DNA from: Nitrospirota bacterium
GTDB lineage: Bacteria; Nitrospirota; UBA9217
NCBI GenBank assembly: GCA_020052615.1
Contig: JAGVOT010000090.1
Location: 1-62,740 of the forward strand
Direction of reading: 5' to 3'
DNA length: 62,740 nt
The translations under genes were made by a program, and so were the position numbers. The notes under the pieces were generated by a model. It worked only from the letters and a program-made list of their open reading frames with translations. It was not told the DNA's origin and did no database searches. Shown one piece after another: positions 1 to 62,740 of the stretch; within the stretch, counting starts at the first letter, position 1, and each line of letters starts with the position of its first letter.

Positions 1-443
1 ACCGGCTTGAGGACCGGATCCTTGATCTGGCGGGCATTTCCGCGGCGGGTGTCGCGTTCTTTCCCATGGATCGGATGGGCGATTGCGCCTCGGCGGGGAT
101 CTCCGCTCACGGCGTTTTCGCGGTGACCTTTTTTGCCTGTATCTTCATCATTTGCATATTCATGTCGGAGAACACGCTGAAGGAAATGGACGATGTGCGA
201 AGGCGATCGGCGTTTCGCCGGGCATACCGGGTATGCTCAGGCATCATGATCGCGAGCATCGCATTTGCCGTGCTGTCGCGTCTGCTCCCGAAAGATGATG
301 TCCGGATGCTGTGCGAAAACAGAGCGATATTCTGGTTCGAAGCGATCGGGGTCTGGGCGTTCAGTGCATTCTGGTACATCAAGACGAGGGAGCTCGATCC
401 GTCGCAGTCCTGGATGCCCTTTGGGAAAAAGCATGCAATCTAA
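1..443 (+). CDS. Partial uncharacterised membrane protein (5' end outside window)
   Basis: The reading frame is open from base 3 and runs to the stop at 443, so the gene begins before the window. About 146 residues are visible. Three hydrophobic segments can be seen (around GVFAVTFFACIFIICIFMS, GIMIASIAFAVL and FWFEAIGVWAFSAFWYI), so this is an integral membrane protein. The pattern of a short FPM motif before a membrane segment loosely recalls DUF998-like proteins, but I cannot assign a family. The ATG at 66 is internal and should not be taken as the start. No partner gene is visible upstream. Confidence 0.6.
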   Translation, partial: RLEDRILDLAGISAAGVAFFPMDRMGDCASAGISAHGVFAVTFFACIFIICIFMSENTLKEMDDVRRRSAFRRAYRVCSGIMIASIAFAVLSRLLPKDDVRMLCENRAIFWFEAIGVWAFSAFWYIKTRELDPSQSWMPFGKKHAI

Positions 444-512
444 CGGCATCCGTCATTCGTGCCGGTGAAAAGTGGTATGCTGTAACGCGACAGACAGAAC
501 GGAGGCATTACC

Positions 513-1220
513 ATGACAAACTATCTTCTGATCCACGGCGCGATGCGGGGCGCATGGTTGTGGGACAAACTGATGCCGCTCCTGATGAAGGGCGGGGGGA
601 ACCCCATTGCGATCGACCTGCCGGGACACGGTTATCGGACGGCGGAAGCCTCCTTTACTACCATGTCCACGTACATCAATGACGTCATCCAGTTCATCCG
701 GAAGGAGAACCTCAAGGACCTGGTGCTCGTCGGCCACAGCATGTCGGGCATCGTGATCAGCAAGGTGGCTGAGGAGGTGCCGGAGCGCATCAAGCACCTG
801 GTCTACCTGGCGGCGGTGGTCCCGAGGAACAACGAGGCGCTCATCGACCTGCTGCCGAAGGAGAGGCAGGAGACGCTCGGCAAACTGCACGGGAAGGTGA
901 AAGAGGTCTTCGGCACGCTGGAGCAGTTGCGGCCGATGTATTTCACCGACCTGGAAGGGGAGGAGAAGGAATTTTACCTGAAACAATTGACGCCTCAGCC
1001 GCTGGCGGCGTTCTTTGAAAAGATGCACTTCAAGCAGTTCCCGAAGATTCCCATCCCTATGACCTACCTATTGGGCCTCAGGGACAAGAGCCTGCCGCCT
1101 GAATTAACGGTACGGTTCGCAGAACGGTTGGGGGTCACGCCGATAGAAATAGACGCGGGCCACGACATGATGGTGTCGCGGCCCGACGAGGTTGCGAAGG
1201 TCCTGTTGGATCTTTCCTGA
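513..1220 (+). CDS. Alpha/beta hydrolase (esterase-like)
   Basis: A 235-residue single-domain alpha/beta hydrolase. The oxyanion-hole segment LIHGA lies at residues 6-10. The nucleophile elbow GHSMS puts the catalytic serine at 76, the acid is probably Asp191 (LRDKS) and the histidine is His217 (AGHDM). The size and the GHSMSG elbow resemble the small plant-esterase/hydroxynitrile-lyase-like subgroup, so an ester or amide substrate is likely but unknown. The start ATG at 513 follows a GGAGG-like site (cggaggcattacc). There is no signal peptide, so it should be cytoplasmic. It converges on the minus-strand cytochrome cluster. Confidence 0.85.
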   Translation: MTNYLLIHGAMRGAWLWDKLMPLLMKGGGNPIAIDLPGHGYRTAEASFTTMSTYINDVIQFIRKENLKDLVLVGHSMSGIVISKVAEEVPERIKHLVYLAAVVPRNNEALIDLLPKERQETLGKLHGKVKEVFGTLEQLRPMYFTDLEGEEKEFYLKQLTPQPLAAFFEKMHFKQFPKIPIPMTYLLGLRDKSLPPELTVRFAERLGVTPIEIDAGHDMMVSRPDEVAKVLLDLS

Positions 1221-1267
1221 TAGGGTCTTGCCTGGTAGGATGGAATGGTGTTGGCAGGCAGTGACCG

Positions 1268-1600
1268 TTACTCCTTGTGGCAGCGCTGGCAGCTGTCCGC
1301 CGCCTTAAGATCGAAGGCTTTTTTCCCATCGTGGCAACTGCCGCAGAATTGTCCCTTGGTGAGCATGGACATGTCCATCTTGTAGGCAGCCTCGCCGCCC
1401 TTCATCTGAAAGGTCTTGTAGTGGCAGTTGCTGCATTTCTGTCCCTTCAAGTTTACGTGGTAGTCATGGGCGAAGACCACTTTGCCCGCCCCCTTGGGCT
1501 TGTATTCTACGTCTCCGCCTCCGATCTTTGACTGGGCGGTCAGCGGAGCAAGAAGAAAAAGTCCAACAACGAGCGCGGCCCCAGCGGTTCTCAGCTTCAT
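1268..1600 (-). CDS. Triheme c7-type cytochrome, copy 3 of a tandem trio
   Basis: A 110-residue exported multihaem cytochrome. After a signal peptide (MKLRTAGAALVVG...) it has three CxxCH haem sites (CSNCH, CGSCH, CQRCH) and distal histidines such as HDYH, the layout of class III/c7 triheme proteins that carry electrons in the periplasm. The start at 1600 is chosen over an upstream in-frame ATG because AAGGAGG lies just before it and the signal peptide starts there. It is the last of three consecutive paralogues on the minus strand, which share the mature N-terminal IGGGD pattern. The partner reductase or quinol oxidase is not evident next door. Confidence 0.88.
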   Translation of the reverse strand: MKLRTAGAALVVGLFLLAPLTAQSKIGGGDVEYKPKGAGKVVFAHDYHVNLKGQKCSNCHYKTFQMKGGEAAYKMDMSMLTKGQFCGSCHDGKKAFDLKAADSCQRCHKE

Positions 1601-1616
1601 GCGCGACCTCCTTAAG

Positions 1617-1931
1617 TTATTTCTTGTGGCATCGGGTGCAGTTCTTCGTCGATCCTGCGTCAAAGCCCTTCATCCCGTTGTGGCAATGCTCGCAGAAATC
1701 TCGCTTCGTGATCGCTTCTTTTTTCATCTCGTAACCCTGACCCTTGGAGAACTTCTGGAAGTGGCAGGCCACGCATTTGAGACCGCGTGCTTTCATGTGG
1801 TAGTCGTGGCTGAAATGGACGGGATCAGCCTTTTGCAGGGGGAAGGTGATATCTCCGCCGCCGATCGCCAACACCGTGGTTGCCGCGGTGGCCAAGAACA
1901 GCAGGAAAAACAACAGCATGGTGTTCCGCAT
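1617..1931 (-). CDS. Triheme c7-type cytochrome, copy 2 of a tandem trio
   Basis: A 104-residue periplasmic cytochrome with a hydrophobic signal peptide (LLFFLLFLATAATTVLA) and three haem motifs, CVACH, CEHCH and CTRCH. It aligns by eye with both neighbours over the whole mature part: AIGGGDITF, HFSHDYH, the central KCxxCH and the terminal CHK. Only 16 bases separate its stop from the start of the downstream copy, so the three genes are probably co-transcribed from the promoter near 2312-2339. Expected role: a small electron carrier in a multihaem respiratory chain. Confidence 0.88.
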   Translation of the reverse strand: MRNTMLLFFLLFLATAATTVLAIGGGDITFPLQKADPVHFSHDYHMKARGLKCVACHFQKFSKGQGYEMKKEAITKRDFCEHCHNGMKGFDAGSTKNCTRCHKK

Positions 1932-1947
1932 GGGACCCCCCTGATAT

Positions 1948-2271
1948 TTACGGCTTATGGCATTTAACGCAATTGTCCGTACCCTTCACGTCGAAGGACT
2001 TCTGGCCGTTGTGGCACTTGCCGCAGAAGTCTCCCTTGGTGATCTTGGCCATGTCCATCTTGTACGAACCCTGGGCCATCTGAAAGATCTGATAATGGCA
2101 TCCCGTGCACTTGATGCCCTTGCCTTTGACGTGGGATTCGTGGCTGAAGATCACCGGCCCGGCGCTCTTGGGCGAGAACTTGATGTCACCGCCGCCTACC
2201 TTCTGGGCCATTGCGGTGAACGGCAAAACCAGACACACAACAAGCAGTACGACAATGAACATCTTTTTCAT
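1948..2271 (-). CDS. Triheme c7-type cytochrome, copy 1 of a tandem trio
   Basis: A 107-residue protein with a signal peptide (MKKMFIVVLLVVCLVLPFTAMA) and three CxxCH motifs (CTGCH, CGKCH, CVKCH). It is the first gene of the trio and lies directly behind a minus-strand promoter candidate. The mature protein begins QKVGGGDIKF, which matches the other two copies. A GGGAGGT ribosome site precedes the ATG at 2271. The three copies differ in charge and in the spacing around the second haem, so they may have different redox potentials or partners; this is inference. Confidence 0.88.
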   Translation of the reverse strand: MKKMFIVVLLVVCLVLPFTAMAQKVGGGDIKFSPKSAGPVIFSHESHVKGKGIKCTGCHYQIFQMAQGSYKMDMAKITKGDFCGKCHNGQKSFDVKGTDNCVKCHKP

Positions 2272-2311
2272 CGATCAGTACCTCCCCTGGTAAAGATGGT
2301 TTATGTCGGGG

Positions 2312-2339
2312 ATTATAACATACTGAATGCGAAAAACAA
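2312..2339 (-). promoter_or_regulatory. Sigma-70-type promoter for the triheme cytochrome operon
   Basis: Read on the minus strand, TTGTTT (2339-2334) is followed after 16 bases by TATAAT (2317-2312), preceded by an extended TG. It lies about 40 bases upstream of the first cytochrome gene (start 2271). Not tested experimentally. Confidence 0.6.
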
Positions 2340-2378
2340 GTCTTTCTTTATGATTATCATGCTCTTGGCCGTCTCTTC

Positions 2379-2387
2379 TGGTATAAT
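2379..2387 (+). promoter_or_regulatory. Extended -10 promoter element for the thioredoxin-fold gene
   Basis: TGGTATAAT is a perfect extended -10 element, 37 bases before the ATG at 2424. No good -35 hexamer lies 16-18 bases upstream, which is usual for extended -10 promoters. It is divergent from the cytochrome promoter in the same 152-base gap. Confidence 0.55.
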
Positions 2388-2423
2388 GAAATAACACCCA
2401 ACCTTCCTCAGCGAGGTGAAGCA

Positions 2424-3227
2424 ATGCTCAAGGAAAGCACACGCCAGATCATCCGGGACACCCTTACCAACATCGGCCAGCCGGTCCGCCTGGTCGTCAT
2501 GACCGGGGAAAAGGGCTGCGAGATCTGCCCGGAAACCGTTGAGATCGCCCGCGCCATCAAGGCGGCAGCCCCGAAGGTAGCGCTGGAGATCTATGACTTC
2601 ACCATGGACCGCGACAAGAGCGAGGAATACGGCATCAAGCGGATACCTGCAGTCGTTGCGGAGTCCCAGGATGGAAGGACTGTAACGTTCAGCGGCAGCC
2701 TTGAGGGGATATCGCTGGTGCTCCTTCTTGATGTCATTTCCAGCATTTCCGCCGGACGGGCATGGTTTTCCGACAGGATCGGCAGCACCCTGAAGCTGTT
2801 GACCAACGAGGTCCCGGTCCAGGTTCTCCTGGAGAACGACTGCTCCATGTGCCGGCCCATTGCCGAGACCGCCATCGGCCTTGCGCTGGCGAACAAACTG
2901 GTATCGACCGAGATCATCGTCGCCGATGACTATCCGGATCTGCTGTCGACGCTCAAGGTGAAGATCCTGCCGTTCACCGTCTTCGGCAAGCAGCTTACGC
3001 TGGAAGGCCATGTGAACGAGAGTTCGTTCATCGAGATGCTTTTCCGGGCAGAGAAGCGGAAGGCCGCCGGCGTGGAAGTGCGGTGCGTTGTGTGCGGTCA
3101 GCCGTCGCCCGAACTTGTCTGCGGTTCGTGCAAGGCAAAGATCCAGGCCGAGGCGGTGAATCACAAGCGAAAGGACGAAAAGATCCAGGAGCGGGGAAGC
3201 GCCATGGGGTCGCACAACCATAGCTGA
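2424..3227 (+). CDS. Tandem thioredoxin-fold (PDO/glutaredoxin-like) protein with C-terminal zinc-ribbon-like tail
   Basis: A 267-residue protein. Two thioredoxin-like halves can be seen: the first with CEIC (about residues 33-36) and a cis-proline region (RIPAV), the second with CSMC (about 140-143) and another cis-Pro segment (ILPFT). This two-domain layout is that of protein disulfide oxidoreductases of thermophiles and anaerobes. The tail has two CxxC pairs (CVVC and CGSC, about residues 222-239), probably binding zinc, and ends in a His-rich MGSHNHS. The first domain has a Cys-rich but non-canonical active site. There is no signal peptide, so it is a cytoplasmic redox protein. The partner is unknown. 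Confidence 0.75.
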   Translation: MLKESTRQIIRDTLTNIGQPVRLVVMTGEKGCEICPETVEIARAIKAAAPKVALEIYDFTMDRDKSEEYGIKRIPAVVAESQDGRTVTFSGSLEGISLVLLLDVISSISAGRAWFSDRIGSTLKLLTNEVPVQVLLENDCSMCRPIAETAIGLALANKLVSTEIIVADDYPDLLSTLKVKILPFTVFGKQLTLEGHVNESSFIEMLFRAEKRKAAGVEVRCVVCGQPSPELVCGSCKAKIQAEAVNHKRKDEKIQERGSAMGSHNHS

Positions 3228-3276
3228 GCGGGCAAGCGGAGTGCGGAGCGACCAATGAAACGATGGAGAACACACA

Positions 3277-4287
3277 ATGAAACAGGCGATGTTCCAGGAA
3301 CCGAAAGAGGGCAACAAGGTCCTTTGCGGCCTGTGCTCCCACCGCTGTCTCATCGCCCCGGGCCACCGGGGCATCTGCGCGGTCCGGGAGAACCGCGACG
3401 GTACGCTCTACAGTCTTGTTTATGACCGGATCATCGCCCGCAACATAGACCCCATCGAAAAAAAACCGCTCTTCCATTTCCTTCCGGGAAGCCGTTCCTT
3501 TTCCCTGGCAACGCCGGGCTGCAATTTCCGCTGCAAACATTGCCAGAATGCAGACATCTCGCAGCTGCCCCGTGACAGGGAAGGCGTTATACCCGGTGAA
3601 CCGGCATCGCCCGCCGAGCTTGTCGAGGCCGCCCTGCGCCATCACTGCGCGAGCATATCCTATACCTACACCGAGCCGACGATCTTCTTCGAACTTGCCT
3701 ATGACACGGCAAGGCTGGCACGGAAGGCCGGACTCAAGAATGTGTTCGTCACGAACGGCTATATAACGCCCGAGGCCCTCCGGGAGATCAGCCCCTGCCT
3801 CGACGCCGCGAACATCGATCTCAAGGGATTCACCGATGACTTCTACAGGAACATATGCGGTGCGCGGCTGCAGCCGGTCCTGGATTCGATCCGTCTGTAC
3901 AAGGAATTGGGCGTCTGGACAGAGGTCACAACGCTGGTCATCCCCGGACACAACGATTCGGAAAGCGAGCTTCGGCAGATAGCGCAGTTCATCCGTTCGG
4001 TGGGTGAGGGCGTTCCCTGGCATGTCTCGCGGTTCCATCCGACCTATAAACTGATCGATCAGCCGGTCACCCCGGTCGCTACCCTGAAGCGGGCGAGGCA
4101 GATCGGCCTGGAAGCCGGCCTCCGGTATGTCTACGAGGGGAATGTCCCCGGCGAGGGCGAGGAGACGCTCTGCTGGAATTGTGCGAAAACGCTGGTGAAA
4201 CGCTATGGATTCACCGTGGAGGAGAACCATATCGGGGACGGGAAGTGCGGATATTGCGGAGCGAAGATCGATGGAGTGTGGGAATAA
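3277..4287 (+). CDS. amrS: AmmeMemoRadiSam-system radical SAM enzyme AmrS
   Basis: A 336-residue radical SAM protein with the cluster-binding motif CNFRCKHC (Cys82, Cys86, Cys89) inside the conserved segment LATPGCNFRC. The N-terminal CGLCSHRC and the C-terminal CWNC...CGYC pairs are typical of the AmrS family (formerly grouped with pyruvate-formate-lyase-activating-like proteins). The family is defined by co-occurrence with AmmeMemo-type partners (AMMECR1 and Memo domains), neither of which is present here. The product is unknown. Downstream the archease and RtcB genes follow on the same strand. Confidence 0.88.
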   Translation: MKQAMFQEPKEGNKVLCGLCSHRCLIAPGHRGICAVRENRDGTLYSLVYDRIIARNIDPIEKKPLFHFLPGSRSFSLATPGCNFRCKHCQNADISQLPRDREGVIPGEPASPAELVEAALRHHCASISYTYTEPTIFFELAYDTARLARKAGLKNVFVTNGYITPEALREISPCLDAANIDLKGFTDDFYRNICGARLQPVLDSIRLYKELGVWTEVTTLVIPGHNDSESELRQIAQFIRSVGEGVPWHVSRFHPTYKLIDQPVTPVATLKRARQIGLEAGLRYVYEGNVPGEGEETLCWNCAKTLVKRYGFTVEENHIGDGKCGYCGAKIDGVWE

Positions 4288-4325
4288 GGCCTGACGCGGA
4301 GACAAGGGGACAAGGGGACAAGGGA

Positions 4326-4742
4326 TTGACCGTTCAATACGAGACCTTCGAGCACCAGGCGGACATCGGCATCAGGGGATTCGGGACCACGGTGGATGAG
4401 GCGTTCGCGAACGCGGCCGCGGCCCTCTATTCGGTCATGGTCGACATCACGCGGGTGGAACAGAAAGAGTTCCGGGGCGTCAACGTCACGGCCGACGACA
4501 AGGAACAGCTGCTCGTGGAATGGCTGAATGCCCTGCTCGCGGTCTCCGACATCGAGCGCATGGTCTTTTCGAAGTTCGAGGTCAGGATCGAAGAGAACAG
4601 GCTTGCAGGCACGGCCTGGGGCGAACACCTTGACCGGGGGAAGCATCGCGCCAATGTAGAAGTAAAGGGCGCAACCTATCACATGCTCGGCGTTCGGCAG
4701 GAGAACGGGCGGTATGTGGCCCAATGCGTGGTGGACGTTTAA
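4326..4742 (+). CDS. Archease (RtcB activation protein)
   Basis: A 138-residue archease: the N-terminal YETFEHQADIG and the later LVEWLNALL and VKGATYHML segments are family signatures. Archease helps RtcB guanylylation and makes the ligase a multiple-turnover enzyme. The start is taken as TTG at 4326 (then TVQYE), because no ATG or GTG lies before the conserved N-terminus, and purine-rich AAGGGGACAAGGGA precedes it. That stretch is itself a small GGGGACAA tandem repeat. rtcB follows 122 bases downstream, which supports a functional pair. Confidence 0.87.
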   Translation: MTVQYETFEHQADIGIRGFGTTVDEAFANAAAALYSVMVDITRVEQKEFRGVNVTADDKEQLLVEWLNALLAVSDIERMVFSKFEVRIEENRLAGTAWGEHLDRGKHRANVEVKGATYHMLGVRQENGRYVAQCVVDV

Positions 4743-4780
4743 TTTCGGATTTCGGATTGCGGAAATCAGAAAACTGGTGG

Positions 4781-4799
4781 CCGCAGGCTTCAGCCTGCG
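4781..4799 (+). repeat. 19-bp palindromic repeat, copy A
   Basis: CCGCAGGCTTCAGCCTGCG lies between the archease gene and rtcB. The identical 19-mer occurs on the other strand at 22261-22279. It can form a short hairpin (GCAGGCT/AGCCTGC). Such repeats are probably dispersed genome-wide; only two copies are visible here. Confidence 0.7.
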
Positions 4800-4864
4800 T
4801 TCAATAAACATGATGTCGAAAGAGTCATAAAGGGGATGTCTCGACATTTACGAGACAATAATCC

Positions 4865-6295
4865 ATGGACCCCAGGACCTTAACAAAGATCAACGACTAC
4901 TGCTGGGAGATCCCGCAGACCGGGGACATGAACGTCCCGGGCAGGATCTTCGCGAGCGAGAAATTGATCGTCGAGATGGATGAGAAGGTACGCGAGCAGG
5001 TGAAGAACGTGGCCTGCCTCCCGGGCATCCAGACAGCGTCCATGGCCATGCCCGATGCGCACTGGGGCTACGGCTTTCCCATCGGCGGCGTGGCGGCCTT
5101 TGATCCCGACGAAGGCGGGATCATCTCCATGGGCGGCGTGGGATTCGACATTTCCTGCGGTGTACGCACCATGAAGACCGGACTGATGAAGGAAGAGGTC
5201 CTTCCCAGGCTCGAGCGGCTGGTGGACCAGTTCTATAACCGTGTGCCGGCAGGCGTGGGTTCCGAGGGACTTATCAAGCTGGGCGCTGCCCAGATCGACG
5301 AGATGCTGCTCGGCGGCGCCGAGTGGGCGGTGAAGAAGGGCTACGGCGTGAAGGAGGACCTGGAATACATCGAGGAGCACGGCCGCGTTGACGGCGCGGA
5401 CCCTTCCCAGGTATCGGAAACGGCCAAGAAGCGCCAGTACCGCGAAATGGGGACCCTCGGCTCGGGAAACCACTATCTTGAGGTGCAGTTCGTCGACGAG
5501 ATCTATGATGAGCAGGCCGGCCAGGCCATGGGGCTCCGGAAGGGCAGCGTGGTCGTCTCGGTGCATTGCGGCTCCCGGGGATTGGGGCACCAGATCGGCA
5601 CCGACTATCTCCGGAGCCTGGCCAATGCGGCCCAGCGGTTCAAACTGCCGATCAAGGACCGCGAACTGGCCTCGGCGCCCATCACGTCGCCGGAAGGGAG
5701 GTCCTACTACGGGGCCATGAGCGCCGGCATCAACTGCGCATTGGCGAACCGCCAGATCATCACCCACCTGGTGCGCGAGATATTCATCGGCGTCTTTCCC
5801 GAAGGGCGTGTCACCATGCTCTACGACATCAGCCACAATACCTGCAAGGTCGAGACCCATGCCGTCAGGGGGAAGAAGAAGCGGCTCTTCGTGCATCGCA
5901 AGGGGGCCACGCGCGCCTTCGGACCGGGTCAGGTCGACCTGCCGCCGGAATACCGGCACATCGGCCAGCCGGTGCTGATCGGCGGGACCATGGGAACGTC
6001 GTCGTACATCCTCGCCGGCACGGAACAGGGCATGGAAGTGGCTTTCGGTTCAGCCTGCCACGGGGCCGGCAGGGCCATGTCCCGCACCCAGGCGAAGAAA
6101 CAATGGCACGGACGCGACGTGGTGCGGCAGCTCGAAGGGCAGGGCATTCTGCTGCGGGGTCATTCCTATTCCGGCATAGCCGAGGAGGCGCCGGGGTCCT
6201 ACAAGGACGTTGCCGATGTGGTCGATGCGGCCCATTTCGCGGGACTCGCCAGGAAGGTCGCGCGCGTCAGGCCGCTGGCCTGTGTAAAAGGATAA
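4865..6295 (+). CDS. rtcB: RNA-splicing ligase RtcB
   Basis: A 476-residue RtcB, full length for the family. Conserved blocks are visible in order: MPDAHWGYGFPIGGV, GVGFDISCGVR, GSGNHYLEVQ, VHCGSRGLGHQ and CHGAGRAMSR, the last holding the histidine that is guanylylated. The enzyme joins RNA 2',3'-cyclic phosphate and 5'-OH ends using GTP and Mn2+. The start ATG at 4865 gives the normal N-terminus, although the ribosome site is weak. It is encoded just behind its activator archease. It should act in RNA repair or RNA processing; the substrate in this organism is unknown. Confidence 0.93.
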   Translation: MDPRTLTKINDYCWEIPQTGDMNVPGRIFASEKLIVEMDEKVREQVKNVACLPGIQTASMAMPDAHWGYGFPIGGVAAFDPDEGGIISMGGVGFDISCGVRTMKTGLMKEEVLPRLERLVDQFYNRVPAGVGSEGLIKLGAAQIDEMLLGGAEWAVKKGYGVKEDLEYIEEHGRVDGADPSQVSETAKKRQYREMGTLGSGNHYLEVQFVDEIYDEQAGQAMGLRKGSVVVSVHCGSRGLGHQIGTDYLRSLANAAQRFKLPIKDRELASAPITSPEGRSYYGAMSAGINCALANRQIITHLVREIFIGVFPEGRVTMLYDISHNTCKVETHAVRGKKKRLFVHRKGATRAFGPGQVDLPPEYRHIGQPVLIGGTMGTSSYILAGTEQGMEVAFGSACHGAGRAMSRTQAKKQWHGRDVVRQLEGQGILLRGHSYSGIAEEAPGSYKDVADVVDAAHFAGLARKVARVRPLACVKG

Positions 6296-6323
6296 ATAAG
6301 CTGGTCAACTGAGAAAGAACAAT

Positions 6324-6470
6324 TTTGACACAGAAGAAGCGGATTCAAGTATGATAACGGCGGATAAAGATCCAAATACCGCTTCTTAAAGATTTTACCC
6401 AGATGGTGAAGTTCCTAAAGACAGAATATCCGATTTTATCCGACATCTATCCGCACTTATCTGTGTCAAA
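6324..6470. repeat. Long imperfect inverted repeat, TTTGACACAG family
   Basis: Outer arms TTTGACACAG (6324-6333) and CTGTGTCAAA (6461-6470) are perfect complements. Inner arms AAGAAGCGG (6334-6342) and CCGCTTCTT (6379-6387) form a second stem. The element fills the rtcB to hlyD gap. The same outer arms recur at 19917-19995. No coding capacity was recognised. Confidence 0.65.
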
Positions 6471-6510
6471 TGTCGTTTCCAGGCTCAATACTTTATCGGA
6501 GAGCGCAAGC

Positions 6511-7338
6511 ATGCAAAAAAGGATCGTCATCGCAGTCATCGTCATTCTCGTCATTTCCGGCGCCGCTGTTTACCAATATCTCACGTCCGGCAGAAATGAC
6601 GGCATGCTCGATCTTTCGGGCACGGTAGAGGTGACCGAGGTGAACGTCGGTTTCAAGATGCCGGGCAGGATCGCGGCTCTCCATGCAGAGGAGGGGCAGC
6701 GGGTCAGCAGGGGGGACCGTCTTGCGGACCTGGACAGCGCTGAGCTCCGAAGCATTGTCGAGCAGGGGCGCGCCGCGGTCCGTAATGCCGAGGCGGAGTA
6801 CGAGAAGGCACGAAAGGACTACGACCGGTACCGGACGCTCTCCCAGGAAGGCGCCGTGACCGTCCAGCAGCTTGATTCCGCCCGCAAGGCTCATGATGTC
6901 GCCCTCTCCCAGGTGGACCAGGCGCGGGCTGCCCTGCGGACCGCCGAGGTGCGGCTCAAGGATACGGCTGCCGATGCGCCGGTGTCCGGCATCGTGCTCA
7001 GCCGTAATGTCGAGTTGGGCGAGACCGTGGCGGCAGGGGTCGCCGCCTATTCCCTGGGTGACCTGGACAATCCCTGGGTCAAGGTCTACGTGAACGAGAC
7101 CAAGCTCGGGCTGGTCAATCTCGGCCAGGAGGCCCGGATCTTTACCGATACGTATCCGGGGAAGGCCTACGAGGGGCGGGTCACCTATATCGCCTCGGAG
7201 GCGGAGTTTACGCCTAAGAATGTCCAGACCAGGGAAGAAAGGGTCAAACTGGTATTCGGCGTCAAGGTGAGCGTGACGAACGTGAACAACGAGCTGAAAC
7301 CGGGGATGCCCGCGGATGTAAAGATTAACTTGAAGTAA
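6511..7338 (+). CDS. HlyD-family periplasmic adaptor (membrane fusion protein)
   Basis: A 275-residue adaptor for the ABC exporter that follows. It has one N-terminal membrane helix (IVIAVIVILVISGAAVYQYL), a biotinyl-lipoyl-like half (GFKMPGRIAALHAEEGQRVSRGDRL), a coiled-coil hairpin (about residues 75-135) and the second lipoyl half (APVSGIVLSRNVELGETV). The start ATG at 6511 is preferred over an upstream ATG at 6403 because the membrane helix begins directly after it and GGAGAG precedes it. It resembles YbhG/YhiI adaptors. It links the inner-membrane transporter to an outer-membrane channel that is not encoded nearby. Confidence 0.85.
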   Translation: MQKRIVIAVIVILVISGAAVYQYLTSGRNDGMLDLSGTVEVTEVNVGFKMPGRIAALHAEEGQRVSRGDRLADLDSAELRSIVEQGRAAVRNAEAEYEKARKDYDRYRTLSQEGAVTVQQLDSARKAHDVALSQVDQARAALRTAEVRLKDTAADAPVSGIVLSRNVELGETVAAGVAAYSLGDLDNPWVKVYVNETKLGLVNLGQEARIFTDTYPGKAYEGRVTYIASEAEFTPKNVQTREERVKLVFGVKVSVTNVNNELKPGMPADVKINLK

Positions 7339-7416
7339 TAAAATTGGTTTTAGTAATAAATAAAACATTAAAATATCAAATAGATATATCGTATGATCTA
7401 AGTAAATGGTTCCTCT

Positions 7417-8337
7417 ATGACCCTGCCTCCCGCAATCATTGCCACCGGTCTTTCCCGTTCATTTGGTAGCATCCATGCTGTGAATAAGCTCGACCTTGCC
7501 ATCGATCGTGGAGAACTTTATGGTCTTGTGGGGCCTGACGGCGCCGGAAAGACCACGACCATGCGGCTTCTGACCGGCATCCTGGAGCCGACATCGGGTG
7601 AGGCATGGGTCGCCGGTTTCCCGGTCCGGACCGAAGCGGAGCGGATCAAGGAGAAGATCGGATATATGTCGCAGCGCTTCGGGCTGTATGAGGACCTTAC
7701 GGTGATGGAAAACATCCTGTTCTATGCCGATATCTATGAGGTTGCCCGATCGGTACGGAAGGCCCGCATCGAGCGGCTGCTCGGATTCAGCAATCTCACG
7801 CCCTTTGTTGACCGGCTCGCGGGAAAGCTTTCGGGCGGGATGAAGCAGAAACTGGGCCTTGCCTGCGCCCTGGTCCATACCCCCGAGATCCTGTTCCTCG
7901 ATGAACCGACGAACGGCGTAGACCCGGTCTCGCGGAGGGACTTCTGGCGCATCCTCTATGATCTCCTTCGGGAGGGTGTCACGATAGTCCTCTCCACATC
8001 GTATCTCGACGAGGCTGAGCGGTGTACACGGATCGGGCTCATGCACAAGGGAACGATCATCATCGAGGACCGGCCGAAGAACGTCAGGAGCTCCCTCGCC
8101 ATGCCCATGATGGAGGTATGGACCGACAAGGTGAGGACAGCCGGCGAGATCGTCAGGACCGTGGAGGGCGTATCGAGCGTAAGCGTCTACGGGGACCGGC
8201 TTCATATCGGCCTTAAACACAAAGGAGCTGCATCTGCCGTCCTGGTCATGCTGGAACGGGAAGGCATCGCGGTCCAGGACTACCGGGAGATACTGCCGTC
8301 CCTGGAGGACGTGTTCATCACCATGGTGGAGAAGTAG
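7417..8337 (+). CDS. ABC transporter ATP-binding protein 1 (drug/polysaccharide exporter type)
   Basis: A 306-residue ATPase: Walker A GPDGAGKTT (near residue 40), signature LSGGMKQKL (near 140), Walker B ILFLDEPTNGVDP and a C-terminal regulatory extension. Together with the next gene it resembles the two halves of the double ATPase YbhF, here split into two genes. It is preceded by a 78-base AT-rich gap with no good ribosome site. It should energise export of small hydrophobic compounds or serve in efflux; the substrate is unknown. Confidence 0.88.
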   Translation: MTLPPAIIATGLSRSFGSIHAVNKLDLAIDRGELYGLVGPDGAGKTTTMRLLTGILEPTSGEAWVAGFPVRTEAERIKEKIGYMSQRFGLYEDLTVMENILFYADIYEVARSVRKARIERLLGFSNLTPFVDRLAGKLSGGMKQKLGLACALVHTPEILFLDEPTNGVDPVSRRDFWRILYDLLREGVTIVLSTSYLDEAERCTRIGLMHKGTIIIEDRPKNVRSSLAMPMMEVWTDKVRTAGEIVRTVEGVSSVSVYGDRLHIGLKHKGAASAVLVMLEREGIAVQDYREILPSLEDVFITMVEK

Positions 8338-8375
8338 GTTCTGAGTGCGGAGTGCGGAATGCGGATTGTTAAGAC

Positions 8376-9308
8376 ATGACTGATGACCAAGATCATATTG
8401 CTGTCAAAGTAGAGAGTCTCTCACGGAAGTTCGGGGATTTCGTCGCTGTGGACCGCATCAGCCTCGAGGTGAAGAAAGGCGATATCTTCGGGTTCCTCGG
8501 GCCGAACGGCGCGGGAAAGTCCACGACCATCCGCATGCTCTGCGGCCTGCTCATTCCCACGGCCGGACAGGGGACCGTAGGCGGTTACGACATCAACACC
8601 CGTTCCGAGGAGATCAAGAAGATCATCGGATACATGTCCCAGCGGTTCTCGCTCTACGACGACCTCACGGTCGAAGAGAACATCAATTTCTTCAGCGGAA
8701 TCTACAACGTCCCGCAGGCCAGAAAGCCGGCGCGGAAACAATGGGTCTTGGAAATGGCCGGGCTCGGCGACAGCCGGAGCGCCCTTACCCGGACCCTGCC
8801 GGGGGGATACAAGCAGCGGCTGGCGCTGGGCTGCGCGATCCTCCATGAGCCGTCCATTCTGTTCCTCGACGAACCGACCTCGGGCGTTGACCCGCTGTCC
8901 CGCCGCGGGTTCTGGAAGCTCATTTACGAGATGTCCAAGGCCGGGACCACGGTCTTCGTCACGACCCACTACATGGACGAAGCGGACTATTGCGACCGGC
9001 TCGCGCTGATCTACCGGGGATCGATCATCGCCGAAGGCACGCCGGGCGAACTGCGCCGGAAACATATGACGGCTGATGTTCTCGAGATCGAAACGGAGAA
9101 CGTCGTCACGGCAATGGACGCCCTTGGCCGCAGCGGGATCGAAACGGCCATCTTCGGGAGCGTTCTGCACGCAACGGTGGGATCCGCACGGGAGGATATC
9201 CCCCGGCTCAAGAAGCTGCTTGCCGACGCGGGTATCGAGGTCAATCGCATCGAGAAGATCGTGCCGTCCCTGGAAGATGTGTTCGTGACGTTGATAGAGC
9301 AGTCGTGA
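8376..9308 (+). CDS. ABC transporter ATP-binding protein 2
   Basis: A 310-residue ATPase with Walker A GPNGAGKST, Walker B ILFLDEPTSGVDP and an unusual signature LPGGYKQRL instead of LSGGQ. Its partner has LSGGMKQKL, so the pair may be asymmetric, with one consensus and one weakened ATP site. The C-terminal IVPSLEDVFVTLIE matches the tail of copy 1 (ILPSLEDVFITMVE). The short gap before it contains GTGCGGA tandem repeats. It is the second ATPase of the exporter operon. Confidence 0.88.
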   Translation: MTDDQDHIAVKVESLSRKFGDFVAVDRISLEVKKGDIFGFLGPNGAGKSTTIRMLCGLLIPTAGQGTVGGYDINTRSEEIKKIIGYMSQRFSLYDDLTVEENINFFSGIYNVPQARKPARKQWVLEMAGLGDSRSALTRTLPGGYKQRLALGCAILHEPSILFLDEPTSGVDPLSRRGFWKLIYEMSKAGTTVFVTTHYMDEADYCDRLALIYRGSIIAEGTPGELRRKHMTADVLEIETENVVTAMDALGRSGIETAIFGSVLHATVGSAREDIPRLKKLLADAGIEVNRIEKIVPSLEDVFVTLIEQS

Positions 9309-9310
9309 GG

Positions 9311-9457
9311 CAGTCGATAGTCGACAGTCTAGAGACCGTCGTACAACAGGCAAGACAGCGTCCGTCGAGAGTCAGCATGATCATCGAATGATTTTTGACT
9401 GACGACTGCTTTATCGACTGCACTATTTACTGCCGACTGATTCTCGACTGTCGACTG
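9311..9457. repeat. Imperfect inverted repeat rich in GTCGACTG
   Basis: The 155-base gap between the second ATPase and the first permease has a left arm CAGTCGATAGTCGACAGTC (9311-9329) and a complementary right arm in 9434-9457 (…TTCTCGACTGTCGACTG). The centre (TGACTGACGACTGC) also repeats GACTG. It may fold into a long stem-loop between two genes of one operon. Confidence 0.6.
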
Positions 9458-9463
9458 GTACTT

Positions 9464-10573
9464 ATGAAACTCATCCGCATACAGGCCATCGCAAAAAAAG
9501 AGATGCTCCAGATCGTCCGGGACCCCTTGAGCCTGGCCATGGGGTTCATGATGCCGGTGCTGCTTCTGTTCATCTTCGGCTACGCCATATCGCTCGATGT
9601 GGATGACATCACGACGATCGTGTACGATCAGGACCGGAGCAGCATGGGCAGGCAGCTTGTCGCGGATCTTTCCGCATCGGGATATTTCAAGGTCGTGCGC
9701 TACGCTGAACAGGAAGCGGAGATCGGGCAATATCTTGATGCCGGCATGGCGCGGGTCGGCTTGACGATACCCGTCGATTTTTCCCGGGATCTGCGCGCCG
9801 GACGGGTGACGCAGCTGCCGATCGTGGTGGACGGGAGCGATTCCAATACGGCGACCATCGCGCTCGGGTACTTCGCCGCCCTGACGGAGCTCTATGGCCG
9901 GCGGATCTCCCCGGTCCCCGAGAAGGCGCTCATCGAGGTCCGGGCGCGGGTCTGGTACAATCCCGAGCTCAAGTCGCGGAACTTCATCGTGCCGGGGCTC
10001 ATCGCCGTCATCATGATGGTCATTGCCGCGCTCCTCACGTCGCTCTGCATCGCCCGGGAATGGGAGCGGGGGACGATGGAGCAGCTTATCGCCACGCCCG
10101 TCAAGACCCCCGAGCTCATCCTGGGGAAGATGATCCCCTATTATGTCATCGGCATGGTCGATATGGCGCTTTCGATCGCCATGGCGACCCTGCTGTTCGA
10201 GGTGCCCTTCCGGGGAAGCCTGCTCCTGCTGACCGTCATCTCGACGGTGTTCCTCTTCGGGGGCTTAAGCTTCGGCATCATCATCTCCATCATTACCAAG
10301 TCCCAGATCGTTTCCAGCCAGATATCGGTGGTGGCGACGTACCTGCCGGCGTTCCTGCTCTCGGGCTTCATGTTCTCCATCTCCAACATGACCAGGCCCC
10401 TTCAGATCATCACGCATATCATACCGGCGCGGTATTTTGTCTCCATCCTCAAGGGGCTGTTCCTGAAGGGCAGCGCCATCCGGATCCTTTACGCCGATGC
10501 GCTGTTCCTGCTGGCATTCGGGATCGTCACCTTTGCGGTTGCCAACATAAAATTCAAGAAGCGGCTGGGATAA
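9464..10573 (+). CDS. ABC-2 type exporter permease 1
   Basis: A 369-residue permease. One N-terminal membrane helix (MGFMMPVLLLFIFGYAISL) is followed by a large extracytoplasmic loop (VYDQDRSSMG..., about residues 50-170) and five C-terminal helices. The conserved RNFIVPGLIAVI and ERGTMEQLIATP segments are those of YbhS/YbhR-like ABC-2 permeases. The start at 9464 (MKLIRIQAIAKKE) is chosen because the upstream part of the frame is repeat-derived. It pairs with the next permease to form the membrane channel of the exporter. Confidence 0.87.
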   Translation: MKLIRIQAIAKKEMLQIVRDPLSLAMGFMMPVLLLFIFGYAISLDVDDITTIVYDQDRSSMGRQLVADLSASGYFKVVRYAEQEAEIGQYLDAGMARVGLTIPVDFSRDLRAGRVTQLPIVVDGSDSNTATIALGYFAALTELYGRRISPVPEKALIEVRARVWYNPELKSRNFIVPGLIAVIMMVIAALLTSLCIAREWERGTMEQLIATPVKTPELILGKMIPYYVIGMVDMALSIAMATLLFEVPFRGSLLLLTVISTVFLFGGLSFGIIISIITKSQIVSSQISVVATYLPAFLLSGFMFSISNMTRPLQIITHIIPARYFVSILKGLFLKGSAIRILYADALFLLAFGIVTFAVANIKFKKRLG

Positions 10574-10598
10574 CAGGACAGGGGACGGCAGGGCAGAA

Positions 10599-11720
10599 AT
10601 GATCCAGGATACCTTCGAACGCATCAACCAGATGGTCCTCAAGGAGTTCATCCAGATCTTTCGCGACAAGCGGATGAAGGCGATCGTGTTCGTCATTCCG
10701 CTGCTGCAGACCATGGTCTTCGGCTACGCGGTCACCATGGACGTGAACCATATTCCCACGGCGGTGTACGATGTCGACCGGTCCTATGAGAGCCGGGAAC
10801 TCGTGCGGCGGCTCACCGCTCCGGGATATTTCGATGTTCTGTATCGTCCCGGATCCCCCGACGAGTTACGGGACCTCCTTGACCGGTCGAAGATCACCTT
10901 TGCCCTCCAGATCGACCGGGGATTCTCGGCGGACCTCAAGCGGAGGATCCCGACATCTGTGCAGGTCCTCGTGGACGGAACGGACTCGAACACCGGCATC
11001 GTCGCCCTGGACTATGCGAACCGGATCATCCTGAAATTTCAGCGCGATCTGTCCGCCACGCGACCGGCGCCGGCGGTCCGCATCGACCTGCGGCAGCGCG
11101 CCTGGTACAATCCCGAGCTCAAGAGCAAGAACTACAATGTCCCGGGCGTGATCGCCATGGTGATCATGCTCACGTCGCTTTTGCTCACGTCCATGGCCGT
11201 GGTGCGGGAGCGGGAGATCGGAACCATGGAGCAGCTCATGGTCACGCCGCTCCGGCCCGCCGAGCTCATCCTCGGCAAGACCATTCCCTTCGCCATCATC
11301 GCCTTTTTCGACATGGTCCTGGTCACGGTCTTCGGCGTCCTCGTGTTCGACATCCCCATCAACGGTTCGCTCGCGCTCCTTCCGCTGTCCACGGCGATCT
11401 ATCTTCTGTCGATCCTCGGCATCGGGCTCGTGATCTCCACGGTGGCGAAGACCCAGCAGCAGGCCCTGATGTCCACCTTTTTATTCTATATGCCTGCGGT
11501 GCTCCTGTCGGGATTCATGTTCCCGATCGAGAACATGCCGGAGGTCTTTCAGTATATGACCTATTTGAACCCGCTCCGGTACTTTCTGGTCATCATCCGG
11601 GGGCTGTTCCTGAAGGGGAACGGTATGAGCATCCTCTGGCCGCAGATGGCGGCGCTGCTGGTGATCGGTGTCGCCGTGATCTCCTTCAGCGCGCTCCGGT
11701 TCCGGAAGCGGCTGGGGTAG
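10599..11720 (+). CDS. ABC-2 type exporter permease 2
   Basis: A 373-residue paralogue of the preceding permease with the same layout: membrane helix (VFVIPLLQTMVFGYAVTM), external domain, then NYNVPGVIAMVIM and EIGTMEQLMVTP with the remaining helices. Twenty-five bases separate it from permease 1. The five genes 6511-11720 form a complete YbhGFSR-like exporter (adaptor, two ATPases, two permeases). No TetR-type repressor is seen next to it. Confidence 0.88.
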   Translation: MIQDTFERINQMVLKEFIQIFRDKRMKAIVFVIPLLQTMVFGYAVTMDVNHIPTAVYDVDRSYESRELVRRLTAPGYFDVLYRPGSPDELRDLLDRSKITFALQIDRGFSADLKRRIPTSVQVLVDGTDSNTGIVALDYANRIILKFQRDLSATRPAPAVRIDLRQRAWYNPELKSKNYNVPGVIAMVIMLTSLLLTSMAVVREREIGTMEQLMVTPLRPAELILGKTIPFAIIAFFDMVLVTVFGVLVFDIPINGSLALLPLSTAIYLLSILGIGLVISTVAKTQQQALMSTFLFYMPAVLLSGFMFPIENMPEVFQYMTYLNPLRYFLVIIRGLFLKGNGMSILWPQMAALLVIGVAVISFSALRFRKRLG

Positions 11721-11801
11721 CTTCCTTCGCGACGATAGAAACGCGTGACGCTTTTTATGCTATCATTAATGTGTTTGCAGTCGTGACCGGAAGAAAGCCG
11801 C

Positions 11802-12164
11802 ATGGTAACGATCAAGCGGATATATGATCCTCCGTCTCGGACCGACGGAACGCGGATCCTTGTGGACCGGCTCTGGCCGCGCGGCATCACGAAGGAAGGG
11901 GCCGCGATCGATGAGTGGCTCAGGGACATCGCGCCGAGCACCGGGCTCCGGAAGTCGTTCGGCCATGATCCCGGCAAATGGCAGCTGTTCAAGACGCGCT
12001 ACAAGAAAGAACTTAAGGGGCACGCGGAGATCGTTAAAGAGCTCAGGCGAAAGGCGAAGAAGGACAGAGTGACGCTGCTCTTCTCGGCAAAAGATATGGA
12101 ACATAACAATGCCGTCGTGCTGAAAGAAGTCCTCGACCGCACGGGCGGCGGACCGGAGAGGTGA
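11802..12164 (+). CDS. DUF488 family protein (YeaO-like)
   Basis: A 120-residue protein with the DUF488 signatures KRIYDPP, RILVDRLWPRGI and LLFSAKD. The biochemical role of the family is unknown. A GGAAG site precedes the ATG. It is followed after three bases by a ferredoxin gene and then a hemerythrin-like gene, suggesting a small stress- or redox-related operon. Confidence 0.85.
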   Translation: MVTIKRIYDPPSRTDGTRILVDRLWPRGITKEGAAIDEWLRDIAPSTGLRKSFGHDPGKWQLFKTRYKKELKGHAEIVKELRRKAKKDRVTLLFSAKDMEHNNAVVLKEVLDRTGGGPER

Positions 12165-12167
12165 GCT

Positions 12168-12353
12168 ATGCCCGTTCCCGTCGTGGATGAGGACCTCTGC
12201 ATCGGCTGCGGCCACTGCGTAGAGCTCTGTCCCCAGGTGTTCGAATTGGAGGACGAAAAGTCCCGGGTGATCGGCCCGGACAAGTGCGGCGCCTGCAAGT
12301 GTCAGGAGGCGATCGACACCTGCCCGGTGCAGGCGATCAGCTGGAGCGGGTAG
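12168..12353 (+). CDS. Small ferredoxin with 4Fe-4S sites
   Basis: A 61-residue ferredoxin. CIGCGHCVELC followed by a distal CP... site and a second group CGACKCQEA...CP give one complete 4Fe-4S site; the second group could be structural or may bind a degenerate cluster. It is one of the short single-cluster-type ferredoxins of anaerobes. It acts as a soluble electron carrier, with an unknown partner. It sits three bases after the DUF488 gene. Confidence 0.85.
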   Translation: MPVPVVDEDLCIGCGHCVELCPQVFELEDEKSRVIGPDKCGACKCQEAIDTCPVQAISWSG

Positions 12354-12448
12354 GACGACAGGATCATTTGCTGCATGCACCGACACTGCCGTCCATGAGG
12401 TTCGTTCGGATAGGACCATCACGGGATGATGCCGAGAGGAGTCAGGAT

Positions 12449-12901
12449 ATGGAAATGAAGATACCGCCGTCATTGAAGCATGAACACGGTGAGCTGCGCG
12501 CATCGCTCGATATCGCAGCCAGGGCAGTCGGGAAGAGCGGGGAGGCTGCGCGCGAAGTGGCGCGGTTGATGGGGCCCCATTTTACGAGAGAGGAAGACTT
12601 TGCTCTGCCTCCGCTCGATGCGCTCGCAGGCCTTGCAGGCGGCCGCCTGCCCGAATATCCTGCAGCGATCATCGCGAAGGCGGACCGGCTCAAAATGGAG
12701 CTGGGCGACATGCTCAAGGAGCATAAGGCGATCGCGAGTGCGCTGGAGGCATTATATGACGCGGCAACGGCCGACGAGCGGCCTGAACTGGCCCGGTTCG
12801 CCCGCAAATTGCTGCTCCACGCCCAGATGGAAGAGCAGATCTATTATCCCGCGTCGCTTCTGGTTGGGGAATATCTGAAGCTGAGGGAGGCAAAAGGATA
12901 A
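12449..12901 (+). CDS. Hemerythrin-like (HHE domain) protein
   Basis: A 150-residue four-helix protein. Metal-ligand candidates are in order: KHEHGEL (residues 9-11), HFTREEDF (about 48-53), EHKAI (about 90) and HAQMEEQIYYP (about 126-131). This matches the HHE pattern of proteins that bind a di-iron centre and sense or bind oxygen or NO. The start ATG at 12449 has GAGGAGTC upstream; a second ATG lies at 12455. Its position between a ferredoxin and a protoglobin gene supports a role in gas sensing or stress. Confidence 0.8.
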   Translation: MEMKIPPSLKHEHGELRASLDIAARAVGKSGEAAREVARLMGPHFTREEDFALPPLDALAGLAGGRLPEYPAAIIAKADRLKMELGDMLKEHKAIASALEALYDAATADERPELARFARKLLLHAQMEEQIYYPASLLVGEYLKLREAKG

Positions 12902-12978
12902 CTCTGATCCGCCGGACGGAGAATCCGCGTAGTTTGACAAAGCTGCACCTCTGTGATACATTTTGAGCCGGAGAAAAC

Positions 12979-13878
12979 ATGCGATCGATCAAGGAAATCA
13001 AGCAGGATTACCGGTTCTCGCCCGAGGATGAACGGCGTCTCGCCCGTCTGCAGCCCCTCATGGAGGAGCACGCCGAGGAGATCATGAGCACGGTCTCTCT
13101 CTGGTTCAAGGGGACCAAAGGCACGGCGCCCTTTTTTACGGAGGAAACGCTCCAGAAGCACGTTTTCGCCACGCAGAAAATGTGGTTCATGATGCTGTTC
13201 TCCGGCACCTACGACAACCGTTATTACGAGTCGCTCATTCGTATCGGGTCGGTCCATGTAAGGCGCTCGGTCGATGTGCACTACATCCACCGGGTAGCGA
13301 ACATCGTCAAGAATTCCTGCATCGGCATCCTTTCGAGGACCGATGACAGCAGGGTCGAGGCCACGAACAATATCGTGACCGTCTGCAAGATCATCGACAT
13401 CAGCGTGAACGTCATCACGACAGCCTACATTGAGGAGGAGATGCGCATCTACTCGCCGGTGTACAAGGTGAAGAGCGCGCTGATCACCTTTTCCGAGCGT
13501 TTTTCCCAGGCCACGAACCTTCTGCTCGTGCTGGCGCTCATGGGCCTCACGATCGGCGTGGGCTGGCTGTTCATCCAGGATGTGACGCACCTCCTGTCCG
13601 GCGATGTGGAGCGGGGCATCATCGCGTCGCTTGGTTCCATGCTGCTGCTGTGGCTCATGATCGAGCTGATGAACACCGAGATCTCGCACCTGAAGGGCGG
13701 CAAGTTCCACATCAGCGTGTTCGTTGGCGTCGCGCTGGTCACCATGATCCGGGAGACCATGATCGCGACGCTCAAGCACGAAAAGCCGGAGTCCATCTAT
13801 TATCTCATCGCGGCAATCCTCGTTATCGGCTTCGTATACTGGATCGTGACGAGGGCCGAGGAAAAAACAAAATCGTGA
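12979..13878 (+). CDS. Protoglobin domain fused to a PsiE-like membrane domain
   Basis: A 299-residue protein. Residues 1 to about 170 form a protoglobin/globin-coupled-sensor domain: FSPEDERRL at the start, FFTEETLQKHV in the middle, and IGSVHVRRSVDVHYIH with the probable proximal histidine. Residues 180-295 carry four hydrophobic helices and the PsiE-like segment LLLWLMIELMNTEISHL...VTMIRETMI. The globin would bind haem and sense O2, NO or CO at the membrane; output is unknown because no enzymatic domain is present. A GGAG site precedes the ATG. It ends at a strong terminator. Confidence 0.75.
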   Translation: MRSIKEIKQDYRFSPEDERRLARLQPLMEEHAEEIMSTVSLWFKGTKGTAPFFTEETLQKHVFATQKMWFMMLFSGTYDNRYYESLIRIGSVHVRRSVDVHYIHRVANIVKNSCIGILSRTDDSRVEATNNIVTVCKIIDISVNVITTAYIEEEMRIYSPVYKVKSALITFSERFSQATNLLLVLALMGLTIGVGWLFIQDVTHLLSGDVERGIIASLGSMLLLWLMIELMNTEISHLKGGKFHISVFVGVALVTMIRETMIATLKHEKPESIYYLIAAILVIGFVYWIVTRAEEKTKS

Positions 13879-13924
13879 TCATCAACTCTCCGCTATCCAT
13901 GTATAAGTGAGTTGAACATATTCT

Positions 13925-13948
13925 AAAGCCTCCCCCGGGAGGCTTTTT
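13925..13948 (+). terminator. Rho-independent terminator after the protoglobin gene
   Basis: AAAGCCTCCC and GGGAGGCTTT form a GC-rich stem followed by TTTTT, 47 bases after the stop at 13878. It closes the DUF488 to protoglobin group. Confidence 0.85.
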
Positions 13949-13962
13949 GCGTTTCGGCATAC

Positions 13963-13990
13963 CGAGGCGTCATCTGATGATGACGCCTCG
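13963..13990 (+). promoter_or_regulatory. Perfect 12-bp hairpin in the leader of the CBS-HPP operon
   Basis: CGAGGCGTCATC and GATGACGCCTCG pair completely around the loop TGAT. It lies 25 bases before the start codon and just ahead of the ribosome site (AGGAGGATC). There is no T-run, so it is not a normal terminator. It could be an operator palindrome or an mRNA-stabilising hairpin. Confidence 0.5.
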
Positions 13991-14015
13991 ATCCTATCCC
14001 TCAGGAGGATCTCCT

Positions 14016-14648
14016 ATGGTCAGCGATCTGAAACAATGCCGTATTGACGAAGAGGACCTGCGGGCGGCACTTGCAGACCTCAAGGGATACGTCGATATTA
14101 CCGAGGAGGATCTCATGAAGATATACTCCTCGGCGCTCCGCTACGCCCGGAAGAGGACGATGGTCGCGATCCCGGTCTCCGACCTCATGACCAGGGACGT
14201 GGTCACGATCAATCCCGACGCGGACCTCAAGGAGGCTGCGCGGCGCCTCTCGGGGCTCCGGATAAGCGGCATGCCGGTCGTGGACGCGGAGCACCGGGTC
14301 CTGGGGGTTATTTCCGAAGCAGATATCCTTTCCCTGGCGGGAGTGAAAAAAGGGCACACCTTCAAGGATGTCCTCCGGCATGTTCTCGGCGCACCGCTGC
14401 CCGTTCGCAAAAAAGGGAATACCGTCGGCGAGATAATGAGTTCTCCCGCCATCACTACCGATCCGGAACGGGATATCCGCGCTGTTGCCGCGATCCTGGA
14501 TGAAAAGCGGATCAAGCGGCTGCCCGTTGTCGATGCAGATGACAAACTGGTCGGCGTTATCGCGCGCGCCGATATCGTTCGTGCAATGGGTATGGGGCTG
14601 GAGAAAAAGACCAGGAGAAACCGTTTGCTGCGGAGTAAAAAGAAATGA
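14016..14648 (+). CDS. CBS-domain pair protein
   Basis: A 210-residue cytoplasmic protein. An N-terminal helical part of about 55 residues (VDITEEDLMKIYSSAL) is followed by two CBS motifs, VSDLMTRDVVTI...GMPVVDAEHRVLGVISEADIL and VGEIMSSPAITT...RLPVVDADDKLVGVIARADI. CBS pairs bind adenine nucleotides and regulate attached or neighbouring proteins. It overlaps the HPP gene by four bases (ATGA), so it probably senses a ligand for that membrane protein. The start at 14016 has AGGAGGATCTCCT before it. Confidence 0.87.
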   Translation: MVSDLKQCRIDEEDLRAALADLKGYVDITEEDLMKIYSSALRYARKRTMVAIPVSDLMTRDVVTINPDADLKEAARRLSGLRISGMPVVDAEHRVLGVISEADILSLAGVKKGHTFKDVLRHVLGAPLPVRKKGNTVGEIMSSPAITTDPERDIRAVAAILDEKRIKRLPVVDADDKLVGVIARADIVRAMGMGLEKKTRRNRLLRSKKK

Positions 14649-15190
14649 CCATCGCGGAATATCTTGCGAAAATGAAGGGCGGTGCGAAAAGCCCCCCCGG
14701 CGTAGGAGCAGGGGAACTCCTCTGGTCGTGGATCGGTTCCGTGCTCGGGATCGGGGCCTGCGCCTGGCTTTCTGCACGCTATTTCGAACCGAGGGAACTG
14801 TCCCTGCTGATCGGCTCATTCGGCGCTTCGGCCGTCCTGGTCTATGGGGCCATCAAAAGCCCGCTGGCCCAGCCGCGAAACCTTGTTGGCGGACACGTGA
14901 TCTCAGGTCTCATCGGGGTGGCATGCTGGCAGGCCTTCGGCTCGACCCTTTGGGTCGCTGCAGCGCTTGCCGTATCCCTTGCCATTGTGGCCATGCTCGC
15001 CACGAAGACCCTCCATCCGCCCGGCGGCGCGACCGCGCTCATCGCAGTCATCGGCGGCGACAAGGTCCATGCGCTGGGATTCCTCTACGCTTTCATCCCC
15101 GCGGGGGCCGGTGCCGTCGTCCTCCTCCTCGTCGCCCTCCTCGTGAACAACCTCAGCAGGAACAGGAAATACCCCGAGTACTGGGTGTAA
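14645..15190 (+). CDS. HPP-family integral membrane protein
   Basis: A 181-residue protein with four to five predicted membrane helices and the family motif LHPPGGATAL. HPP proteins have been implicated in nitrite transport into chloroplasts and cyanobacteria, which fits the neighbouring nrfHA genes; here the substrate is inference. It is translationally coupled to the CBS protein. It converges on nrfA and shares the terminator region between them. Confidence 0.85.
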   Translation: MTIAEYLAKMKGGAKSPPGVGAGELLWSWIGSVLGIGACAWLSARYFEPRELSLLIGSFGASAVLVYGAIKSPLAQPRNLVGGHVISGLIGVACWQAFGSTLWVAAALAVSLAIVAMLATKTLHPPGGATALIAVIGGDKVHALGFLYAFIPAGAGAVVLLLVALLVNNLSRNRKYPEYWV

Positions 15191-15220
15191 GAAATAGCCT
15201 CGAGCCGCCCGGAGCGCGCA

Positions 15221-15244
15221 AAAAAAGGGCGGCTGCCGCCGCCC
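15221..15244 (-). terminator. Rho-independent terminator for nrfHA
   Basis: On the minus strand GGGCGGC-GGCA-GCCGCCC is followed by TTTTTT, 35 bases after the nrfA stop. The plus-strand side has no T-run, so it mainly serves nrfA. Confidence 0.82.
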
Positions 15245-15278
15245 TTCGCATTATTCTTTAAACGCTCCCGAACACCTG

Positions 15279-16742
15279 TTACAGCCTGTCCTGCACACCG
15301 TAGGGGTCCTTCAGCTCCACCTTCTTGTTGAACACGAGCTTCTTCTTGCCGCGGCCGTCGAGGTATTTATCCAGCTCCAGGTTCACCGTGACCGGCGTAT
15401 CGATGCCGGCCTTGGCCAGGGCCTGGCGCAGGAACCCTTCCGCCTTTCCCGCGAAGGAGATCGCATCTCCCAGGTTCCGCTGTGCTTCGGTGGGGTTGTG
15501 GAAACCCATGGAGTTCTCCGCCCCGATGTACGAGGCCCGGTAGAAGGCCTCCTCGTAGTAGTCCTTGGCCTTGTCATAGAGCGCCGTGTCGATCTTCTTG
15601 CCCGCCTGCTGCGCCGCATGGACCTTCTCGAACAGTTTTGCCACCGTCGCCGTCGCGTAGCCGGCGCGCACCATGAGCGACGCGGTCCTGTCCTGGATGG
15701 CGATCACCTGGTTCCGCAGCCAGTCGACGCTCTCCGAATGGCACTGCATGCAGGCCTTCATGTCGTTCTTCATCGGGCTGGTGACGCGATGGTCCGACAC
15801 CTTGGAGGACCCGACCTTGGTGTACGGCATATGGCAGTCCGCGCAGGCGGCCCCGGCCTTCCAGTGGACGCTGTTGTTCGAGAACAGCTCGAACTCAGGA
15901 TGCCGGATGAAGGCTAGCTTGAAGCCGGTTACGGACTGTTTCCATTCCCCGTAGGCAGGGTCGCTCCGGATCTTCTTGATGACGTTCTCCACGGAGATGT
16001 TCCCCAGGGTGCTTCCCTGCCACGGGAAGAAGAGGCCGACGGAGCGCATGTCCTTGTCCTTGGGGATGTTGTACGTGACGTGGCACTGCGCGCAGACGAT
16101 GCTCCGCATCTCCTGGCGTGAGAGCTTCTGCGGATCGACGCCCATGTCCTTCAGGGCCTTGACCAGCGTGAACTCCCGCGAGATCTTGAGCGACAGGTCC
16201 TTGTTGTCGTGGCAGTCGATGCACGCAACGCCCATCTTCCGGTGCTGTTCCGGGATCATGGCATGGACCTCGGCGTACGGCTTCCCGTAGTAGTCCGCGC
16301 CCATCTCTTTTTCCATCTTGGGAGCGTAGGGGGTCTTGCAGGACAGGCAGACGCCGCCCGCCTTGACGCGCGACTGATCGATCTCGAGCTGGTCGATGAC
16401 CATATACGCGTGGCCCCGGGGCTCGTTGTACTCGACGCCGAAGCCCCAGCCGTTGAAGAGAAGCGCCATGTACGGGAATTCCGAAAGCTTGTCATAGGTG
16501 ATCCGGTCCGCGTCGAAGCCCCGTTTGTACTTGCTCTTTCCGGCCGGCGTGGGCTCTTCGGTCTTTTTCCACAGCTCGTAGTTCACGGGATAGGCCTTGC
16601 CCCAGTTGGCGGGTTCGTACTCGTTGTCGGCGATCTTCACGGGCTGCACCTTCTCCGCCTTCTGGGGGCTGCAGCCCGGCATGACGGCGATAAGGACAAC
16701 CATGACCAACAGGGCCAAAAGAACGTTTGTTCGCGTTTTCAT
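15279..16742 (-). CDS. nrfA: Ammonia-forming cytochrome c nitrite reductase, catalytic subunit NrfA
   Basis: A 487-residue NrfA, normal in length. The signal ends in a lipobox-like VMPGC. The active-site haem is bound by the unusual CLSCK motif (lysine as proximal ligand) and four CxxCH motifs follow: CIDCH, CAQCH, CADCH and CMQCH, making a pentahaem protein. Catalytic residues fit the family: the Tyr after CAQCH (CHVTY) and the His in the HWKAGAACADCH region. It reduces nitrite to ammonium with six electrons delivered by NrfH. AAGGAGGG precedes the ATG. Confidence 0.95.
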   Translation of the reverse strand: MKTRTNVLLALLVMVVLIAVMPGCSPQKAEKVQPVKIADNEYEPANWGKAYPVNYELWKKTEEPTPAGKSKYKRGFDADRITYDKLSEFPYMALLFNGWGFGVEYNEPRGHAYMVIDQLEIDQSRVKAGGVCLSCKTPYAPKMEKEMGADYYGKPYAEVHAMIPEQHRKMGVACIDCHDNKDLSLKISREFTLVKALKDMGVDPQKLSRQEMRSIVCAQCHVTYNIPKDKDMRSVGLFFPWQGSTLGNISVENVIKKIRSDPAYGEWKQSVTGFKLAFIRHPEFELFSNNSVHWKAGAACADCHMPYTKVGSSKVSDHRVTSPMKNDMKACMQCHSESVDWLRNQVIAIQDRTASLMVRAGYATATVAKLFEKVHAAQQAGKKIDTALYDKAKDYYEEAFYRASYIGAENSMGFHNPTEAQRNLGDAISFAGKAEGFLRQALAKAGIDTPVTVNLELDKYLDGRGKKKLVFNKKVELKDPYGVQDRL

Positions 16743-16761
16743 AGTAACCCTCCTTAATCTG

Positions 16762-17223
16762 TTACGTTTGCATCGCGCCGCTCCGGGTGTGAATGAGCCT
16801 GCGGTGGCATTCCCAGCATTTCCTGTCCGGATCGATGGACATCACGGTCTGCTCATGACACCGGATACAGTTCGCCTGGACCACCTTTGCTCCATGGGAC
16901 GTGATCCTGATCTTTTCCGGCACCATGCCGGAGTAGAACAGCAGTACGTCCTTCATCCCGTCGAGGCCCTTCCACATGTAGTGGACCGCCGTATTGTCAT
17001 TGGGCAGGTGGCAGTCCACGCAGAGCTTCCTGCGGTGTGCTCCCGCATGGCTCCACGCATCATGTTCGCTTTCCATGACATGGCAGGAGCCGCAGAAGTC
17101 GGGCTGTTCCGACTTGGCGAGCAGCTTGGGCGGTCCAAGGACGAGGAACAGGAGCAGTACGGCCACGCCGCCGCCGGCAATGATCAGGGTAACGACGGTC
17201 TTCCCTGGCTTGGATGACATCAT
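16762..17223 (-). CDS. nrfH: NrfH, membrane tetrahaem quinol dehydrogenase of nitrite reductase
   Basis: A 153-residue NapC/NirT-type protein with one N-terminal membrane helix (VVTLIIAGGGVAVLLLFLVL) and four haem motifs, CGSCH, CVDCH, CIRCH and CWECH. It oxidises menaquinol and passes electrons to NrfA, whose gene begins 20 bases downstream. The first haem motif is followed by HVMESEH, as in other NrfH proteins, where a methionine ligates haem 1. The ATG at 17223 has GGGAGGTGAACGTGT before it. Confidence 0.94.
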   Translation of the reverse strand: MMSSKPGKTVVTLIIAGGGVAVLLLFLVLGPPKLLAKSEQPDFCGSCHVMESEHDAWSHAGAHRRKLCVDCHLPNDNTAVHYMWKGLDGMKDVLLFYSGMVPEKIRITSHGAKVVQANCIRCHEQTVMSIDPDRKCWECHRRLIHTRSGAMQT

Positions 17224-17500
17224 ACACGTTCACCTCCCTTTTATAAGATCTGGATGAGAAATGCTTTCGTGCACAACAAGGCTGCACGGTCATCGCGGGA
17301 GATGTCAAACGAACGGCTACGCAGAAAATAACAGCAAAGAGCAAAAGCTCGCGCAAAATGAAAAATGGATCCCCAAGCTGATCTGCTCTATCGTGTCAGG
17401 AGGAAGGAGTAGGTCGTATCTCTTGTCGGATGCTCTGAGAGTAAGTCTAGCACAAAAAAATGATAACGAAGGAGGCCGCGACATCGTGCTGCAGAAAAAA
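17224..17500. other. Non-coding gap upstream of nrfH
   Basis: No gene or RNA recognised. It should hold the nrfH promoter on the minus strand, but I found no convincing -35/-10 pair and no TATGA-N6-TCATA palindrome like those of the nor region. Confidence 0.5.
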
Positions 17501-17536
17501 GAAAGCCTTCACGTGTCATGGTGAAGGCTTTCTTTT
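17495..17536 (-). terminator. Strong hairpin terminator after the peroxiredoxin gene
   Basis: GAAAGCCTTCAC pairs with GTGAAGGCTTTC around GTGTCATG. T-runs occur on both sides (TTTT on plus, TTTTTT on minus), so it can stop transcription in both directions. It lies just behind the minus-strand peroxiredoxin stop. Confidence 0.88.
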
Positions 17537-17562
17537 GCGTTCATGCATCGAGGTGACCGGAA

Positions 17563-18177
17563 TCATTTCTTCATCGCTTCGGCGACCTTGCCGACCATCT
17601 TGGCCGACGGCTTGAGCGTGAGATCGCCTACTTTCTTCCACTGCGCCGGGCAGGCCTCGGCCGGGTTCTTCGCGAGGTGTTTGTTCGCGATGACCTTCCG
17701 CAGGATCTCCTCGATGTTCCGTCCCAGGTTATAGAAGTTCATCTCGCTGTTCCTGAGTATTCCCTCGGGACTGATGACGTAGGTCCCGCGAAGCGCGAGC
17801 CCGGATGCTTCGTCCATGACACCGAACTGCCGGCAGAGGTTGCCCGTCGGGTCCGAACCCATCCGGCCCTTGAACTTTTCGAGCAATTTCTCGTCGCGCT
17901 GCCAGGCCAGATGGACGAACTTCGTGTCTCGACTGACCGTGATGACCTCGGCGCCTTCCTTGATGAACTCGTCGTGCCGCTCTGCCAGAGCGGAGAACTC
18001 CGTTGCTCAGACGAAGGTGAAATCCGCCGGATAGAAGAAAAGCACCGTCCATGCTCCGGCCCTCTTGCAGTCGGAAAGGCTCAACGTGCCGAAATCTCCC
18101 TTCGCAGCATCGAAAGTTTCGAGCGTGAAATCCGGCACCTCTCTGCCCACCTGAATACCACAACATGGATCTGACAT
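17563..18177 (-). CDS. Selenocysteine-containing 2-Cys peroxiredoxin (in-frame TGA read as Sec57)
   Basis: Two reading frames that look like a broken gene are one frame interrupted by a single TGA (18009-18007). Upstream it reads MSDPCCGIQVGREVPDF...FFYPADFTFV, downstream ATEFSALAERHDEF. The TGA sits exactly at the peroxidatic cysteine of the FTFVCP motif, so it is most simply selenocysteine 57. A hairpin CCGCTCT-GGC-AGAGCGG starts 13 bases after the TGA, as expected for a bacterial SECIS. The resolving Cys is kept in EACPAQW. The protein is 204 residues and reduces peroxides. AGGAGGTGCATC precedes the ATG. A true nonsense mutation is the alternative but less likely. Confidence 0.9.
17977..18009 (-). 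promoter_or_regulatory. Candidate bacterial SECIS element of the peroxiredoxin mRNA
   Basis: Beginning at the TGA (18009-18007), 13 bases lead to a perfect 7-bp stem (17993-17987 with 17983-17977) and a three-base GGC loop. Bacterial SECIS hairpins lie directly after the UGA with a G-rich apical loop recognised by SelB. Distance and loop fit this pattern. Confidence 0.7.
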
Positions 18178-18194
18178 GATGCACCTCCTGTAAG

Positions 18195-18232
18195 GAAAAA
18201 AATAAGAGTCAGACAGGAAACCCTGTCTGACT
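18195..18232 (-). terminator. Hairpin plus T-run in the leader of the peroxiredoxin gene
   Basis: On the minus strand AGTCAGACAGG-GTTT-CCTGTCTGACT is followed by CTTATTTTTTT and then, within 10 bases, by the ribosome site. It may terminate the upstream cupin transcript or act as an attenuator for the selenoprotein gene. Confidence 0.65.
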
Positions 18233-18389
18233 TTAATGATAGCATAGGAAGGCCGCAGCGGGGAGGGGCGCTTGCTAAAGGAGCGCAATCCCCGTCCCGT
18301 CGATGGCGGGACTGCGCGGTTGGGGAGCGATCAGGATAATTTGTTCAACCCTGAGGATCGATGCTCCCTGCAGCTCGACGTAGAAAGCT

Positions 18390-18704
18390 TCAATCCACCG
18401 CCGTAACAACGGCCAGGACGACGAGCTTCTCGCCCTGGTCCGCGGCAAATCCGTGGAGCACGTTCGGGTCGCAGGGGATGCAGGTCTTTTCATCGGCCGC
18501 GATCTTCTCTTCGCCCACGGTGAAAGTGCCTTTGCCTTCGACCACGTACATGAGAAGCCGCATTGGGGCCTTGTGGGGGTCGAGCTTCTGGCCCGGGTTC
18601 AGACACATGAGGGCGATGCGCATTTCGGGGCTGTCCTTGAGCATCTCGCGGGAGATGCGGTCGGGGTAGAACTTCGCTACTTTCTTGAGGTCGATGGTTT
18701 CCAT
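18390..18704 (-). CDS. Cupin-domain protein
   Basis: A 104-residue single cupin barrel. The first motif is degenerate (PGQKLDPHKAPMRLLMYVVEGKG) and the second reads IPCDPNVLHGF, which gives two or three possible metal-ligand histidines. Small cupins of this type bind a metal or small ligand; no substrate can be named. The start ATG at 18704 is preceded by AAAAGGAGCC. The gene lies upstream of the peroxiredoxin on the same strand. Confidence 0.8.
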   Translation of the reverse strand: METIDLKKVAKFYPDRISREMLKDSPEMRIALMCLNPGQKLDPHKAPMRLLMYVVEGKGTFTVGEEKIAADEKTCIPCDPNVLHGFAADQGEKLVVLAVVTAVD

Positions 18705-18746
18705 AGGGGGCTCCTTTTACCGTTGAGGATTAGAGATAAAATATTT

Positions 18747-18850
18747 ACCGCGAAGGCGCGAAGAACGCGAGGAAATCCAATACGAGAAATAAGACCAGCA
18801 ACGTTCCTGATTTAGATCTGCCTTCCTCGCGTCCCTTGCGTCCTCGCGGT
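18747..18850. repeat. Long imperfect inverted repeat, ACCGCGAAGG family
   Basis: A left arm starting ACCGCGAAGGCGCGAAGAAC (18747-18775) is largely complementary to a right arm ending TTGCGTCCTCGCGGT (18822-18850), separated by 46 bases. It fills the gap between the cupin and NapH-like genes. Similar elements with purine-rich arms are common in environmental genomes. No coding potential recognised. Confidence 0.6.
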
Positions 18851-18902
18851 TCAATCGTATGTTTCCTTTTTTATTGCCTGTGGCCAGACTCCGTGGCGGA
18901 TA

Positions 18903-19838
18903 CTATATATTCGCTGTTTCAGAGGGAGCAAGGTTCCTGCAGTTCTCCTCCGGCAGGGCGCAGCCCTTGCCGAATCCGAGGTGGAACAGGCCCTTGCCCG
19001 TTCCCAGTTCCTTGTTGCACGCCACGACGCAGGCCCCGCAGTTCACGCACGAGATGTCCCGCTTGTTCTTGCGCGGCGTGACGTTCATGAAGCAGGCCTT
19101 GTCGCAGCCTTTGCAGTCCGTGCAGTCCGCTATCCGGGCGGTGTCCATCTTGATCCTGAGAGAGACCGGGCTGATCCATCCAAAGAGCATCTGCATGAGC
19201 CCGGCGGCGCAGACGTACCGGCACAGGACGTGGCGCACGAGGATCGACGTGATGAGCATGTAGACGGCCACGCCGATGATCCCGGCCTTAACGCCGAAGG
19301 TAAAGTCCCAGGTCGCGATCTGGTGGAAGATGACCTTCGGCGCGACGAAATATCCGGTCAAGGCCACGCCGCCCGCCAAGGGAAGAATTATAGCGCTCAG
19401 GATCGCGATGGCGCCGTAGAGAAGTCTCTTTTCCTTTGCGTTCTCGGGATCGTTCGGCCTTGTCCCGAACAGGTTTCGCCTGCCCAGTAGTTTCAGCGTG
19501 AGGAAGTCCGACAGTTCGAACAGCGCACCTTCCGGGCAGAGCCAGCCGCAAAAGAGTCTTCCCGTGAGCCAGCCGAGGAGCGGAAAGATGGCAAGGAAGA
19601 CCACCCAGGGCAGTATCCCCTTAAGAAAGAACTGCGCGGCTATCCTCAGGCCGCCCAACGGGCTCCGGTCGGCGTAATACTCCGGCTGGATCCCGAAGCT
19701 CCAGGACGTGCCGAAGATGATCAGCTCATGGGTGTCCGAATCGATCCTGAGGATGTTCAGCACCGGCATCAGGAAGATGAACACGATGAAGGCGATCTGT
19801 GAGACGCGGCGCCAGGTCGTGAGGGTCGTTTGTTTCAT
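18903..19838 (-). CDS. NapH/CcoG-like membrane protein with 4Fe-4S ferredoxin domain
   Basis: A 311-residue protein. About five membrane helices are visible, with the paired cysteine motifs CGWLCPEGAL (after helix 2) and CRYVCAAGL (after helix 4) that are typical of the NapH/NosR/RdxA group. Two 4Fe-4S sets follow, CTDCKGCDKAC and CVNCGACVVAC. The family moves electrons between quinols and periplasmic or cytoplasmic acceptors. The start at 19838 (MKQTTLTTW) is preferred because the upstream part of the frame overlaps the regulatory palindrome at 19872-19887. The partner reductase is unknown. Confidence 0.8.
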   Translation of the reverse strand: MKQTTLTTWRRVSQIAFIVFIFLMPVLNILRIDSDTHELIIFGTSWSFGIQPEYYADRSPLGGLRIAAQFFLKGILPWVVFLAIFPLLGWLTGRLFCGWLCPEGALFELSDFLTLKLLGRRNLFGTRPNDPENAKEKRLLYGAIAILSAIILPLAGGVALTGYFVAPKVIFHQIATWDFTFGVKAGIIGVAVYMLITSILVRHVLCRYVCAAGLMQMLFGWISPVSLRIKMDTARIADCTDCKGCDKACFMNVTPRKNKRDISCVNCGACVVACNKELGTGKGLFHLGFGKGCALPEENCRNLAPSETANI

Positions 19839-19871
19839 GGTTATAGTATACCGCTTATGCCGAAACAGGAG

Positions 19872-19887
19872 TATGACCTGGGTCATA
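19872..19887. promoter_or_regulatory. Palindrome TATGACC-TG-GGTCATA upstream of the NapH-like gene
   Basis: A perfect 7-bp inverted repeat 34 bases before the start at 19838. The half-site spacing TATGA-N6-TCATA is that of Crp/Fnr-family operators and closely resembles the site at 25268-25283 before norC. It may bind an NO- or redox-responsive regulator such as HcpR or DNR. That assignment is inference. Confidence 0.6.
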
Positions 19888-19916
19888 GAGGTGATACAAG
19901 AGCACGTATAACATCT

Positions 19917-19995
19917 TTGACACAGATAACATCCGAGAACGGCTATGAAGAATCATGATTATTCGTAGGATCTTATCCGCCTTTATCTGTGTCAA
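19917..19995. repeat. Inverted repeat, TTGACACAGATAA family (second copy)
   Basis: Arms TTGACACAGATAA (19917-19929) and TTATCTGTGTCAA (19983-19995) are perfect complements. The 11 bases ATCTGTGTCAA and nearby TATCCGC match the element at 6324-6470. Confidence 0.65.
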
Positions 19996-20051
19996 GGAAG
20001 CGGAAGCTGTTTGATCTTTTTCTGTTGTATCAATTTCCAGTGGTCCATGGA

Positions 20052-20963
20052 TCACCACCATCGCCAGAGCGAAATGACGAAAATGATGATGAAGACGAGG
20101 GCGAGGTTCATATAGGCGAAGAAGTAGAAAACCCTCTCATAGAGGGGCCGTTCCGGCTTCCGGTCCGACTCGACGCACATGCCCACCTGCGGCATGGCGA
20201 GGACCTTGTCGTCGCCGTGCGGCGCGTTCTTCAGCATATCGGTCAGGTCCGTGCCGGCGTAGTGCTTCATCATGTGCTGGCCGTTCTTCCAGAGCCTGCT
20301 GCCGGAGATATCGTAGATCATCCCCTTGTAGGCGATATACGCGGGCCTGCCTTCCTTGCCGTCGAAGGCCGACAACTGCTCGCCCGTCATCTCCTTGGAG
20401 AGGCAGGCGGCGACGGGACTCTTGAGGCGCTGCCGCATCTTCGGTCCTATGAAGATTGTCACGACCAGGGCGCTGGACAGCATGACCAGGAAGAGGGCGA
20501 TCTTGATTGTCAGCAGGATTCCGAACCTGGTTGTCGTGAAGGCCTCAAGGTTCGGCATGCGGGCGACGGTCAGGAGCGTGCCGGTCACGAGCAAGGTTAT
20601 CATGGAAAGCCATCCGAGGCGGAGTTCGCCCTTGGGAAGGCCTTTCGACGCGTAGGCGGGCTTCAGCAGGATATGGACGTACATGATCGTCCCGAACCAG
20701 ACGATGGCGGCGACCATGTGAAGATAGCCGACAATGAGCCGGACGACATGCTGGGTCGTCGAAAGCTGACGGTACTGGCCCTTCGCCTTCATGCTGTCCA
20801 GGAAAGCTTCTCCGGTGGACGTGAGCTTACCCCCGCCGATGACGTCAACGTGGCATTTCACGCAGTCGTAGCCGGTTTGCATCGCGTAATCGGGGGTGGC
20901 AAGGGCGGCGGAGGTGAAGAGGAACACGGCACACAGTATGACGGAGTATACGGATATTTTCAT
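20052..20963 (-). CDS. Cytochrome c / CopD-like membrane / cytochrome b5-like fusion protein
   Basis: A 303-residue three-part protein. After a signal peptide there is one haem-c site (CVKCH, near residue 34). Next come about four membrane helices with conserved histidines (YLHMVAAIVWFGTIMYVHIL) in the CopD/cytochrome-b style. Residues 195-265 resemble a cytochrome b5/steroid-binding domain (FDGKEGRPAYIAYKGMIYDI...WKNGQHMMKHYAG...APHGD) with two candidate haem histidines. A final helix closes the protein. It probably conducts electrons across or along the membrane; the pathway is unknown. Confidence 0.72.
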   Translation of the reverse strand: MKISVYSVILCAVFLFTSAALATPDYAMQTGYDCVKCHVDVIGGGKLTSTGEAFLDSMKAKGQYRQLSTTQHVVRLIVGYLHMVAAIVWFGTIMYVHILLKPAYASKGLPKGELRLGWLSMITLLVTGTLLTVARMPNLEAFTTTRFGILLTIKIALFLVMLSSALVVTIFIGPKMRQRLKSPVAACLSKEMTGEQLSAFDGKEGRPAYIAYKGMIYDISGSRLWKNGQHMMKHYAGTDLTDMLKNAPHGDDKVLAMPQVGMCVESDRKPERPLYERVFYFFAYMNLALVFIIIFVISLWRWW

Positions 20964-21013
20964 GATTATGGGTCCGATGGGCCACGGTGATCCGCAGCGC
21001 GGGGTGCGGTCCT

Positions 21014-21594
21014 TTACCGGTCCCGCAGGAACAGCATTCTCCTCCAGAGATGTCGTCCGGTCAGGAGTGCAGAAGAACAGCGCCGGCGTGAACGGCGAGG
21101 AAGAGGGGGATCAGCACCTCGCCGGCCTCATGCAGCTCCTTGAGGAAATGCATGGTCCCCCGTGCCTTCGCTCCGGGTTCGAGGGAGAGGAACAGGACGA
21201 CACCGGTTACCGCGGCGAACAGGAAGATGGCCAGGCCGATGGACTCGACCGCGGCCGCAAGACCCCGCCGGGGATCCCGCTCCGGCAGTTGCAGACGAAG
21301 CAGGCCGGCAATGTCCTCCCGGACAAGCCGAAGTCTGGCCATTGTCACGGGCAGCCAGTTCCAGAAACGAGCGGGGCGAGGGCCGACGATCCCGTAGAGG
21401 AGCCGAAGACCGAGGAAGACCGAGGCTCCGATGCCGATCCAGCCGTGGAGGGTGAAGCCGGCATGATTCAATTCCTTGTAATCCTCCGCCATCCAGCCGG
21501 TGCCCCAGGCGAGCAGCCCGAAGCAGGCGAGACCAAGATGGAGCGCGCGTGTGCCGGCATCCAGCCGGTCAGGCACATTCTGAAGACCGCTCAT
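21014..21594 (-). pseudogene. Cytochrome b561-like membrane protein, frameshifted near its C-terminus
   Basis: The intact frame gives 177 residues ending at TGA 21061: four membrane helices with paired histidines (RALHLGL, FTLHGWIG, FLKELHEAGEVL, FLAVHAGAVLLHS) of the b561/Ni-Fe-hydrogenase b-subunit type. One base later in frame the sequence continues as LTGRHLWRRMLFLRDR and stops at 21014. That is the expected cytoplasmic tail, so a single-base indel near 21061 has cut it off. Either it is a sequencing error or a recent mutation; all helices remain intact. The start is at 21594 or 21597 behind AGGAGG. Confidence 0.7.
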
Positions 21595-21679
21595 CATGCC
21601 TCCTGTCGTTGAGGTCCTTTCTGTAAAGAAGATTAGCACAAGTCGCGTCCTCGCGCAACCAGTGCGAATACTGCTCCGG

Positions 21680-22207
21680 TCAGTCGTGATGGTCCTGGTG
21701 CGGGATCCGGCGACGGCTGGACGCGTCCCCTGGTGAGGCATGCAGGCCGTGGACGACGGCATGGCCGCGGCCGCGGGCGATCAGCCATCGGTTCACGGGA
21801 AATGCCGCCATGCCGGCAAGTACGAGCGATCCTGCCAGGCTCGCCCAGAACAGGATCTGTTCAAGCCCGGCGTTCATCGCCCCCGGGATGATCAGCATGA
21901 TCCCGTTGTCGACGATCTCCATGATGATGATCGAGAACGTATCTGCTGCCAGGGCAAGCCGCAGGGTCGCGGCGAGCGGAATGCCGGACCTGTACAGCGG
22001 GACCACAGTGAAGGCGTAGCCGAAGATGAATGCCAGGACCACCGACACGGCGAGCGTCGGTCCTGTGCCCCAGCGAAAAGCCGATCCCGCGATCATGCCG
22101 AGGACCTCGCCGATAGAACAGCCGGCAAGGCAGTGCGCCGTGGCGGTGAACGCCAGCCGGTTCAGGGAAGGCGGATCTTCCGGATGATCTTTCTGGTGTC
22201 CTTCCAT
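21680..22207 (-). CDS. DUF4396 family membrane protein
   Basis: A 175-residue membrane protein with four predicted helices. The block TATAHCLAGCSIGEVLGM at the start of the hydrophobic part marks the DUF4396 family, whose members often sit near copper or heavy-metal genes. Function is unknown. The His-rich tail (RRRIPHQDHHD) could bind metal. The ATG at 22207 has only a weak ribosome site. It lies between cytochrome genes on the same strand. Confidence 0.75.
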   Translation of the reverse strand: MEGHQKDHPEDPPSLNRLAFTATAHCLAGCSIGEVLGMIAGSAFRWGTGPTLAVSVVLAFIFGYAFTVVPLYRSGIPLAATLRLALAADTFSIIIMEIVDNGIMLIIPGAMNAGLEQILFWASLAGSLVLAGMAAFPVNRWLIARGRGHAVVHGLHASPGDASSRRRIPHQDHHD

Positions 22208-22260
22208 TGATGTCCTGTCGTGTCCAGCCGGTTCCTTCAGCTTGATGACAAAATGATCTG

Positions 22261-22279
22261 CGCAGGCTGAAGCCTGCGG
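22261..22279 (-). repeat. 19-bp palindromic repeat, copy B
   Basis: The same 19-mer as at 4781-4799, in the opposite orientation, in the gap upstream of the DUF4396 gene. Confidence 0.7.
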
Positions 22280-22363
22280 CTGCCAAGGTGAACGATGACG
22301 GCAGGGACGAAGAAGGCATGCTTGCCCCATCGTCCCTGCGCCCGGGCAAAGAGGGAGGGCATG

Positions 22364-22858
22364 CTATTCCTTCCGAAAATCCCGGTGGCATTTGACGCAC
22401 CGGTCAAGAAGGTCCTTGGTCAGGGACAGCATGGCGCTGCCGTCGTTCTTGCGGGCGGCTTTTGCAAGTTCTTCGAGCTTTCGGTGGAACTGCTCGTCCT
22501 GCTCGACGAACTCGCTCATGCGATTCGCGTTCTTCTTGAGCGTGACCGTGCCGTGCTTTACGCCCTCATGGGTCTTTTCCATGGTACCGTGCATCTTCTC
22601 CAGCGCCTCGTGCACCCGGTGGCCGTCGCTCACGGCAACAGACGATACGACGTCGCGGAACACGGCGTCGAGCGCCGCCATTTCCTCGATGAGCGGATTT
22701 CCGGCGTGCTCATGATGGCTCTGTGGCATTGCGCCATGCTTGTGCTCGCTGGCGTGATGCTTCTCATCATCGCTTCCGCCGAAGGCGGCAAAGGAAATAG
22801 TGACTGACGCCGCGATCCCGAAAAGCATTGAAATGAGGTACTTGTTCTTCCTGTTCAT
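22364..22858 (-). CDS. Cytochrome c-prime-like (class II) periplasmic protein
   Basis: A 164-residue exported protein: signal peptide (YLISMLFGIAASVTISFAAFG), a His-rich linker (residues 30-50), a helical bundle and one haem-c motif close to the C-terminus (CVKCHRDF, followed by only three residues). A C-terminal CxxCH in a four-helix bundle is the hallmark of class II cytochromes. Some of these bind NO or trap it, which suits the nearby nor genes. The ATG at 22858 is preceded by AGGAGGTGTTT. Confidence 0.75.
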   Translation of the reverse strand: MNRKNKYLISMLFGIAASVTISFAAFGGSDDEKHHASEHKHGAMPQSHHEHAGNPLIEEMAALDAVFRDVVSSVAVSDGHRVHEALEKMHGTMEKTHEGVKHGTVTLKKNANRMSEFVEQDEQFHRKLEELAKAARKNDGSAMLSLTKDLLDRCVKCHRDFRKE

Positions 22859-22946
22859 AAACACCTCCTGGGAGATTGAACTATTTCGGCATTCCCGAAT
22901 GACTTTATCGGCAATCCAGGGGTACGTGACGTTGCGGCGATCGTTC

Positions 22947-22976
22947 CTGGATCCCGGCTTTAATCATGCCGGGATG
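22947..22976. repeat. Half copy of the GGATTCCCG...GGGAATGAC palindromic repeat
   Basis: The sequence GGATCCCGGCTTTAATCATG followed by CCGGGATGAC matches the right half of the element found inside the gene at 60174 (61195-61268). It lies in the gap between the c-prime-like gene and norB. Confidence 0.5.
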
Positions 22977-22995
22977 ACGGCAGTTGCCGCAAGCA

Positions 22996-23026
22996 AAGAA
23001 AAAAAGGGACGGCGATTGCCGTCCCC
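22996..23026 (-). terminator. Rho-independent terminator after norB
   Basis: On the minus strand GGGACGGC-AATC-GCCGTCCC is followed by a run of T broken by one C (TTTTTTTCTTTG). It lies 28 bases behind the norB stop. Confidence 0.87.
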
Positions 23027-23052
23027 CATGCTTCAAATAGACGTTTGAATGC

Positions 23053-24444
23053 TTACGCTTTCTGTTCTTCGGTCCGGAGCGCAGGCGCCGGTTCCTTGCC
23101 GAGCATGAAGAAATCATACACGAAGATCGAGACGCCGATCAGGAATCCGACGCCGAAGATGGCCCGGAGGATCCAGAACCAGAGGTTGTAGGTCGTCTTG
23201 ACCGCGACATAATCGAGGCCCATGAGCCGCTCCATGTAGACCTGGACCATGCCCGCGCCGGTGATGGTCAGCACGATGAAGACCATGGAGATGGTCATCC
23301 ACCAGAACGCGAGGTAGGCCCGCGCGGGGTTGTAGTCCTTCACGCCGCGGATGGCCGGCAGGGTCACGTAGATCATGGAGATCACGAGCAGCACATAGGC
23401 TCCGTAGAAGGCCAGGTGGCCGTGGGCCGTGGTGATCTGCGTACCGTGGGTCCACTGGTTCACCTGGGGCAGGGTATGGATGATGCCCCAGAGTCCGGCG
23501 CCCACGAAGTTGAAGATGGCATGGGCAACGGTGTAGAACAGGCCGGGCTTGTTCGTCACGTTCCGCGCTTCACGGGTGGTCCGGAAGGCGTCCCAGACCA
23601 TCAGGAGCAGCGGCACGGGTTCGAGGGAACTGAAGAATCCGCCGATCCAGTGCCAGTACTTGGGCGTGCCGATGAAATAGTAGTGGTGGCCCGTGCCGAG
23701 GATGCCGGTGAAGAGCACGAGGCCGACCTCGATATACATCCACTTCTCGAGCACCTCGCGCTTTGCGCCGATGGTCTTCATCAGCATGAAGGCGAGCAGA
23801 GCGCCGGCGATCACTTCCCAGGAGCCCTCCACCCAGAGGTGGATGACCCACCACCACCAGAACTGGTCCTTGATCATGTTCTTGGAGTAGAACATGCCGG
23901 GCAGGTACATAAGCGCCAGGAACAGGAGCCCGAAGAGCAGCACGCCCTGGATGCCGGTCCACTTCTTGGTCTTCCACATGGTCATGAACATGTTGAACAG
24001 GAACAGGAGCACCGAGACCACGATGAGCGCATCGGCCCACCGGGGCGCTTCGATATATTCCCGGCCTTCGTTCAGGAGCTGCGTGCCCATGACGGTACTG
24101 TTCGCCTGGGGGTCAAGGCCCATCCAGATGTAGCCCAGCACGACCAGCGTGATCGCCCCCACCGTGGCCCAGAACTGCAGCTTGGCAAGAGGGAGGCTCC
24201 AGACCTCGGTCTCGGACTCCTCGGGGACCACGTAATACGTTGCGCCCATGAGCCCTGCCAGGAGCCAAACGACGAGAGCATTGATGTGGAGCGTCCTGAT
24301 GGTGTTGAAATTCAGGATGAAAATATCGGGTCTGATGAACTGGATCGCAGCGATGATCCCGACCACCACCTGGACGAGAAAAAGAATAACTGCAAAAGTG
24401 TAAAAGTACTGCGCGATCTTCTGACTTTGATATTTGACGGTCAT
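23053..24444 (-). CDS. norB: Nitric oxide reductase large subunit, NorB type
   Basis: A 463-residue haem-copper oxidase-superfamily protein with about 12 helices. It has the NOR rather than oxidase features: LHINALVVWL for the low-spin haem ligand, HLWVEGSWEV with a Glu near the active site, and GTGHHYYFIGTPKYW...LEPVPL with another conserved Glu and two His ligands. It lacks the cross-linked Tyr/His of oxidases. It reduces 2 NO to N2O. The ATG at 24444 is preceded by GGAGGTGAC; an upstream ATG at 24471 lacks one. norC lies just upstream. Confidence 0.88.
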   Translation of the reverse strand: MTVKYQSQKIAQYFYTFAVILFLVQVVVGIIAAIQFIRPDIFILNFNTIRTLHINALVVWLLAGLMGATYYVVPEESETEVWSLPLAKLQFWATVGAITLVVLGYIWMGLDPQANSTVMGTQLLNEGREYIEAPRWADALIVVSVLLFLFNMFMTMWKTKKWTGIQGVLLFGLLFLALMYLPGMFYSKNMIKDQFWWWWVIHLWVEGSWEVIAGALLAFMLMKTIGAKREVLEKWMYIEVGLVLFTGILGTGHHYYFIGTPKYWHWIGGFFSSLEPVPLLLMVWDAFRTTREARNVTNKPGLFYTVAHAIFNFVGAGLWGIIHTLPQVNQWTHGTQITTAHGHLAFYGAYVLLVISMIYVTLPAIRGVKDYNPARAYLAFWWMTISMVFIVLTITGAGMVQVYMERLMGLDYVAVKTTYNLWFWILRAIFGVGFLIGVSIFVYDFFMLGKEPAPALRTEEQKA

Positions 24445-24520
24445 TGTCACCTCCGATTGATAATGCCCCACACCTTTTTTTCCTCTCCCCTTGGTGGAGA
24501 GGATGCGAGGTGAGGGGAGG

Positions 24521-25198
24521 TTATTTTAGCGTAACAAGGTATGCGGCCAGCGACTTGAGATCATCATCGGACATGCCCGCATAGGGCGGCATCGCCGAAT
24601 CGGGGACGACGGAGCGTGGATCCTTCAGGTGCTTCACATGCCATTCCACATCCTTGCCGTTCGCGCCGACGCGCGTCAGCTCGGGCCCGCTGGTGCCGCC
24701 GATGCCGTTGATGTTGTGGCAGGCGCTGCAACCCTGTTCCTGATAGATCTGCTGGCCCCGGGACTGCGGTTTCCCGGCGACGCCGGCCGCGGCGGCTAAG
24801 ATGGGCTTGGGCGGCCATCCATTCGTGTCGATCTTGGAGATCCACGTGAGGAAGGCGACCAGATCATTCGCTTCCTGCGAGGTGAGCCCCAGCTTCGGCA
24901 TGGCCGCTTTGGGCTTCACGCCGCGGGGGTCCATCAGGAACTGCTTGAGGTACCCAGCCGGCTTGCGCTCCACCACCTTGGTCATGTCGGGCGCGAAGTA
25001 GGACCCGTTTCCCAGGATGGTATGGCAGCCGATGCAGTCGTACTTCTGCCAGGCCATCTTGCCGGCGTCAATTTCTTTGGTGATCTCCGGGGCCCTGCCG
25101 TCGATCTGGTTCATCGTGTCGACGGTAAGGCCCAGGAAGATCACGAAAAAGAAGAGACTGCCGAAAATAAAAAGATTCCGTGCTGCTTTGTTGCTCAT
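24521..25198 (-). CDS. norC: Nitric oxide reductase cytochrome c subunit NorC, with an extra haem domain
   Basis: A 225-residue membrane-anchored cytochrome. The first half is standard NorC: helix (LFIFGSLFFFVIFLGLTV), then CIGCHTILGNGSYFAPDMT with haem at residues 55-59. The second half carries another cytochrome c domain, CSACHNINGIGG (haem 157-161) with distal Met in MPPYAGM. Ordinary NorC has one haem c, so this is a diheme form. The start at 25198 (ATGAGC) is preceded by GGAGGTGTCT. It forms an operon with norB, 76 bases downstream. Confidence 0.85.
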   Translation of the reverse strand: MSNKAARNLFIFGSLFFFVIFLGLTVDTMNQIDGRAPEITKEIDAGKMAWQKYDCIGCHTILGNGSYFAPDMTKVVERKPAGYLKQFLMDPRGVKPKAAMPKLGLTSQEANDLVAFLTWISKIDTNGWPPKPILAAAAGVAGKPQSRGQQIYQEQGCSACHNINGIGGTSGPELTRVGANGKDVEWHVKHLKDPRSVVPDSAMPPYAGMSDDDLKSLAAYLVTLK

Positions 25199-25540
25199 AG
25201 ACACCTCCTTGAAGATAGGATTATTGCTCTTGATGATGCAGAATAAAGAATTCAGAGCTCGGCCGTTATGATATGCATCATAGAGTATAACAAAAAATCT
25301 GATCGTTACATGTGCGGGAAGAATAAAACCTCGCCAGGTGGATGGGTGTCAGAAGGATGCAGATGATTGAACCTTGTCGCAGGGGGTCCGATCGGGGTCC
25401 GGATATTCACGAATGACTGCTCGACGAGTGGATTATCATCAGACAGGCGGGTCATCTGCCAAGGTCCCACAGGGGGTCAATAGTGGTGTTCATCGGAAGA
25501 CGGGGCTCCAGTTCTGCTCCCGGCGTTCTCCAATTTTCCC
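25199..25540. other. Non-coding gap between divergent norCB and the haem operon
   Basis: No gene recognised. It contains the palindrome at 25268-25283 and two copies of a short AGGGGGTC motif (25382-25389 and 25469-25476), followed by the promoter candidate for the haem operon. Confidence 0.5.
25268..25283. promoter_or_regulatory. Palindrome TATGAT-ATGC-ATCATA upstream of norC
   Basis: A 6-bp perfect inverted repeat with a 4-base centre (in half-site terms TATGA-N6-TCATA), 70 bases before the norC start. It shares half-sites and the flanking GAG with the site at 19872-19887. Likely operator of a Crp/Fnr-type regulator of NO metabolism. Confidence 0.6.
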
Positions 25541-25570
25541 TTGACTTTGAACGGGTTAAGAACGTAATAT
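25541..25570 (+). promoter_or_regulatory. Sigma-70-type promoter for the ccsA-hem operon
   Basis: TTGACT (25541-25546), an 18-base spacer and TAATAT (25565-25570), about 50 bases upstream of the ccsA-like start. It is the best promoter match in this gap. Confidence 0.6.
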
Positions 25571-25619
25571 AAGCCCTTGCCCAATTGGGAAAATACATCC
25601 ACGGAGCCGGGCCCTTATC

Positions 25620-26432
25620 ATGAACCTGACATTCTTTTTCGCAGCCGTAGCTCTCTACCTGATAGCGACCGCCGGATATTGCATCTTCTTCATCCAGCCG
25701 GAGCGCAAGTCCATCGCATCAATCTCGCTCTGGACGACCTTTCTCGGCTTTGTGCTTCATTTCATCTATTTCATCCTGCGCTGGTCGGAAGGCGGCCGCA
25801 TTCCCGTCACGAGCTTCTTCGAGGCCATCAACGCGCTCGGGATGGGCATCGTCATGGTGTTCCTGATCATGGAGCTTCGGTACCGGATCCCCGCGCTCGG
25901 CACATTCATGCTGCCGCTCGTGCTTATCCTCATGGCGCCCGCGGCCGTCACGTCGCGACAGATCGCCGGGCTGGACCCGATCCTGAAGAGCGCCTGGCTG
26001 GGGATCCATACGAGCCTCGCGCTTCTGGGCGACGCTGCCTTTGCATTCGCCTTCATCGTCTCCCTCATGTATCTGCTCCAGGACCACCAGCTCAAGCACA
26101 AGCGGCTGGGCGCCATCTTCCACCGCCTGCCGCCGTTGGACGTCATGGACACCATCAGCTACCGCGCACTGTCCATCGGCTGGCCGCTCTTTACCCTCGG
26201 CATGATCACCGGCTCCATCTGGGCGGAGAGCGCCTGGGGGACCTACTGGAGCTGGCAGCCGAAAGAGACGGCGTCGCTCCTCGTGTGGGTCCTCTACCTG
26301 GCGGTCCTGCACCTCCGGACCATCGGATGGCGGGGCCGCAAGATGGCCTATCTTACGATCGCGGGGTTCCTGTTCGTGCTGATCAGCTTCTTCGTCGTGA
26401 GCAGGATCGGGGTCGGGAAGCATACGTTCTAG
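25620..26432 (+). CDS. Cytochrome c biogenesis protein, CcsA/HemX type
   Basis: A 270-residue membrane protein with about eight helices. The conserved WGTYWSWQPKE is a form of the haem-handling WWD segment, flanked by histidines. The family moves haem to the outside for cytochrome c synthesis (system II), and members are often encoded directly before hemA, as here. The cognate Ccs1/ResB part is not in the window. The ATG at 25620 is the first in frame and the membrane helix starts at residue 4. Confidence 0.85.
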   Translation: MNLTFFFAAVALYLIATAGYCIFFIQPERKSIASISLWTTFLGFVLHFIYFILRWSEGGRIPVTSFFEAINALGMGIVMVFLIMELRYRIPALGTFMLPLVLILMAPAAVTSRQIAGLDPILKSAWLGIHTSLALLGDAAFAFAFIVSLMYLLQDHQLKHKRLGAIFHRLPPLDVMDTISYRALSIGWPLFTLGMITGSIWAESAWGTYWSWQPKETASLLVWVLYLAVLHLRTIGWRGRKMAYLTIAGFLFVLISFFVVSRIGVGKHTF

Positions 26433-26489
26433 TAGGGGCGGCCCTGTGTGGCCGCCCGGTTCAGGGCAACCACATAGGGTTGCCCCTAC
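26432..26489 (+). repeat. 58-bp inverted element flanking hemA, left copy
   Basis: The element begins GTAGGGGC and ends GCCCCTAC, so it has terminal inverted repeats, with two inner GGCGGCC/GGGCAACC hairpins. It is the reverse complement of the element at 28019-28076 with one mismatch. It lies between ccsA and hemA. Confidence 0.85.
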
Positions 26490-26573
26490 CAGTTCTCGTA
26501 ATCGATTGTACCGTGTGCGGCGAAGCCGCCAGTGGTTAAATATCAGTTCCGTCCCGCACGGTCAGGATAAATC

Positions 26574-27932
26574 ATGGGAATCGTCGTCGTCGGTCTCAGC
26601 CATAAATCAGCGCCCATCGAGGTCCGGGAGAAGCTCTATTTCCCCGAGGAAACGATCCCGGCCGCCCTCGGCAAGCTCATGTCCTATGAGGGCATCCGGG
26701 AAAGCCTCATCATCTCCACGTGCAATCGCGTGGAGATCTACGCTTCCGTAGCGGACAGCGCAAGGGGCGTGGACCGCATCAAGCAGTTCATCTCGGAGTA
26801 CCACGGCATCGCCCGCGGGGCCCTCGAAGGGTCGCTCTACGTCTATCCGGACAGTCAGGGCGTGCGCCATACCTTCCGCGTGGCCTCGAGCCTCGACTCC
26901 CTGGTGCTCGGCGAGGCGCAGATCCTGGGACAGCTCAAGGACGCCTACGATATCGCCCTCAAGGCCAAGACCACCAGCACCATCCTGAACAAACTCATCA
27001 AGAAATCGATCTCCGTGGCAAAGCGGGTCCGCACCGAAACGCGGCTCGCCGAGGGCGCGGTGTCCATCAGCTCCGCGGCCGTGGAGCTGGCGAAGAAGAT
27101 CTTCGGCGACCTTACGGGCAAGACGGTCATGCTGCTCGGAGCCGGTGAGATGGCCGAGCTGGCCGCCCAGCACCTGCTGGGCAACGGTGTGAAGAACATC
27201 ATGGTCGCGAACCGCACCTTCGAGCGGGCCGAGGAGCTTGCCAAGGAGTTCAAGGGCGACGCAATCCGGTTCGAGCATTTTCCCGACGCCCTGGTGATGG
27301 TGGATATCCTCATCTGCGCCACCGGCGCACCGAAGTACGTGGTCAATCGCGACATGGTAGCGCGGATCATCAAGGACCGCCGTCACAGGCCCATCTTCAT
27401 GATCGACATCTCGAACCCGCGGAACATCGATCCCGAGATCGACAAGGTCGACAGCGTGTACCTCTATGACATCGACGATCTGCAGAGCAAGGTCGACGTG
27501 AACACCGAGGGCAGGGCGAAGGAAGCCGAACGGGCCGAGGAGCTTGTGACCCAGGAGGTGGAGACCTATCTCCAGTGGGAGCGGGGACTCGACGCAATAC
27601 CGACCATCGTGGACCTCCGGGAAAAGGTGGAGGACATCAGGAAACGCGAGCTCGATAAGACCCTTGGCTCCCTGAACGGCATGACCGACGATCAGAAGAG
27701 GGCCGTGGACATCATGTCGCAGGCCATCGTGAACAAACTTCTTCACGCGCCGCTGGTGATCCTGAAACAGGCGGCAGCCAGCACGGAAAGCGGCGACGCC
27801 ACCCTGGCCATAGCGCGCAAGCTGTTCAATCTGGACAAGGAATTGAAACGGCCCGTACACCACGGCAAGGCGTCGGAACAGCCGGGGGAAAAGGTTCCAG
27901 GTCCTGTCAAGGAGCGGAAGGACGTCTGCTAG
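26574..27932 (+). CDS. hemA: Glutamyl-tRNA reductase HemA
   Basis: A 452-residue glutamyl-tRNA reductase, the first enzyme of tetrapyrrole synthesis by the C5 pathway. The catalytic Cys is in STCNRVEIYA (near residue 50), and the NADPH-binding region GAGEMAELAAQHL lies near 190, followed by a C-terminal dimerisation helix region. VGLSHKSAPIEVRE at the N-terminus is typical. A weak AGGATAAATC site precedes the ATG. It belongs to the hem operon although a repeat element lies on each side. Confidence 0.95.
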   Translation: MGIVVVGLSHKSAPIEVREKLYFPEETIPAALGKLMSYEGIRESLIISTCNRVEIYASVADSARGVDRIKQFISEYHGIARGALEGSLYVYPDSQGVRHTFRVASSLDSLVLGEAQILGQLKDAYDIALKAKTTSTILNKLIKKSISVAKRVRTETRLAEGAVSISSAAVELAKKIFGDLTGKTVMLLGAGEMAELAAQHLLGNGVKNIMVANRTFERAEELAKEFKGDAIRFEHFPDALVMVDILICATGAPKYVVNRDMVARIIKDRRHRPIFMIDISNPRNIDPEIDKVDSVYLYDIDDLQSKVDVNTEGRAKEAERAEELVTQEVETYLQWERGLDAIPTIVDLREKVEDIRKRELDKTLGSLNGMTDDQKRAVDIMSQAIVNKLLHAPLVILKQAAASTESGDATLAIARKLFNLDKELKRPVHHGKASEQPGEKVPGPVKERKDVC

Positions 27933-28018
27933 GGACGGTGCGGACATGAAGCGAACACCATCATAACCACAGCATCGCATACGGATGCCCTGGATGGAAA
28001 ATTCGATTTCGAAAATAC

Positions 28019-28076
28019 GTAGGGGCAACCCGATGTGGTTGCCCTGAACCGGGCGGCCACACAGGGCCGCCCCTAC
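28019..28076 (-). repeat. 58-bp inverted element flanking hemA, right copy
   Basis: The same element as at 26432-26489 in reverse orientation; 57 of 58 positions match. It lies between hemA and hemC and ends 24 bases before the hemC ribosome site. Confidence 0.85.
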
Positions 28077-28100
28077 AAATTATCCCGTAAGGAGCTTTCA

Positions 28101-29066
28101 TTGAGAAAAGAGATCAGGATCGGCACCCGCGCCAGCGCCCTGGCGCTCTGGCAGGCGGAATGGGTGAAGTCGGAGCTCGAGAAGAAGTACCCCGGCGTGA
28201 CGGTGCCCCTCACGAAAATTAAAACAACAGGAGACAAGATCCTCGACGTACCGCTGTCCAAGGTTGGCGGCAAGGGGCTCTTCGTGAAGGAGATCGAGGA
28301 GGCCATGCTCCGGCAGGAGATCGATATCGCCGTGCACAGCATGAAGGACGTGCCGACCTTCTTTCCCGACGGCCTGCACCTGAGCTGCATTACCAAGCGC
28401 GAGGACGCGCGCGACGCGCTGCTGTCGCGGAACCACGTGAAGTTCAAGGACCTGCCGAAAGGCGCCAACATCGGCACGAGCAGTCTCCGCCGCCAGACGC
28501 AGATCATGAGCGTCCGGCCGGATTTCGTCATTCATCAGCTCCGCGGAAACGTTGACACGCGGCTCAGGAAATTGAAAGAAGGACAGTACGACGCCATTAT
28601 CCTCGCTGCGGCCGGCGTGAAAAGGCTCGGCCTGGCCGAGAATGTGACCGAATACATCGACGCGGACGTGAGCATCCCGGCGATCGGCCAGGGCGCACTC
28701 GGTATCGAGTGCCGCGTAGACGACCGGGAACTGAACGACATGATCGCCTTCTTCAATCATGCCGAGAGCCGGGTCTGCGTCACCGGCGAACGGGCGCTCC
28801 TCAGGAGGCTCGAGGGCGGGTGCCAGGTGCCGATCGCCTGCTACGGCCGGATCAGGAACAACAAGCTTTCGCTGGTCGGGCTTGTGGGAAGCGTGGACGG
28901 CAAACGGATCATCAAGGATACGATCGAAGGGCCCCTGGCCGATGCCGAGCGGCTGGGCGTTGAACTGGCAGAGACCCTGCTGAAGCGCGGCGCCGACGTC
29001 ATCCTGCGCGAAGTGTATGGCGCGAACGCCGATACGAGCGGCGACAAATTGCTGGAGAATTCATAA
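28101..29066 (+). CDS. hemC: Hydroxymethylbilane synthase (porphobilinogen deaminase)
   Basis: A 321-residue HemC. The N-terminal IGTRASALALWQAEWV, the middle VGGKGLFVKEIEEAML, HSMKDVPT and the cofactor-attachment Cys in LEGGCQVPI are all present. It joins four porphobilinogens into hydroxymethylbilane on a covalently bound dipyrromethane. The start is TTG at 28101, because AAGGAGCTTTCA lies just before it and the longer frame upstream comes from the repeat element. A tract of short GGTAGGAA repeats follows the gene. Confidence 0.93.
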   Translation: MRKEIRIGTRASALALWQAEWVKSELEKKYPGVTVPLTKIKTTGDKILDVPLSKVGGKGLFVKEIEEAMLRQEIDIAVHSMKDVPTFFPDGLHLSCITKREDARDALLSRNHVKFKDLPKGANIGTSSLRRQTQIMSVRPDFVIHQLRGNVDTRLRKLKEGQYDAIILAAAGVKRLGLAENVTEYIDADVSIPAIGQGALGIECRVDDRELNDMIAFFNHAESRVCVTGERALLRRLEGGCQVPIACYGRIRNNKLSLVGLVGSVDGKRIIKDTIEGPLADAERLGVELAETLLKRGADVILREVYGANADTSGDKLLENS

Positions 29067-29074
29067 ATGATCGA

Positions 29075-29185
29075 AGGTAGGAAGGTAGGAACGTAGGAAG
29101 GTAGGAGGTAAAAAGCTAAGACACTGAGAGGGTAGGAAGACGTTGATCTCGCTTACCTTCTGGCCTTCTTACCTTCTTTCGCTCA
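29075..29185. repeat. GGTAGGAA-rich repeat between hemC and cobA-hemD
   Basis: Four or five tandem copies of GTAGGAA-type units (29076-29110) are followed by complementary CTTACCTTCT units (29153-29180), forming another imperfect inverted repeat inside the operon. Confidence 0.55.
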
Positions 29186-29238
29186 GACCGTTTCCCGGCC
29201 ATCCTCCGCGCCCTCATCGACCTCCGCGGTAATAAACT

Positions 29239-30786
29239 ATGACCCAATCAACAGGAAAAGTCTATCTCATCGGCGCCGGCCCCGGCGACCCGGGGCTCAT
29301 CACGGTCAAAGGCCTGGAGTGCGTCCAGAAGGCCGACGTGGTGATCTACGATTATCTCGCCAACGAGCGTCTGCTGGAGCACCGCAGGCCGGACTCCGAG
29401 CTCATCTACGTCGGCAAGCAGGGAAGCCGCCACACGCTTCCCCAGGAGGAGATCAACGACCTCATCGTCAGGAAGGCGAAGGAGGGAAAGGTCGTGGCCC
29501 GGCTCAAGGGCGGCGATCCCTTCATCTTCGGCCGGGGCGGCGAGGAGGCCGAGGAGCTCGTAGGGAACGGCATCCCCTTTGAGGTCGTCCCCGGCGTGAC
29601 GGCGGCAACGGCTGTGCCGACCTACGCGGGCATACCGCTGACCCATCGCGATCACACCGCCAGCGTCGCCTTCGTGACCGGCCACGAGGACCCCACAAAG
29701 CCCGAGTCCAAGCTGCACTGGAAAGAGCTGGCCACGGGCATCGGAACGCTTGTGTTCTTCATGGGCATGAAGAACCTCCAGAACATCGTGAACAACCTCG
29801 TCGCCAACGGCAGGAGCGCTGATACGCCGGTCGCGCTCATCCAATGGGGCACGCGGACCGACCAGAGGGTCGTCACGGGAACGCTGAAGGATATTGTTCT
29901 GAAAGTGACAGAAGCGAAGCTCGGCCCTCCGGCCATCATCGTCGTGGGCGAGGTCGTGTCGCTGCGGGACAAGCTCAACTGGTTCGAATCGAAGCCGCTC
30001 TTCGGAAAACGCATCGTCGTGACGCGCTCCCGGGACCAGGCGAGCGTGTTCGCCGAAACGCTGATCGACCGCGGCGCGACGCCCATAGAGTTCCCGAGCA
30101 TCGACGTGGTGCCGCCGGCTGACTGGTCCGAGCTCGACGCGGCTCTGAGCAGCCTCGACACCTACCAGTGGATCATCTTTACGAGCGCCAACGCCATACG
30201 GTTCTTCTTCGAGCGGCTCCGGTCGCGGGGCATGGACATCCGGTCGCTCCATGCCAACAGGATCTGCGTCGTCGGGCCCAAGACCGCCGAGGCCCTGGAG
30301 CAATATAGCCTCAAGGCCGACCTCGTTCCGCAAGAGTTCAAGGCCGAAGGCGTGCTCGCCGCGCTGGGCGAGGGGCAGGTGAAGGGGATGAAGTTCCTCA
30401 TACCCCGCGCGAAGATCGCCCGGGAACTGATCCCTGAAAAGCTCAGGGAGAAGGGCGCCGAGGTCACCGTGGCGACGGCCTACGAGAACGTCAGGCCGGC
30501 GACCGACGTGGACCGCGTCCGGAAGCTCTTCGAGGAGAAAAAGATAGCGGCTGTGACCTTCACGAGCTCGTCGACGGTCCACAATTTTGTTGAAATGCTG
30601 GGGCAAAAAGAGTATATAAAACTAGTAGATGGCGTCGACGTGGCCTGCATCGGTCCGGTGACGGCAAAGACCGCGGAAGAGTACGGCATGAAGGTGGACA
30701 TCATGCCGAAGGACTACACCATCCCGGCGCTCGTGGACGCGATGGTGGAGTATTATAAGCAAAAAAGAACCACCCTAAAGAACTAA
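29239..30786 (+). CDS. cobA-hemD: Fused uroporphyrinogen-III methyltransferase and uroporphyrinogen-III synthase
   Basis: A 515-residue two-domain enzyme. Residues 1-245 are SUMT: VYLIGAGPGDPGLITVKG at the start, RLKGGDPFIFGRGGEE, and GVTAATAVPTYAGIPLTHRD. Residues 250-510 are HemD-like (FGKRIVVTRSRDQ, IIFTSANAIRFF, VTFTSSSTVHNFVEML). The fusion closes the ring to uroporphyrinogen III and methylates it to precorrin-2, leading to sirohaem, cobalamin and, in some anaerobes, haem by the alternative route. The ribosome site is weak. It sits between hemC and the Fe-S carrier gene. Confidence 0.92.
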   Translation: MTQSTGKVYLIGAGPGDPGLITVKGLECVQKADVVIYDYLANERLLEHRRPDSELIYVGKQGSRHTLPQEEINDLIVRKAKEGKVVARLKGGDPFIFGRGGEEAEELVGNGIPFEVVPGVTAATAVPTYAGIPLTHRDHTASVAFVTGHEDPTKPESKLHWKELATGIGTLVFFMGMKNLQNIVNNLVANGRSADTPVALIQWGTRTDQRVVTGTLKDIVLKVTEAKLGPPAIIVVGEVVSLRDKLNWFESKPLFGKRIVVTRSRDQASVFAETLIDRGATPIEFPSIDVVPPADWSELDAALSSLDTYQWIIFTSANAIRFFFERLRSRGMDIRSLHANRICVVGPKTAEALEQYSLKADLVPQEFKAEGVLAALGEGQVKGMKFLIPRAKIARELIPEKLREKGAEVTVATAYENVRPATDVDRVRKLFEEKKIAAVTFTSSSTVHNFVEMLGQKEYIKLVDGVDVACIGPVTAKTAEEYGMKVDIMPKDYTIPALVDAMVEYYKQKRTTLKN

Positions 30787-30790
30787 ATTT

Positions 30791-30897
30791 TATCACGAGT
30801 GATACGAATAATGCGCGAATGGCACGAATAAAAGCACGGCTATAAATAGTTTACTGCATTTCATTCGTGTAATTCGTCCATTCGTGACATTCGTGTT
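30791..30897. repeat. Imperfect inverted repeat, GAATGGCACGAATAAAAGCA family, copy 1
   Basis: The 20-mer GAATGGCACGAATAAAAGCA (30817-30836) and the right arm ATTCGTCCATTCGTGACATT (30872-30891) are near complementary. Both strings recur unchanged at 31374-31393 and 31501-31520. Confidence 0.7.
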
Positions 30898-30939
30898 CAA
30901 GTATTGTTAGTTCATCCTTGTTTTGTAAGGAGAAATTGA

Positions 30940-31335
30940 ATGATAACGATCACTGATGTAGCGGCAGACAAGATCAAAGAGATATTGAAGGCCGAGGGCG
31001 TGCCCCAGGCAGGCCTTCGCGTGTTCACGGGCGGCGGGGGATGCGGCTGCAGCGGTCCGACGTTCGAGATCGCCATCGACGACAAGGCCGGCGACGGCGA
31101 CACGGTGGTGGAGAACAAAGGCGCGAAGCTCTATATCGACGCTGAGACCGCAGGAAAACTGGGGACCGCCGAGCTCGGATTCATCTCCGATGAGCGCGGC
31201 GAAGGCTTCGTCATCGCTTACCCGAACGGCGCGCCCCAGGGCGGAAGCTGCGGCTGCGGCCCCGACGGCGGACCGAGCAGCGGCGGATGCGGATCGGGAT
31301 CGGGTTCTTCCGGCGGCGGCTGCGCCTGCGGGTAA
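30940..31335 (+). CDS. A-type iron-sulfur carrier (IscA/ErpA-like) with Cys/Gly-rich tail
   Basis: A 131-residue protein. The first 105 residues are an A-type carrier: GLRVFTGGGGCGCSGPTFEI with the first cysteine, and GGSCGCG with the other two. The tail of about 25 residues is rich in Gly, Ser and Cys (GGCGSG, GGGCACG), more than in ordinary IscA, and could bind metal. It may supply Fe-S clusters to redox enzymes encoded nearby. AAGGAG lies before the ATG. It sits between the two copies of an inverted repeat in the hem operon. Confidence 0.85.
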   Translation: MITITDVAADKIKEILKAEGVPQAGLRVFTGGGGCGCSGPTFEIAIDDKAGDGDTVVENKGAKLYIDAETAGKLGTAELGFISDERGEGFVIAYPNGAPQGGSCGCGPDGGPSSGGCGSGSGSSGGGCACG

Positions 31336-31350
31336 GACACAAAACTTTAC

Positions 31351-31526
31351 CGCGAATGACACGAATAAATCACGAATGGCACGAATAAAAGCAGGACCCG
31401 AAGATGCTTTTTGCGAGTGTTCGTCTGTGTCGATTCATGGCAAAATGATCTGTGCGATTTTCTCTGCGTTTGTCTGCGTGCTATGACGTATATTCGTGTG
31501 ATTCGTCCATTCGTGACATTCGTGTT
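31351..31526. repeat. Imperfect inverted repeat, GAATGGCACGAATAAAAGCA family, copy 2
   Basis: The left arm (31374-31393) and right arm (31501-31526) match copy 1. Between the arms there is an extra stretch with GTCTGTGTCGATTC and TTTGTCTGCGTG, so this copy is longer. It lies between the Fe-S carrier gene and hemB. Confidence 0.7.
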
Positions 31527-31589
31527 ATGGATTTTGATTCTTCCTCACCCGTGTTAATCCGTGGTTGACTAAGCTGTTCAGGAGCTTCC

Positions 31590-32564
31590 ATGTACTTTCC
31601 CCAGTATCGTCCCCGCAGGCTGCGGGCCAGCGAGACCATCCGGCGCATGGTGCGCGAGACCACGCTCTCGCCGGACAACTTCATCTACCCGATGTTCGTG
31701 ACCCACGGCAAGAGTGTCAGAAAGGAGATATCGTCCATGCCGGGCAACTACCAGCAGTCCATTGACAATCTCGTCAAGGACTGCGAGGAAGTGCACGGGC
31801 TCGGCATCCCGGCCGTGATCCTCTTCGGGATACCGGAGCACAAGGATGAACTGGGAACCGAGGCCTATTCCGACGAAGGGATCGTCCAGCACGCCATCAA
31901 GGCCATCAAGAACAAGCTCCCCGACCTCATGGTGATCACGGACGTCTGCATGTGCGAGTATACGAGCCACGGTCACTGCGGCGTCATCAGGAACGGTCAG
32001 GTCCAGAACGACGCGACGCTGGAACTTCTCGCGAAGGAGGCGCTGTCGCACGCGAAGGCCGGTGCGGACATGGTCGCGCCGTCGGACATGATGGACGGCA
32101 GGGTCGGAGCCATACGCGAGGCTCTGGATGACGGAGGATTCGAGAACACCCCGATCATGGCATATGCCGCGAAATACGCATCGGGCTTTTACGGTCCCTT
32201 CCGGGAGGCGGCCGAATCGACGCCCCAGTTCGGCGACCGCAGGTCCTACCAGATGGACCCGTCGAACAGCCGCGAGGCGCTGCGCGAGGTAGAGCTCGAC
32301 ATCGAGGAGGGCGCCGACATCGTCATGGTCAAGCCCGCGCTGTCGTACCTGGACATCATTTCCCGGGTAAAGCAGGAGTTCGATCTTCCCGTTGCCGCCT
32401 ACAACGTGAGCGGCGAGTACTCCATGGTCAAGGCCGCGGCAAAGCTCGGCTGGATCGACGGCGAACGCGTCATGATGGAGGTCCTTACCTCGATCAGGCG
32501 CGCAGGCGCGGACATGATCCTGACCTACCACGCCAAGGAAGCGGCGAAACTGCTGGACAAGTAG
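31590..32564 (+). CDS. hemB: Porphobilinogen synthase (delta-aminolevulinic acid dehydratase)
   Basis: A 324-residue HemB. The Schiff-base lysines lie in FYGPFREAA...(first region) and [11 protein letters not shown]. The cysteines in [14 protein letters not shown] are typical of zinc-using Hem[15 protein letters not shown] and the C-terminal [12 protein letters not shown] also fit. It condenses two ALA to porphobilinogen. AGGAGCTTCC precedes the ATG. It is the last gene of the haem operon and is followed by a strong terminator. Confidence 0.95.
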
Positions 32565-32588
32565 CACGCGAAGAACATGCGAAATTGG

Positions 32589-32621
32589 AAAGGGCCCGGG
32601 AGAACATCCCGGGCCCTTTTT
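32589..32621 (+). terminator. Rho-independent terminator after hemB
   Basis: AAAGGGCCCGGG and CCCGGGCCCTTT form a GC-rich stem around AGAACAT, followed by TTTTT. It ends the haem operon. Confidence 0.92.
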
Positions 32622-32660
32622 GCATTCATCGAAGTTCATGAGAACAACAGGTACGGTCAG

Positions 32661-33311
32661 TTAATAGTTCGCCCTCAGCTCCCCTTCGATCAACGCCTTT
32701 AACTGCTCATACCCGAAGGACACCAACGGTTTTCCATTGACGAAGAACCCCGGTGTTTTCGTAACCTGCAGGGTCCGTGCGTCCGCCATGTCCTGCTGGA
32801 CCACCCGGGCGATGGCTGGGTCGTTCGCGTCCTTCCTCAGCTGGTCCACATTCAGCCCGATGCGGGGCAGGTGCTTCCAGAGGAGTTCGGGCCGCGCCGA
32901 GTGGTGCTCCGTCCACTGCGGCTGGGTGTCATACATGAGCTGGCGGGTCTCCCAGTACTTTCCCTGTCTTTTCGACGCTTCAAGGACCGCGCACATATAG
33001 TCCGCCCCGTGATGGAGGGGAGCGTATCGGACGACGAGCTTGAGCTTGCCGGGATACGCCGCGAGCATCTGTTTGATGAACGGGTCAAAGGCGCGGCAGG
33101 TCTCGCACGCGGGGTCCATGAACTCCGTGAGCGTGACCCTGGCCGCGGGATCGCCGAGGACCGGCGAATGGTCACGAGCAAGAGCCTCGGTGTTCTTCCG
33201 CGCCAGGGTGCTCAAGCTCTCCTGCTTCCGGTCCTTGACCAGAAAACTGCCCAGAACGAAGGCAATAAGGAGCACGATGGCTGAGACCACGACGATATGG
33301 GTTTTTTTCAT
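32661..33311 (-). CDS. DsbA-like thioredoxin-fold oxidoreductase (membrane-anchored)
   Basis: A 216-residue protein with an N-terminal signal or anchor helix (IVVVSAIVLLIAFVLGSFL). The active site is FMDPACETCRAF (CETC, about residues 68-71), and a cis-Pro segment TKTPGFFVNGKPL follows. This is the BdbD/DsbA layout of periplasmic thiol oxidases. Its gene overlaps the DsbB-like gene by four bases, so the two work as a pair to form disulfides in exported proteins. This is relevant for the many exported cytochromes here. Confidence 0.87.
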   Translation of the reverse strand: MKKTHIVVVSAIVLLIAFVLGSFLVKDRKQESLSTLARKNTEALARDHSPVLGDPAARVTLTEFMDPACETCRAFDPFIKQMLAAYPGKLKLVVRYAPLHHGADYMCAVLEASKRQGKYWETRQLMYDTQPQWTEHHSARPELLWKHLPRIGLNVDQLRKDANDPAIARVVQQDMADARTLQVTKTPGFFVNGKPLVSFGYEQLKALIEGELRANY

Positions 33312-33757
33312 GGAGTGAGCCTCCCTTTAAGTATGACGAGCAGCGCGATGATCGCGGTAAATGCCAGGAGCGACAGGAGGGGGATGGACAGGAAACCGAG
33401 CAATTCGATGTACTTTTCCGTGCAGGGAACGCCTTCGCTGCAGGGCTGGATGCTTTTCGGGATGAACCCCGAATACAGCAGGGTATGATACAGCGCGATG
33501 AACCAGCCGGTGATCGCAAGGGGCAGGGAATACTTGATCACGCCTGAATCAAAGGAAAAGAGCCCGACGCCGAAGATGAGCACGAGGGGATAGATGCAGA
33601 TCCTCTGGTACCAGCAGAGCACGCAGGGCGCGAACCCCATGACATCGCTGAAGAACAGGCTCCCCAGGGTCGAGACGCTGGCAACAAGCCAGCAGAGGAA
33701 CAGGAGGGTCCAGTTCGTGTTCGCAGACCGGTCAGTGCCAGTGGTGTCCGTCGTCAT
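33308..33757 (-). CDS. DsbB/BdbC-like disulfide-bond formation protein
   Basis: A 149-residue, four-helix membrane protein. The first cysteine pair is in GFAPCVLCWYQRI, and the second is QPCSEGVPC in the second external loop; these are the quinone-linked and relay cysteines of DsbB. The start at 33757 (MTTDTTGTD) is chosen because the longer frame reads into the upstream gap. The stop overlaps the start of the DsbA-like gene. Confidence 0.87.
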   Translation of the reverse strand: MTTDTTGTDRSANTNWTLLFLCWLVASVSTLGSLFFSDVMGFAPCVLCWYQRICIYPLVLIFGVGLFSFDSGVIKYSLPLAITGWFIALYHTLLYSGFIPKSIQPCSEGVPCTEKYIELLGFLSIPLLSLLAFTAIIALLVILKGRLTP

Positions 33758-34202
33758 CGCTTTCCCGCTCCTGATTATTCCGGGACGGCTGCAAAAGGCC
33801 ATGACCCTATCCGTCGCATAACGATAGCTCACAGCGGACAGCGTCATCGTCAACGCTGAACTATACCAAATGATCCATATGGATACAACAGAGAAGTTCA
33901 GAGGGCCGGTTGGGGCGAGAACTATTTATCCTCTATCACTATATTTGGATCACCTCCGCCGTCTCAGCGCCTGTTTCACCATCCCCCATTAATACCCCAT
34001 CGAAATTCTTGCGTTTTTCCCTGAATTAACCTATTCTTATTCAGTCACTATTGCATCCGAACGGAAGAAAAGATTTACGGCAAATAAGAATTGTGAAAAT
34101 TAAGCGATGATGATGCTGAAACCCCGACGGACTTGCTGTCGCCATATTTGCCAAATCGTTCACGGCAAGCGCCAGCTCACGGCATATTGAGGAAGAAGCC
34201 CG
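33758..34202. other. Non-coding gap between the Dsb pair and the AraC-type regulator
   Basis: 445 bases with no recognised gene or RNA. It contains a 12-bp palindrome ATCCATATGGAT (33873-33884) and AT-rich stretches between 33920 and 34080 that probably hold promoters for both divergent genes. Confidence 0.5.
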
Positions 34203-35024
34203 ATGATTTCTTGCCCGCGCATGCACAACGATGGAAAAAGAATTCTTATAGTCGAAGATGATGCTGATATCATCAAGGTTCATCGGGAACTGCTGTCCAA
34301 TCAATTCACGGTCATCATAAAGTCCACGGGCATGCGTGCGATCGGTTATTTGAAGGGTAATCCTGATATCGATCTCGTTCTCCTGGACATCAAGCTGCCG
34401 GACATATCGGGTATCGAGGTCCTGAAGGAAATAAAAAAGATAAAACCCTGTCTTCCCACTATCATCATAACCGCATTTGGAAGCGAGAACGTCGCCGTGA
34501 AAGCCTTCAGATGCGGTGCGCGGGATTATGTCAAAAAACCGTTCAGTAATGATGAATTGCTGCGGCGGATCAATTTCTGCCTGTCGCTGAACATTATCGA
34601 ACAGGCTAAACACAGAAAGGCATTGACCAACGAAGCCGACGAAGTTGCGGCTGATTTTGTTTCCCGCGCGAAGGCAGGCAGGAAAAGCCATAATCTGCAG
34701 CAGGCCATCAGCTATATTCATAACAACTTTTCGACCGATATCAGTCTCGACCTGGTGGCAGGCACGGCCGGAATATCCAAATATCATTTCTCCCGCCTCT
34801 TTAAAGAGACGACCGGCTTGACGTACCAAAGTTATCTCAATCGCGTCAGAATAGAGCAGGCAAAAAAAATGCTGGAGGATGACGCTCTGACCATCACGGA
34901 CGCGGGCTATGCCGTCGGCTATGCCGATCTCACGCATTTCGAAAGAATATTCAAAAAACTGACCGGTATCACACCTTCTCAGTATAGACGTCGATCCTCT
35001 TCTCTTCCTGCTTCAAGCCAGTAG
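34203..35024 (+). CDS. Response regulator with AraC-type DNA-binding domain
   Basis: A 273-residue regulator. Residues 12-125 are a receiver domain: acidic pocket LIVEDDADI, phosphorylated Asp in LVLLDIKLPD, conserved Thr/Ser region (IITAFG) and Lys in VKKPF. Residues 165-260 contain two helix-turn-helix units of AraC type (LDLVAGTAGISKYHFSRLFKE and ITDAGYAVGYADLTHFERIFKK). No histidine kinase is next to it, so it is an orphan. The start may be ATG 34203 or 34221 (MHNDGKR). Because it lies upstream of the CIS cluster it may regulate it, but this is inference. Confidence 0.88.
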   Translation: MISCPRMHNDGKRILIVEDDADIIKVHRELLSNQFTVIIKSTGMRAIGYLKGNPDIDLVLLDIKLPDISGIEVLKEIKKIKPCLPTIIITAFGSENVAVKAFRCGARDYVKKPFSNDELLRRINFCLSLNIIEQAKHRKALTNEADEVAADFVSRAKAGRKSHNLQQAISYIHNNFSTDISLDLVAGTAGISKYHFSRLFKETTGLTYQSYLNRVRIEQAKKMLEDDALTITDAGYAVGYADLTHFERIFKKLTGITPSQYRRRSSSLPASSQ

Positions 35025-35457
35025 AAACCGTTGTTATTACCGGGCTTCACTGCGTCTTCGCCTACCTGTCACCTCAATATAATCAATACTCAGAGGCGAC
35101 CCGCTTTGTTCTTCCTCCGCGAACCGAATGAAGCATATCAGGATTGCTGACTCCCTCTGCCTTACTGCGCTAAGCCGCGATATTTTTCTCATAGGATGCG
35201 ACGAAAAAGCAATAAATGCCGAATGATTCAGCAACGAATGCCGAGACAGAGATGCTTTTTTATGTATTAATATTACCGTACTTTGTTGAGGTTCATAGAT
35301 CGTATCCGTGATCGGGTGGATACCTATTTAAGATCATCTGCGGTAATGATCAGTTCGCGACACCAGGTGATGTCAAGCTTAGCGTCCGCACCGAAAACCC
35401 TGTCTAGGCACCGAAAGCGGATCAACCTTTCCTGCAGATGAGAAAAGGCAGGATAAA
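35025..35457. other. Non-coding gap between the two regulators
   Basis: 433 bases with no recognised gene. AT-rich between 35250 and 35340. I looked for a sigma-54 site (GG-N10-GC) and for repeats and saw none that were convincing. Confidence 0.5.
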
Positions 35458-36891
35458 ATGAAACCACTGAACCTCTTCATCCTGAATGTTCACCCGTCAG
35501 CTGTCCTTGGGATCAATCTGCGGAACATCCTTGCGCACTCCGCTGAAGTCCACATCGACCTCCTCGAACCATCCATCGCCCATGAAGACCGTGCCGCTTC
35601 CCCGCTCAGCATTGCCGATGACGGCCTCATTGATAAGGCTGACATACTCTTCCTTGTATCCTCCTGCCTGAACCGCTCCGAGATACGCGCGATCATTTCG
35701 AGCATTACCGGGAGAAGGCCGAACCTGCCGATCGTCATGGTAAGCGAGGAGGGCAGGCCCGACGAGATCGTCGAGTGTCTCAGGAACGGCGTGGCCGATT
35801 ACCTTGCGCCCCCCCTCAGGGACGTCGATATCATTCCCCGCCTGTGGCGTCTGCTCCATCACGCGCGGCAGCAGTCCACGCTTGTGCATGCGATGAAAAC
35901 CAAGATCGGCCTGCAGCAATTGATCGGCGTGAGCCCGGCGTTCCAGGCCGTCCTCGCTGCGATCCCGGTAATATCTCAAAGTGACGTGGGCGTGCAGATA
36001 TCCGGAGAGACCGGGACGGGCAAGGAATTGTGCGCCCGGGCGATCCACTATCTCGGCCCCCGCGCACATAAACCATTCCTTCCGGTCAATTGCGGCGCCA
36101 TCCCCGCCGAGCTGGTCGAGAACGAGCTGTTCGGACACGTACGGGGAGCATTCACCGGGGCGAGCCTTTCGCACGGCGGGTTGATCAGCGAGGCCGATGG
36201 CGGAACCCTGTTCCTTGATGAGATCGATTGCCTTCCGCTGCCGGCCCAGATCAAGCTGCTGCGGTTCGTCCAGGAAAAGGAGTTCCGGCAGCTCGGTTCA
36301 TCAAGGCTGCGCCGGGCCGATGTCCGCATCATCGCTGCGACAAATTCAAACCTGGAACAGGCGGTGCAGGCCGGAACGTTCCGGCAGGACCTCTTTTACC
36401 GGCTGAACATCGTTCACCTTTCGCTGCCGCCCCTCCGGGAGCGGCGTGAGGATATCCTGCTCCTCGCGCGCAGCTTTCTGGCCCAAAGCGCGGCAGATGA
36501 AGGAAAAGGAATCTCCGATTTCACTTCTGCGGCAATGGAGCACCTGCGCGGATATGGCTGGCCCGGCAATGTGCGCGAGCTCGAGAACGTGGTGAGGAGG
36601 GCCGTCATCTTTGCGAAGGGCGACCTCATTCAGGACTGCGAACTTGCGCTGCCGCGGCCGGATGCCGCAGCGGTCCTGCAGGAATCCTTCAAGGCGGAAA
36701 AAGCAAAGGTAGTGGCGGAATTCGAAAAGGAATACCTGCAGGGGCTGCTCCGGACCCATCAGGGGAACATTACCCGGGCTTCCAAGGCCGCACAAAAGAA
36801 TCGCCGGGCCTTCTGGGAACTGATGCGAAAATATCAGATCGATGTCGAAAGCTTCAAATCAACTCAACCCCCCGGTCACTCCAGGATATAA
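35458..36891 (+). CDS. Sigma-54-dependent transcription activator with degenerate receiver
   Basis: A 477-residue NtrC-type activator. The first 135 residues look like a receiver fold without the acidic pocket (LNLFILNVHPS instead of xxDDD), so it is probably not phosphorylated in the normal way. The AAA+ part is complete: Walker A GETGTGKE (183-190), the sigma-54 contact loop GAFTGA (230-235), Walker B GGTLFLDEID and the arginine-finger region FRQDLFYRLN. A C-terminal Fis-type helix-turn-helix ends NITRASKAAQKNRRAFWELMRKY. It lies upstream of the CIS cluster on the same strand and is a good candidate for its regulator. Confidence 0.9.
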   Translation: MKPLNLFILNVHPSAVLGINLRNILAHSAEVHIDLLEPSIAHEDRAASPLSIADDGLIDKADILFLVSSCLNRSEIRAIISSITGRRPNLPIVMVSEEGRPDEIVECLRNGVADYLAPPLRDVDIIPRLWRLLHHARQQSTLVHAMKTKIGLQQLIGVSPAFQAVLAAIPVISQSDVGVQISGETGTGKELCARAIHYLGPRAHKPFLPVNCGAIPAELVENELFGHVRGAFTGASLSHGGLISEADGGTLFLDEIDCLPLPAQIKLLRFVQEKEFRQLGSSRLRRADVRIIAATNSNLEQAVQAGTFRQDLFYRLNIVHLSLPPLRERREDILLLARSFLAQSAADEGKGISDFTSAAMEHLRGYGWPGNVRELENVVRRAVIFAKGDLIQDCELALPRPDAAAVLQESFKAEKAKVVAEFEKEYLQGLLRTHQGNITRASKAAQKNRRAFWELMRKYQIDVESFKSTQPPGHSRI

Positions 36892-37110
36892 ACACGCAGC
36901 ACTAGGACGAATCCGTCCAGCTGGCCATCCCATTGATTTTCCGAATATCGTCCCGTCTGCAGAGAAATCAGCCAGGATAAAAACCTCCACCTGTCGTCGT
37001 TAAATACGTTGCCGCTCGTTCCAGAGTTCCGATCGTCCCGCAAGGTCTTTCTGCTCCTTGTTGTTGATATCCCATAACAAATGACGATGCCGGACTACTG
37101 AAGCGTTACG

Positions 37111-37428
37111 ATGTCCAGAACGGCACGCAGGTTGCAATTCCTTAACACTGTGAAAGGCGACCTCTGTCTACCGAACAAGGCGCAGATAGCGCACGAGATC
37201 CTGGCGTATCTCTCGGACCATCCCGATGCCGAGGATACATTGGAAGGTATTGTCCAATGGTGGCTGCTGGAGAGAAAGATCAAATATCAGCGAGACCTGG
37301 TGAAAGAAGCGATCAGCGAATTGATCAAGAACCAACTGATCGTTGTGAACAAAAGAGCGCGAGATACGATCGTATACCGGTTGAACCGTGACAACAACAG
37401 TGATGGAATGAAATTCTCGCCAAGATAG
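37111..37428 (+). CDS. Small winged-helix-like protein at the head of the CIS cluster
   Basis: A 105-residue protein. QIAHEILAYLSDHPDAEDTLEGIVQWWLLERKI and LVKEAISELIKNQLIVV read as a winged-helix fold without obvious enzymatic residues. Proteins of this type often accompany CIS loci, but their role is unknown; a regulatory or assembly function is possible. The ribosome site is weak. It is the first gene of the same-strand run that leads into DUF4255 and the sheath genes. Confidence 0.65.
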   Translation: MSRTARRLQFLNTVKGDLCLPNKAQIAHEILAYLSDHPDAEDTLEGIVQWWLLERKIKYQRDLVKEAISELIKNQLIVVNKRARDTIVYRLNRDNNSDGMKFSPR

Positions 37429-37517
37429 GAAGACAGGCTGTTTAACGCTCTCCCGTCAACTGACAAGGTGCGGCGTTCAAGGGCCGGAAGGACCTGACGA
37501 AGGGCGGGCACGCGGAT

Positions 37518-38096
37518 ATGGCGACCTACAATGCAATTGCAGTTACGGGACAGACGATCCTCGGCCTTCTGGCATCCGAGTGCCCGCCGGAGCATTCCGG
37601 GGCCCAGTTCGAGCTGTATCAACCGAACAATTTCCTCACACCCATGGAGGAAGGCATCTCCTTATATCTTTATCGGGTGACGGTCAACACCACACGGAGA
37701 AACCTTCCGATGCGCACCGAGTCCAATGGAAAGCGTTTCCGTCCGGCACTGCCGGTTGACCTTTATTATATGCTGACGCCATGGGCAAAAACAGCCGCTA
37801 AGCAGCAGCGCCTCCTTGGCTGGGCCATGCGGGTGCTGGAGGATATGCCTATTTTGCCGGTGAACCTGCTTAACCGGTACGGGGAGCCCGAAACGTTCCG
37901 GGCCAATGAATCGGTGGAACTCGTCTGTGAACCGATCTCTGTGCAGGACATGATCAATATCTGGGACGTGTTCAAGCCGCATCAGCAGCTTTCGGTAACC
38001 TACGTAGCACGGCTGATCATGCTCGATTCCGATGTGGAGCATGCTGAACGCCTGGTACAAGCTCGCGGAGTGGAAGCGGGGAACCTATCGCAATGA
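37518..38096 (+). CDS. DUF4255 protein, CIS cap/tube-terminator (Pvc16-like)
   Basis: A 192-residue protein with the DUF4255 pattern: a start ATYNAIAVTGQTILGLL, then GISLYLYRVTVNTTRRN, LPVDLYYMLTPWA and QQRLLGWAMRVLEDMP. In characterised extracellular contractile injection systems the homologue (Pvc16) caps the tube and sheath. It overlaps the next gene by four bases (ATGA). This supports a CIS assignment rather than an ordinary prophage, because DUF4255 is a CIS marker. Confidence 0.85.
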   Translation: MATYNAIAVTGQTILGLLASECPPEHSGAQFELYQPNNFLTPMEEGISLYLYRVTVNTTRRNLPMRTESNGKRFRPALPVDLYYMLTPWAKTAAKQQRLLGWAMRVLEDMPILPVNLLNRYGEPETFRANESVELVCEPISVQDMINIWDVFKPHQQLSVTYVARLIMLDSDVEHAERLVQARGVEAGNLSQ

Positions 38097-39073
38097 CGTA
38101 CGACACGGCACAAAGCAATGGTCCTGCCGTCAAAGGTGTTACGGACCGTGTCCTTCACACATCCCTGCTCGGCGTGCGCTTTTGGGACCCCGTTCTTCGA
38201 AGGACGATCTCCGATGGTCTCAAAGTTTCGGCCTATCCTGCGATGAATCCCCGACTGCGCTCGGAGGCAGTTCCCAATCCATCCGGCGTGTATGGATTTC
38301 ATAATCTGCCGGGACTGCGTGACTTCGCGCTGAGGGAGATCAAGCGGCCCGAGCAGCAATGGAAAGATGTGGACCCGCGGACACCGCCGCTTCACGGTAA
38401 ACGCTATATTGTAGAAGTTACGGATAACCGGGACTGGCGCCTTTTGCCATTCTTCCGGGACTGGCGGTTTTTGCCGTTCTTGCTGAACGTCACCGTGCCT
38501 GTCCAGGAGGGGATTTGGCCCTGGAGCTGCGCTCTATCAGGATCCTCTCCAGACACGGGCAGCTCCTTTGTCCCGCTCTTTTCATCGCCGACCCGAAGCA
38601 TTCCAGCCGGCATGGCGGCCATTCGCGCAGAATTGCGGGACCCGAACGCAAAACAACCAGCGGCATGGGCTCTTCTCGAGGCGCGCTACCAGGGAGTGCC
38701 CCTGGCGCGGGGGCTTGCGGACGCAAAGGGGCGGATCGTGCTGATCTTTCCCTACCCTGAACCCGCCCGTCTCGAGTTCAGCCCTCCGGTCGGGTCTCCT
38801 CCCCGGGAGAGAAGTATTCCTCTCAGAATGCAGCAGTGGCGGATAGACCTTCAGGCCTTTTACACGCCGGACCCGAATCCGCCCGCAATCCCGGATTTGG
38901 AGATCATTGCATGCACTCAGCCGCCGGCGAAATTATGGGAAGAGGAGACATTAAATACGCCCCTCACCGGCACGGCCATAACATTCGGAGACGAAAAGAT
39001 CATACGCACGAAAAAAGCCGGCGGCGAAACGCTGCCGGAATTGTATATAACCTCGGCGGTATCGCCGCCGTGA
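38093..39073 (+). CDS. CIS-associated protein of unknown function
   Basis: A 326-residue protein with no family I can name. The N-terminal part (about 1-120) has beta-strand-like segments such as YGFHNLPGLRDF; the middle (160-230) includes a region that resembles carboxypeptidase-regulatory or prealbumin-like folds (ALLEARYQGVPLARGLADAKGRIVLIFPYP). It carries a tandem repeat RDWRLLPFF/RDWRFLPFL near residue 115-130. It is encoded between the cap and sheath genes, overlapping the cap gene, so a structural role in the particle is likely. Confidence 0.6.
   Translation: MTYDTAQSNGPAVKGVTDRVLHTSLLGVRFWDPVLRRTISDGLKVSAYPAMNPRLRSEAVPNPSGVYGFHNLPGLRDFALREIKRPEQQWKDVDPRTPPLHGKRYIVEVTDNRDWRLLPFFRDWRFLPFLLNVTVPVQEGIWPWSCALSGSSPDTGSSFVPLFSSPTRSIPAGMAAIRAELRDPNAKQPAAWALLEARYQGVPLARGLADAKGRIVLIFPYPEPARLEFSPPVGSPPRERSIPLRMQQWRIDLQAFYTPDPNPPAIPDLEIIACTQPPAKLWEEETLNTPLTGTAITFGDEKIIRTKKAGGETLPELYITSAVSPP
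38429..38482 (+). repeat. 27-bp tandem duplication within the CIS unknown gene
   Basis: Two adjacent 27-base units, both starting CGGGACTGGCG and matching at most positions, encode RDWRLLPFF and RDWRFLPFL. They are in frame, so the protein is lengthened by nine residues. Confidence 0.75.
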
Positions 39074-39089
39074 AGCGAAGGAGGAGATC

Positions 39090-41072
39090 ATGCCAGAATA
39101 TTTAGCGCCGGGGGTATTTGTTGAAGAAGTGTCGTTTCGCTCCAAGTCGATAGAGGGGGTGAGCACCACGACGACCGGATTCGTCGGGCCGACGCGGTAT
39201 GGGCCGGTAGATCTCGAGCCGGACATTATCACGAGTCTGGGAGAATTCGAGAGGGTTTATGGAGACAGACAACAACTGAACTTTGATGATGCCGGCGAGA
39301 TGCATAATTACATGTGGCATGCGGTCAGGGCTTTCTTTGAGGAAGGCGGCAAAAGGTTATATATCTCGCGAGCGTTCAGACCGATCGGCAAAGATAAAGA
39401 CGTCGATGGGGCGAAAATCAACGGAGACGGCTGTGCAGATGTCTGGCTGCCCCAAAAGCCTGCAGCTGATACGGTGAAACCAAAAGCGATAAGAATACGA
39501 GCTCGCTTCCCGGGCATCTTGGGAAACATGCGGGTGCGTCTCACCTTGAAAGTGGGTCAGAATATTCTCGGGAGCGCTGATAAAGTACTGGTGGATGGCG
39601 ATGTGGTTTGGATAAACGATTGGACGTGCTCTTCTCCCTATGTTTCTCCACCCGTCGAGGAATATGGTGCCTTTTATCTGGCTGAATCCTATGTAGACAC
39701 AAATGATCCCAAAAAAGAGACCAAGTGGAGGTTTAACAACCGCTATGACGGAAGATTGAGCCCTCCTCAAATGGTGGAGCTTAAAAATTTGAAAGCCGAT
39801 CCGAACACGAAGTGCAGCGATAAGGTATGCATAGTTACCGCAAGTGTATTTATTATGCCTATCGCCGGCAGTGACCTCCAACCAACCGTTTACGAAGGGA
39901 TCCCTCTTCATCCCGGCCACAAACGCGCAGGCGAGCCCGATTCATTATTTGACAGGTTTGCAGCAAAACCGGGCAGTCTGTCACTGGAACGTCGATTGCC
40001 GATCGTGATTGAACTCGGTAAAGACACGGATGGCAATAGCGGTATCGCCAGCGGCATAGATGTATTGGAAGCTCTTTGCGCTGACATAAATGTGCGTAAT
40101 GCATTAACCAACATGGAATTAAGCGATGCAGCTCGTTCTATTAATGTAGTGCTTAAAGGAGGAAATGACGGGCAAAGACCTACTGCAGACGAATATGAAG
40201 GCAAAGTAGACGAAAAAGACAGAAAAACCGGCTTGAAGCTCTTTGAGGACATAGAAGATATTTCGATAGTGGCAGCTCCGGGTTCGACGTTTGGATATGA
40301 GAATGGTTATCGTTCTGAGGGAGCAACGATCATCAATAATCTGATCTCTCACGCCGAAAAAATGAAGTACCGGATAGCGGTATTGGATTCCGGAGAGGAA
40401 CAGACCATTGCCGGCGTCAGAGCGATGAGAGCGAGATACGATTCAAAGCACGCGGCTCTTTACTACCCATGGGTGCGAGTGCTCGATCCCGTGACAAGGG
40501 CAGAAATCAGTCTTCCACCCAGCGGATTCGTAGCAGGTATCTATGCACGCAACGATACCAACCGCGGCGTTATCAAGGCCCCGGCAAACGAGGTCGTCAA
40601 CCTCGCACTCGGTTTCGAGACCATGTTGAACAAGAGCCAGCAGGAAGTGCTGAACCCCGAGGGCATCAATTGCTTCCGGTTTTTCGAGGGACGGGGCAAC
40701 CGGCTGTGGGGAGCGCGCACTATCAGCTCCGATCCGGAATGGAAATACGTGAACGTGCGGCGCTATTTCGCCTATCTCGAACGGTCCATCGACAAGGGAA
40801 CGCAGTGGGCTGTGTTCGAGCCGAACGGCGAGGCCCTCTGGGCCAACGTGCGAAGGACCGTCGAGGACTTTTTGTTCAACGAGTGGGTGTCCGGCGCCCT
40901 GCTGGGCGAAAAACCCGATAAGGCGTTCTTCGTCAAGTGCGACCGCTCCACCATGACCCAGAACGACCTAGACAATGGCAGGCTGATCTGCCAGATCGGC
41001 GTGGCTGCGCTCAAGCCGGCGGAGTTTGTGGTATTCCGCATCGGCCAGTGGACCGCGGACCGCAAAAGCTAG
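39090..41072 (+). CDS. CIS sheath protein 1
   Basis: A 660-residue contractile sheath. The N-terminus YLAPGVFVEEVSFRSKSIEGVSTTTTGFVG and the C-terminal block EGINCFRFFEGRGNRLWGARTISSDPEWKYVNVRRYFAYLERS are classic for the phage-tail sheath family. The middle (about residues 90-430) is a long variable insertion. GGAGGAGATC precedes the ATG. The 3' third (from about 40550) is more GC-rich and has codon use like its neighbours; the larger 5' part is AT-richer. The sheath shortens to drive the tube through a target membrane. Confidence 0.93.
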   Translation: MPEYLAPGVFVEEVSFRSKSIEGVSTTTTGFVGPTRYGPVDLEPDIITSLGEFERVYGDRQQLNFDDAGEMHNYMWHAVRAFFEEGGKRLYISRAFRPIGKDKDVDGAKINGDGCADVWLPQKPAADTVKPKAIRIRARFPGILGNMRVRLTLKVGQNILGSADKVLVDGDVVWINDWTCSSPYVSPPVEEYGAFYLAESYVDTNDPKKETKWRFNNRYDGRLSPPQMVELKNLKADPNTKCSDKVCIVTASVFIMPIAGSDLQPTVYEGIPLHPGHKRAGEPDSLFDRFAAKPGSLSLERRLPIVIELGKDTDGNSGIASGIDVLEALCADINVRNALTNMELSDAARSINVVLKGGNDGQRPTADEYEGKVDEKDRKTGLKLFEDIEDISIVAAPGSTFGYENGYRSEGATIINNLISHAEKMKYRIAVLDSGEEQTIAGVRAMRARYDSKHAALYYPWVRVLDPVTRAEISLPPSGFVAGIYARNDTNRGVIKAPANEVVNLALGFETMLNKSQQEVLNPEGINCFRFFEGRGNRLWGARTISSDPEWKYVNVRRYFAYLERSIDKGTQWAVFEPNGEALWANVRRTVEDFLFNEWVSGALLGEKPDKAFFVKCDRSTMTQNDLDNGRLICQIGVAALKPAEFVVFRIGQWTADRKS

Positions 41073-41095
41073 CGAATGCATACAAGGAGGATATC

Positions 41096-41548
41096 ATGGC
41101 TGAACTAAGAGAACGGCCCTACGTTCAATTCAATTTTCTGGTGAACCTGGGCGACGGCGTGACCGAGGGCCCGGAGGCGGGCTTCCAGGAGTGCAGCGGC
41201 ATCGGCATGGAGGTTACGGTCGCCGAGTACCGGAACGGCAACGAAAAAGAGAACAGCGTCCGCAAGATCACCGGCATGAACAAATCGACGGACGTAACGC
41301 TGAAGCGAGGAGTCATCGGCTCGCTCGGCCTCTACAAATGGCTCGACCAGATCCGGAACGGCGATCAAAACGCCTACCGCAACGTGGTGATCCAGCTTTT
41401 GAGCGAAGACCGCGGCAAAATAGCCCAGGAGTGGAAGCTGCTGCGGGCGCGGATCATCAAGCACACCAGCGGCCCGATGAACGCCAAAGGGACCGACGTT
41501 GCCATGGAAGAGCTGGTCCTTGCCTACGAACGCCTGGAGATGGCATAA
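41096..41548 (+). CDS. CIS inner tube protein 1
   Basis: A 150-residue tube protein of the phage gp19/Hcp-like fold. It starts MAELRERPYVQFNFLVNL and has the conserved EAGFQECSGIGMEVTVAEYRNG and TLKRGVIGSLGLYKWLDQIR segments. The start ATG at 41096 lies behind AAGGAGG. It stacks into the tube that the sheath surrounds. It sits immediately between the two sheath genes. Confidence 0.93.
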   Translation: MAELRERPYVQFNFLVNLGDGVTEGPEAGFQECSGIGMEVTVAEYRNGNEKENSVRKITGMNKSTDVTLKRGVIGSLGLYKWLDQIRNGDQNAYRNVVIQLLSEDRGKIAQEWKLLRARIIKHTSGPMNAKGTDVAMEELVLAYERLEMA

Positions 41549-41550
41549 GC

Positions 41551-44529
41551 ATGATGACGCAGGTCGCGCAGAGATTGCCCGGCATCGGCTTTGAGGCGCA
41601 GCCCTCGACGCAGAGGGAGCACTTGCCACGCATGGACGTGGCTGTTTTCGTGGGATTTGCCGCGTCAGGGCCGTTGCACACGCCGGTCGCGGTGGAGGAT
41701 GCAGCCCAGTTCGAGGCGGTCTTCGGCATTGACGCCCCCCTTGCCTGGGACGAGCAGCACAGTCGGCCCGTGTACGCTAATCTCGCCCCCGCGGTGAGGG
41801 CCTTCTTCCGGAACGGCGGCCGGCGCTGCTGGGTCATCCGCGTGGCAAGAGCGGCGCGTGACGATGAAGAGCGGACCGGGGAAAAGGCCGCCCAGTATAA
41901 CTATTTTCCGATTCCCGGCCTTGCGCGGGTGGATTTTGACGAGTCCGGCAGGAAGCTTGTCGCTGTCACGCCTGCTTTTGCCCGGGCGCGGTCGGAAGGC
42001 AGCTGGTCCGATTCGCTGCGCACCGGGACCGTCCTCGCTTCGCTCGCCGTTGAGATTGTCTCAGTCTCGCCGGACGGACGCACAGTCGATGTCAAGGTAA
42101 GATCGAAAGCCGGGATCGCGCCGGGCGATCTTTTGCGAGTGTCCTTTGAAGATGGTCATATTCTATTGCTTGCAGTCGATACAGTTCAACAACCACCGGC
42201 TTCTCCGCCTCTCTCTCCTCCGCTTGACATCAATGTCGTGAGGGCCTCGGGTCGTTCTATCTGGCTTGGGCCTGTTGCTGAAGCAAGTCCACCGCCTTCC
42301 GTATGCGTTCATGTATTCGGTCAGGGGCCGAACTCTGTATGCAGCCCGCCGGTCTCGCCCCCATCCGGACAGGGCGGCCGATCCGGCTTCGAGGAAGAAC
42401 AATGGTGCGAGTTATCCGGCAATATCATCAAGTCCGATCCCTCCACTAAAACAATGTCGATCGGCCTGACTACTCTGCCGGCGGAGCTGCCGGCGCCCGG
42501 TTCCCTGATACGGGTCGAATGGAATGAACGGCAGGTATGGATGTCGGTACGGAGCGCCGGGTACGAAACCGGAGAAGGATCCCCAGCGAGCAAGGGGGCC
42601 TGCCTGCAGGGCGAGGCTGTCGAGATTGCTTATGATGCACCTGTCTGTTCGCAAAAACCAGTTTCCGGCGAGATACTCAGCTTCGATCTTCACGCTCAAC
42701 GAGGTGTTGACTATTTCGTTTCCCTCCGCGGCCTCGGGTTTACTCCGCGGCATCCGCGATACTGGGGAAAACTGCCTACCGATCGGGAACTTTACGGCGG
42801 GCCGGGCGCCGCAGGGGAGAGAGAACGCACCGCAGCAGCCTTCGTCGAGGAGCGTATGGATTTTTGGAGCTTGCACGGAGGCGGCCGTTTTCCCCTGGCA
42901 AAGAGCGAAAAGGAACCGCAAAGGGAAAACTCATTCTGCTTCCCGATCGGCATGCCCTTCGTTCTCAATCGCGACTGGTTCGTCGGCGCCGTAAAGCTCG
43001 CCGCAACGCCGCTGGAGAGGGACGGCCTCGCCTCGTTCACGGCAGACCTCTTTCTCGATCACGGGCTGGTCGGATACGGCCTGCACACCCTGATGTCCCA
43101 GGCGGATTTTATCCGCTACCAGGCCCCGACGATCCGAAAACTACAGGGCATCCATGCGGCGATAGAGATCGACGAGGCGACGATCATCAGTGTTCCCGAC
43201 GCGGTTCATCGGGGATGGAAGAAGAAGAAGCCTGATGAGCAGCCTAAGGACAAGGAACCGGAATCAAAGCCGGAATATCGGCCGGAATGGTGGCATTTCG
43301 AACAATGCGGCCTGTCTCCTGCAGAGCAAAAGAAGCGCTCCGAAGACAAAGACCACCGAAGAAGAGACCCCTTACAGGGGAACTTCCTCAACTGCTCCAT
43401 TCGGGTAATAAAACCTCCAACAGGTCTCGATGCCGGAAAACCGGACCTGTCGGGTTCCTTCGTCCTTACGTGGTCATTCGGACAGCAAGCCCGGTTCGCG
43501 GTGCAGGAAGCGACAAGTCCTGACTGGGCCGGAGCTGCGGTCATGTATGAGGGCGGGGACAACCGGATTGCAATTTACGGACGGCAACCCGGGACCTATT
43601 ACTATCGGGTCCGGGCTGAGGAAAATGGCGATACAAGCGACTGGTCGGCCGGCATAGCGGTGCAGGTCGGTGAGCCGCTGCCGTGGACGCAGAACAAGAC
43701 GGAGCAGTATTCAACCGAGGCGCTTGAGACGCTTCTTGCTGTGCAGAGGGCGCTTCTGCGCACGTGCGCGGCGCGGGGAGATCTGTTTGCCGTGCTTTCC
43801 CTCCCGGAGCACTATCGGGAAAACGACTGCGCAGTCCATAAAAAAACATTGAAAGAAGCGGTACCCGGAGGACTGGAGCCGGCAGCCCTCAGCTACGGCG
43901 CGCTCTATCATCCCTGGGTGACCACTCGGGACGAGAGTCCGGTCAATCCGCTGCGGACCGTTCCGCCGGAAGGCCCCCTGTGCGGCATCTTCGCGGAACG
44001 GGCGATGAGACGCGGCGCATGGGTGGCTCCGGCCAATGTCCCGGTGAACAATGCGCTCATGCTTGACCCGCCCGTCCTTCCCGAGCGCAGGCTTGAACTG
44101 CAGGAGGCGCGGGTCAATCTTCTCAGGCAGGAAGCTCGGGGCTTTCTGGTCCTGAGCGCCGACACCATGAGCGACGACCCTGAGCTTCGCCCGATCAATG
44201 TACGCCGTCTGCTGACATTGCTCAGGAAACTGGCGCTGCGGATGGGACAGCGGTACGTGTTCGAGCCGAATAACGCTTCATTTCATCGGCTTGTCCAGCG
44301 GAGCTTCGAGGCTATGCTGGACGAACTGTTCATGCGAGGCGCGTTCGCCGGACCGACGCCGGCGACATCCTATCAGGTCGTAACCGGGAACGGGCTCAAT
44401 ACGCCGCAAAGCCTGGAGGCGGGGCGGTTCATTGTTGAGCTGAAGGTCGCGCCGTCGAAACCCCTTCACTTTCTGACGATACGCCTGGTGCAGACGGGCG
44501 ACGGGGCGGCTGTTTCGGAGGGAAGATAA
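41551..44529 (+). CDS. CIS sheath protein 2 with a large insertion containing a fibronectin-III-like stretch
   Basis: A 992-residue sheath-family protein, longer than usual. The N-terminus (MDVAVFVGFAASGPLHTPV... YANLAPAVRAFFRNGGRRCWVIRVAR) and C-terminus (INVRRLLTLLRKLALRMGQRYVFEPN) are sheath-like. The central ~550 residues are an insertion. One part, around residues 640-710, has the FN3-like pattern SFVLTWSFGQQARFAVQEA...GTYYYRVRAEENGDTSDWS. The true start is ATG 41551 (or 41554), because the longer frame upstream overlaps the tube gene. A second sheath could form the tail-end collar. The stop is three bases before the tube-2 gene. Confidence 0.88.
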   Translation: MMTQVAQRLPGIGFEAQPSTQREHLPRMDVAVFVGFAASGPLHTPVAVEDAAQFEAVFGIDAPLAWDEQHSRPVYANLAPAVRAFFRNGGRRCWVIRVARAARDDEERTGEKAAQYNYFPIPGLARVDFDESGRKLVAVTPAFARARSEGSWSDSLRTGTVLASLAVEIVSVSPDGRTVDVKVRSKAGIAPGDLLRVSFEDGHILLLAVDTVQQPPASPPLSPPLDINVVRASGRSIWLGPVAEASPPPSVCVHVFGQGPNSVCSPPVSPPSGQGGRSGFEEEQWCELSGNIIKSDPSTKTMSIGLTTLPAELPAPGSLIRVEWNERQVWMSVRSAGYETGEGSPASKGACLQGEAVEIAYDAPVCSQKPVSGEILSFDLHAQRGVDYFVSLRGLGFTPRHPRYWGKLPTDRELYGGPGAAGERERTAAAFVEERMDFWSLHGGGRFPLAKSEKEPQRENSFCFPIGMPFVLNRDWFVGAVKLAATPLERDGLASFTADLFLDHGLVGYGLHTLMSQADFIRYQAPTIRKLQGIHAAIEIDEATIISVPDAVHRGWKKKKPDEQPKDKEPESKPEYRPEWWHFEQCGLSPAEQKKRSEDKDHRRRDPLQGNFLNCSIRVIKPPTGLDAGKPDLSGSFVLTWSFGQQARFAVQEATSPDWAGAAVMYEGGDNRIAIYGRQPGTYYYRVRAEENGDTSDWSAGIAVQVGEPLPWTQNKTEQYSTEALETLLAVQRALLRTCAARGDLFAVLSLPEHYRENDCAVHKKTLKEAVPGGLEPAALSYGALYHPWVTTRDESPVNPLRTVPPEGPLCGIFAERAMRRGAWVAPANVPVNNALMLDPPVLPERRLELQEARVNLLRQEARGFLVLSADTMSDDPELRPINVRRLLTLLRKLALRMGQRYVFEPNNASFHRLVQRSFEAMLDELFMRGAFAGPTPATSYQVVTGNGLNTPQSLEAGRFIVELKVAPSKPLHFLTIRLVQTGDGAAVSEGR

Positions 44530-44532
44530 GGC

Positions 44533-45003
44533 ATGGCGAATCCTGCTGCAGAGACGGTGAAATATCCTTTTACCGCCTTTAACTTCTCCGTGGAGATAAA
44601 CATCCTCGGCGTCGAAGGGAACATCTGCTCCGCCGCCTTTTCGGAGTGCGACGGTCTCGAGATGACCATGGAGCTCAAGACGATCCGGGACGGCGGCAAC
44701 AACGGCCGCCAGGTACGCCTGACGGGGCCCGTTGCGTACGGTCAGTTGACGCTGAAGCGGGGCATGACCGAAAATTACGACCTTTGGACGTGGTTTCAGA
44801 CCGTGGTGAGCAACGCGGGCTTCCGCGCAGACGCCGATGTGGTCCTGTTTGCCGAGGACGGCGTCACGGAGCGTGTGCGGTTCACACTTTCCCGGTGTGT
44901 GCCGGTGAAGCTTAAAATGCCGGCGCTGAACGGCAAGGACGGCATGGTTGCTGTCGAAGAGCTGCAATTGGCATATGAAGCGATATCGCGCAAGCCCGCG
45001 TGA
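44533..45003 (+). CDS. CIS inner tube protein 2
   Basis: A 156-residue tube paralogue. It shares with tube 1 the pattern FNFSVEI...AFSECDGLEMTMELKTIRDG...LTLKRGMTENYDLWTWFQ. In CIS particles a second tube protein often forms the first ring on the spike. It lies three bases after sheath 2. Confidence is high for the family; its position in the particle is inference. Confidence 0.9.
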   Translation: MANPAAETVKYPFTAFNFSVEINILGVEGNICSAAFSECDGLEMTMELKTIRDGGNNGRQVRLTGPVAYGQLTLKRGMTENYDLWTWFQTVVSNAGFRADADVVLFAEDGVTERVRFTLSRCVPVKLKMPALNGKDGMVAVEELQLAYEAISRKPA

Positions 45004-45060
45004 AAGCGCGAATTGAACATGATTCGATAATCCGTTGCGGACCATGAAGGAGCGCCTGCC

Positions 45061-45738
45061 ATGTCACTGCAGAGAGCGAAACTCATAGCGCTGGAGGAAG
45101 ATCTCAAAACGGAGAAGCCCGCGCCGGACAATCACGAGGTCACGGTGCAGTTCAACCCGGAGACGCTCAAGCTGAGCTATGCCAACCAGATCGACACAAA
45201 GGACCAGAGCAGCGGAACGGCGGGAAAACAGTTCATCGGCTCCGGCACGACAAAGCTGTCCCTGCAGCTCTGGTTCGATGCGACGGCGCCCATGCCGGAA
45301 GGGGAAGCGCCCGTCGACGATGTGCGCAAGCTGACGCAGAGGGTCGTTTACTTCATGACGCCCCAGGGGTCGAAAGCTGACCCGAAGATACTCCTTCCGC
45401 CCGGCGTCCGCTTCCAGTGGGGCACCTTTCTGTTCGAAGGCGTCATGGATTCCCTGGAGGAATCCATCGAATTCTTTTCCAGCGACGGCCTGCCGCTCCG
45501 CGCGAGCGTATCATTGAACCTTTCCCAGCAGAAGATCCTGGAGGTGAAGTTTGCGGATGGCGAAGGGCCGGGCACGCATCCCCTGGTACAGGCCACGGCC
45601 GGGAGCAATCTGCATGCGCTGGCCGACGGTAGCGGCAAAGGGCGTGACGTGAAGCGGATCGCGGCCGCGAACGGGATCGAAAACATGCGCCTGCTGGCCC
45701 CGGGCCAGCTGATCGACCTGAATCGCCGCCGCTCGTAG
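45061..45738 (+). CDS. LysM-type CIS tube/baseplate adaptor (Pvc7-like)
   Basis: A 225-residue protein. The first 150 residues follow the CIS-adaptor pattern (EVTVQFNPETLKLSYANQIDTKDQSSG...TKLSLQLWFDAT...RFQWGTFLFEGVMDSLEESIEFFSSDG), and the end contains a LysM-like module (SNLHALADGSGKGRDVKRIAAANGIENMRLLAPGQLIDL). It connects the tube with the hub/spike. AAGGAGCGCCTGCC precedes the ATG. It is followed by a very short gene and the hub. Confidence 0.88.
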   Translation: MSLQRAKLIALEEDLKTEKPAPDNHEVTVQFNPETLKLSYANQIDTKDQSSGTAGKQFIGSGTTKLSLQLWFDATAPMPEGEAPVDDVRKLTQRVVYFMTPQGSKADPKILLPPGVRFQWGTFLFEGVMDSLEESIEFFSSDGLPLRASVSLNLSQQKILEVKFADGEGPGTHPLVQATAGSNLHALADGSGKGRDVKRIAAANGIENMRLLAPGQLIDLNRRRS

Positions 45739-45760
45739 GCGATAGTGCGGGAGGACAGCC

Positions 45761-45925
45761 ATGGGAGTCGTGATAAACGAGTTCGAAGTGGTATCGGAGA
45801 ACCAGCCGGCCGAGGGTCCGGCCGGCGCTGCGGCCGCGCCTCCTCCCGAGGCGGCGACGCCGCATGATCTTGAGAGGATCATTCAGCGGCGGGCCGAGCG
45901 CGCTGAACGGGTATGGGCCCACTGA
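45761..45925 (+). CDS. Short CIS protein (54 residues) between adaptor and hub
   Basis: A small gene of 54 residues, MGVVINEFEVV..., with a Pro/Ala-rich middle (AEGPAGAAAAPPPEA) and a charged C-terminal helix (LERIIQRRAERAERVWAH). GGGAGGACAGCC lies before the ATG and the hub gene starts seven bases after the stop. Small proteins in this position occur in many CIS loci (Pvc6-like) and probably belong to the baseplate. It is too short for most gene callers. Confidence 0.7.
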   Translation: MGVVINEFEVVSENQPAEGPAGAAAAPPPEAATPHDLERIIQRRAERAERVWAH

Positions 45926-45931
45926 GCGACG

Positions 45932-47005
45932 ATGATGAACACAGCCAATCAAAGCGGCATACAGAGCGCACGGCCCGTGATCGCGGTCGACGGCCGGGAC
46001 CACGACGCCTTGAGCGGCGGCCTGCTGGGCCTGTCCATCAGGGAAGATGTGAACGGACTCTATTGCTGCGAGGCCCTGTTCGGCAATTGGGGATCGGTGA
46101 ACAACTCAACGACTTTTCTGTATTTCGACCGGAGCACGCTCGATTTCGGAAAGGCTTTTGCCGTCAAGATGGGCAGCGACACGATCTTCGAAGGACGCAT
46201 TTTCGGCCTGGAAGCGAACTTTCCGGGACGCGGCTCACCCCAGCTCGCGGTCCTGGCCGAAGACCGGTTCCAGGACCTCCGGATGACCCGCCGGAGCCGG
46301 ACCTTTACGGACCTGAGCGACGCGGATATCATCAGCCAGGTCGCAACGGAGCATGGGCTCCAGCCGGACGTGGCCGTTGACGGGCCGGGCCACACGGTGC
46401 TGGCGCAGGTGAACCAGAGCGATCTGGCGTTCCTGCGGGAACGGGCGCGAACCATCGACGCGGAGGTCTGGATGGAAGGAAGCACGATGCACGCGAAATC
46501 ACACGCGGGCAGGGGCGGGGGGCGGCTCCAGTTGACGCACGGAAGCACCATGCGGGAGTTCACCGCCCTGGCCGATCTGGCAGGGCAGCGCACGGCCATG
46601 TGCGTATGCGGATGGGACGTTTCGGGCAAGGCCGCCCTGAAGCACGAAGCGACCGACGTCGTCATCAGCAGCGAATTGAGCGGCGACGAGAGCGGGACAA
46701 GCATCCTGGCGTCGGCCTTCGGACAGCGCAAGGAGACCCTGGCGCATGCGATCCCGCTGACCGCCCGGGAAGCGCAGACCCATGCCGAGTCGCTCTTCAA
46801 GATGAGCGCAAGGCGGTTCGTGGTCGGGCGGGGCGTCACGGACACCGACGCGCGGCTTCGCGTCGGGACCAATGTGGACCTGCAGGGAGTGGGGCCTCTT
46901 TTCAGCGGGACCTATTATGTGTCCGCCGTGAATCATCTTTTTGACGGTGAAAAAGGCCTTCGCACCGAATTCACGGCCGAGCGGCCGGGAATAGGACGGG
47001 TGTAA
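45932..47005 (+). CDS. CIS hub protein (VgrG N-terminal/gpD-like)
   Basis: A 357-residue protein like phage late-control gpD or the gp27-like half of VgrG. RPVIAVDGRDHDALSGGLLGLSIREDVNGLYCCEALFGNWG at the N-terminus, RSRTFTDLSDADIISQVATEHGL in the middle, and SDLAFLRERARTIDAEVWMEGSTMHA are diagnostic. It forms the trimeric hub. The spike part is encoded by the next gene, with which it overlaps by one base (TAATG). Confidence 0.88.
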   Translation: MMNTANQSGIQSARPVIAVDGRDHDALSGGLLGLSIREDVNGLYCCEALFGNWGSVNNSTTFLYFDRSTLDFGKAFAVKMGSDTIFEGRIFGLEANFPGRGSPQLAVLAEDRFQDLRMTRRSRTFTDLSDADIISQVATEHGLQPDVAVDGPGHTVLAQVNQSDLAFLRERARTIDAEVWMEGSTMHAKSHAGRGGGRLQLTHGSTMREFTALADLAGQRTAMCVCGWDVSGKAALKHEATDVVISSELSGDESGTSILASAFGQRKETLAHAIPLTAREAQTHAESLFKMSARRFVVGRGVTDTDARLRVGTNVDLQGVGPLFSGTYYVSAVNHLFDGEKGLRTEFTAERPGIGRV

Positions 47006-47727
47006 TGGACCGGCACGAACAAACGCCGCTTGCGATGGTCCTGGAGTCAAGGCTGGCTGCCGGCCTGGGCGGAAGGTGGTACGGCGTTTTTCCCGCGCTG
47101 GTGACCGACATTCGAGACCCCGACGGTCAGGGCAGGGTAAAGATCACGCTGCCCTGGTCGCCGGACAGCGACGGAGGCAGGTACGAGGCCTGGGCCCGGG
47201 TGGCAACGATGATGGGCGGCAGCCGTCGGGGAAGCTGGTTCATTCCGGACGTCAATGACGAAGTGCTGGCGGCCTTTGAAGCGGGCGACCCGCGCAGGCC
47301 CTACGTGGTCGGCGGATTGTGGAACGGTCAGGACAACCCTCCGGAGTCCATGGACGGCGCGGGAAAGAACTTCAAGAAAGTGCTGCGTTCGCGCAACGGC
47401 GTCACGATCACCCTCGACGACTCGGACGGCCGGGAAACCATGGTCCTCGAGACACCGGGCGGGCAAAAGATCACCCTGAAGGACGGACCGGGCTCCGTCG
47501 AGATCGTGGACAGCAACGGCAATTCCGTGAAGCTTGAAACGAGCGGGGTGACCGTTACGGCGTCGGCCAAGGTCACTATCAACGCGAGCGTGGCGGAGAT
47601 CTCGGCGGGCACGCTGACGGTCAACGCGGGCATGTCGAAATTCAGCGGCGTTGTTCAGGCCGACACGGTCATCAGCAACAGCGTGATCAGCGCGTCCTAT
47701 ACGCCGGGCGCGGGGAACATATGGTGA
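47005..47727 (+). CDS. CIS spike protein (gpV/gp5-like)
   Basis: A 240-residue spike. The OB-like N-terminal part (YGVFPALVTDIRDPDGQGRVKITLPWSPDSDGGRYEAWARVATMMGG) and then PDVNDEVLAAFEAGDPRRPYVVGGLWN are gpV-like. The remaining residues (about 125-240) form beta-helix-type repeats (GVTITLDDSDGRETMVLETPGGQKITLKDG). The needle end may be completed by a PAAR protein, which is not found in this window. Together with the previous gene it equals one Pvc8/VgrG. Confidence 0.88.
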   Translation: MDRHEQTPLAMVLESRLAAGLGGRWYGVFPALVTDIRDPDGQGRVKITLPWSPDSDGGRYEAWARVATMMGGSRRGSWFIPDVNDEVLAAFEAGDPRRPYVVGGLWNGQDNPPESMDGAGKNFKKVLRSRNGVTITLDDSDGRETMVLETPGGQKITLKDGPGSVEIVDSNGNSVKLETSGVTVTASAKVTINASVAEISAGTLTVNAGMSKFSGVVQADTVISNSVISASYTPGAGNIW

Positions 47728-49823
47728 ACGGACTGGTACGACATGAGGCGAAATGGCTGGCGCCCGCGCCGCTCTGGAGGAACGGAAGCGTCGCCGAGTC
47801 GGGCGGCGGCAATGGATCGGCGTGGCAGCCGGCGATCCTGCGCTTCGACAACGACCTTTTCATGGATGAGGTCCTTGCCGTTCTGGCCTACGCTCCTGAT
47901 CGTCTGACCGAGTGGGTCGCGAAGCCGGAAGCGTGGCATGCGCCCCAGCCGTCGCCGTCCGCTGCGCCGCAACTCCAGACAGCGCAGCCGGTGACCGCAT
48001 TGTCGAAAAAACTGAAGCGGCAGCAGGCCAAACGCGAAGGCGCGGCCGCGGGCGCCGCGAAGCAGGAGCCGTCAGCCGGCGGTCTTTCCGCGAGCGGGGA
48101 GGCGGAGAAGCCTTTGTTCAAGCTCTATCAACCGGCGCATCAGCGCTATTACCTTGTTGCGGCCTCGCTCGTTTGCCAGCAGTTCGGAATGCCCGATCGC
48201 CGCGTCGACGCGGGTCGGCAGGAGTCGACGGGCTTCGTCATCCGGCGCGTCGTCTACGCGGACGCCGACGAAGCGTCGGCAGCGCCATACGACGCAACCG
48301 GCGATAAATGGTCGGAATACGCCTACGTTGCAACGCCCGACGGCTTTGGCTGGAAGCTCATCCCGACGGAGCAGCGAACGGAAATGCAAAGTGGAGAAGA
48401 GCGGCTGCCGCTCTTCTCGCTGAATTTCACTGAAACGGCCGGTCAGCCGCGCCGCATGCTCGCCGGGCTGATCCCGGTGGGGAAGCGCGAGGCCTATTTA
48501 TCAGCAATGCCCTATGTTGAGAGGGAGACCGCTGAGGCCGCGGGCGAGGCAAAGCTGGAAAAGGCGCGGCAGGCGCTTCTGGCGCTGTTCGATGAAAAGG
48601 TCATATCACCCTGGGCGGCATTGATCGAGCAGGCTGCAACGTTACGAAGATCGATAGATGACGCGAATGAGAAGCTGCCATCGTTTGACCTGGGTTCCAA
48701 CGCTGAGACGAAAAAGCAGGAAGAGCGAATCAAGATCCTTAAAAGCTCAAGAGACCAGATCCAGACGGTCTCCTGGTACGTGCTCCTCGATTTTTCAGAG
48801 TTTCTGCAGCGGTACTTTGGAGAGCTGCGGCAGGCGATCATCAATGATGACGAAACCGCCCTTGCCACCGACGAAGGGCGAACGTTGTATCGGGAACTGA
48901 AAAAAATCACTATCGCTTATAGCCACATACGGGAATACTACCCCGTCCTGCTGTCTCCACCCGCTACCTATTATGACAATAAGAACCTTAAGGTGAGTTT
49001 GATCGACGCGCTGAAGGTGGTCGAAGACTTCCGTTCCCGTCTCGAAGAAACCACGGGATTCTATAACGGAGAAAGTCTGATCGGATCGACCCCATGGCCC
49101 GGCTTTAGCTTTCCGCTGACAGACCCGGGCCTGGATGATCTGAAAAACGGGCCCCTGCCAAAGCTCGCAGTAACTGAATCAGGGTTGGCGGACTGGGAAG
49201 TCGCGATAGCCAGGCTTGATGAACTGTCCCGCCTCATGAAAGAGGCGCTGCCGGACACGGCGGAAACGCCGCCCGAGATCACTCTTCCGCAGGTCCCGCG
49301 GGCGCCGCTGGACCCGCGCGACGGGTGGTTCGTGATCCGCTGCATGTTCGAGCGGCCCAACTGCGGGCCATTGCACCCGGCCGTCATGAGCAGGCCGACG
49401 GAGAAGTTCCAGATGGCGGCGTTCTTCGATCCCGACGCGCCGGCGCGGCAGGTCAGGATATCGCTCCCGATGGACATCTCTCCTGCCGGACTGCGGAAGT
49501 TCAGAAAGAGCGCTACCTTAATGATGTCCGACATGCTCTGTGGAAAGGTCGGGGAGATCCGCAAGCTGACATTCGGGGACCTGGTGCTGTCGGTGCTCCC
49601 CTGGCCCTTTCATAAAGATCTGCCCGAGCCGGAAAAGACGGGCCCCTGCACCGATAAAAACGGCAGTGCAGGCATGTATTGCTCGCTCTCCATCCCGATC
49701 GTGACGCTCGCGGCGCTGATCCTCCTGATCATCATTGTCGCTCTGTTCGATATGTTCTTCCGCTGGCTTCCGTTCCTGTTCACCTGTTTCCCGATCCCGG
49801 GGATGAAGGGAAAGAAGACATGA
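47721..49823 (+). CDS. CIS-associated 700-residue protein with C-terminal membrane segments
   Basis: The N-terminal 60 residues (ILRFDNDLFMDEVLAVLAYAPDRL) and the block EKPLFKLYQPAHQRYYLVAASLVCQQFGMPDRRVD after an Ala/Gln-rich linker are typical of CIS-associated proteins. The middle (270-500) is helical and may be a coiled coil. Near the end there is a strongly hydrophobic stretch of about 40 residues (IPIVTLAALILLIIIVALF followed by RWLPFLFTCFPI) that could form one or two membrane helices. The upstream gene overlaps by seven bases and gp25 by four. Function unknown; a membrane attachment role is proposed in the findings. Confidence 0.7.
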   Translation: MVNGLVRHEAKWLAPAPLWRNGSVAESGGGNGSAWQPAILRFDNDLFMDEVLAVLAYAPDRLTEWVAKPEAWHAPQPSPSAAPQLQTAQPVTALSKKLKRQQAKREGAAAGAAKQEPSAGGLSASGEAEKPLFKLYQPAHQRYYLVAASLVCQQFGMPDRRVDAGRQESTGFVIRRVVYADADEASAAPYDATGDKWSEYAYVATPDGFGWKLIPTEQRTEMQSGEERLPLFSLNFTETAGQPRRMLAGLIPVGKREAYLSAMPYVERETAEAAGEAKLEKARQALLALFDEKVISPWAALIEQAATLRRSIDDANEKLPSFDLGSNAETKKQEERIKILKSSRDQIQTVSWYVLLDFSEFLQRYFGELRQAIINDDETALATDEGRTLYRELKKITIAYSHIREYYPVLLSPPATYYDNKNLKVSLIDALKVVEDFRSRLEETTGFYNGESLIGSTPWPGFSFPLTDPGLDDLKNGPLPKLAVTESGLADWEVAIARLDELSRLMKEALPDTAETPPEITLPQVPRAPLDPRDGWFVIRCMFERPNCGPLHPAVMSRPTEKFQMAAFFDPDAPARQVRISLPMDISPAGLRKFRKSATLMMSDMLCGKVGEIRKLTFGDLVLSVLPWPFHKDLPEPEKTGPCTDKNGSAGMYCSLSIPIVTLAALILLIIIVALFDMFFRWLPFLFTCFPIPGMKGKKT

Positions 49824-50218
49824 CGGACGCAGGCCGCATATTCGGGCGGGGCTTGAAATTTCCGCCGCGCCTGGGACCGGACGGGCGGCTCCTCTGGTCC
49901 GAGGGAGAAGAGAACATCCGTGAAGCGATCCGGGTCGTTCTGATGACCGAGCCCCGCGAGCGACTTCGTTTGCCGGACTTCGGCGGCGGGCTTCGAAGCT
50001 TTCTGTTCGAGCCGAACACGCCGGCGACGCGCCAGCGGATCCAGGACCGCATTCAGAGGGCCCTGGCAGCGTGGGAGCCCCGCATCCGGGTCGAATCGGT
50101 GAGTGTCGATGCCGACCCGGCAGACCCGCGCGCGGCCGTGGCCACGATCACCTATAAACTGGTAGCCACGCAGGCCCGGGAGCAGCTCAGCCTGAACGTG
50201 GCCCTGACCGGCGCATAA
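49820..50218 (+). CDS. Baseplate wedge protein, gp25/GPW-like
   Basis: A 132-residue gp25-like protein: IREAIRVVLMTEPRERLRLPDFGGGLRSFLFEPNTPATRQRIQDRIQRALAAWEPRI matches the family block, including the EPRER/PDFG motif. It joins the sheath to the baseplate. The ATG at 49820 overlaps the stop of the upstream gene. Confidence 0.93.
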   Translation: MTDAGRIFGRGLKFPPRLGPDGRLLWSEGEENIREAIRVVLMTEPRERLRLPDFGGGLRSFLFEPNTPATRQRIQDRIQRALAAWEPRIRVESVSVDADPADPRAAVATITYKLVATQAREQLSLNVALTGA

Positions 50219-50227
50219 GGAGCGAAG

Positions 50228-52501
50228 ATGTCACCGCAGATCCCCCCCGTCGATGAACGCACGTACGAGGACCTTGTCAAAGAGGCCCTGGCGAGGATAC
50301 CCGTTCACACGCCGGAGTATACGAACTTCAGGAACGAGAGCGATCCGGGACGCACGCTCATCGAGGTCTTCGCGTTCTTCACCGAGAACCTGCTCTACCG
50401 GAGCAACCAGATCCCCGAGCGCAACCGCCGCAAGTTCCTCTCGCTGCTCGGCGTCCCGGTCAGGCCCGCGTCATCGGCGCGCGGCATCATCACCCTGTCC
50501 AACGAGCGCGGTCCGCTCCAGACGCTTACCCTTGCCGGCGGTCTCGAAGTGCGGGCCGGCCAGGTGCCGTATCACACGGACCAGGGCCTCGACGTCCTGC
50601 CGGTGGACGGTCGGGTGTTCTACAAGCGCATCGTAAAAAACCCCGGTCAGCAGACCCTGGATTATTACAACCAGCTCTACGCCTCATACCTTATGCCGCC
50701 GCTCAGCACGACGTCGCTGCTCTATGAAACCACACCGCTGGGCAGCGGCGTGAACGCGGCGGCCGAGGCCGTGGACGGGTCGCTCTGGGTAGCTCTTGCC
50801 GCGCGCAAAGGCGACGACATCGAGGAGGCGCGCCGGCAGATCGGCGGCAAAGTGCTCAGTCTCGGGGTCGTGCCGTCCCTTGGCGATGGAGGCCGCAGGT
50901 TGTCCCCCGGCGGCCGTACGACGACAGCAGAACAGACCATCAAATACGATATGCCTGTCGGCGGCACGCTGCCCGCAGCCGAAGCTGATCGTCAGCCCCG
51001 GTATCGACCGCTCGATGCAGCGCAGAGCGTCGACGTCCTCTCCGTGCCGGGCGTCGTGCAGATCACGCTCCCTCCGGCCCCGGAGCTCAGGCTTTGGGAC
51101 AACCTTGATCCGCTCGAGGCAGGCGTAAAGGAATTTCCCCCCGCCCTCGAAGACACGGACCTGAACAGCCGGATCTTGACGTGGATCCGCATCAAGCCGT
51201 CGTCCTCGGCGCGGGCGCAATTCCGATGGGTCGGCACCAACGCGGTCATGATCACCCAGCGGGCGCATGTGGCGAACGAACTCCTTCCGTCCGGCACCGG
51301 CGCTCCTGATCAGACCGTGGTCCTTTCGAGAACGCCCGTCATTCCCGGGACGGTCAGGCTCACCATCGGGACTAAAGCATGGGAAGAGATCGACGACATC
51401 ATGAGCGCCGATCCCGAAGTTACGTTGTCGTCTCAGCGTCAATCCTACGACGTCGAGGCAGCGACGGCCGACAGGAAAGAAGTGCGTGTCAATGTATTTC
51501 AGCTCGATCCGGTGTCGGGCACGGTCCGGTTCGGCGACGGGACCCGCGGCGCCCGGCCTGCCGGGGGGGCCGCGATCCGGGCAAGCTACGATTACGGCCT
51601 CGGCATCCGGGGAAACGTGAACGAGAACGCTATCAACTCCGGCCCGACACTCCCTGCCGGGATCATGGTGAGCAACCCGGTGCGCACTTGGGGAGGGGCC
51701 GAGGCAGCGACAGCGTCCGAGGGCGAGAAGCAGATCTCCGGCTACCTTCAGCACCGCGACCGCCTGGTCACCGCCGGCGACTTCGACGCCGTCGTGCGCC
51801 GGACGCCCGGCGTGGATATCGGCCGTGTGGAGGTGATTCCCGCTTTCAACCCCGATCTGTCCCCGAACGAGCCGGGCGATGCGCCCGGAGCGGTGACGCT
51901 CATGATAATTCCGAAATATGATCCTGCCCGGCCGGACGCGCCGCTTCCGAACAAGATCTTCATCGACACGGTCTGCGAGTACATCGATCCGAAACGACTG
52001 GTCACGACGGAAGTGTTCCTGCTGGGCCCGTCGTACAAGTCCGTCTGGATATCGGCGGGCATCAGCGTGGTCACGGGCCACAGCATCGCTGAAGTGCGCG
52101 AAGCGGTAAAACGGCGGCTGCTCCGGTTCCTCTCGCCGCTCCCCTACGCGGAACCGGAAAACCCGGGTACTCCCGAATGCCCGGTTGCAGCAACCTATGC
52201 CCACATGCAGACCGGGTGGCCGCTCTATAAATCCGTTGCTGCTCTCGAACTGGCAACCGAGGCCGGCCGCGCCGCGGGCGTTGCATCTATAAAGAAACTG
52301 CTCCTGGGCGACGAGAAAGGGAACAATAAGGACCTGGTGGAGATGCAGGGACTGGAACTTCCGCGAGTCATCGGGATATCGGTGGCGATCGGTGAACCCC
52401 TGGACCTGGACCAGCTCCGCGGCCAGGCCGCTCCGGCGCCGGAGCCGGGCGCGCCTTCCGCGGTCGTTCCCGTGCCGGTGGTCCCGGAGGAATGCAGGTA
52501 A
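50228..52501 (+). CDS. Baseplate J-like protein (gp6-like)
   Basis: A 757-residue baseplate J-family protein. The N-terminal block RTYEDLVKEALARIPVHTPEYTNFRNESDPGRTLIEVFAFFTENLLYRSNQIPERNRRKFLSLLG and the later VNENAINSGPTLPAGI and HRDRLVTAGDFDAVVRRTPGV are signatures. It builds the baseplate ring around the hub. AAGGAGCGAAG precedes the ATG. The C-terminal tail is Pro/Ala rich. Confidence 0.92.
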   Translation: MSPQIPPVDERTYEDLVKEALARIPVHTPEYTNFRNESDPGRTLIEVFAFFTENLLYRSNQIPERNRRKFLSLLGVPVRPASSARGIITLSNERGPLQTLTLAGGLEVRAGQVPYHTDQGLDVLPVDGRVFYKRIVKNPGQQTLDYYNQLYASYLMPPLSTTSLLYETTPLGSGVNAAAEAVDGSLWVALAARKGDDIEEARRQIGGKVLSLGVVPSLGDGGRRLSPGGRTTTAEQTIKYDMPVGGTLPAAEADRQPRYRPLDAAQSVDVLSVPGVVQITLPPAPELRLWDNLDPLEAGVKEFPPALEDTDLNSRILTWIRIKPSSSARAQFRWVGTNAVMITQRAHVANELLPSGTGAPDQTVVLSRTPVIPGTVRLTIGTKAWEEIDDIMSADPEVTLSSQRQSYDVEAATADRKEVRVNVFQLDPVSGTVRFGDGTRGARPAGGAAIRASYDYGLGIRGNVNENAINSGPTLPAGIMVSNPVRTWGGAEAATASEGEKQISGYLQHRDRLVTAGDFDAVVRRTPGVDIGRVEVIPAFNPDLSPNEPGDAPGAVTLMIIPKYDPARPDAPLPNKIFIDTVCEYIDPKRLVTTEVFLLGPSYKSVWISAGISVVTGHSIAEVREAVKRRLLRFLSPLPYAEPENPGTPECPVAATYAHMQTGWPLYKSVAALELATEAGRAAGVASIKKLLLGDEKGNNKDLVEMQGLELPRVIGISVAIGEPLDLDQLRGQAAPAPEPGAPSAVVPVPVVPEECR

Positions 52502-52503
52502 TC

Positions 52504-55353
52504 ATGGATGTGAACGGAACGAAATATCACCTTCTTCTCGGAAAGGCCGACTGGGGCCGGTGCGTGGCCCCGCAGGGATCGCGGCCGTTGTCCTCGCTGT
52601 GGGCTGGTTCACCCACGGAGAAAAAAGAAGCCGGTCTCGCCTGGGATGAAAAAAAGGATGAAATACATCTGCATCAAATCGTCTTTCAGTTCATCCATCC
52701 GCGAAACGTGCAGGCGTCGCCGCCACGCGCTGAGAAGGCGCCCGATATCCGTGACCGCAGGGGCGCCTGCCGTGACATGTTCGGGAACTGGTACTGGATC
52801 GCGGAGAACGGAACCGAGATCCTGGTGAACTCCGCGGGCACGGGGAACACGTCCCATTTCTGGTACACCGGCGACGGGCTGGCGTGCAAGAAATCCTTCG
52901 CGCCCGGCGAGTTCGCGCCCGTGGAGCCCGCCCCGGCTCCCGCGCCCCAGTTGCTCAGCGGACTCGCGGTGACCGGGGACCATTTCCTCGTTGCGGGAAC
53001 GCTCGAACCGGGCGGCATCCTGATCATCGATCTCTATGCCGGCGGCCCGCCGCGCCATATCCTCTGGCCCTCCGGGGCGCTGTTCGCTCCGTTCGACATG
53101 GCGCCTGTCGTGGGCGGCGGTGTCTGGATCCTGGACCGGGAGAATAGAATGCTCTGGGGTTTGGACCGTCATTTCAACATCATGAAGTGCGACGCACAGG
53201 AAATAACGCTGCAAGACGAACGGCGGGAGGATTTTCAGCCTGCAAACGGGGCGCCCGCGCGTCGAAGAGCGAAGCGATCATTGCCTGCCGGAATATCGCT
53301 CGACGTATCGCCGGCTGTGGATGCCATAGCGGTTGAATCGCTGCCGGACGGAAGTGTTCTCATCCTGGATCGGAACAGGGGCCGGCAATATTCACGAATT
53401 CTTCGGTATGACGGCCTGACGGGCGTTCAAGTGGGAGACCCTGTTTCCCTGGAAGGCATGATGGAACTGATTGAAAAAAAGGACCAGCACCTTTTTACCC
53501 TGGTCGCCCACGATTTCGCCTTCGTGCCGAAACACAAGGATGGCGAGACAACGGTCCTTGACCGGCTATATGTAGTGGAAGAGAAAGGGAACCAGGCGTT
53601 CGCGTTCGAAATATCGCAACAAGACGGAAAGCTCACGCTCAAGCCGCTCCCCGGTTACTATCCCATGCGCCTCTTCGGCGGCAAGGGCCTGGTTTCGGCG
53701 GGAACGAAGGCTCATTACGATTTCAGCGACCGCTGGATACCGTTGGTCGAACAGCCGAGGCCCCGATTTGCCCTCGAAGCCACGCTCTTTACGCCGATCG
53801 ACAACGGGGTGCTCGATGGACAGGAACCGGAGTGCACATGGCACCGCTTGATGCTCGACGCCGCCATTCCGCCCCAGACAAAGGTATGCGTGTGGAGCCG
53901 GGTTGCAAACGACAAGAACGATCTTCAGTTCACGGAATGGAGCAAGGAGCCCGACCCGTACCGGCGTGGAAACGGGTCCGAGCTGCCCTTTGTACCCAAG
54001 CCGGAAGACGGCAGAGACACCTGGGAACTGCTGTTCCAGCGGGCGCGTGGCAGGTATCTGCAGCTCAAGCTCACCCTTTCCGGAGACGGCAGGACCACGC
54101 CGCGGCTCCGGGCGCTCCGGGCCTACTACCCGCGCTTCTCGTACCTCGAGCGCTACCTCCCGGCCGTGTACCGGGAAGACCGCGAGTCGGCGTCGTTCCT
54201 CGACCGCTATCTCGCCGGCTTCGAAGGGCTCTACACGGCCCTGGAGGACAGGATCGCCGCGGCCCAGGTCCTGTTCGACTACCGGAGCGCGCCGAAAGAG
54301 GCGCTCGACTGGCTTGCGGGCTGGTTCGGCATCGCCCTCGATCCGGCTTGGGACGAAACCCGCCGGCGCCTCTTCATCAGGCACGCCATGGACTTCTTCC
54401 AGTACCGCGGCACCATCCATGGCCTCACGATGGCGCTCCATCTTGCCTTCGATAAAGAGTGCTTCGATGAGCGGACCCTTGAGGTCCCGCAGGCGGCACG
54501 GGGGCGCTCGATTGACGGGCGCAGGAGGGAGCCCTTCCGAATCGTAGAACGGTACCGCACCCGCAGCACGCCGGGCGTGGTGTTCGGTGACACGGGCGGC
54601 TTCAGCGGGCCGCGCCTGGTGGAGAAGACATCGCGATGGCTCCCGGAAAAGGGGGGGGACGACCTGCGCCGGCGGTACGCCGAATTCCTCAAACCCGGCG
54701 CGCAGACGCCGGACGCGCTCCCCGAATTCCCGGTCATCGAACCGAAGGAGAAAGAAAAGGCCGCGGACTGGCGCCGGTTCTGCCAGGACGCCCTGGGATT
54801 CATTCCGTCCGCTGTCGCCGCAGACCGGGAGCGCTGGCGGCGTTTTCTGGAGCGGCGCTACCGGGCGGTATCGGAGCTCAACAGGGCATATGCGGCCGTT
54901 TGGAATTCCTTCAGCGAGGCGCCCCTGCCGGACCGGCTTCCGGCCGACGGCGCTCCTCTCCTGGACTGGTTCCAGTTCGAGGGGGTAGTGCTCGCCATGC
55001 ACCGGACAGCGCATCGCTTTACCGTGCTGGTCCCCATGCCCAAGACCGAAACGCCCTATTCCGCGGAGCACCTGTACCGTCTGGACCTTGCGACCCGGGT
55101 CGTGAACCTGGAAAAACCTGCGCACGCCGTCTTCGATGTAAAGTTCTACTGGAACATGTTCCGGCTGGGGATGGTCCGGCTCGGTGAAGACACGATCATC
55201 GATGACCTGAGCAGCCGCTGGTCCGGGCTCATGTCCCGTACGGTCCTGGGCAAAGGACACCTGGGCGAGAGCTTTATTTCCTCAGACCTGCCTGCGAAGC
55301 TTCCCGACCGGGAGCGGCCAGGCTGCTGGCACGCCGCAAAGAGCACTCATTGA
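52504..55353 (+). CDS. Large baseplate protein with tail-protein-I/gp7-like domain
   Basis: About 949 residues. The N-terminal 500 residues have repeated beta-blade-like units (LVAGTLEPGGILIIDLYAGG, PVVGGGVWILDRENRMLWGLDRH, LPDGSVLILDRNRG), resembling a propeller. The later half holds the phage tail protein I pattern (YLPAVYREDRESASFLDRYLAGFEGLYTALEDRI...ALDWLAGWFGI...RLFIRHAMDFFQYRGTIHGL). This is the Pvc12-like baseplate component. The start could be 52492 or 52504; 52504 follows the upstream stop and is preferred. Confidence 0.88.
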   Translation: MDVNGTKYHLLLGKADWGRCVAPQGSRPLSSLWAGSPTEKKEAGLAWDEKKDEIHLHQIVFQFIHPRNVQASPPRAEKAPDIRDRRGACRDMFGNWYWIAENGTEILVNSAGTGNTSHFWYTGDGLACKKSFAPGEFAPVEPAPAPAPQLLSGLAVTGDHFLVAGTLEPGGILIIDLYAGGPPRHILWPSGALFAPFDMAPVVGGGVWILDRENRMLWGLDRHFNIMKCDAQEITLQDERREDFQPANGAPARRRAKRSLPAGISLDVSPAVDAIAVESLPDGSVLILDRNRGRQYSRILRYDGLTGVQVGDPVSLEGMMELIEKKDQHLFTLVAHDFAFVPKHKDGETTVLDRLYVVEEKGNQAFAFEISQQDGKLTLKPLPGYYPMRLFGGKGLVSAGTKAHYDFSDRWIPLVEQPRPRFALEATLFTPIDNGVLDGQEPECTWHRLMLDAAIPPQTKVCVWSRVANDKNDLQFTEWSKEPDPYRRGNGSELPFVPKPEDGRDTWELLFQRARGRYLQLKLTLSGDGRTTPRLRALRAYYPRFSYLERYLPAVYREDRESASFLDRYLAGFEGLYTALEDRIAAAQVLFDYRSAPKEALDWLAGWFGIALDPAWDETRRRLFIRHAMDFFQYRGTIHGLTMALHLAFDKECFDERTLEVPQAARGRSIDGRRREPFRIVERYRTRSTPGVVFGDTGGFSGPRLVEKTSRWLPEKGGDDLRRRYAEFLKPGAQTPDALPEFPVIEPKEKEKAADWRRFCQDALGFIPSAVAADRERWRRFLERRYRAVSELNRAYAAVWNSFSEAPLPDRLPADGAPLLDWFQFEGVVLAMHRTAHRFTVLVPMPKTETPYSAEHLYRLDLATRVVNLEKPAHAVFDVKFYWNMFRLGMVRLGEDTIIDDLSSRWSGLMSRTVLGKGHLGESFISSDLPAKLPDRERPGCWHAAKSTH

Positions 55354-55368
55354 CGAGGGAGAACCGTT

Positions 55369-56373
55369 ATGAGCACTTTCACTACAGAAGCACTGCAGCA
55401 GACCAAGAAACCCGATCCGACAAAGCACGTGAAGTATACCCAGGGCATGGTGCTGGGCGTCGATGAGTTCGTCCAGGAGTTCGCCTACCTGAGCGGCCGC
55501 GACCAGTGGATGGTCCGCGACCTTGTGGGCTACGGGACCGTGAGCGGGCTGAGCGTGTCCGCGGACACGGACCCGAACAACCCGAAGCCCCGGGTCCTGG
55601 TCACTGCCGGAACGGCCGTGAGCCCGAGGGGCCAGATGATCCGCGTGTCCCAGAACCAATGCGCCTACCTGAACGATTGGCTTGCCATGGAAGAACATCG
55701 CGCGGAAGTCATGAGGCGGCTGGGTTCTCCCGCCGCCGGATCGCTGCCGCTCTACGTGGTCTTGTCCTACCGCAGCTGCCCCACTGATGAGGTGCCCATT
55801 CCCGGCGAGCCGTGCCGGAGCGAAGAAGAGCTTGCCGCGGCGTCGCGGCTCAAGGACGACTTCGTGCTCGATCTCTGCTTCGAACCGCCTGACCAGTGCG
55901 AGGAAGACGCGGTCCGCGCGTTCATCGATTGGCTGTCCTCGAATCTTCAGATCGGAAGCGCCCCTTCGATGAATATCGACGATTTCAAGAAAACCATCCA
56001 CAACGCCGCGTATTCCGCGACCTCGCCGCCCTGTTCGACACCAGGATTCATGCACCTGTCGCCGCCCGGGCTCCTGGTCGTTAATACCGACGATGCGAAC
56101 AAATATCTGCGCGCCGCCTTCCTCATCTGGGTGACGAAGCTCCGTCCGCTGTGGAAGAACGACTTTATCGACACGGAACAATGCGCTGATATGGCAACCG
56201 CATGCGCAGAGAAAAAGGGAGCGGAAGGGGTTCTGCTTGCCGAGCTCGAGGTTCCTCTTGCTGACGGGAAGGTCGGCGGCGCCATCAACGTTATTGAGGA
56301 CCGGCGGCCCTATCTGCTTCATCTTCGCATGCAGCAGGAGTGGTTGGCGTGCTGCGGGAAAAGACAGGAATGA
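55369..56373 (+). CDS. CIS-associated unknown protein (paralogue of the 56775 gene product)
   Basis: A 334-residue protein. It contains GYGTVSGLSVSAD followed by VLVTAGTAVSPRGQMI, a pattern also found in the product at 56775 (GEGVAFGLEVSV, LKVTAGLALNRKGQTL). The rest is rich in Cys and includes PCxxEEEL-like acidic blocks. The family is unnamed to me. GGGAGAACCGTT precedes the ATG. It lies directly after the baseplate gene and may be a baseplate accessory or attachment protein. Confidence 0.6.
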   Translation: MSTFTTEALQQTKKPDPTKHVKYTQGMVLGVDEFVQEFAYLSGRDQWMVRDLVGYGTVSGLSVSADTDPNNPKPRVLVTAGTAVSPRGQMIRVSQNQCAYLNDWLAMEEHRAEVMRRLGSPAAGSLPLYVVLSYRSCPTDEVPIPGEPCRSEEELAAASRLKDDFVLDLCFEPPDQCEEDAVRAFIDWLSSNLQIGSAPSMNIDDFKKTIHNAAYSATSPPCSTPGFMHLSPPGLLVVNTDDANKYLRAAFLIWVTKLRPLWKNDFIDTEQCADMATACAEKKGAEGVLLAELEVPLADGKVGGAINVIEDRRPYLLHLRMQQEWLACCGKRQE

Positions 56374-56385
56374 ATCGGGCAGCCA

Positions 56386-56742
56386 GTGAGCTCGGGCAGC
56401 TCGCCGCCGATACCGTTGAGATACGGCGTTGTAGCCGCCGGCAAGGCGCGCAGCCGTGACCTGACCGGCGAGAACAACATCAACCGGCTGCGGGCAGTGG
56501 GCGTCAAAAAGGGAGAGATCGCCTTCACCTTTGACGATTACCGCATGCCGGACGCTTCCACCCGCTATGTGATCAAAGCCGAGGCCCTGGCAGGACCAAA
56601 GGTGAAATTGCCCATCCCGACGGTGCGGCTGCTCGAGTTCCGGCCGGAAGGGTTCGCTCTCCGGGTGACGCGGGGAACAACGCTGCTTACGATAACGGAG
56701 ATCCGGCAGATCGAATTCATGATAGAAGTGAACAAGTATTGA
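56386..56742 (+). CDS. Small CIS-associated unknown protein
   Basis: A 118-residue protein starting at GTG 56386; a stop codon lies five codons upstream in frame, so the start cannot be earlier. It is beta-rich by appearance (IPLRYGVVAAGK, GEIAFTFDDYRM, IPTVRLLEFRPEGFALRVTRG). No family is recognised. It is squeezed between two related unknown CIS genes. Confidence 0.55.
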   Translation: MSSGSSPPIPLRYGVVAAGKARSRDLTGENNINRLRAVGVKKGEIAFTFDDYRMPDASTRYVIKAEALAGPKVKLPIPTVRLLEFRPEGFALRVTRGTTLLTITEIRQIEFMIEVNKY

Positions 56743-56774
56743 ACCGAGACCGGCCTGCATTGGAGAAAACAGGT

Positions 56775-58187
56775 ATGAAAACGATCGATCTTCTTGCTCC
56801 CCTGTTGGACAGAGGAATCAGGAACACCAACTTCTTTAACGGCCGCTTGCTGAGCGCCGAGGACCTGAGCGCGGAGCAGAACGCCAACCGTCAGCACCAT
56901 GAGCTCCTCGGCAGGGCCGGGGGCGAGGGCGTCGCTTTCGGCCTCGAGGTGAGCGTCACCACGGACCCCTCGTCTCCTCCCGATACCACCAGGCCGTTGC
57001 TCAAGGTGACGGCCGGCCTTGCCCTGAACCGCAAGGGCCAGACGCTCAGCCTGCCTGATGACGCAACCATCCGGCTGGTCCCGGCCGAGGAGGAGCAGGC
57101 TGCGGTCGCGGGCCTGTTCGCCGCCTGCGAGCCTCCGACGACCGAGGTGTACCAGACCGGCACGGGCGTTTATATCCTTGCCATAGCCCCGTCGTCGGGC
57201 TACGAGGGAAAAGCGCCCATGAGCGGACTGGGCGAAGAGCCCGGCGCTGGCCGAGCCTGCGGCAGGCGGTACGCCGTGGAGGGCGTCCAGTTCCGGCTGG
57301 TGGAGATGAACATCAATACCCTCGCCGGCATAAGCGACGCCACCCGATCGCAGGTCCTGGAGCTCATGAACAAGAGTAAAGACAAGAACGACGCGGCAAG
57401 CCGCGAGAAACTGCGCAATATCCTCGCCCACCTCTGCTTCGGCACCGAGGAGCTGGCGACCTTTGCGGCAGATCCGTTCAGGAAAACAGAAGAGGGAAGA
57501 CCAGCGTATCTCGCCTACGACGCGCTGGACGCCCTGCGGGCCAAGGACAAGCTCACGGACTGCGACGTGCCGCTGGCGATGATCTATTGGACCAGGGACG
57601 GTGTTCAGTTCGTGGACATGTGGTCGGTCAGACGGCGGGTCTCGGCGCAAAACAAGAGCCTGGCCTGGCCCCTTGCCGTTGACGACCGCAGGCAGGCCGA
57701 AGGTGAGGCCATGTTCCTGCAGTTCCAGGACCAGATGGATGAGATGTTCAAGGCGAACCCGTCCGAACTGGAGAAGATGAAGGCGACGAGTTATTTTCGT
57801 TATCTGCCACCGGCCGGAATTTTGCCCTTGGCCGCAAAAAAAGGATCGCAGGGCATCAAGCTTGTGAATTTTGCATCAGGACTGACCCTGCGCGATAAAG
57901 CCATTCTGGAGATCCTTGCTTTCCCGGACCGCATATTCATGGAAGGCGCAAAGCTGGGGCCGCTTCTGCGCGAAGCTGCGAAATATCCGCCCATAGATCT
58001 GAAAAGCCGCGAACTTATCTGGACCTATCTCGTACGGGAAAACATTCAGGCGATCGACGAGCAGCCTCCCAAACTGTTCCAACCCTATCTGGTCTTTACC
58101 AACGGGCAGATGCCCTTTGCCGGGGACGCTCGATTCGATCTCAGTTACTGGGCTTACAGCAATTATTCATCGACACTGGCCAGTTAG
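56775..58187 (+). CDS. CIS-associated unknown protein, second paralogue
   Basis: A 470-residue protein from ATG 56775 (MKTIDLLAPLLDRGIRNTNFFNGRLLSAEDL); a TTG at 56739 would add 12 residues. RNTNFFNGRLLSAEDL and the GEGVAFGLEVSV/LKVTAGLALNRKGQTL block occur at the N-terminus, matching the protein at 55369. The remaining 300 residues are unlike anything I recognise. It is probably a structural or attachment component of the particle. Confidence 0.6.
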   Translation: MKTIDLLAPLLDRGIRNTNFFNGRLLSAEDLSAEQNANRQHHELLGRAGGEGVAFGLEVSVTTDPSSPPDTTRPLLKVTAGLALNRKGQTLSLPDDATIRLVPAEEEQAAVAGLFAACEPPTTEVYQTGTGVYILAIAPSSGYEGKAPMSGLGEEPGAGRACGRRYAVEGVQFRLVEMNINTLAGISDATRSQVLELMNKSKDKNDAASREKLRNILAHLCFGTEELATFAADPFRKTEEGRPAYLAYDALDALRAKDKLTDCDVPLAMIYWTRDGVQFVDMWSVRRRVSAQNKSLAWPLAVDDRRQAEGEAMFLQFQDQMDEMFKANPSELEKMKATSYFRYLPPAGILPLAAKKGSQGIKLVNFASGLTLRDKAILEILAFPDRIFMEGAKLGPLLREAAKYPPIDLKSRELIWTYLVRENIQAIDEQPPKLFQPYLVFTNGQMPFAGDARFDLSYWAYSNYSSTLAS

Positions 58188-58214
58188 CCGTCAAGCGACA
58201 AGGAGGGGCATGAC

Positions 58215-60131
58215 ATGTCACTGAAATTTGACCGCGTGAAAGAAGGAAATTTAATTACGGCCAAGCTCATGAATGATATTCTGACGGCTTTAGAGAACCT
58301 GGAGGCGAAGATAGGGACCGGCACCAGCTCGCCGGGCTTTCTGAGCATAACTAGCGTGTCCCCTCAACCGGTAAGCCCCGGACAAACACTTGCTGTCGAG
58401 GGTGAGAACTTCGGCACGCAGAATGAGAACATAATCCTTATCGGTGGAACCCGGGTAGATGCCGACAAGATCGACACCATCAACAGCAGCAGTTTAACTT
58501 TCGAAGTGCCGGAAATTGAAGAGGGATGGGTCTGGCTCACGATCTGTAATCCCACGGTACTGGGTATGGGACATCAGAAAATCGAGATCAAGAAGCCAAC
58601 GGTTGAAACAAAAGGATCGATCGAAGCCACGATAACCATTAAATTGAAAAGCGGCAAAACCAAAAAAGCCGGAAAACAACCCTCTCCGGACGGCATCGTG
58701 ATGCCAGGTCAAGGCCCAGAGCTGCAGGACATAGCCTGTGACTACATCGAAAAGTATCTCAAGGTAACCGCCAAGCAAGCTCCACTCAAATACGTGAAGT
58801 GCAAACTGGATATTGATAAACAAGGACGCAATATAGCCGTTGCTATGTTTGTTCGCAACAACCTGGCACCCGGCAGCTATCGTGTTTCCGCTCAAATGGA
58901 TGGCTTTAATACCTCGTTTAAAGATGTCGAGGTAGTTACCGGCCGGAAAACTGACACATCACTTACCATGACGCCGAAAACGCAAGGCGGCAAGCCCCCG
59001 AAGAATGGAAAACCTGACATCGGTGAAAAGCTTGACCACGGCTGGTACGCTGCTGCTGATCCGCTTTATAGCCATACTCGCTGGCCCTGGCCGCCGCCTG
59101 AAGAGCGGACCGGGTTTGACCCGGTCACTGATCCCGGGCCGGAGGAAGTGGAAGAAGTAGAGGACTGGCTGGAAAGTGTTGCCGACCGAGTCCAGGAGGA
59201 GAATCCCGGAGCTCCCGTGGATCGTAACATCAAAATCTTTATGGACCGGTCCTATGCGCCCGGAACAGTGACCGATCAGGCTTATGCCTACGTGGTGTTT
59301 GGAGACAATGGTGCTTATGTGCCGGTGATGCTCGTACCCAAGGATTATGCAGACGCTGCATCAGTTTCTTTGATAAAGTCCGCACTTCCCGGCGTTGACA
59401 TCGATGTTGCGAATAAACTGGCTGAACACGGAATCAATAACACGGCACAACTGGCCTCCGCCTGGAGCGGGCTCGTGCAAAGCGCGCTGGAAACATCGCC
59501 GGAAGCCGCGGAGATGACGATTAAAACGGCCCAAGCCAAATCCAAGGAGCTACAGGGCAGCGTTGCCTCGCTGAGCGGAGTGAATACAACAATGGAAAAG
59601 ACCCTCGTAACAGCAGGACTCGACAGCTTTGTCGTGCTTGCTAACTGCGAAGCCGCGGATCTCAGCAGCAAAATGAAAATAGACCTAGCTTTTGCCGAGC
59701 GGCTCGTTGTTGAGGCTCAGGCGAGGGTTTCGGAAAGTATGTGGTCGCTTACTCGGCTCGGTTTGAATGAGGGTCAAATCAGTGCGCTAAAAACAAAAGG
59801 CATTACGACATTACAGTCCTTTAAGAATGCTGCCGCTCCCGACGTTGCAGGTGCATTAGGCATAGGCGCAGAACAGGTGACAAATATAGCCAAGGGGATC
59901 GACACGCTGGAAGCGACCAAAACCACTTATTCTCGAACAGTCCAAAAGTCGGCGCCGGTGACGAACGTATTTGGAATCACCCGCGAGGTAGGCGCGTCTC
60001 TTGCACGCATGGGTATCGCTACCGTAGGCGCATTGGCCGAAGCAGATAATGCAAAAATAGCAGCCGCATTCCGAGGAAGTGTTCCTCTGGCAGAGGCGGC
60101 TAAAAAGGCGGCTAATAAGTTGCTCGAGTAA
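58215..60131 (+). CDS. IPT/TIG-domain protein with C-terminal helix-hairpin-helix repeats
   Basis: A 638-residue protein. Residues 40-125 form an IPT/TIG Ig-like domain (LSITSVSPQPVSPGQTLAVEGENFG...NIILIGGTRVDAD). A second beta domain (residues 150-250, ending LAPGSYRVSAQMDGFNTSFKDVEV) is Pro-linked to a WPWPPP spacer. The last 260 residues contain several helix-hairpin-helix-like units (LAEHGINNTAQLASA, LTRLGLNEGQISALKTKGITTLQSF, LARMGIATVGALAEAD). AAGGAGGGGCATGAC precedes the ATG. It is more AT-rich than its neighbours. Likely a surface or tip component, or cargo. Confidence 0.65.
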   Translation: MSLKFDRVKEGNLITAKLMNDILTALENLEAKIGTGTSSPGFLSITSVSPQPVSPGQTLAVEGENFGTQNENIILIGGTRVDADKIDTINSSSLTFEVPEIEEGWVWLTICNPTVLGMGHQKIEIKKPTVETKGSIEATITIKLKSGKTKKAGKQPSPDGIVMPGQGPELQDIACDYIEKYLKVTAKQAPLKYVKCKLDIDKQGRNIAVAMFVRNNLAPGSYRVSAQMDGFNTSFKDVEVVTGRKTDTSLTMTPKTQGGKPPKNGKPDIGEKLDHGWYAAADPLYSHTRWPWPPPEERTGFDPVTDPGPEEVEEVEDWLESVADRVQEENPGAPVDRNIKIFMDRSYAPGTVTDQAYAYVVFGDNGAYVPVMLVPKDYADAASVSLIKSALPGVDIDVANKLAEHGINNTAQLASAWSGLVQSALETSPEAAEMTIKTAQAKSKELQGSVASLSGVNTTMEKTLVTAGLDSFVVLANCEAADLSSKMKIDLAFAERLVVEAQARVSESMWSLTRLGLNEGQISALKTKGITTLQSFKNAAAPDVAGALGIGAEQVTNIAKGIDTLEATKTTYSRTVQKSAPVTNVFGITREVGASLARMGIATVGALAEADNAKIAAAFRGSVPLAEAAKKAANKLLE

Positions 60132-60173
60132 TGAAAGCAGCTAAGCGCTCTTGAAGCACAACCTTTGATAAGT

Positions 60174-62183
60174 ATGGGTACTGTTCAGTTCGCTCATATC
60201 AACAATTTGCGCATTCGCGCGCGCGGAGGTGGTATTGATCCCCTCTCCGCTCGTGCGAGAATGGAAAGCCTGCTGAGCAATGTCACACTTCATCCACCGG
60301 GCCTTTCTTCCTCCGCAATCGTCTGCATCCGCAGGCTTTGCGACCCGAAGCCCGGCGCGCTCTGTTTGTGGCGGACCGACATGCGGCCTCTGCGGGACTG
60401 GGAAAAGGCGGTAGCGGAATCCATCGAGATGCTCACACAACGGGCAGCGCGGCCGGCTCTCAGCCTGGTGCCTGCTGACGCCGAGGCGGTTCTGTTCCTG
60501 GACCGGTCCGAGCTGCTCGCCTGCCTTGCCCGCGACTGGTCCGAAGGCATGACCACGCAATGGTGGTGGAAGAGCCTGTTCAGGAACACGGTGACCGCGG
60601 GCATGCTCATGCACCAGTGGCTCGAGACCCCTGAATACAATCCCGGTGCTTTGCGCATTCTCGCTGAGCAGGGGAAGGTCGCGCCCTTCGCCTCAAAGCT
60701 GTCCGGAAACGAGGTTGTTGCTCTCGTCCGCGGAATGACGCAAAAGTTCGGACTTGCACATCTCCAGGCAGCACTCGACGGGCAGTTCATCAACAAAGAA
60801 ACAAACCGTGCAGAATCAATTAAAGACAAGGAAAAGGAAGTTCGGAAAACATCATCCTGGACAGAAGGTACTATCGACCAAGTCGAAGAGGGCGGCATAA
60901 GGGATTTATACGTTCCGAATTTAGCGAGACGGTCGGCAAACAGCGGACCGATTCCTCCTCCATGGCGCAGGTTCGTGCCGGAAAGCACTGCTCCCTCGCT
61001 GGGACCTGAACAACAGGCACTGATCGGGATCGGGCTAATGTTAACCAGGGCTCCGGCGGAGATCAGGAAAAGCAGTTTCGCAGAGGCGATCGATCGTTGG
61101 AAAACAGCACTTACCGGACCTGGCTCGCTTGATCCCAAGCAGGAACAAGCCCGGACAAGAGAAACGAACAGCAGGTCCGAGCCATCCGCAAGCCGTCATT
61201 CCGGGCTTGATCCGGAATCCGGCAACGTTACAGAAAAACCTCTGGATTCCCGCTTTAGCGGGAATGACGAACGTACCAGCTCTCCTGTCGAGAAGCATCA
61301 ATACCGTGAATCACGAAGAGAAGGTCAATTTGACATAGAAGATGCTTCTTCCATTGTTGACACCGGCTTGGGCGGTCGCGACAATCCATCAATGATGCAG
61401 TCCCGTGCTATGGAGGCGGCGCAGTCTGGCCTTCTGAACGAAACCGTGATCGAGACCGATCTGGGCGGGCTATTCTACCTCGTCAATCTCGGCCTATATC
61501 TCGGTCTTTACGGTGACTTCACCACGCCCCTTCAGCCGGGGATCGATCTTAGTATCTGGGATTTCATCACGCTCGCAGGTCGCCGTCTTGTCGGAGAGAC
61601 GGCTTCTGATGATCCCGTCTGGTCGTTGCTTGCGGCGCTCGCAGGCAGGAACGATGGCGCGACTCCGGGAGCCGGCTTCGAGCCGCCTGATGAATGGCGG
61701 CTTCCAATCTCATGGCTTGAGTCCTTTTCGCTTGAGACGGCATGGCGCTGGTCCTCGGACGATGACCGGCTGCGATTGCTGCACGGGGAAGGATTCGTGG
61801 TCCTCGACGTTGCCCGGACGAGTGAAGAGCCGTTGGTCCAGCTTTCCCATGAGATAAAAACATACGGCCAGGCGGTCCCCGAACGGATCGAGCCCCTTGA
61901 TCTCGCTTGTCAGGACCCGACGCATACGCCGCTCGAACAATGGCTGGACCGGCTACTTCCATATATACAGGCGCGGCTTCGCAGAGCCTTCGGCACAACT
62001 GATGACGAGGAAGTACATCGCCTCCTGATCCGGAGCCGCGCAAGGATAAGGGCGACGGAAACGAATCTCGACGTGCACTTTTCTCTCGACGACCTGCCGG
62101 TCGAGATTCGCGTTGCGGGCTTGGACAGAGATCCCGGCTGGGTGCCCGCTGCCGGTCGTTACGTGGCGTTTCATTATGAATGA
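60174..62183 (+). CDS. CIS-associated unknown protein carrying an inserted palindromic repeat
   Basis: A 669-residue protein from ATG 60174 (a TTG at 60165 adds three residues). The first 200 residues include ALSLVPADAEAVLFLDRSELLACLARDW and TQWWWKSLF, and the second half has TNLDVHFSLDDLPVEIRVAGLDRDPGWVPAAGRYVAFHYE at the end. The protein is interrupted by a low-complexity linker (residues 205-390) containing an imported repeat, RHSGLDPESG...PLDSRFSGNDE. A similar N-terminal block is seen in CIS-associated proteins of other bacteria, by my recollection. Function unknown. Confidence 0.6.
   Translation: MGTVQFAHINNLRIRARGGGIDPLSARARMESLLSNVTLHPPGLSSSAIVCIRRLCDPKPGALCLWRTDMRPLRDWEKAVAESIEMLTQRAARPALSLVPADAEAVLFLDRSELLACLARDWSEGMTTQWWWKSLFRNTVTAGMLMHQWLETPEYNPGALRILAEQGKVAPFASKLSGNEVVALVRGMTQKFGLAHLQAALDGQFINKETNRAESIKDKEKEVRKTSSWTEGTIDQVEEGGIRDLYVPNLARRSANSGPIPPPWRRFVPESTAPSLGPEQQALIGIGLMLTRAPAEIRKSSFAEAIDRWKTALTGPGSLDPKQEQARTRETNSRSEPSASRHSGLDPESGNVTEKPLDSRFSGNDERTSSPVEKHQYRESRREGQFDIEDASSIVDTGLGGRDNPSMMQSRAMEAAQSGLLNETVIETDLGGLFYLVNLGLYLGLYGDFTTPLQPGIDLSIWDFITLAGRRLVGETASDDPVWSLLAALAGRNDGATPGAGFEPPDEWRLPISWLESFSLETAWRWSSDDDRLRLLHGEGFVVLDVARTSEEPLVQLSHEIKTYGQAVPERIEPLDLACQDPTHTPLEQWLDRLLPYIQARLRRAFGTTDDEEVHRLLIRSRARIRATETNLDVHFSLDDLPVEIRVAGLDRDPGWVPAAGRYVAFHYE
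61195..61268. repeat. Palindromic repeat element inserted in frame
   Basis: GTCATTCCGGGCTTGATCCG ... GGATTCCCGCTTTAGCGGGA, then ATGAC. The ends are inverted copies (GTCATTCC/GGAATGAC) and two inner hairpins form. The same sequence in half form lies at 22947-22976 between genes. Such elements are normally intergenic. Confidence 0.8.
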
Positions 62184-62331
62184 CCCTCACCGCTGGATGA
62201 TCTACAGCTTGGCGACGAAGAATCGGTTTGAACCGGTAGTTGAGCGGTCGAGAGCGGGAACGCCAATGATCGGCACCGAGAGTTCGACGAAGCAATACGG
62301 CGTTCATTCTGATGGTGACGAGGATAAGTAA
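62176..62331 (+). CDS. Short CIS-cluster protein (51 residues)
   Basis: MNDPHRWMIYSLATKNRFEPVVERSRAGTPMIGTESS..., 51 residues. Its ATG overlaps the end of the upstream gene by eight bases, and its stop shares one base with the ATG of the ATPase-like gene. Translational coupling on both sides suggests it is real. Function unknown. Confidence 0.55.
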   Translation: MNDPHRWMIYSLATKNRFEPVVERSRAGTPMIGTESSTKQYGVHSDGDEDK

Positions 62332-62740
62332 TGATGACGGCAAGGAATCCCTTCTCCGACATCCCTCACGCTCCGGCGGAGCACTTCAAACTGCTGTTCT
62401 ACGCCGCCGTTCTGCACGTGCTCCGGCAGACCGCCCGTGCGCACGAGTCGCTTGAAGACATGCTCAAGCGGTTCCCGTTCCTCGCGGGCTACCACAACGA
62501 GCTGGCCGAGCATGGTCTCGATGGCGCGCCGGTGGACGAAGCGCCGCACTTGTGGAACGGCTGGCTCGGGTCCTGGGAATCGGCCGCACCGGGCCACCTT
62601 CCTCTCCGGGCGCTCAGCGAAGCCGCGGGACTCGATCGCGACGCGCTGACGCTCCTCGTCTGCATCGGGATGATCGAAGAAGAGACGCGCTTCGGGCCGC
62701 TCTTCGAGGCCCTGCAGAACATATCCGGCCAGCGGCGGCC
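62331..62740 (+). CDS. Start of a probable CIS AAA+ ATPase (Pvc15-like), truncated by the window edge
   Basis: 136 residues are visible. The end of the visible part, LRALSEAAGLDRDALTLLVCIGMIEEETRFGPLFEALQNISGQRR, resembles the helical N-terminal region of CIS ATPases (a pattern of small-domain helices before the AAA+ core, with RFGPLFEAL). No Walker A motif is inside the window, so the ATPase call depends on this resemblance and on gene order. The homologue in CIS loci is believed to help loading or assembly. Confidence 0.5.
   Translation, partial: MMTARNPFSDIPHAPAEHFKLLFYAAVLHVLRQTARAHESLEDMLKRFPFLAGYHNELAEHGLDGAPVDEAPHLWNGWLGSWESAAPGHLPLRALSEAAGLDRDALTLLVCIGMIEEETRFGPLFEALQNISGQRR

What the first reader, a model, noticed from the sequence alone, without database searches (positions are those of the whole stretch)
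37111..62740. Long contractile injection system cluster in an anaerobic cytochrome-rich bacterium
DUF4255 cap, two sheaths, two tubes, LysM adaptor, split hub/spike, gp25, J and I baseplate proteins and a probable ATPase lie on one strand with little spacing. There are no capsid, terminase or integrase genes, so this is a CIS rather than a prophage. PAAR, tape measure and fibre are missing so far, and four to six genes (38093, 47721, 55369, 56386, 56775, 60174) are of unknown function. This combination may define a separate CIS lineage.
Basis: partly seen in the sequence, partly recalled or inferred. Interest (0 to 1): 0.72.

Follow-up and report, generated by a model that had tools for sequence, protein, structure and literature searches.

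The report
Contractile injection system with membrane tip
This is a gene cluster for a phage-tail-like molecular syringe in a Nitrospirota bacterium, one of a family spread across more than ten phyla in which the usual tip (PAAR) gene is replaced by a protein with a highly conserved membrane tail, which suggests that these syringes are docked at the cell membrane.

Summary
Window 37518-62740 is a one-strand contractile injection system (CIS) cluster. It is not a prophage: the sheath is closest to CIS sheaths (best phage hits 25-31% identity), and no capsid, terminase or integrase family appeared among the genes scanned.

The contig stops inside the AAA+ ATPase. The rest lies on contig C52 of the same genome: the ATPase core, then a 977-aa cargo with an eCIS core domain (DUF4157), tape-measure-like helices and a DNA/RNA endonuclease domain.

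The cluster belongs to a large, strictly syntenic lineage found in more than ten phyla, monophyletic in sheath (98/94) and baseplate-J (100/100) trees. The lineage has no PAAR gene (none in this whole genome). In its place sits a ~500-750-aa protein (window 47721-49823) ending in a near-invariant transmembrane tail, present in 55 of 56 orthologues. The sister group, haloarchaeal and Streptomyces CIS have PAAR or PAAR-like genes there. In many relatives the operon also encodes an exported protein with exchangeable surface anchors. A sigma-54 activator gene and a -24/-12-like site lie upstream.

Most likely a membrane-docked CIS delivering a nuclease. Docking is inferred, not shown. I found no description of this membrane protein in the papers held.

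The parts
35458..36891 (+). sigma-54 dependent activator (NtrC type), probable local regulator
   Evidence: Sigma54_activat 1.8e-63; homologue upstream of the cap gene in 29 of the 80 relative loci
37121..37136 (+). -24/-12-like site CGGCACGCAGGTTGCA
   Evidence: score 17.7 against a background 99th percentile of 12.3; 22 of 68 relatives' upstream regions exceed that percentile, about 0.7 expected
37111..37428 (+). small protein; codon model prefers a start at 37150
   Evidence: conserved just upstream of the cap gene in 11 relatives
37518..38096 (+). cap / tail terminator (DUF4255, Pvc16_N)
   Evidence: Pfam 8.6e-36
38093..39073 (+). u326, lineage protein; carboxypeptidase-regulatory-like beta domain suspected
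   Evidence: found in 66 relative loci between cap and sheath 1; no database family; a Nostoc CIS has CarboxypepD_reg at the same place
39090..41072 (+). sheath 1
   Evidence: Pfam 1.6e-18; trees
41096..41548 (+). tube 1
   Evidence: 1.4e-89 to tube 1 of G006
41551..44529 (+). sheath 2 with long insertions
   Evidence: Phage_sheath_1C, PHROG tail sheath 1.5e-33, codon model start
44533..45003 (+). tube 2 (gp19)
   Evidence: Pfam 4.4e-34
45061..45738 (+). tube initiator / adaptor (CIS_tube, Afp7-like)
   Evidence: Pfam 5.1e-30
45761..45925 (+). 54-aa protein, candidate Afp6/Cis6-like spike plug
   Evidence: conserved pattern VVINEFEV...ER..R.RAH at the same place in many relatives; function inferred from position
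45932..47005 (+). hub (VgrG N-terminal half)
   Evidence: GPD 4e-6, VgrG_rel 1.8e-25
47005..47727 (+). spike (VgrG C-terminal half)
   Evidence: Phage_base_V 1.4e-23
47721..49823 (+). TM700: protein in the PAAR position with a C-terminal transmembrane tail (residues about 652-695)
   Evidence: AF2 model; no PDB or viral fold match
49820..50218 (+). gp25 baseplate wedge
   Evidence: Pfam 1.9e-23
50228..52501 (+). baseplate J (Afp11-like), single copy
   Evidence: Pfam 9.2e-8; tree
52492..55353 (+). baseplate I / CIS12 family
   Evidence: NF053768 6.5e-35, TIGR02242 1.5e-22
55369..56373 (+). CIS13-like protein a
   Evidence: NF053767 1.7e-7, below cut-off; conserved in relatives
56386..56742 (+). 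u118; homologous to a stretch of the longer c13a of myxobacteria
56775..58187 (+). CIS13-like protein b
   Evidence: NF053767 7e-5, below cut-off; conserved in relatives
58215..60131 (+). TIG-domain protein with N-terminal motif (G.LITA..N.....L..LE), candidate fibre; C-terminal HHH repeats
   Evidence: Pfam TIG 2.7e-10, HHH 3e-7; same N-terminal motif in relatives
60174..62183 (+). u672, lineage protein before the ATPase
   Evidence: conserved in relatives, 27-57% identity; no fold match
62331..62740 (+). N-terminal part of the AAA+ ATPase, cut by the contig end; AAA core and cargo lie on G000:C52 1-3876

Best explanation
The cluster encodes a complete contractile injection system of a PAAR-less, two-sheath, two-tube lineage. 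Shown by sequence: cap, two sheaths, two tubes, adaptor, split hub and spike, gp25, J, I, CIS13-like proteins, a TIG-domain fibre candidate, an ATPase split over two contigs, and an eCIS-core plus endonuclease cargo. Inferred: transcription starts from a sigma-54 promoter under the upstream NtrC-type activator. The particle assembles in the cytoplasm. TM700, encoded between spike and gp25 in the slot used for PAAR elsewhere, inserts its C-terminal helix into the cytoplasmic membrane and holds the baseplate and spike there. On triggering, the sheath contracts and drives tube, spike and the tape-measure-like nuclease cargo outward through the membrane. In many Gram-negative relatives an exported, surface-anchored protein from the same operon would extend the attachment across the envelope; the window's cluster lacks it.
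For: Gene content and order. Continuation on C52 with AAA 1e-22, eCIS_core 6e-30 and Endonuclea_NS_2 1.8e-9, with the same ATPase-cargo-glycosyltransferase order in the sister genome. The TM tail is found in 55 of 56 orthologues (53 directly, two in a neighbouring frame); mean column identity 0.77 in the tail against 0.44 elsewhere. No PAAR (PF05488) or PAAR-like (PF13665) anywhere in the genome. PAAR or PAAR-like genes sit in the same slot in Haloferax, Streptomyces and the sister-group Cereibacter plasmid CIS. TM700-positive clusters form one clade in both trees. Exported proteins with an outer-membrane barrel, a C-terminal TM or a MYXO-CTERM-like anchor occur in relatives' operons. Membrane-anchored CIS precedents: Anabaena Cis13, the haloarchaeal T6SS putative anchor.
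Against: No localisation or structural data. The tail could instead be ejected with the spike and insert into the target membrane. The Symbiobacteriaceae orthologue lacks the tail. The exported protein is missing in the window and in several relatives. S. [quoted passage not shown] The C70-C52 junction is inferred; about 340 ATPase residues fall in the assembly gap.
Confidence: 0.52

Rival explanations
1. Cytoplasmic CIS that acts on the producing cell (Streptomyces-like): free particles contact the cell's own membrane under stress via TM700 and release a nuclease, causing cell death or DNA release.
For: The cargo has the same domain order as S. davawensis Tme (DUF4157, tape-measure-like region, endonuclease), which acts in the producer population. 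No immunity gene was recognised beside the cargo. The sheath's best PDB match is a lineage IId (Streptomyces) sheath.
Against: The lineage separates from IId in the sheath and J trees. TM700 differs in position and layout from CisA, and surface-anchored proteins occur in relatives' operons.
Confidence: 0.22
2. Classical eCIS released by lysis; TM700's hydrophobic tail forms or caps the spike tip and inserts into the target membrane after firing (a tip-borne pore or anchor).
For: TM700 sits exactly in the PAAR slot; some T6SS PAAR effectors carry TM segments (general knowledge); a TIG-domain fibre candidate is present.
Against: A ~500-750-aa protein with large globular and helical parts is big for a tip. 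It is not polymorphic as injected effectors usually are. Surface-anchored operon proteins in relatives make little sense for a released particle.
Confidence: 0.18
3. Degenerate prophage or R-type tailocin.
For: Sheath, tube and baseplate genes are of phage ancestry.
Against: CIS-specific genes (DUF4255, CIS_tube, AAA ATPase, eCIS_core). Phage sheath hits only 25-31% identity. No capsid, terminase or integrase families among the flanking genes scanned. The only IMG/VR contigs with TM700 are themselves CIS clusters.
Confidence: 0.02

Closest known systems
Streptomyces cytoplasmic CIS (dbeCIS IId; PDB 8bky/9gtp), incl. S. davawensis with Tme effector
   Same: Closest solved sheath (7e-108); single J of Cis11 type; DUF4157 / tape-measure-like / endonuclease cargo; AAA ATPase; DUF4255 cap
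   Different: There one sheath, fused VgrG spike, PAAR between spike and gp25, DUF6760 and a separate membrane protein CisA; here two sheaths, split hub and spike, no PAAR, TM700 and u326; separate clade in sheath and J trees
Haloarchaeal CIS / archaeal T6SS (clade IIa; PDB 9ezm)
   Same: Sheath nearly as close (1.7e-106); DUF4255, AAA ATPase, DUF4157 cargo; a membrane protein associated with the T6SS-like mode
   Different: There PAAR present, one sheath, two J proteins; the anchor Hbor_38620 has six TM helices and lies upstream, TM700 has one C-terminal helix and lies in the PAAR slot
Cereibacter sphaeroides plasmid CIS (CP031753)
   Same: Sister group in both trees; two sheaths alternating with two tubes; split hub and spike
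   Different: Has DUF2169 and a PAAR-like (PF13665) gene where this lineage has TM700
Rhodococcus opacus plasmid CIS (NZ_CP095404)
   Same: Basal member of the lineage: u326-position gene, sheath-tube-sheath, split hub and spike, a remote TM700 homologue (2e-23), no PAAR
   Different: Cargo genes sit inside the operon; the TM segment is internal, with a C-terminal extension
Thylakoid-anchored CIS (Anabaena, Ib)
   Same: A CIS attached to an internal membrane by a dedicated TM helix; CIS12/CIS13-family proteins
   Different: There the TM helix is in the fibre-like Cis13 and PAAR (Cis10) is present; here the CIS13-like proteins have no predicted TM helix

Membership tests
Contractile injection system (eCIS-like, dbeCIS superfamily) | Contractile sheath, gp19-type tube, VgrG-type hub/spike, gp25, J baseplate | tested here: met
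Contractile injection system (eCIS-like, dbeCIS superfamily) | DUF4255 cap and AAA+ ATPase in the cluster | tested here: met
   cap; ATPase N-terminal part, AAA core on C52; full ATPase in sister genome
Contractile injection system (eCIS-like, dbeCIS superfamily) | No capsid, terminase or integrase genes | tested here: met
   none among the flanking genes scanned on C70 and C52; not every flanking ORF was scanned
Contractile injection system (eCIS-like, dbeCIS superfamily) | PAAR tip protein | tested here: not met
   no PF05488 or PF13665 in the whole genome, 97.8% complete; some accepted members, e.g. S. coelicolor, also lack PAAR, so this does not exclude membership
Lineage IId (Streptomyces cCIS) | Sheath and J inside the IId clade | tested here: not met
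Clade IIa (haloarchaeal) | Sheath and J group with haloarchaea; PAAR and two J proteins | tested here: not met
Ia/Ib eCIS (AFP, PVC, tCIS) | Sheath groups with Afp3 / All3325 | tested here: not met
dbeCIS IIb or IIc | Sequence grouping with their reference clusters | not tested
   no reference sequences labelled IIb or IIc were available; this lineage may coincide with one of them
Canonical T6SS (types i-iii) | TssJLM membrane complex, TssBC sheath, ClpV | tested here: not met
   single-chain phage-type sheath; no Tss families other than VgrG-type domains among the cluster genes scanned
Membrane-anchored CIS (mode of action) | Particle attached to the membrane in the producing cell | not testable with these tools
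   only a predicted, conserved C-terminal TM helix

The most novel reading that the evidence does not exclude
A widespread PAAR-less CIS lineage, spread by horizontal transfer over more than ten phyla, in which a tail-anchored membrane protein replaced the PAAR tip and turned a phage-tail-type CIS into a membrane-docked, trans-envelope injector. In Gram-negative hosts it would be completed by an exported protein with interchangeable surface anchors. This would be an origin of a T6SS-like mode independent of TssJLM.
Probability: 0.42. Interest if true: 0.82.

Novelty: new variant of a known kind. Interest (0 to 1): 0.62.

Why it matters
How a CIS is told to stay inside, dock to a membrane or leave the cell is an open question, and mode of action cannot be predicted reliably from sequence (PMC12998442). 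Here a whole lineage carries one near-invariant membrane tail exactly where the tip gene should be, and its sister group still has the PAAR-like tip. That gives a simple genetic handle (remove the tail) to test whether membrane docking evolved by replacing the tip. It is present in cultured bacteria (Myxococcus, Solimonas, Caulobacter, Derxia), so it is testable.

Tried and rejected
Prophage or tailocin: rejected. 58215 as an ATPase: rejected. Cargo as a pure tape measure: the protein after the ATPase has helical, tape-measure-like parts but also a nuclease C-terminus and, in this genome, an eCIS core domain, so it is a Tme-type effector and possibly also the length ruler. TM700 fold: no match in PDB or viral structures by sequence or by Foldseek. 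u672: no fold match. u326: only weak transthyretin-like hits. CIS13-like 55369: no meaningful PDB hit. A strict sigma-54 consensus upstream gave 2 of 70; a weighted score gave a clear excess. IMG/VR hits with TM700 were checked as possible phages and are CIS clusters. Defence-system library: nothing but generic AAA hits on the ATPase. Papers describing this protein or lineage: none found among those held.
Full report
OBSERVATION. The window is the whole of contig C70 of its genome (62,740 bases). On the + strand from 37518 to the contig end runs a compact CIS cluster: DUF4255 cap, an unknown 326-aa protein (u326), sheath 1, tube 1, sheath 2, tube 2, CIS_tube adaptor, hub, spike, a 700-aa protein (called TM700 here), gp25, J, I/CIS12, two weak CIS13-like proteins with a 118-aa gene between them, a TIG-domain protein, a 669-aa unknown (u672) and the start of an ATPase. 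Most structural domains hit at 1e-7 or better, and gene order is kept in relatives, so this is far beyond chance. I corrected the start of sheath 2 (41551) and found tube 1 (about 41096-41548) and a missed 54-aa gene (45761-45925) at the place of the small Afp6/Cis6 spike plug; similar ORFs occur there in relatives.

WHERE THE REST IS. A same-family relative, Nitrospirae bacterium GWC2_56_14 (G006/G067), has the same cluster on two contigs. Its ATPase carries an AAA domain. With it as query, the window's genome shows the ATPase N-terminus at the end of C70 and its core at bases 1-639 of contig C52 (69-70% identity; next-best ATPase 34%). About 340 residues fall in the gap; I did not attempt to fill it. 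Next on C52 is a 977-aa protein: eCIS_core (DUF4157, 6e-30), long helical hydrophobic stretches, then a DNA/RNA non-specific endonuclease domain (1.8e-9). This is the domain order of Tme, the S. davawensis CIS effector related to tape measure proteins (PMC11126660). C52 continues with a peptidoglycan-binding-domain protein, glycosyltransferase and methyltransferase genes and a LysM/M15 peptidase; no phage head genes among those scanned.

A WIDESPREAD LINEAGE. A scan of 84,980 species genomes with sheath 1 found 481 relatives. By record title the best 80 come from Desulfuromonadaceae, Nitrospirota, Acidobacteriota, Chloroflexota, Bacteroidota, Kryptoniota, Verrucomicrobiota, Myxococcota, Pseudomonadota, Fibrobacterota, Gemmatimonadota, Calditrichota and Bacillota. 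Nearly all long-enough loci keep the same order cap-u326-sheath-tube-sheath-tube-adaptor-hub-spike-TM700-gp25-J, then I-CIS13a-CIS13b-(TIG)-(exported protein)-u672-ATPase-cargo. In the window's phylum only 4 of 296 genomes have TM700, and two congeners of the window's genome lack it, so horizontal transfer is likely. In trees with Streptomyces, haloarchaeal, cyanobacterial, Deinococcus, Treponema, Cereibacter, AFP and tCIS sequences, TM700-positive clusters form one clade: sheath 98/94 (after leaving out second sheaths, the phage and the lone sheath), J 100/100. Best phage sheath matches are only 25-31% identical.

THE MEMBRANE PROTEIN. TM700 has no Pfam, NCBIfam or PHROG match, no PDB sequence match and no fold match for an AF2 model of mean pLDDT 79. 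Orthologues are 31-53% identical to the window's, but the last ~45 residues (typical: GMICSLSIPIITICALILLMIIVSLLDFIFRWLPYFIMCFPVPGLKGKK) are far more conserved: 0.77 against 0.44. 53 of 56 orthologues show this hydrophobic segment 20-32 residues from the C-terminus; two more have it in a neighbouring frame; the Symbiobacteriaceae one lacks it. It is the only predicted TM segment among the window's CIS proteins. It sits exactly where Haloferax and Streptomyces CIS have PAAR. The sister group (Cereibacter plasmid) has a PAAR-like gene there (7.5e-15). The window's genome has no PAAR and no PAAR-like gene at all. The simplest reading is replacement of the tip gene by a membrane protein on the branch leading to this lineage.

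ENVELOPE PROTEINS IN RELATIVES. Between the TIG gene and u672, twelve of the twenty relatives read encode a ~650-830-aa protein, mostly with a signal-peptide-like N-terminus (judged by eye; no signal-peptide predictor was available). Its C-terminus varies: outer-membrane beta-barrel (Pfam 1.2e-14 in L121; similar ends in L119, L126, L133, L135), a C-terminal TM (L120, L128) or a MYXO-CTERM-like end (L130-L132). Different anchors on related proteins suggest that surface attachment is what is selected. The window's cluster lacks this gene.

REGULATION. An NtrC-type sigma-54 activator gene (35458-36891) precedes the cluster and has homologues upstream of the cap gene in 29 of the 80 loci. A -24/-12-like site at 37121 scores above the 99th background percentile, as do 22 of 68 relatives' upstream regions. 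The weight matrix was my own approximation of the published consensus.

MECHANISM. Shown by sequence: the parts list, PAAR absence, tail conservation, monophyly, cargo domains, upstream activator and site. Inferred: membrane insertion, docking of the baseplate through TM700, firing outward, nuclease as the payload. Rivals are a Streptomyces-like cytoplasmic CIS acting on the producer, and a released particle whose tip inserts in the target. I weight docking at about one half.

NOVELTY. CIS, two-sheath clusters, DUF4157 cargo and membrane-associated CIS are all known. The TM700 lineage, its tail motif and the PAAR replacement are not described in the papers I could search, which exclude most subscription journals. 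The Chen et al. 2019 sequence sets (IIa-IId) were not available, so the clade may coincide with IIb or IIc. I therefore call it a new variant of a known kind.

Noticed in passing
window 61192-61271: An ~80-base repeat, with matches on six other contigs of the genome, lies in frame inside u672 (peptide ...SRHSGLDPESGNVTEKPLDSRFSGNDE...); it contains an imperfect inverted repeat.
   Followed up: partly
L025 (G021:C5) 9256-11202: A lone sheath-1 gene (58% identity to the window's) in another genome of the phylum, with no other matches to the window's CIS proteins in the 40 kb read; a remnant or an orphan sheath.
   Followed up: partly
L136-L145 (IMG/VR contigs): Ten contigs listed as viral in IMG/VR are CIS clusters of this lineage, so they are probably misclassified as viruses.
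   Followed up: yes
window 4865-6295: RtcB-family protein matching best the 'intein-containing RtcB family' NCBIfam model.
   Followed up: no
window 15279-24471: Minus-strand genes for a cytochrome c nitrite reductase-like protein, a NapH/CcoG-like ferredoxin protein and a divergent oxidase subunit I.
   Followed up: no
window 32661-33853: DsbA-like thioredoxin and DsbB on the minus strand just upstream of the regulators.
   Followed up: no
L160 (G000:C52) 4580-5863 and 14450-15151: A peptidoglycan-binding-domain protein shortly after the cargo gene, and a LysM plus M15 peptidase gene further on; possible cell-wall accessory functions.
   Followed up: no
L028 and L029 (G037:C7 35000-74999): A different CIS type in another genome of the phylum: two J proteins, several CIS13-like genes, no TM700.
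   Followed up: partly
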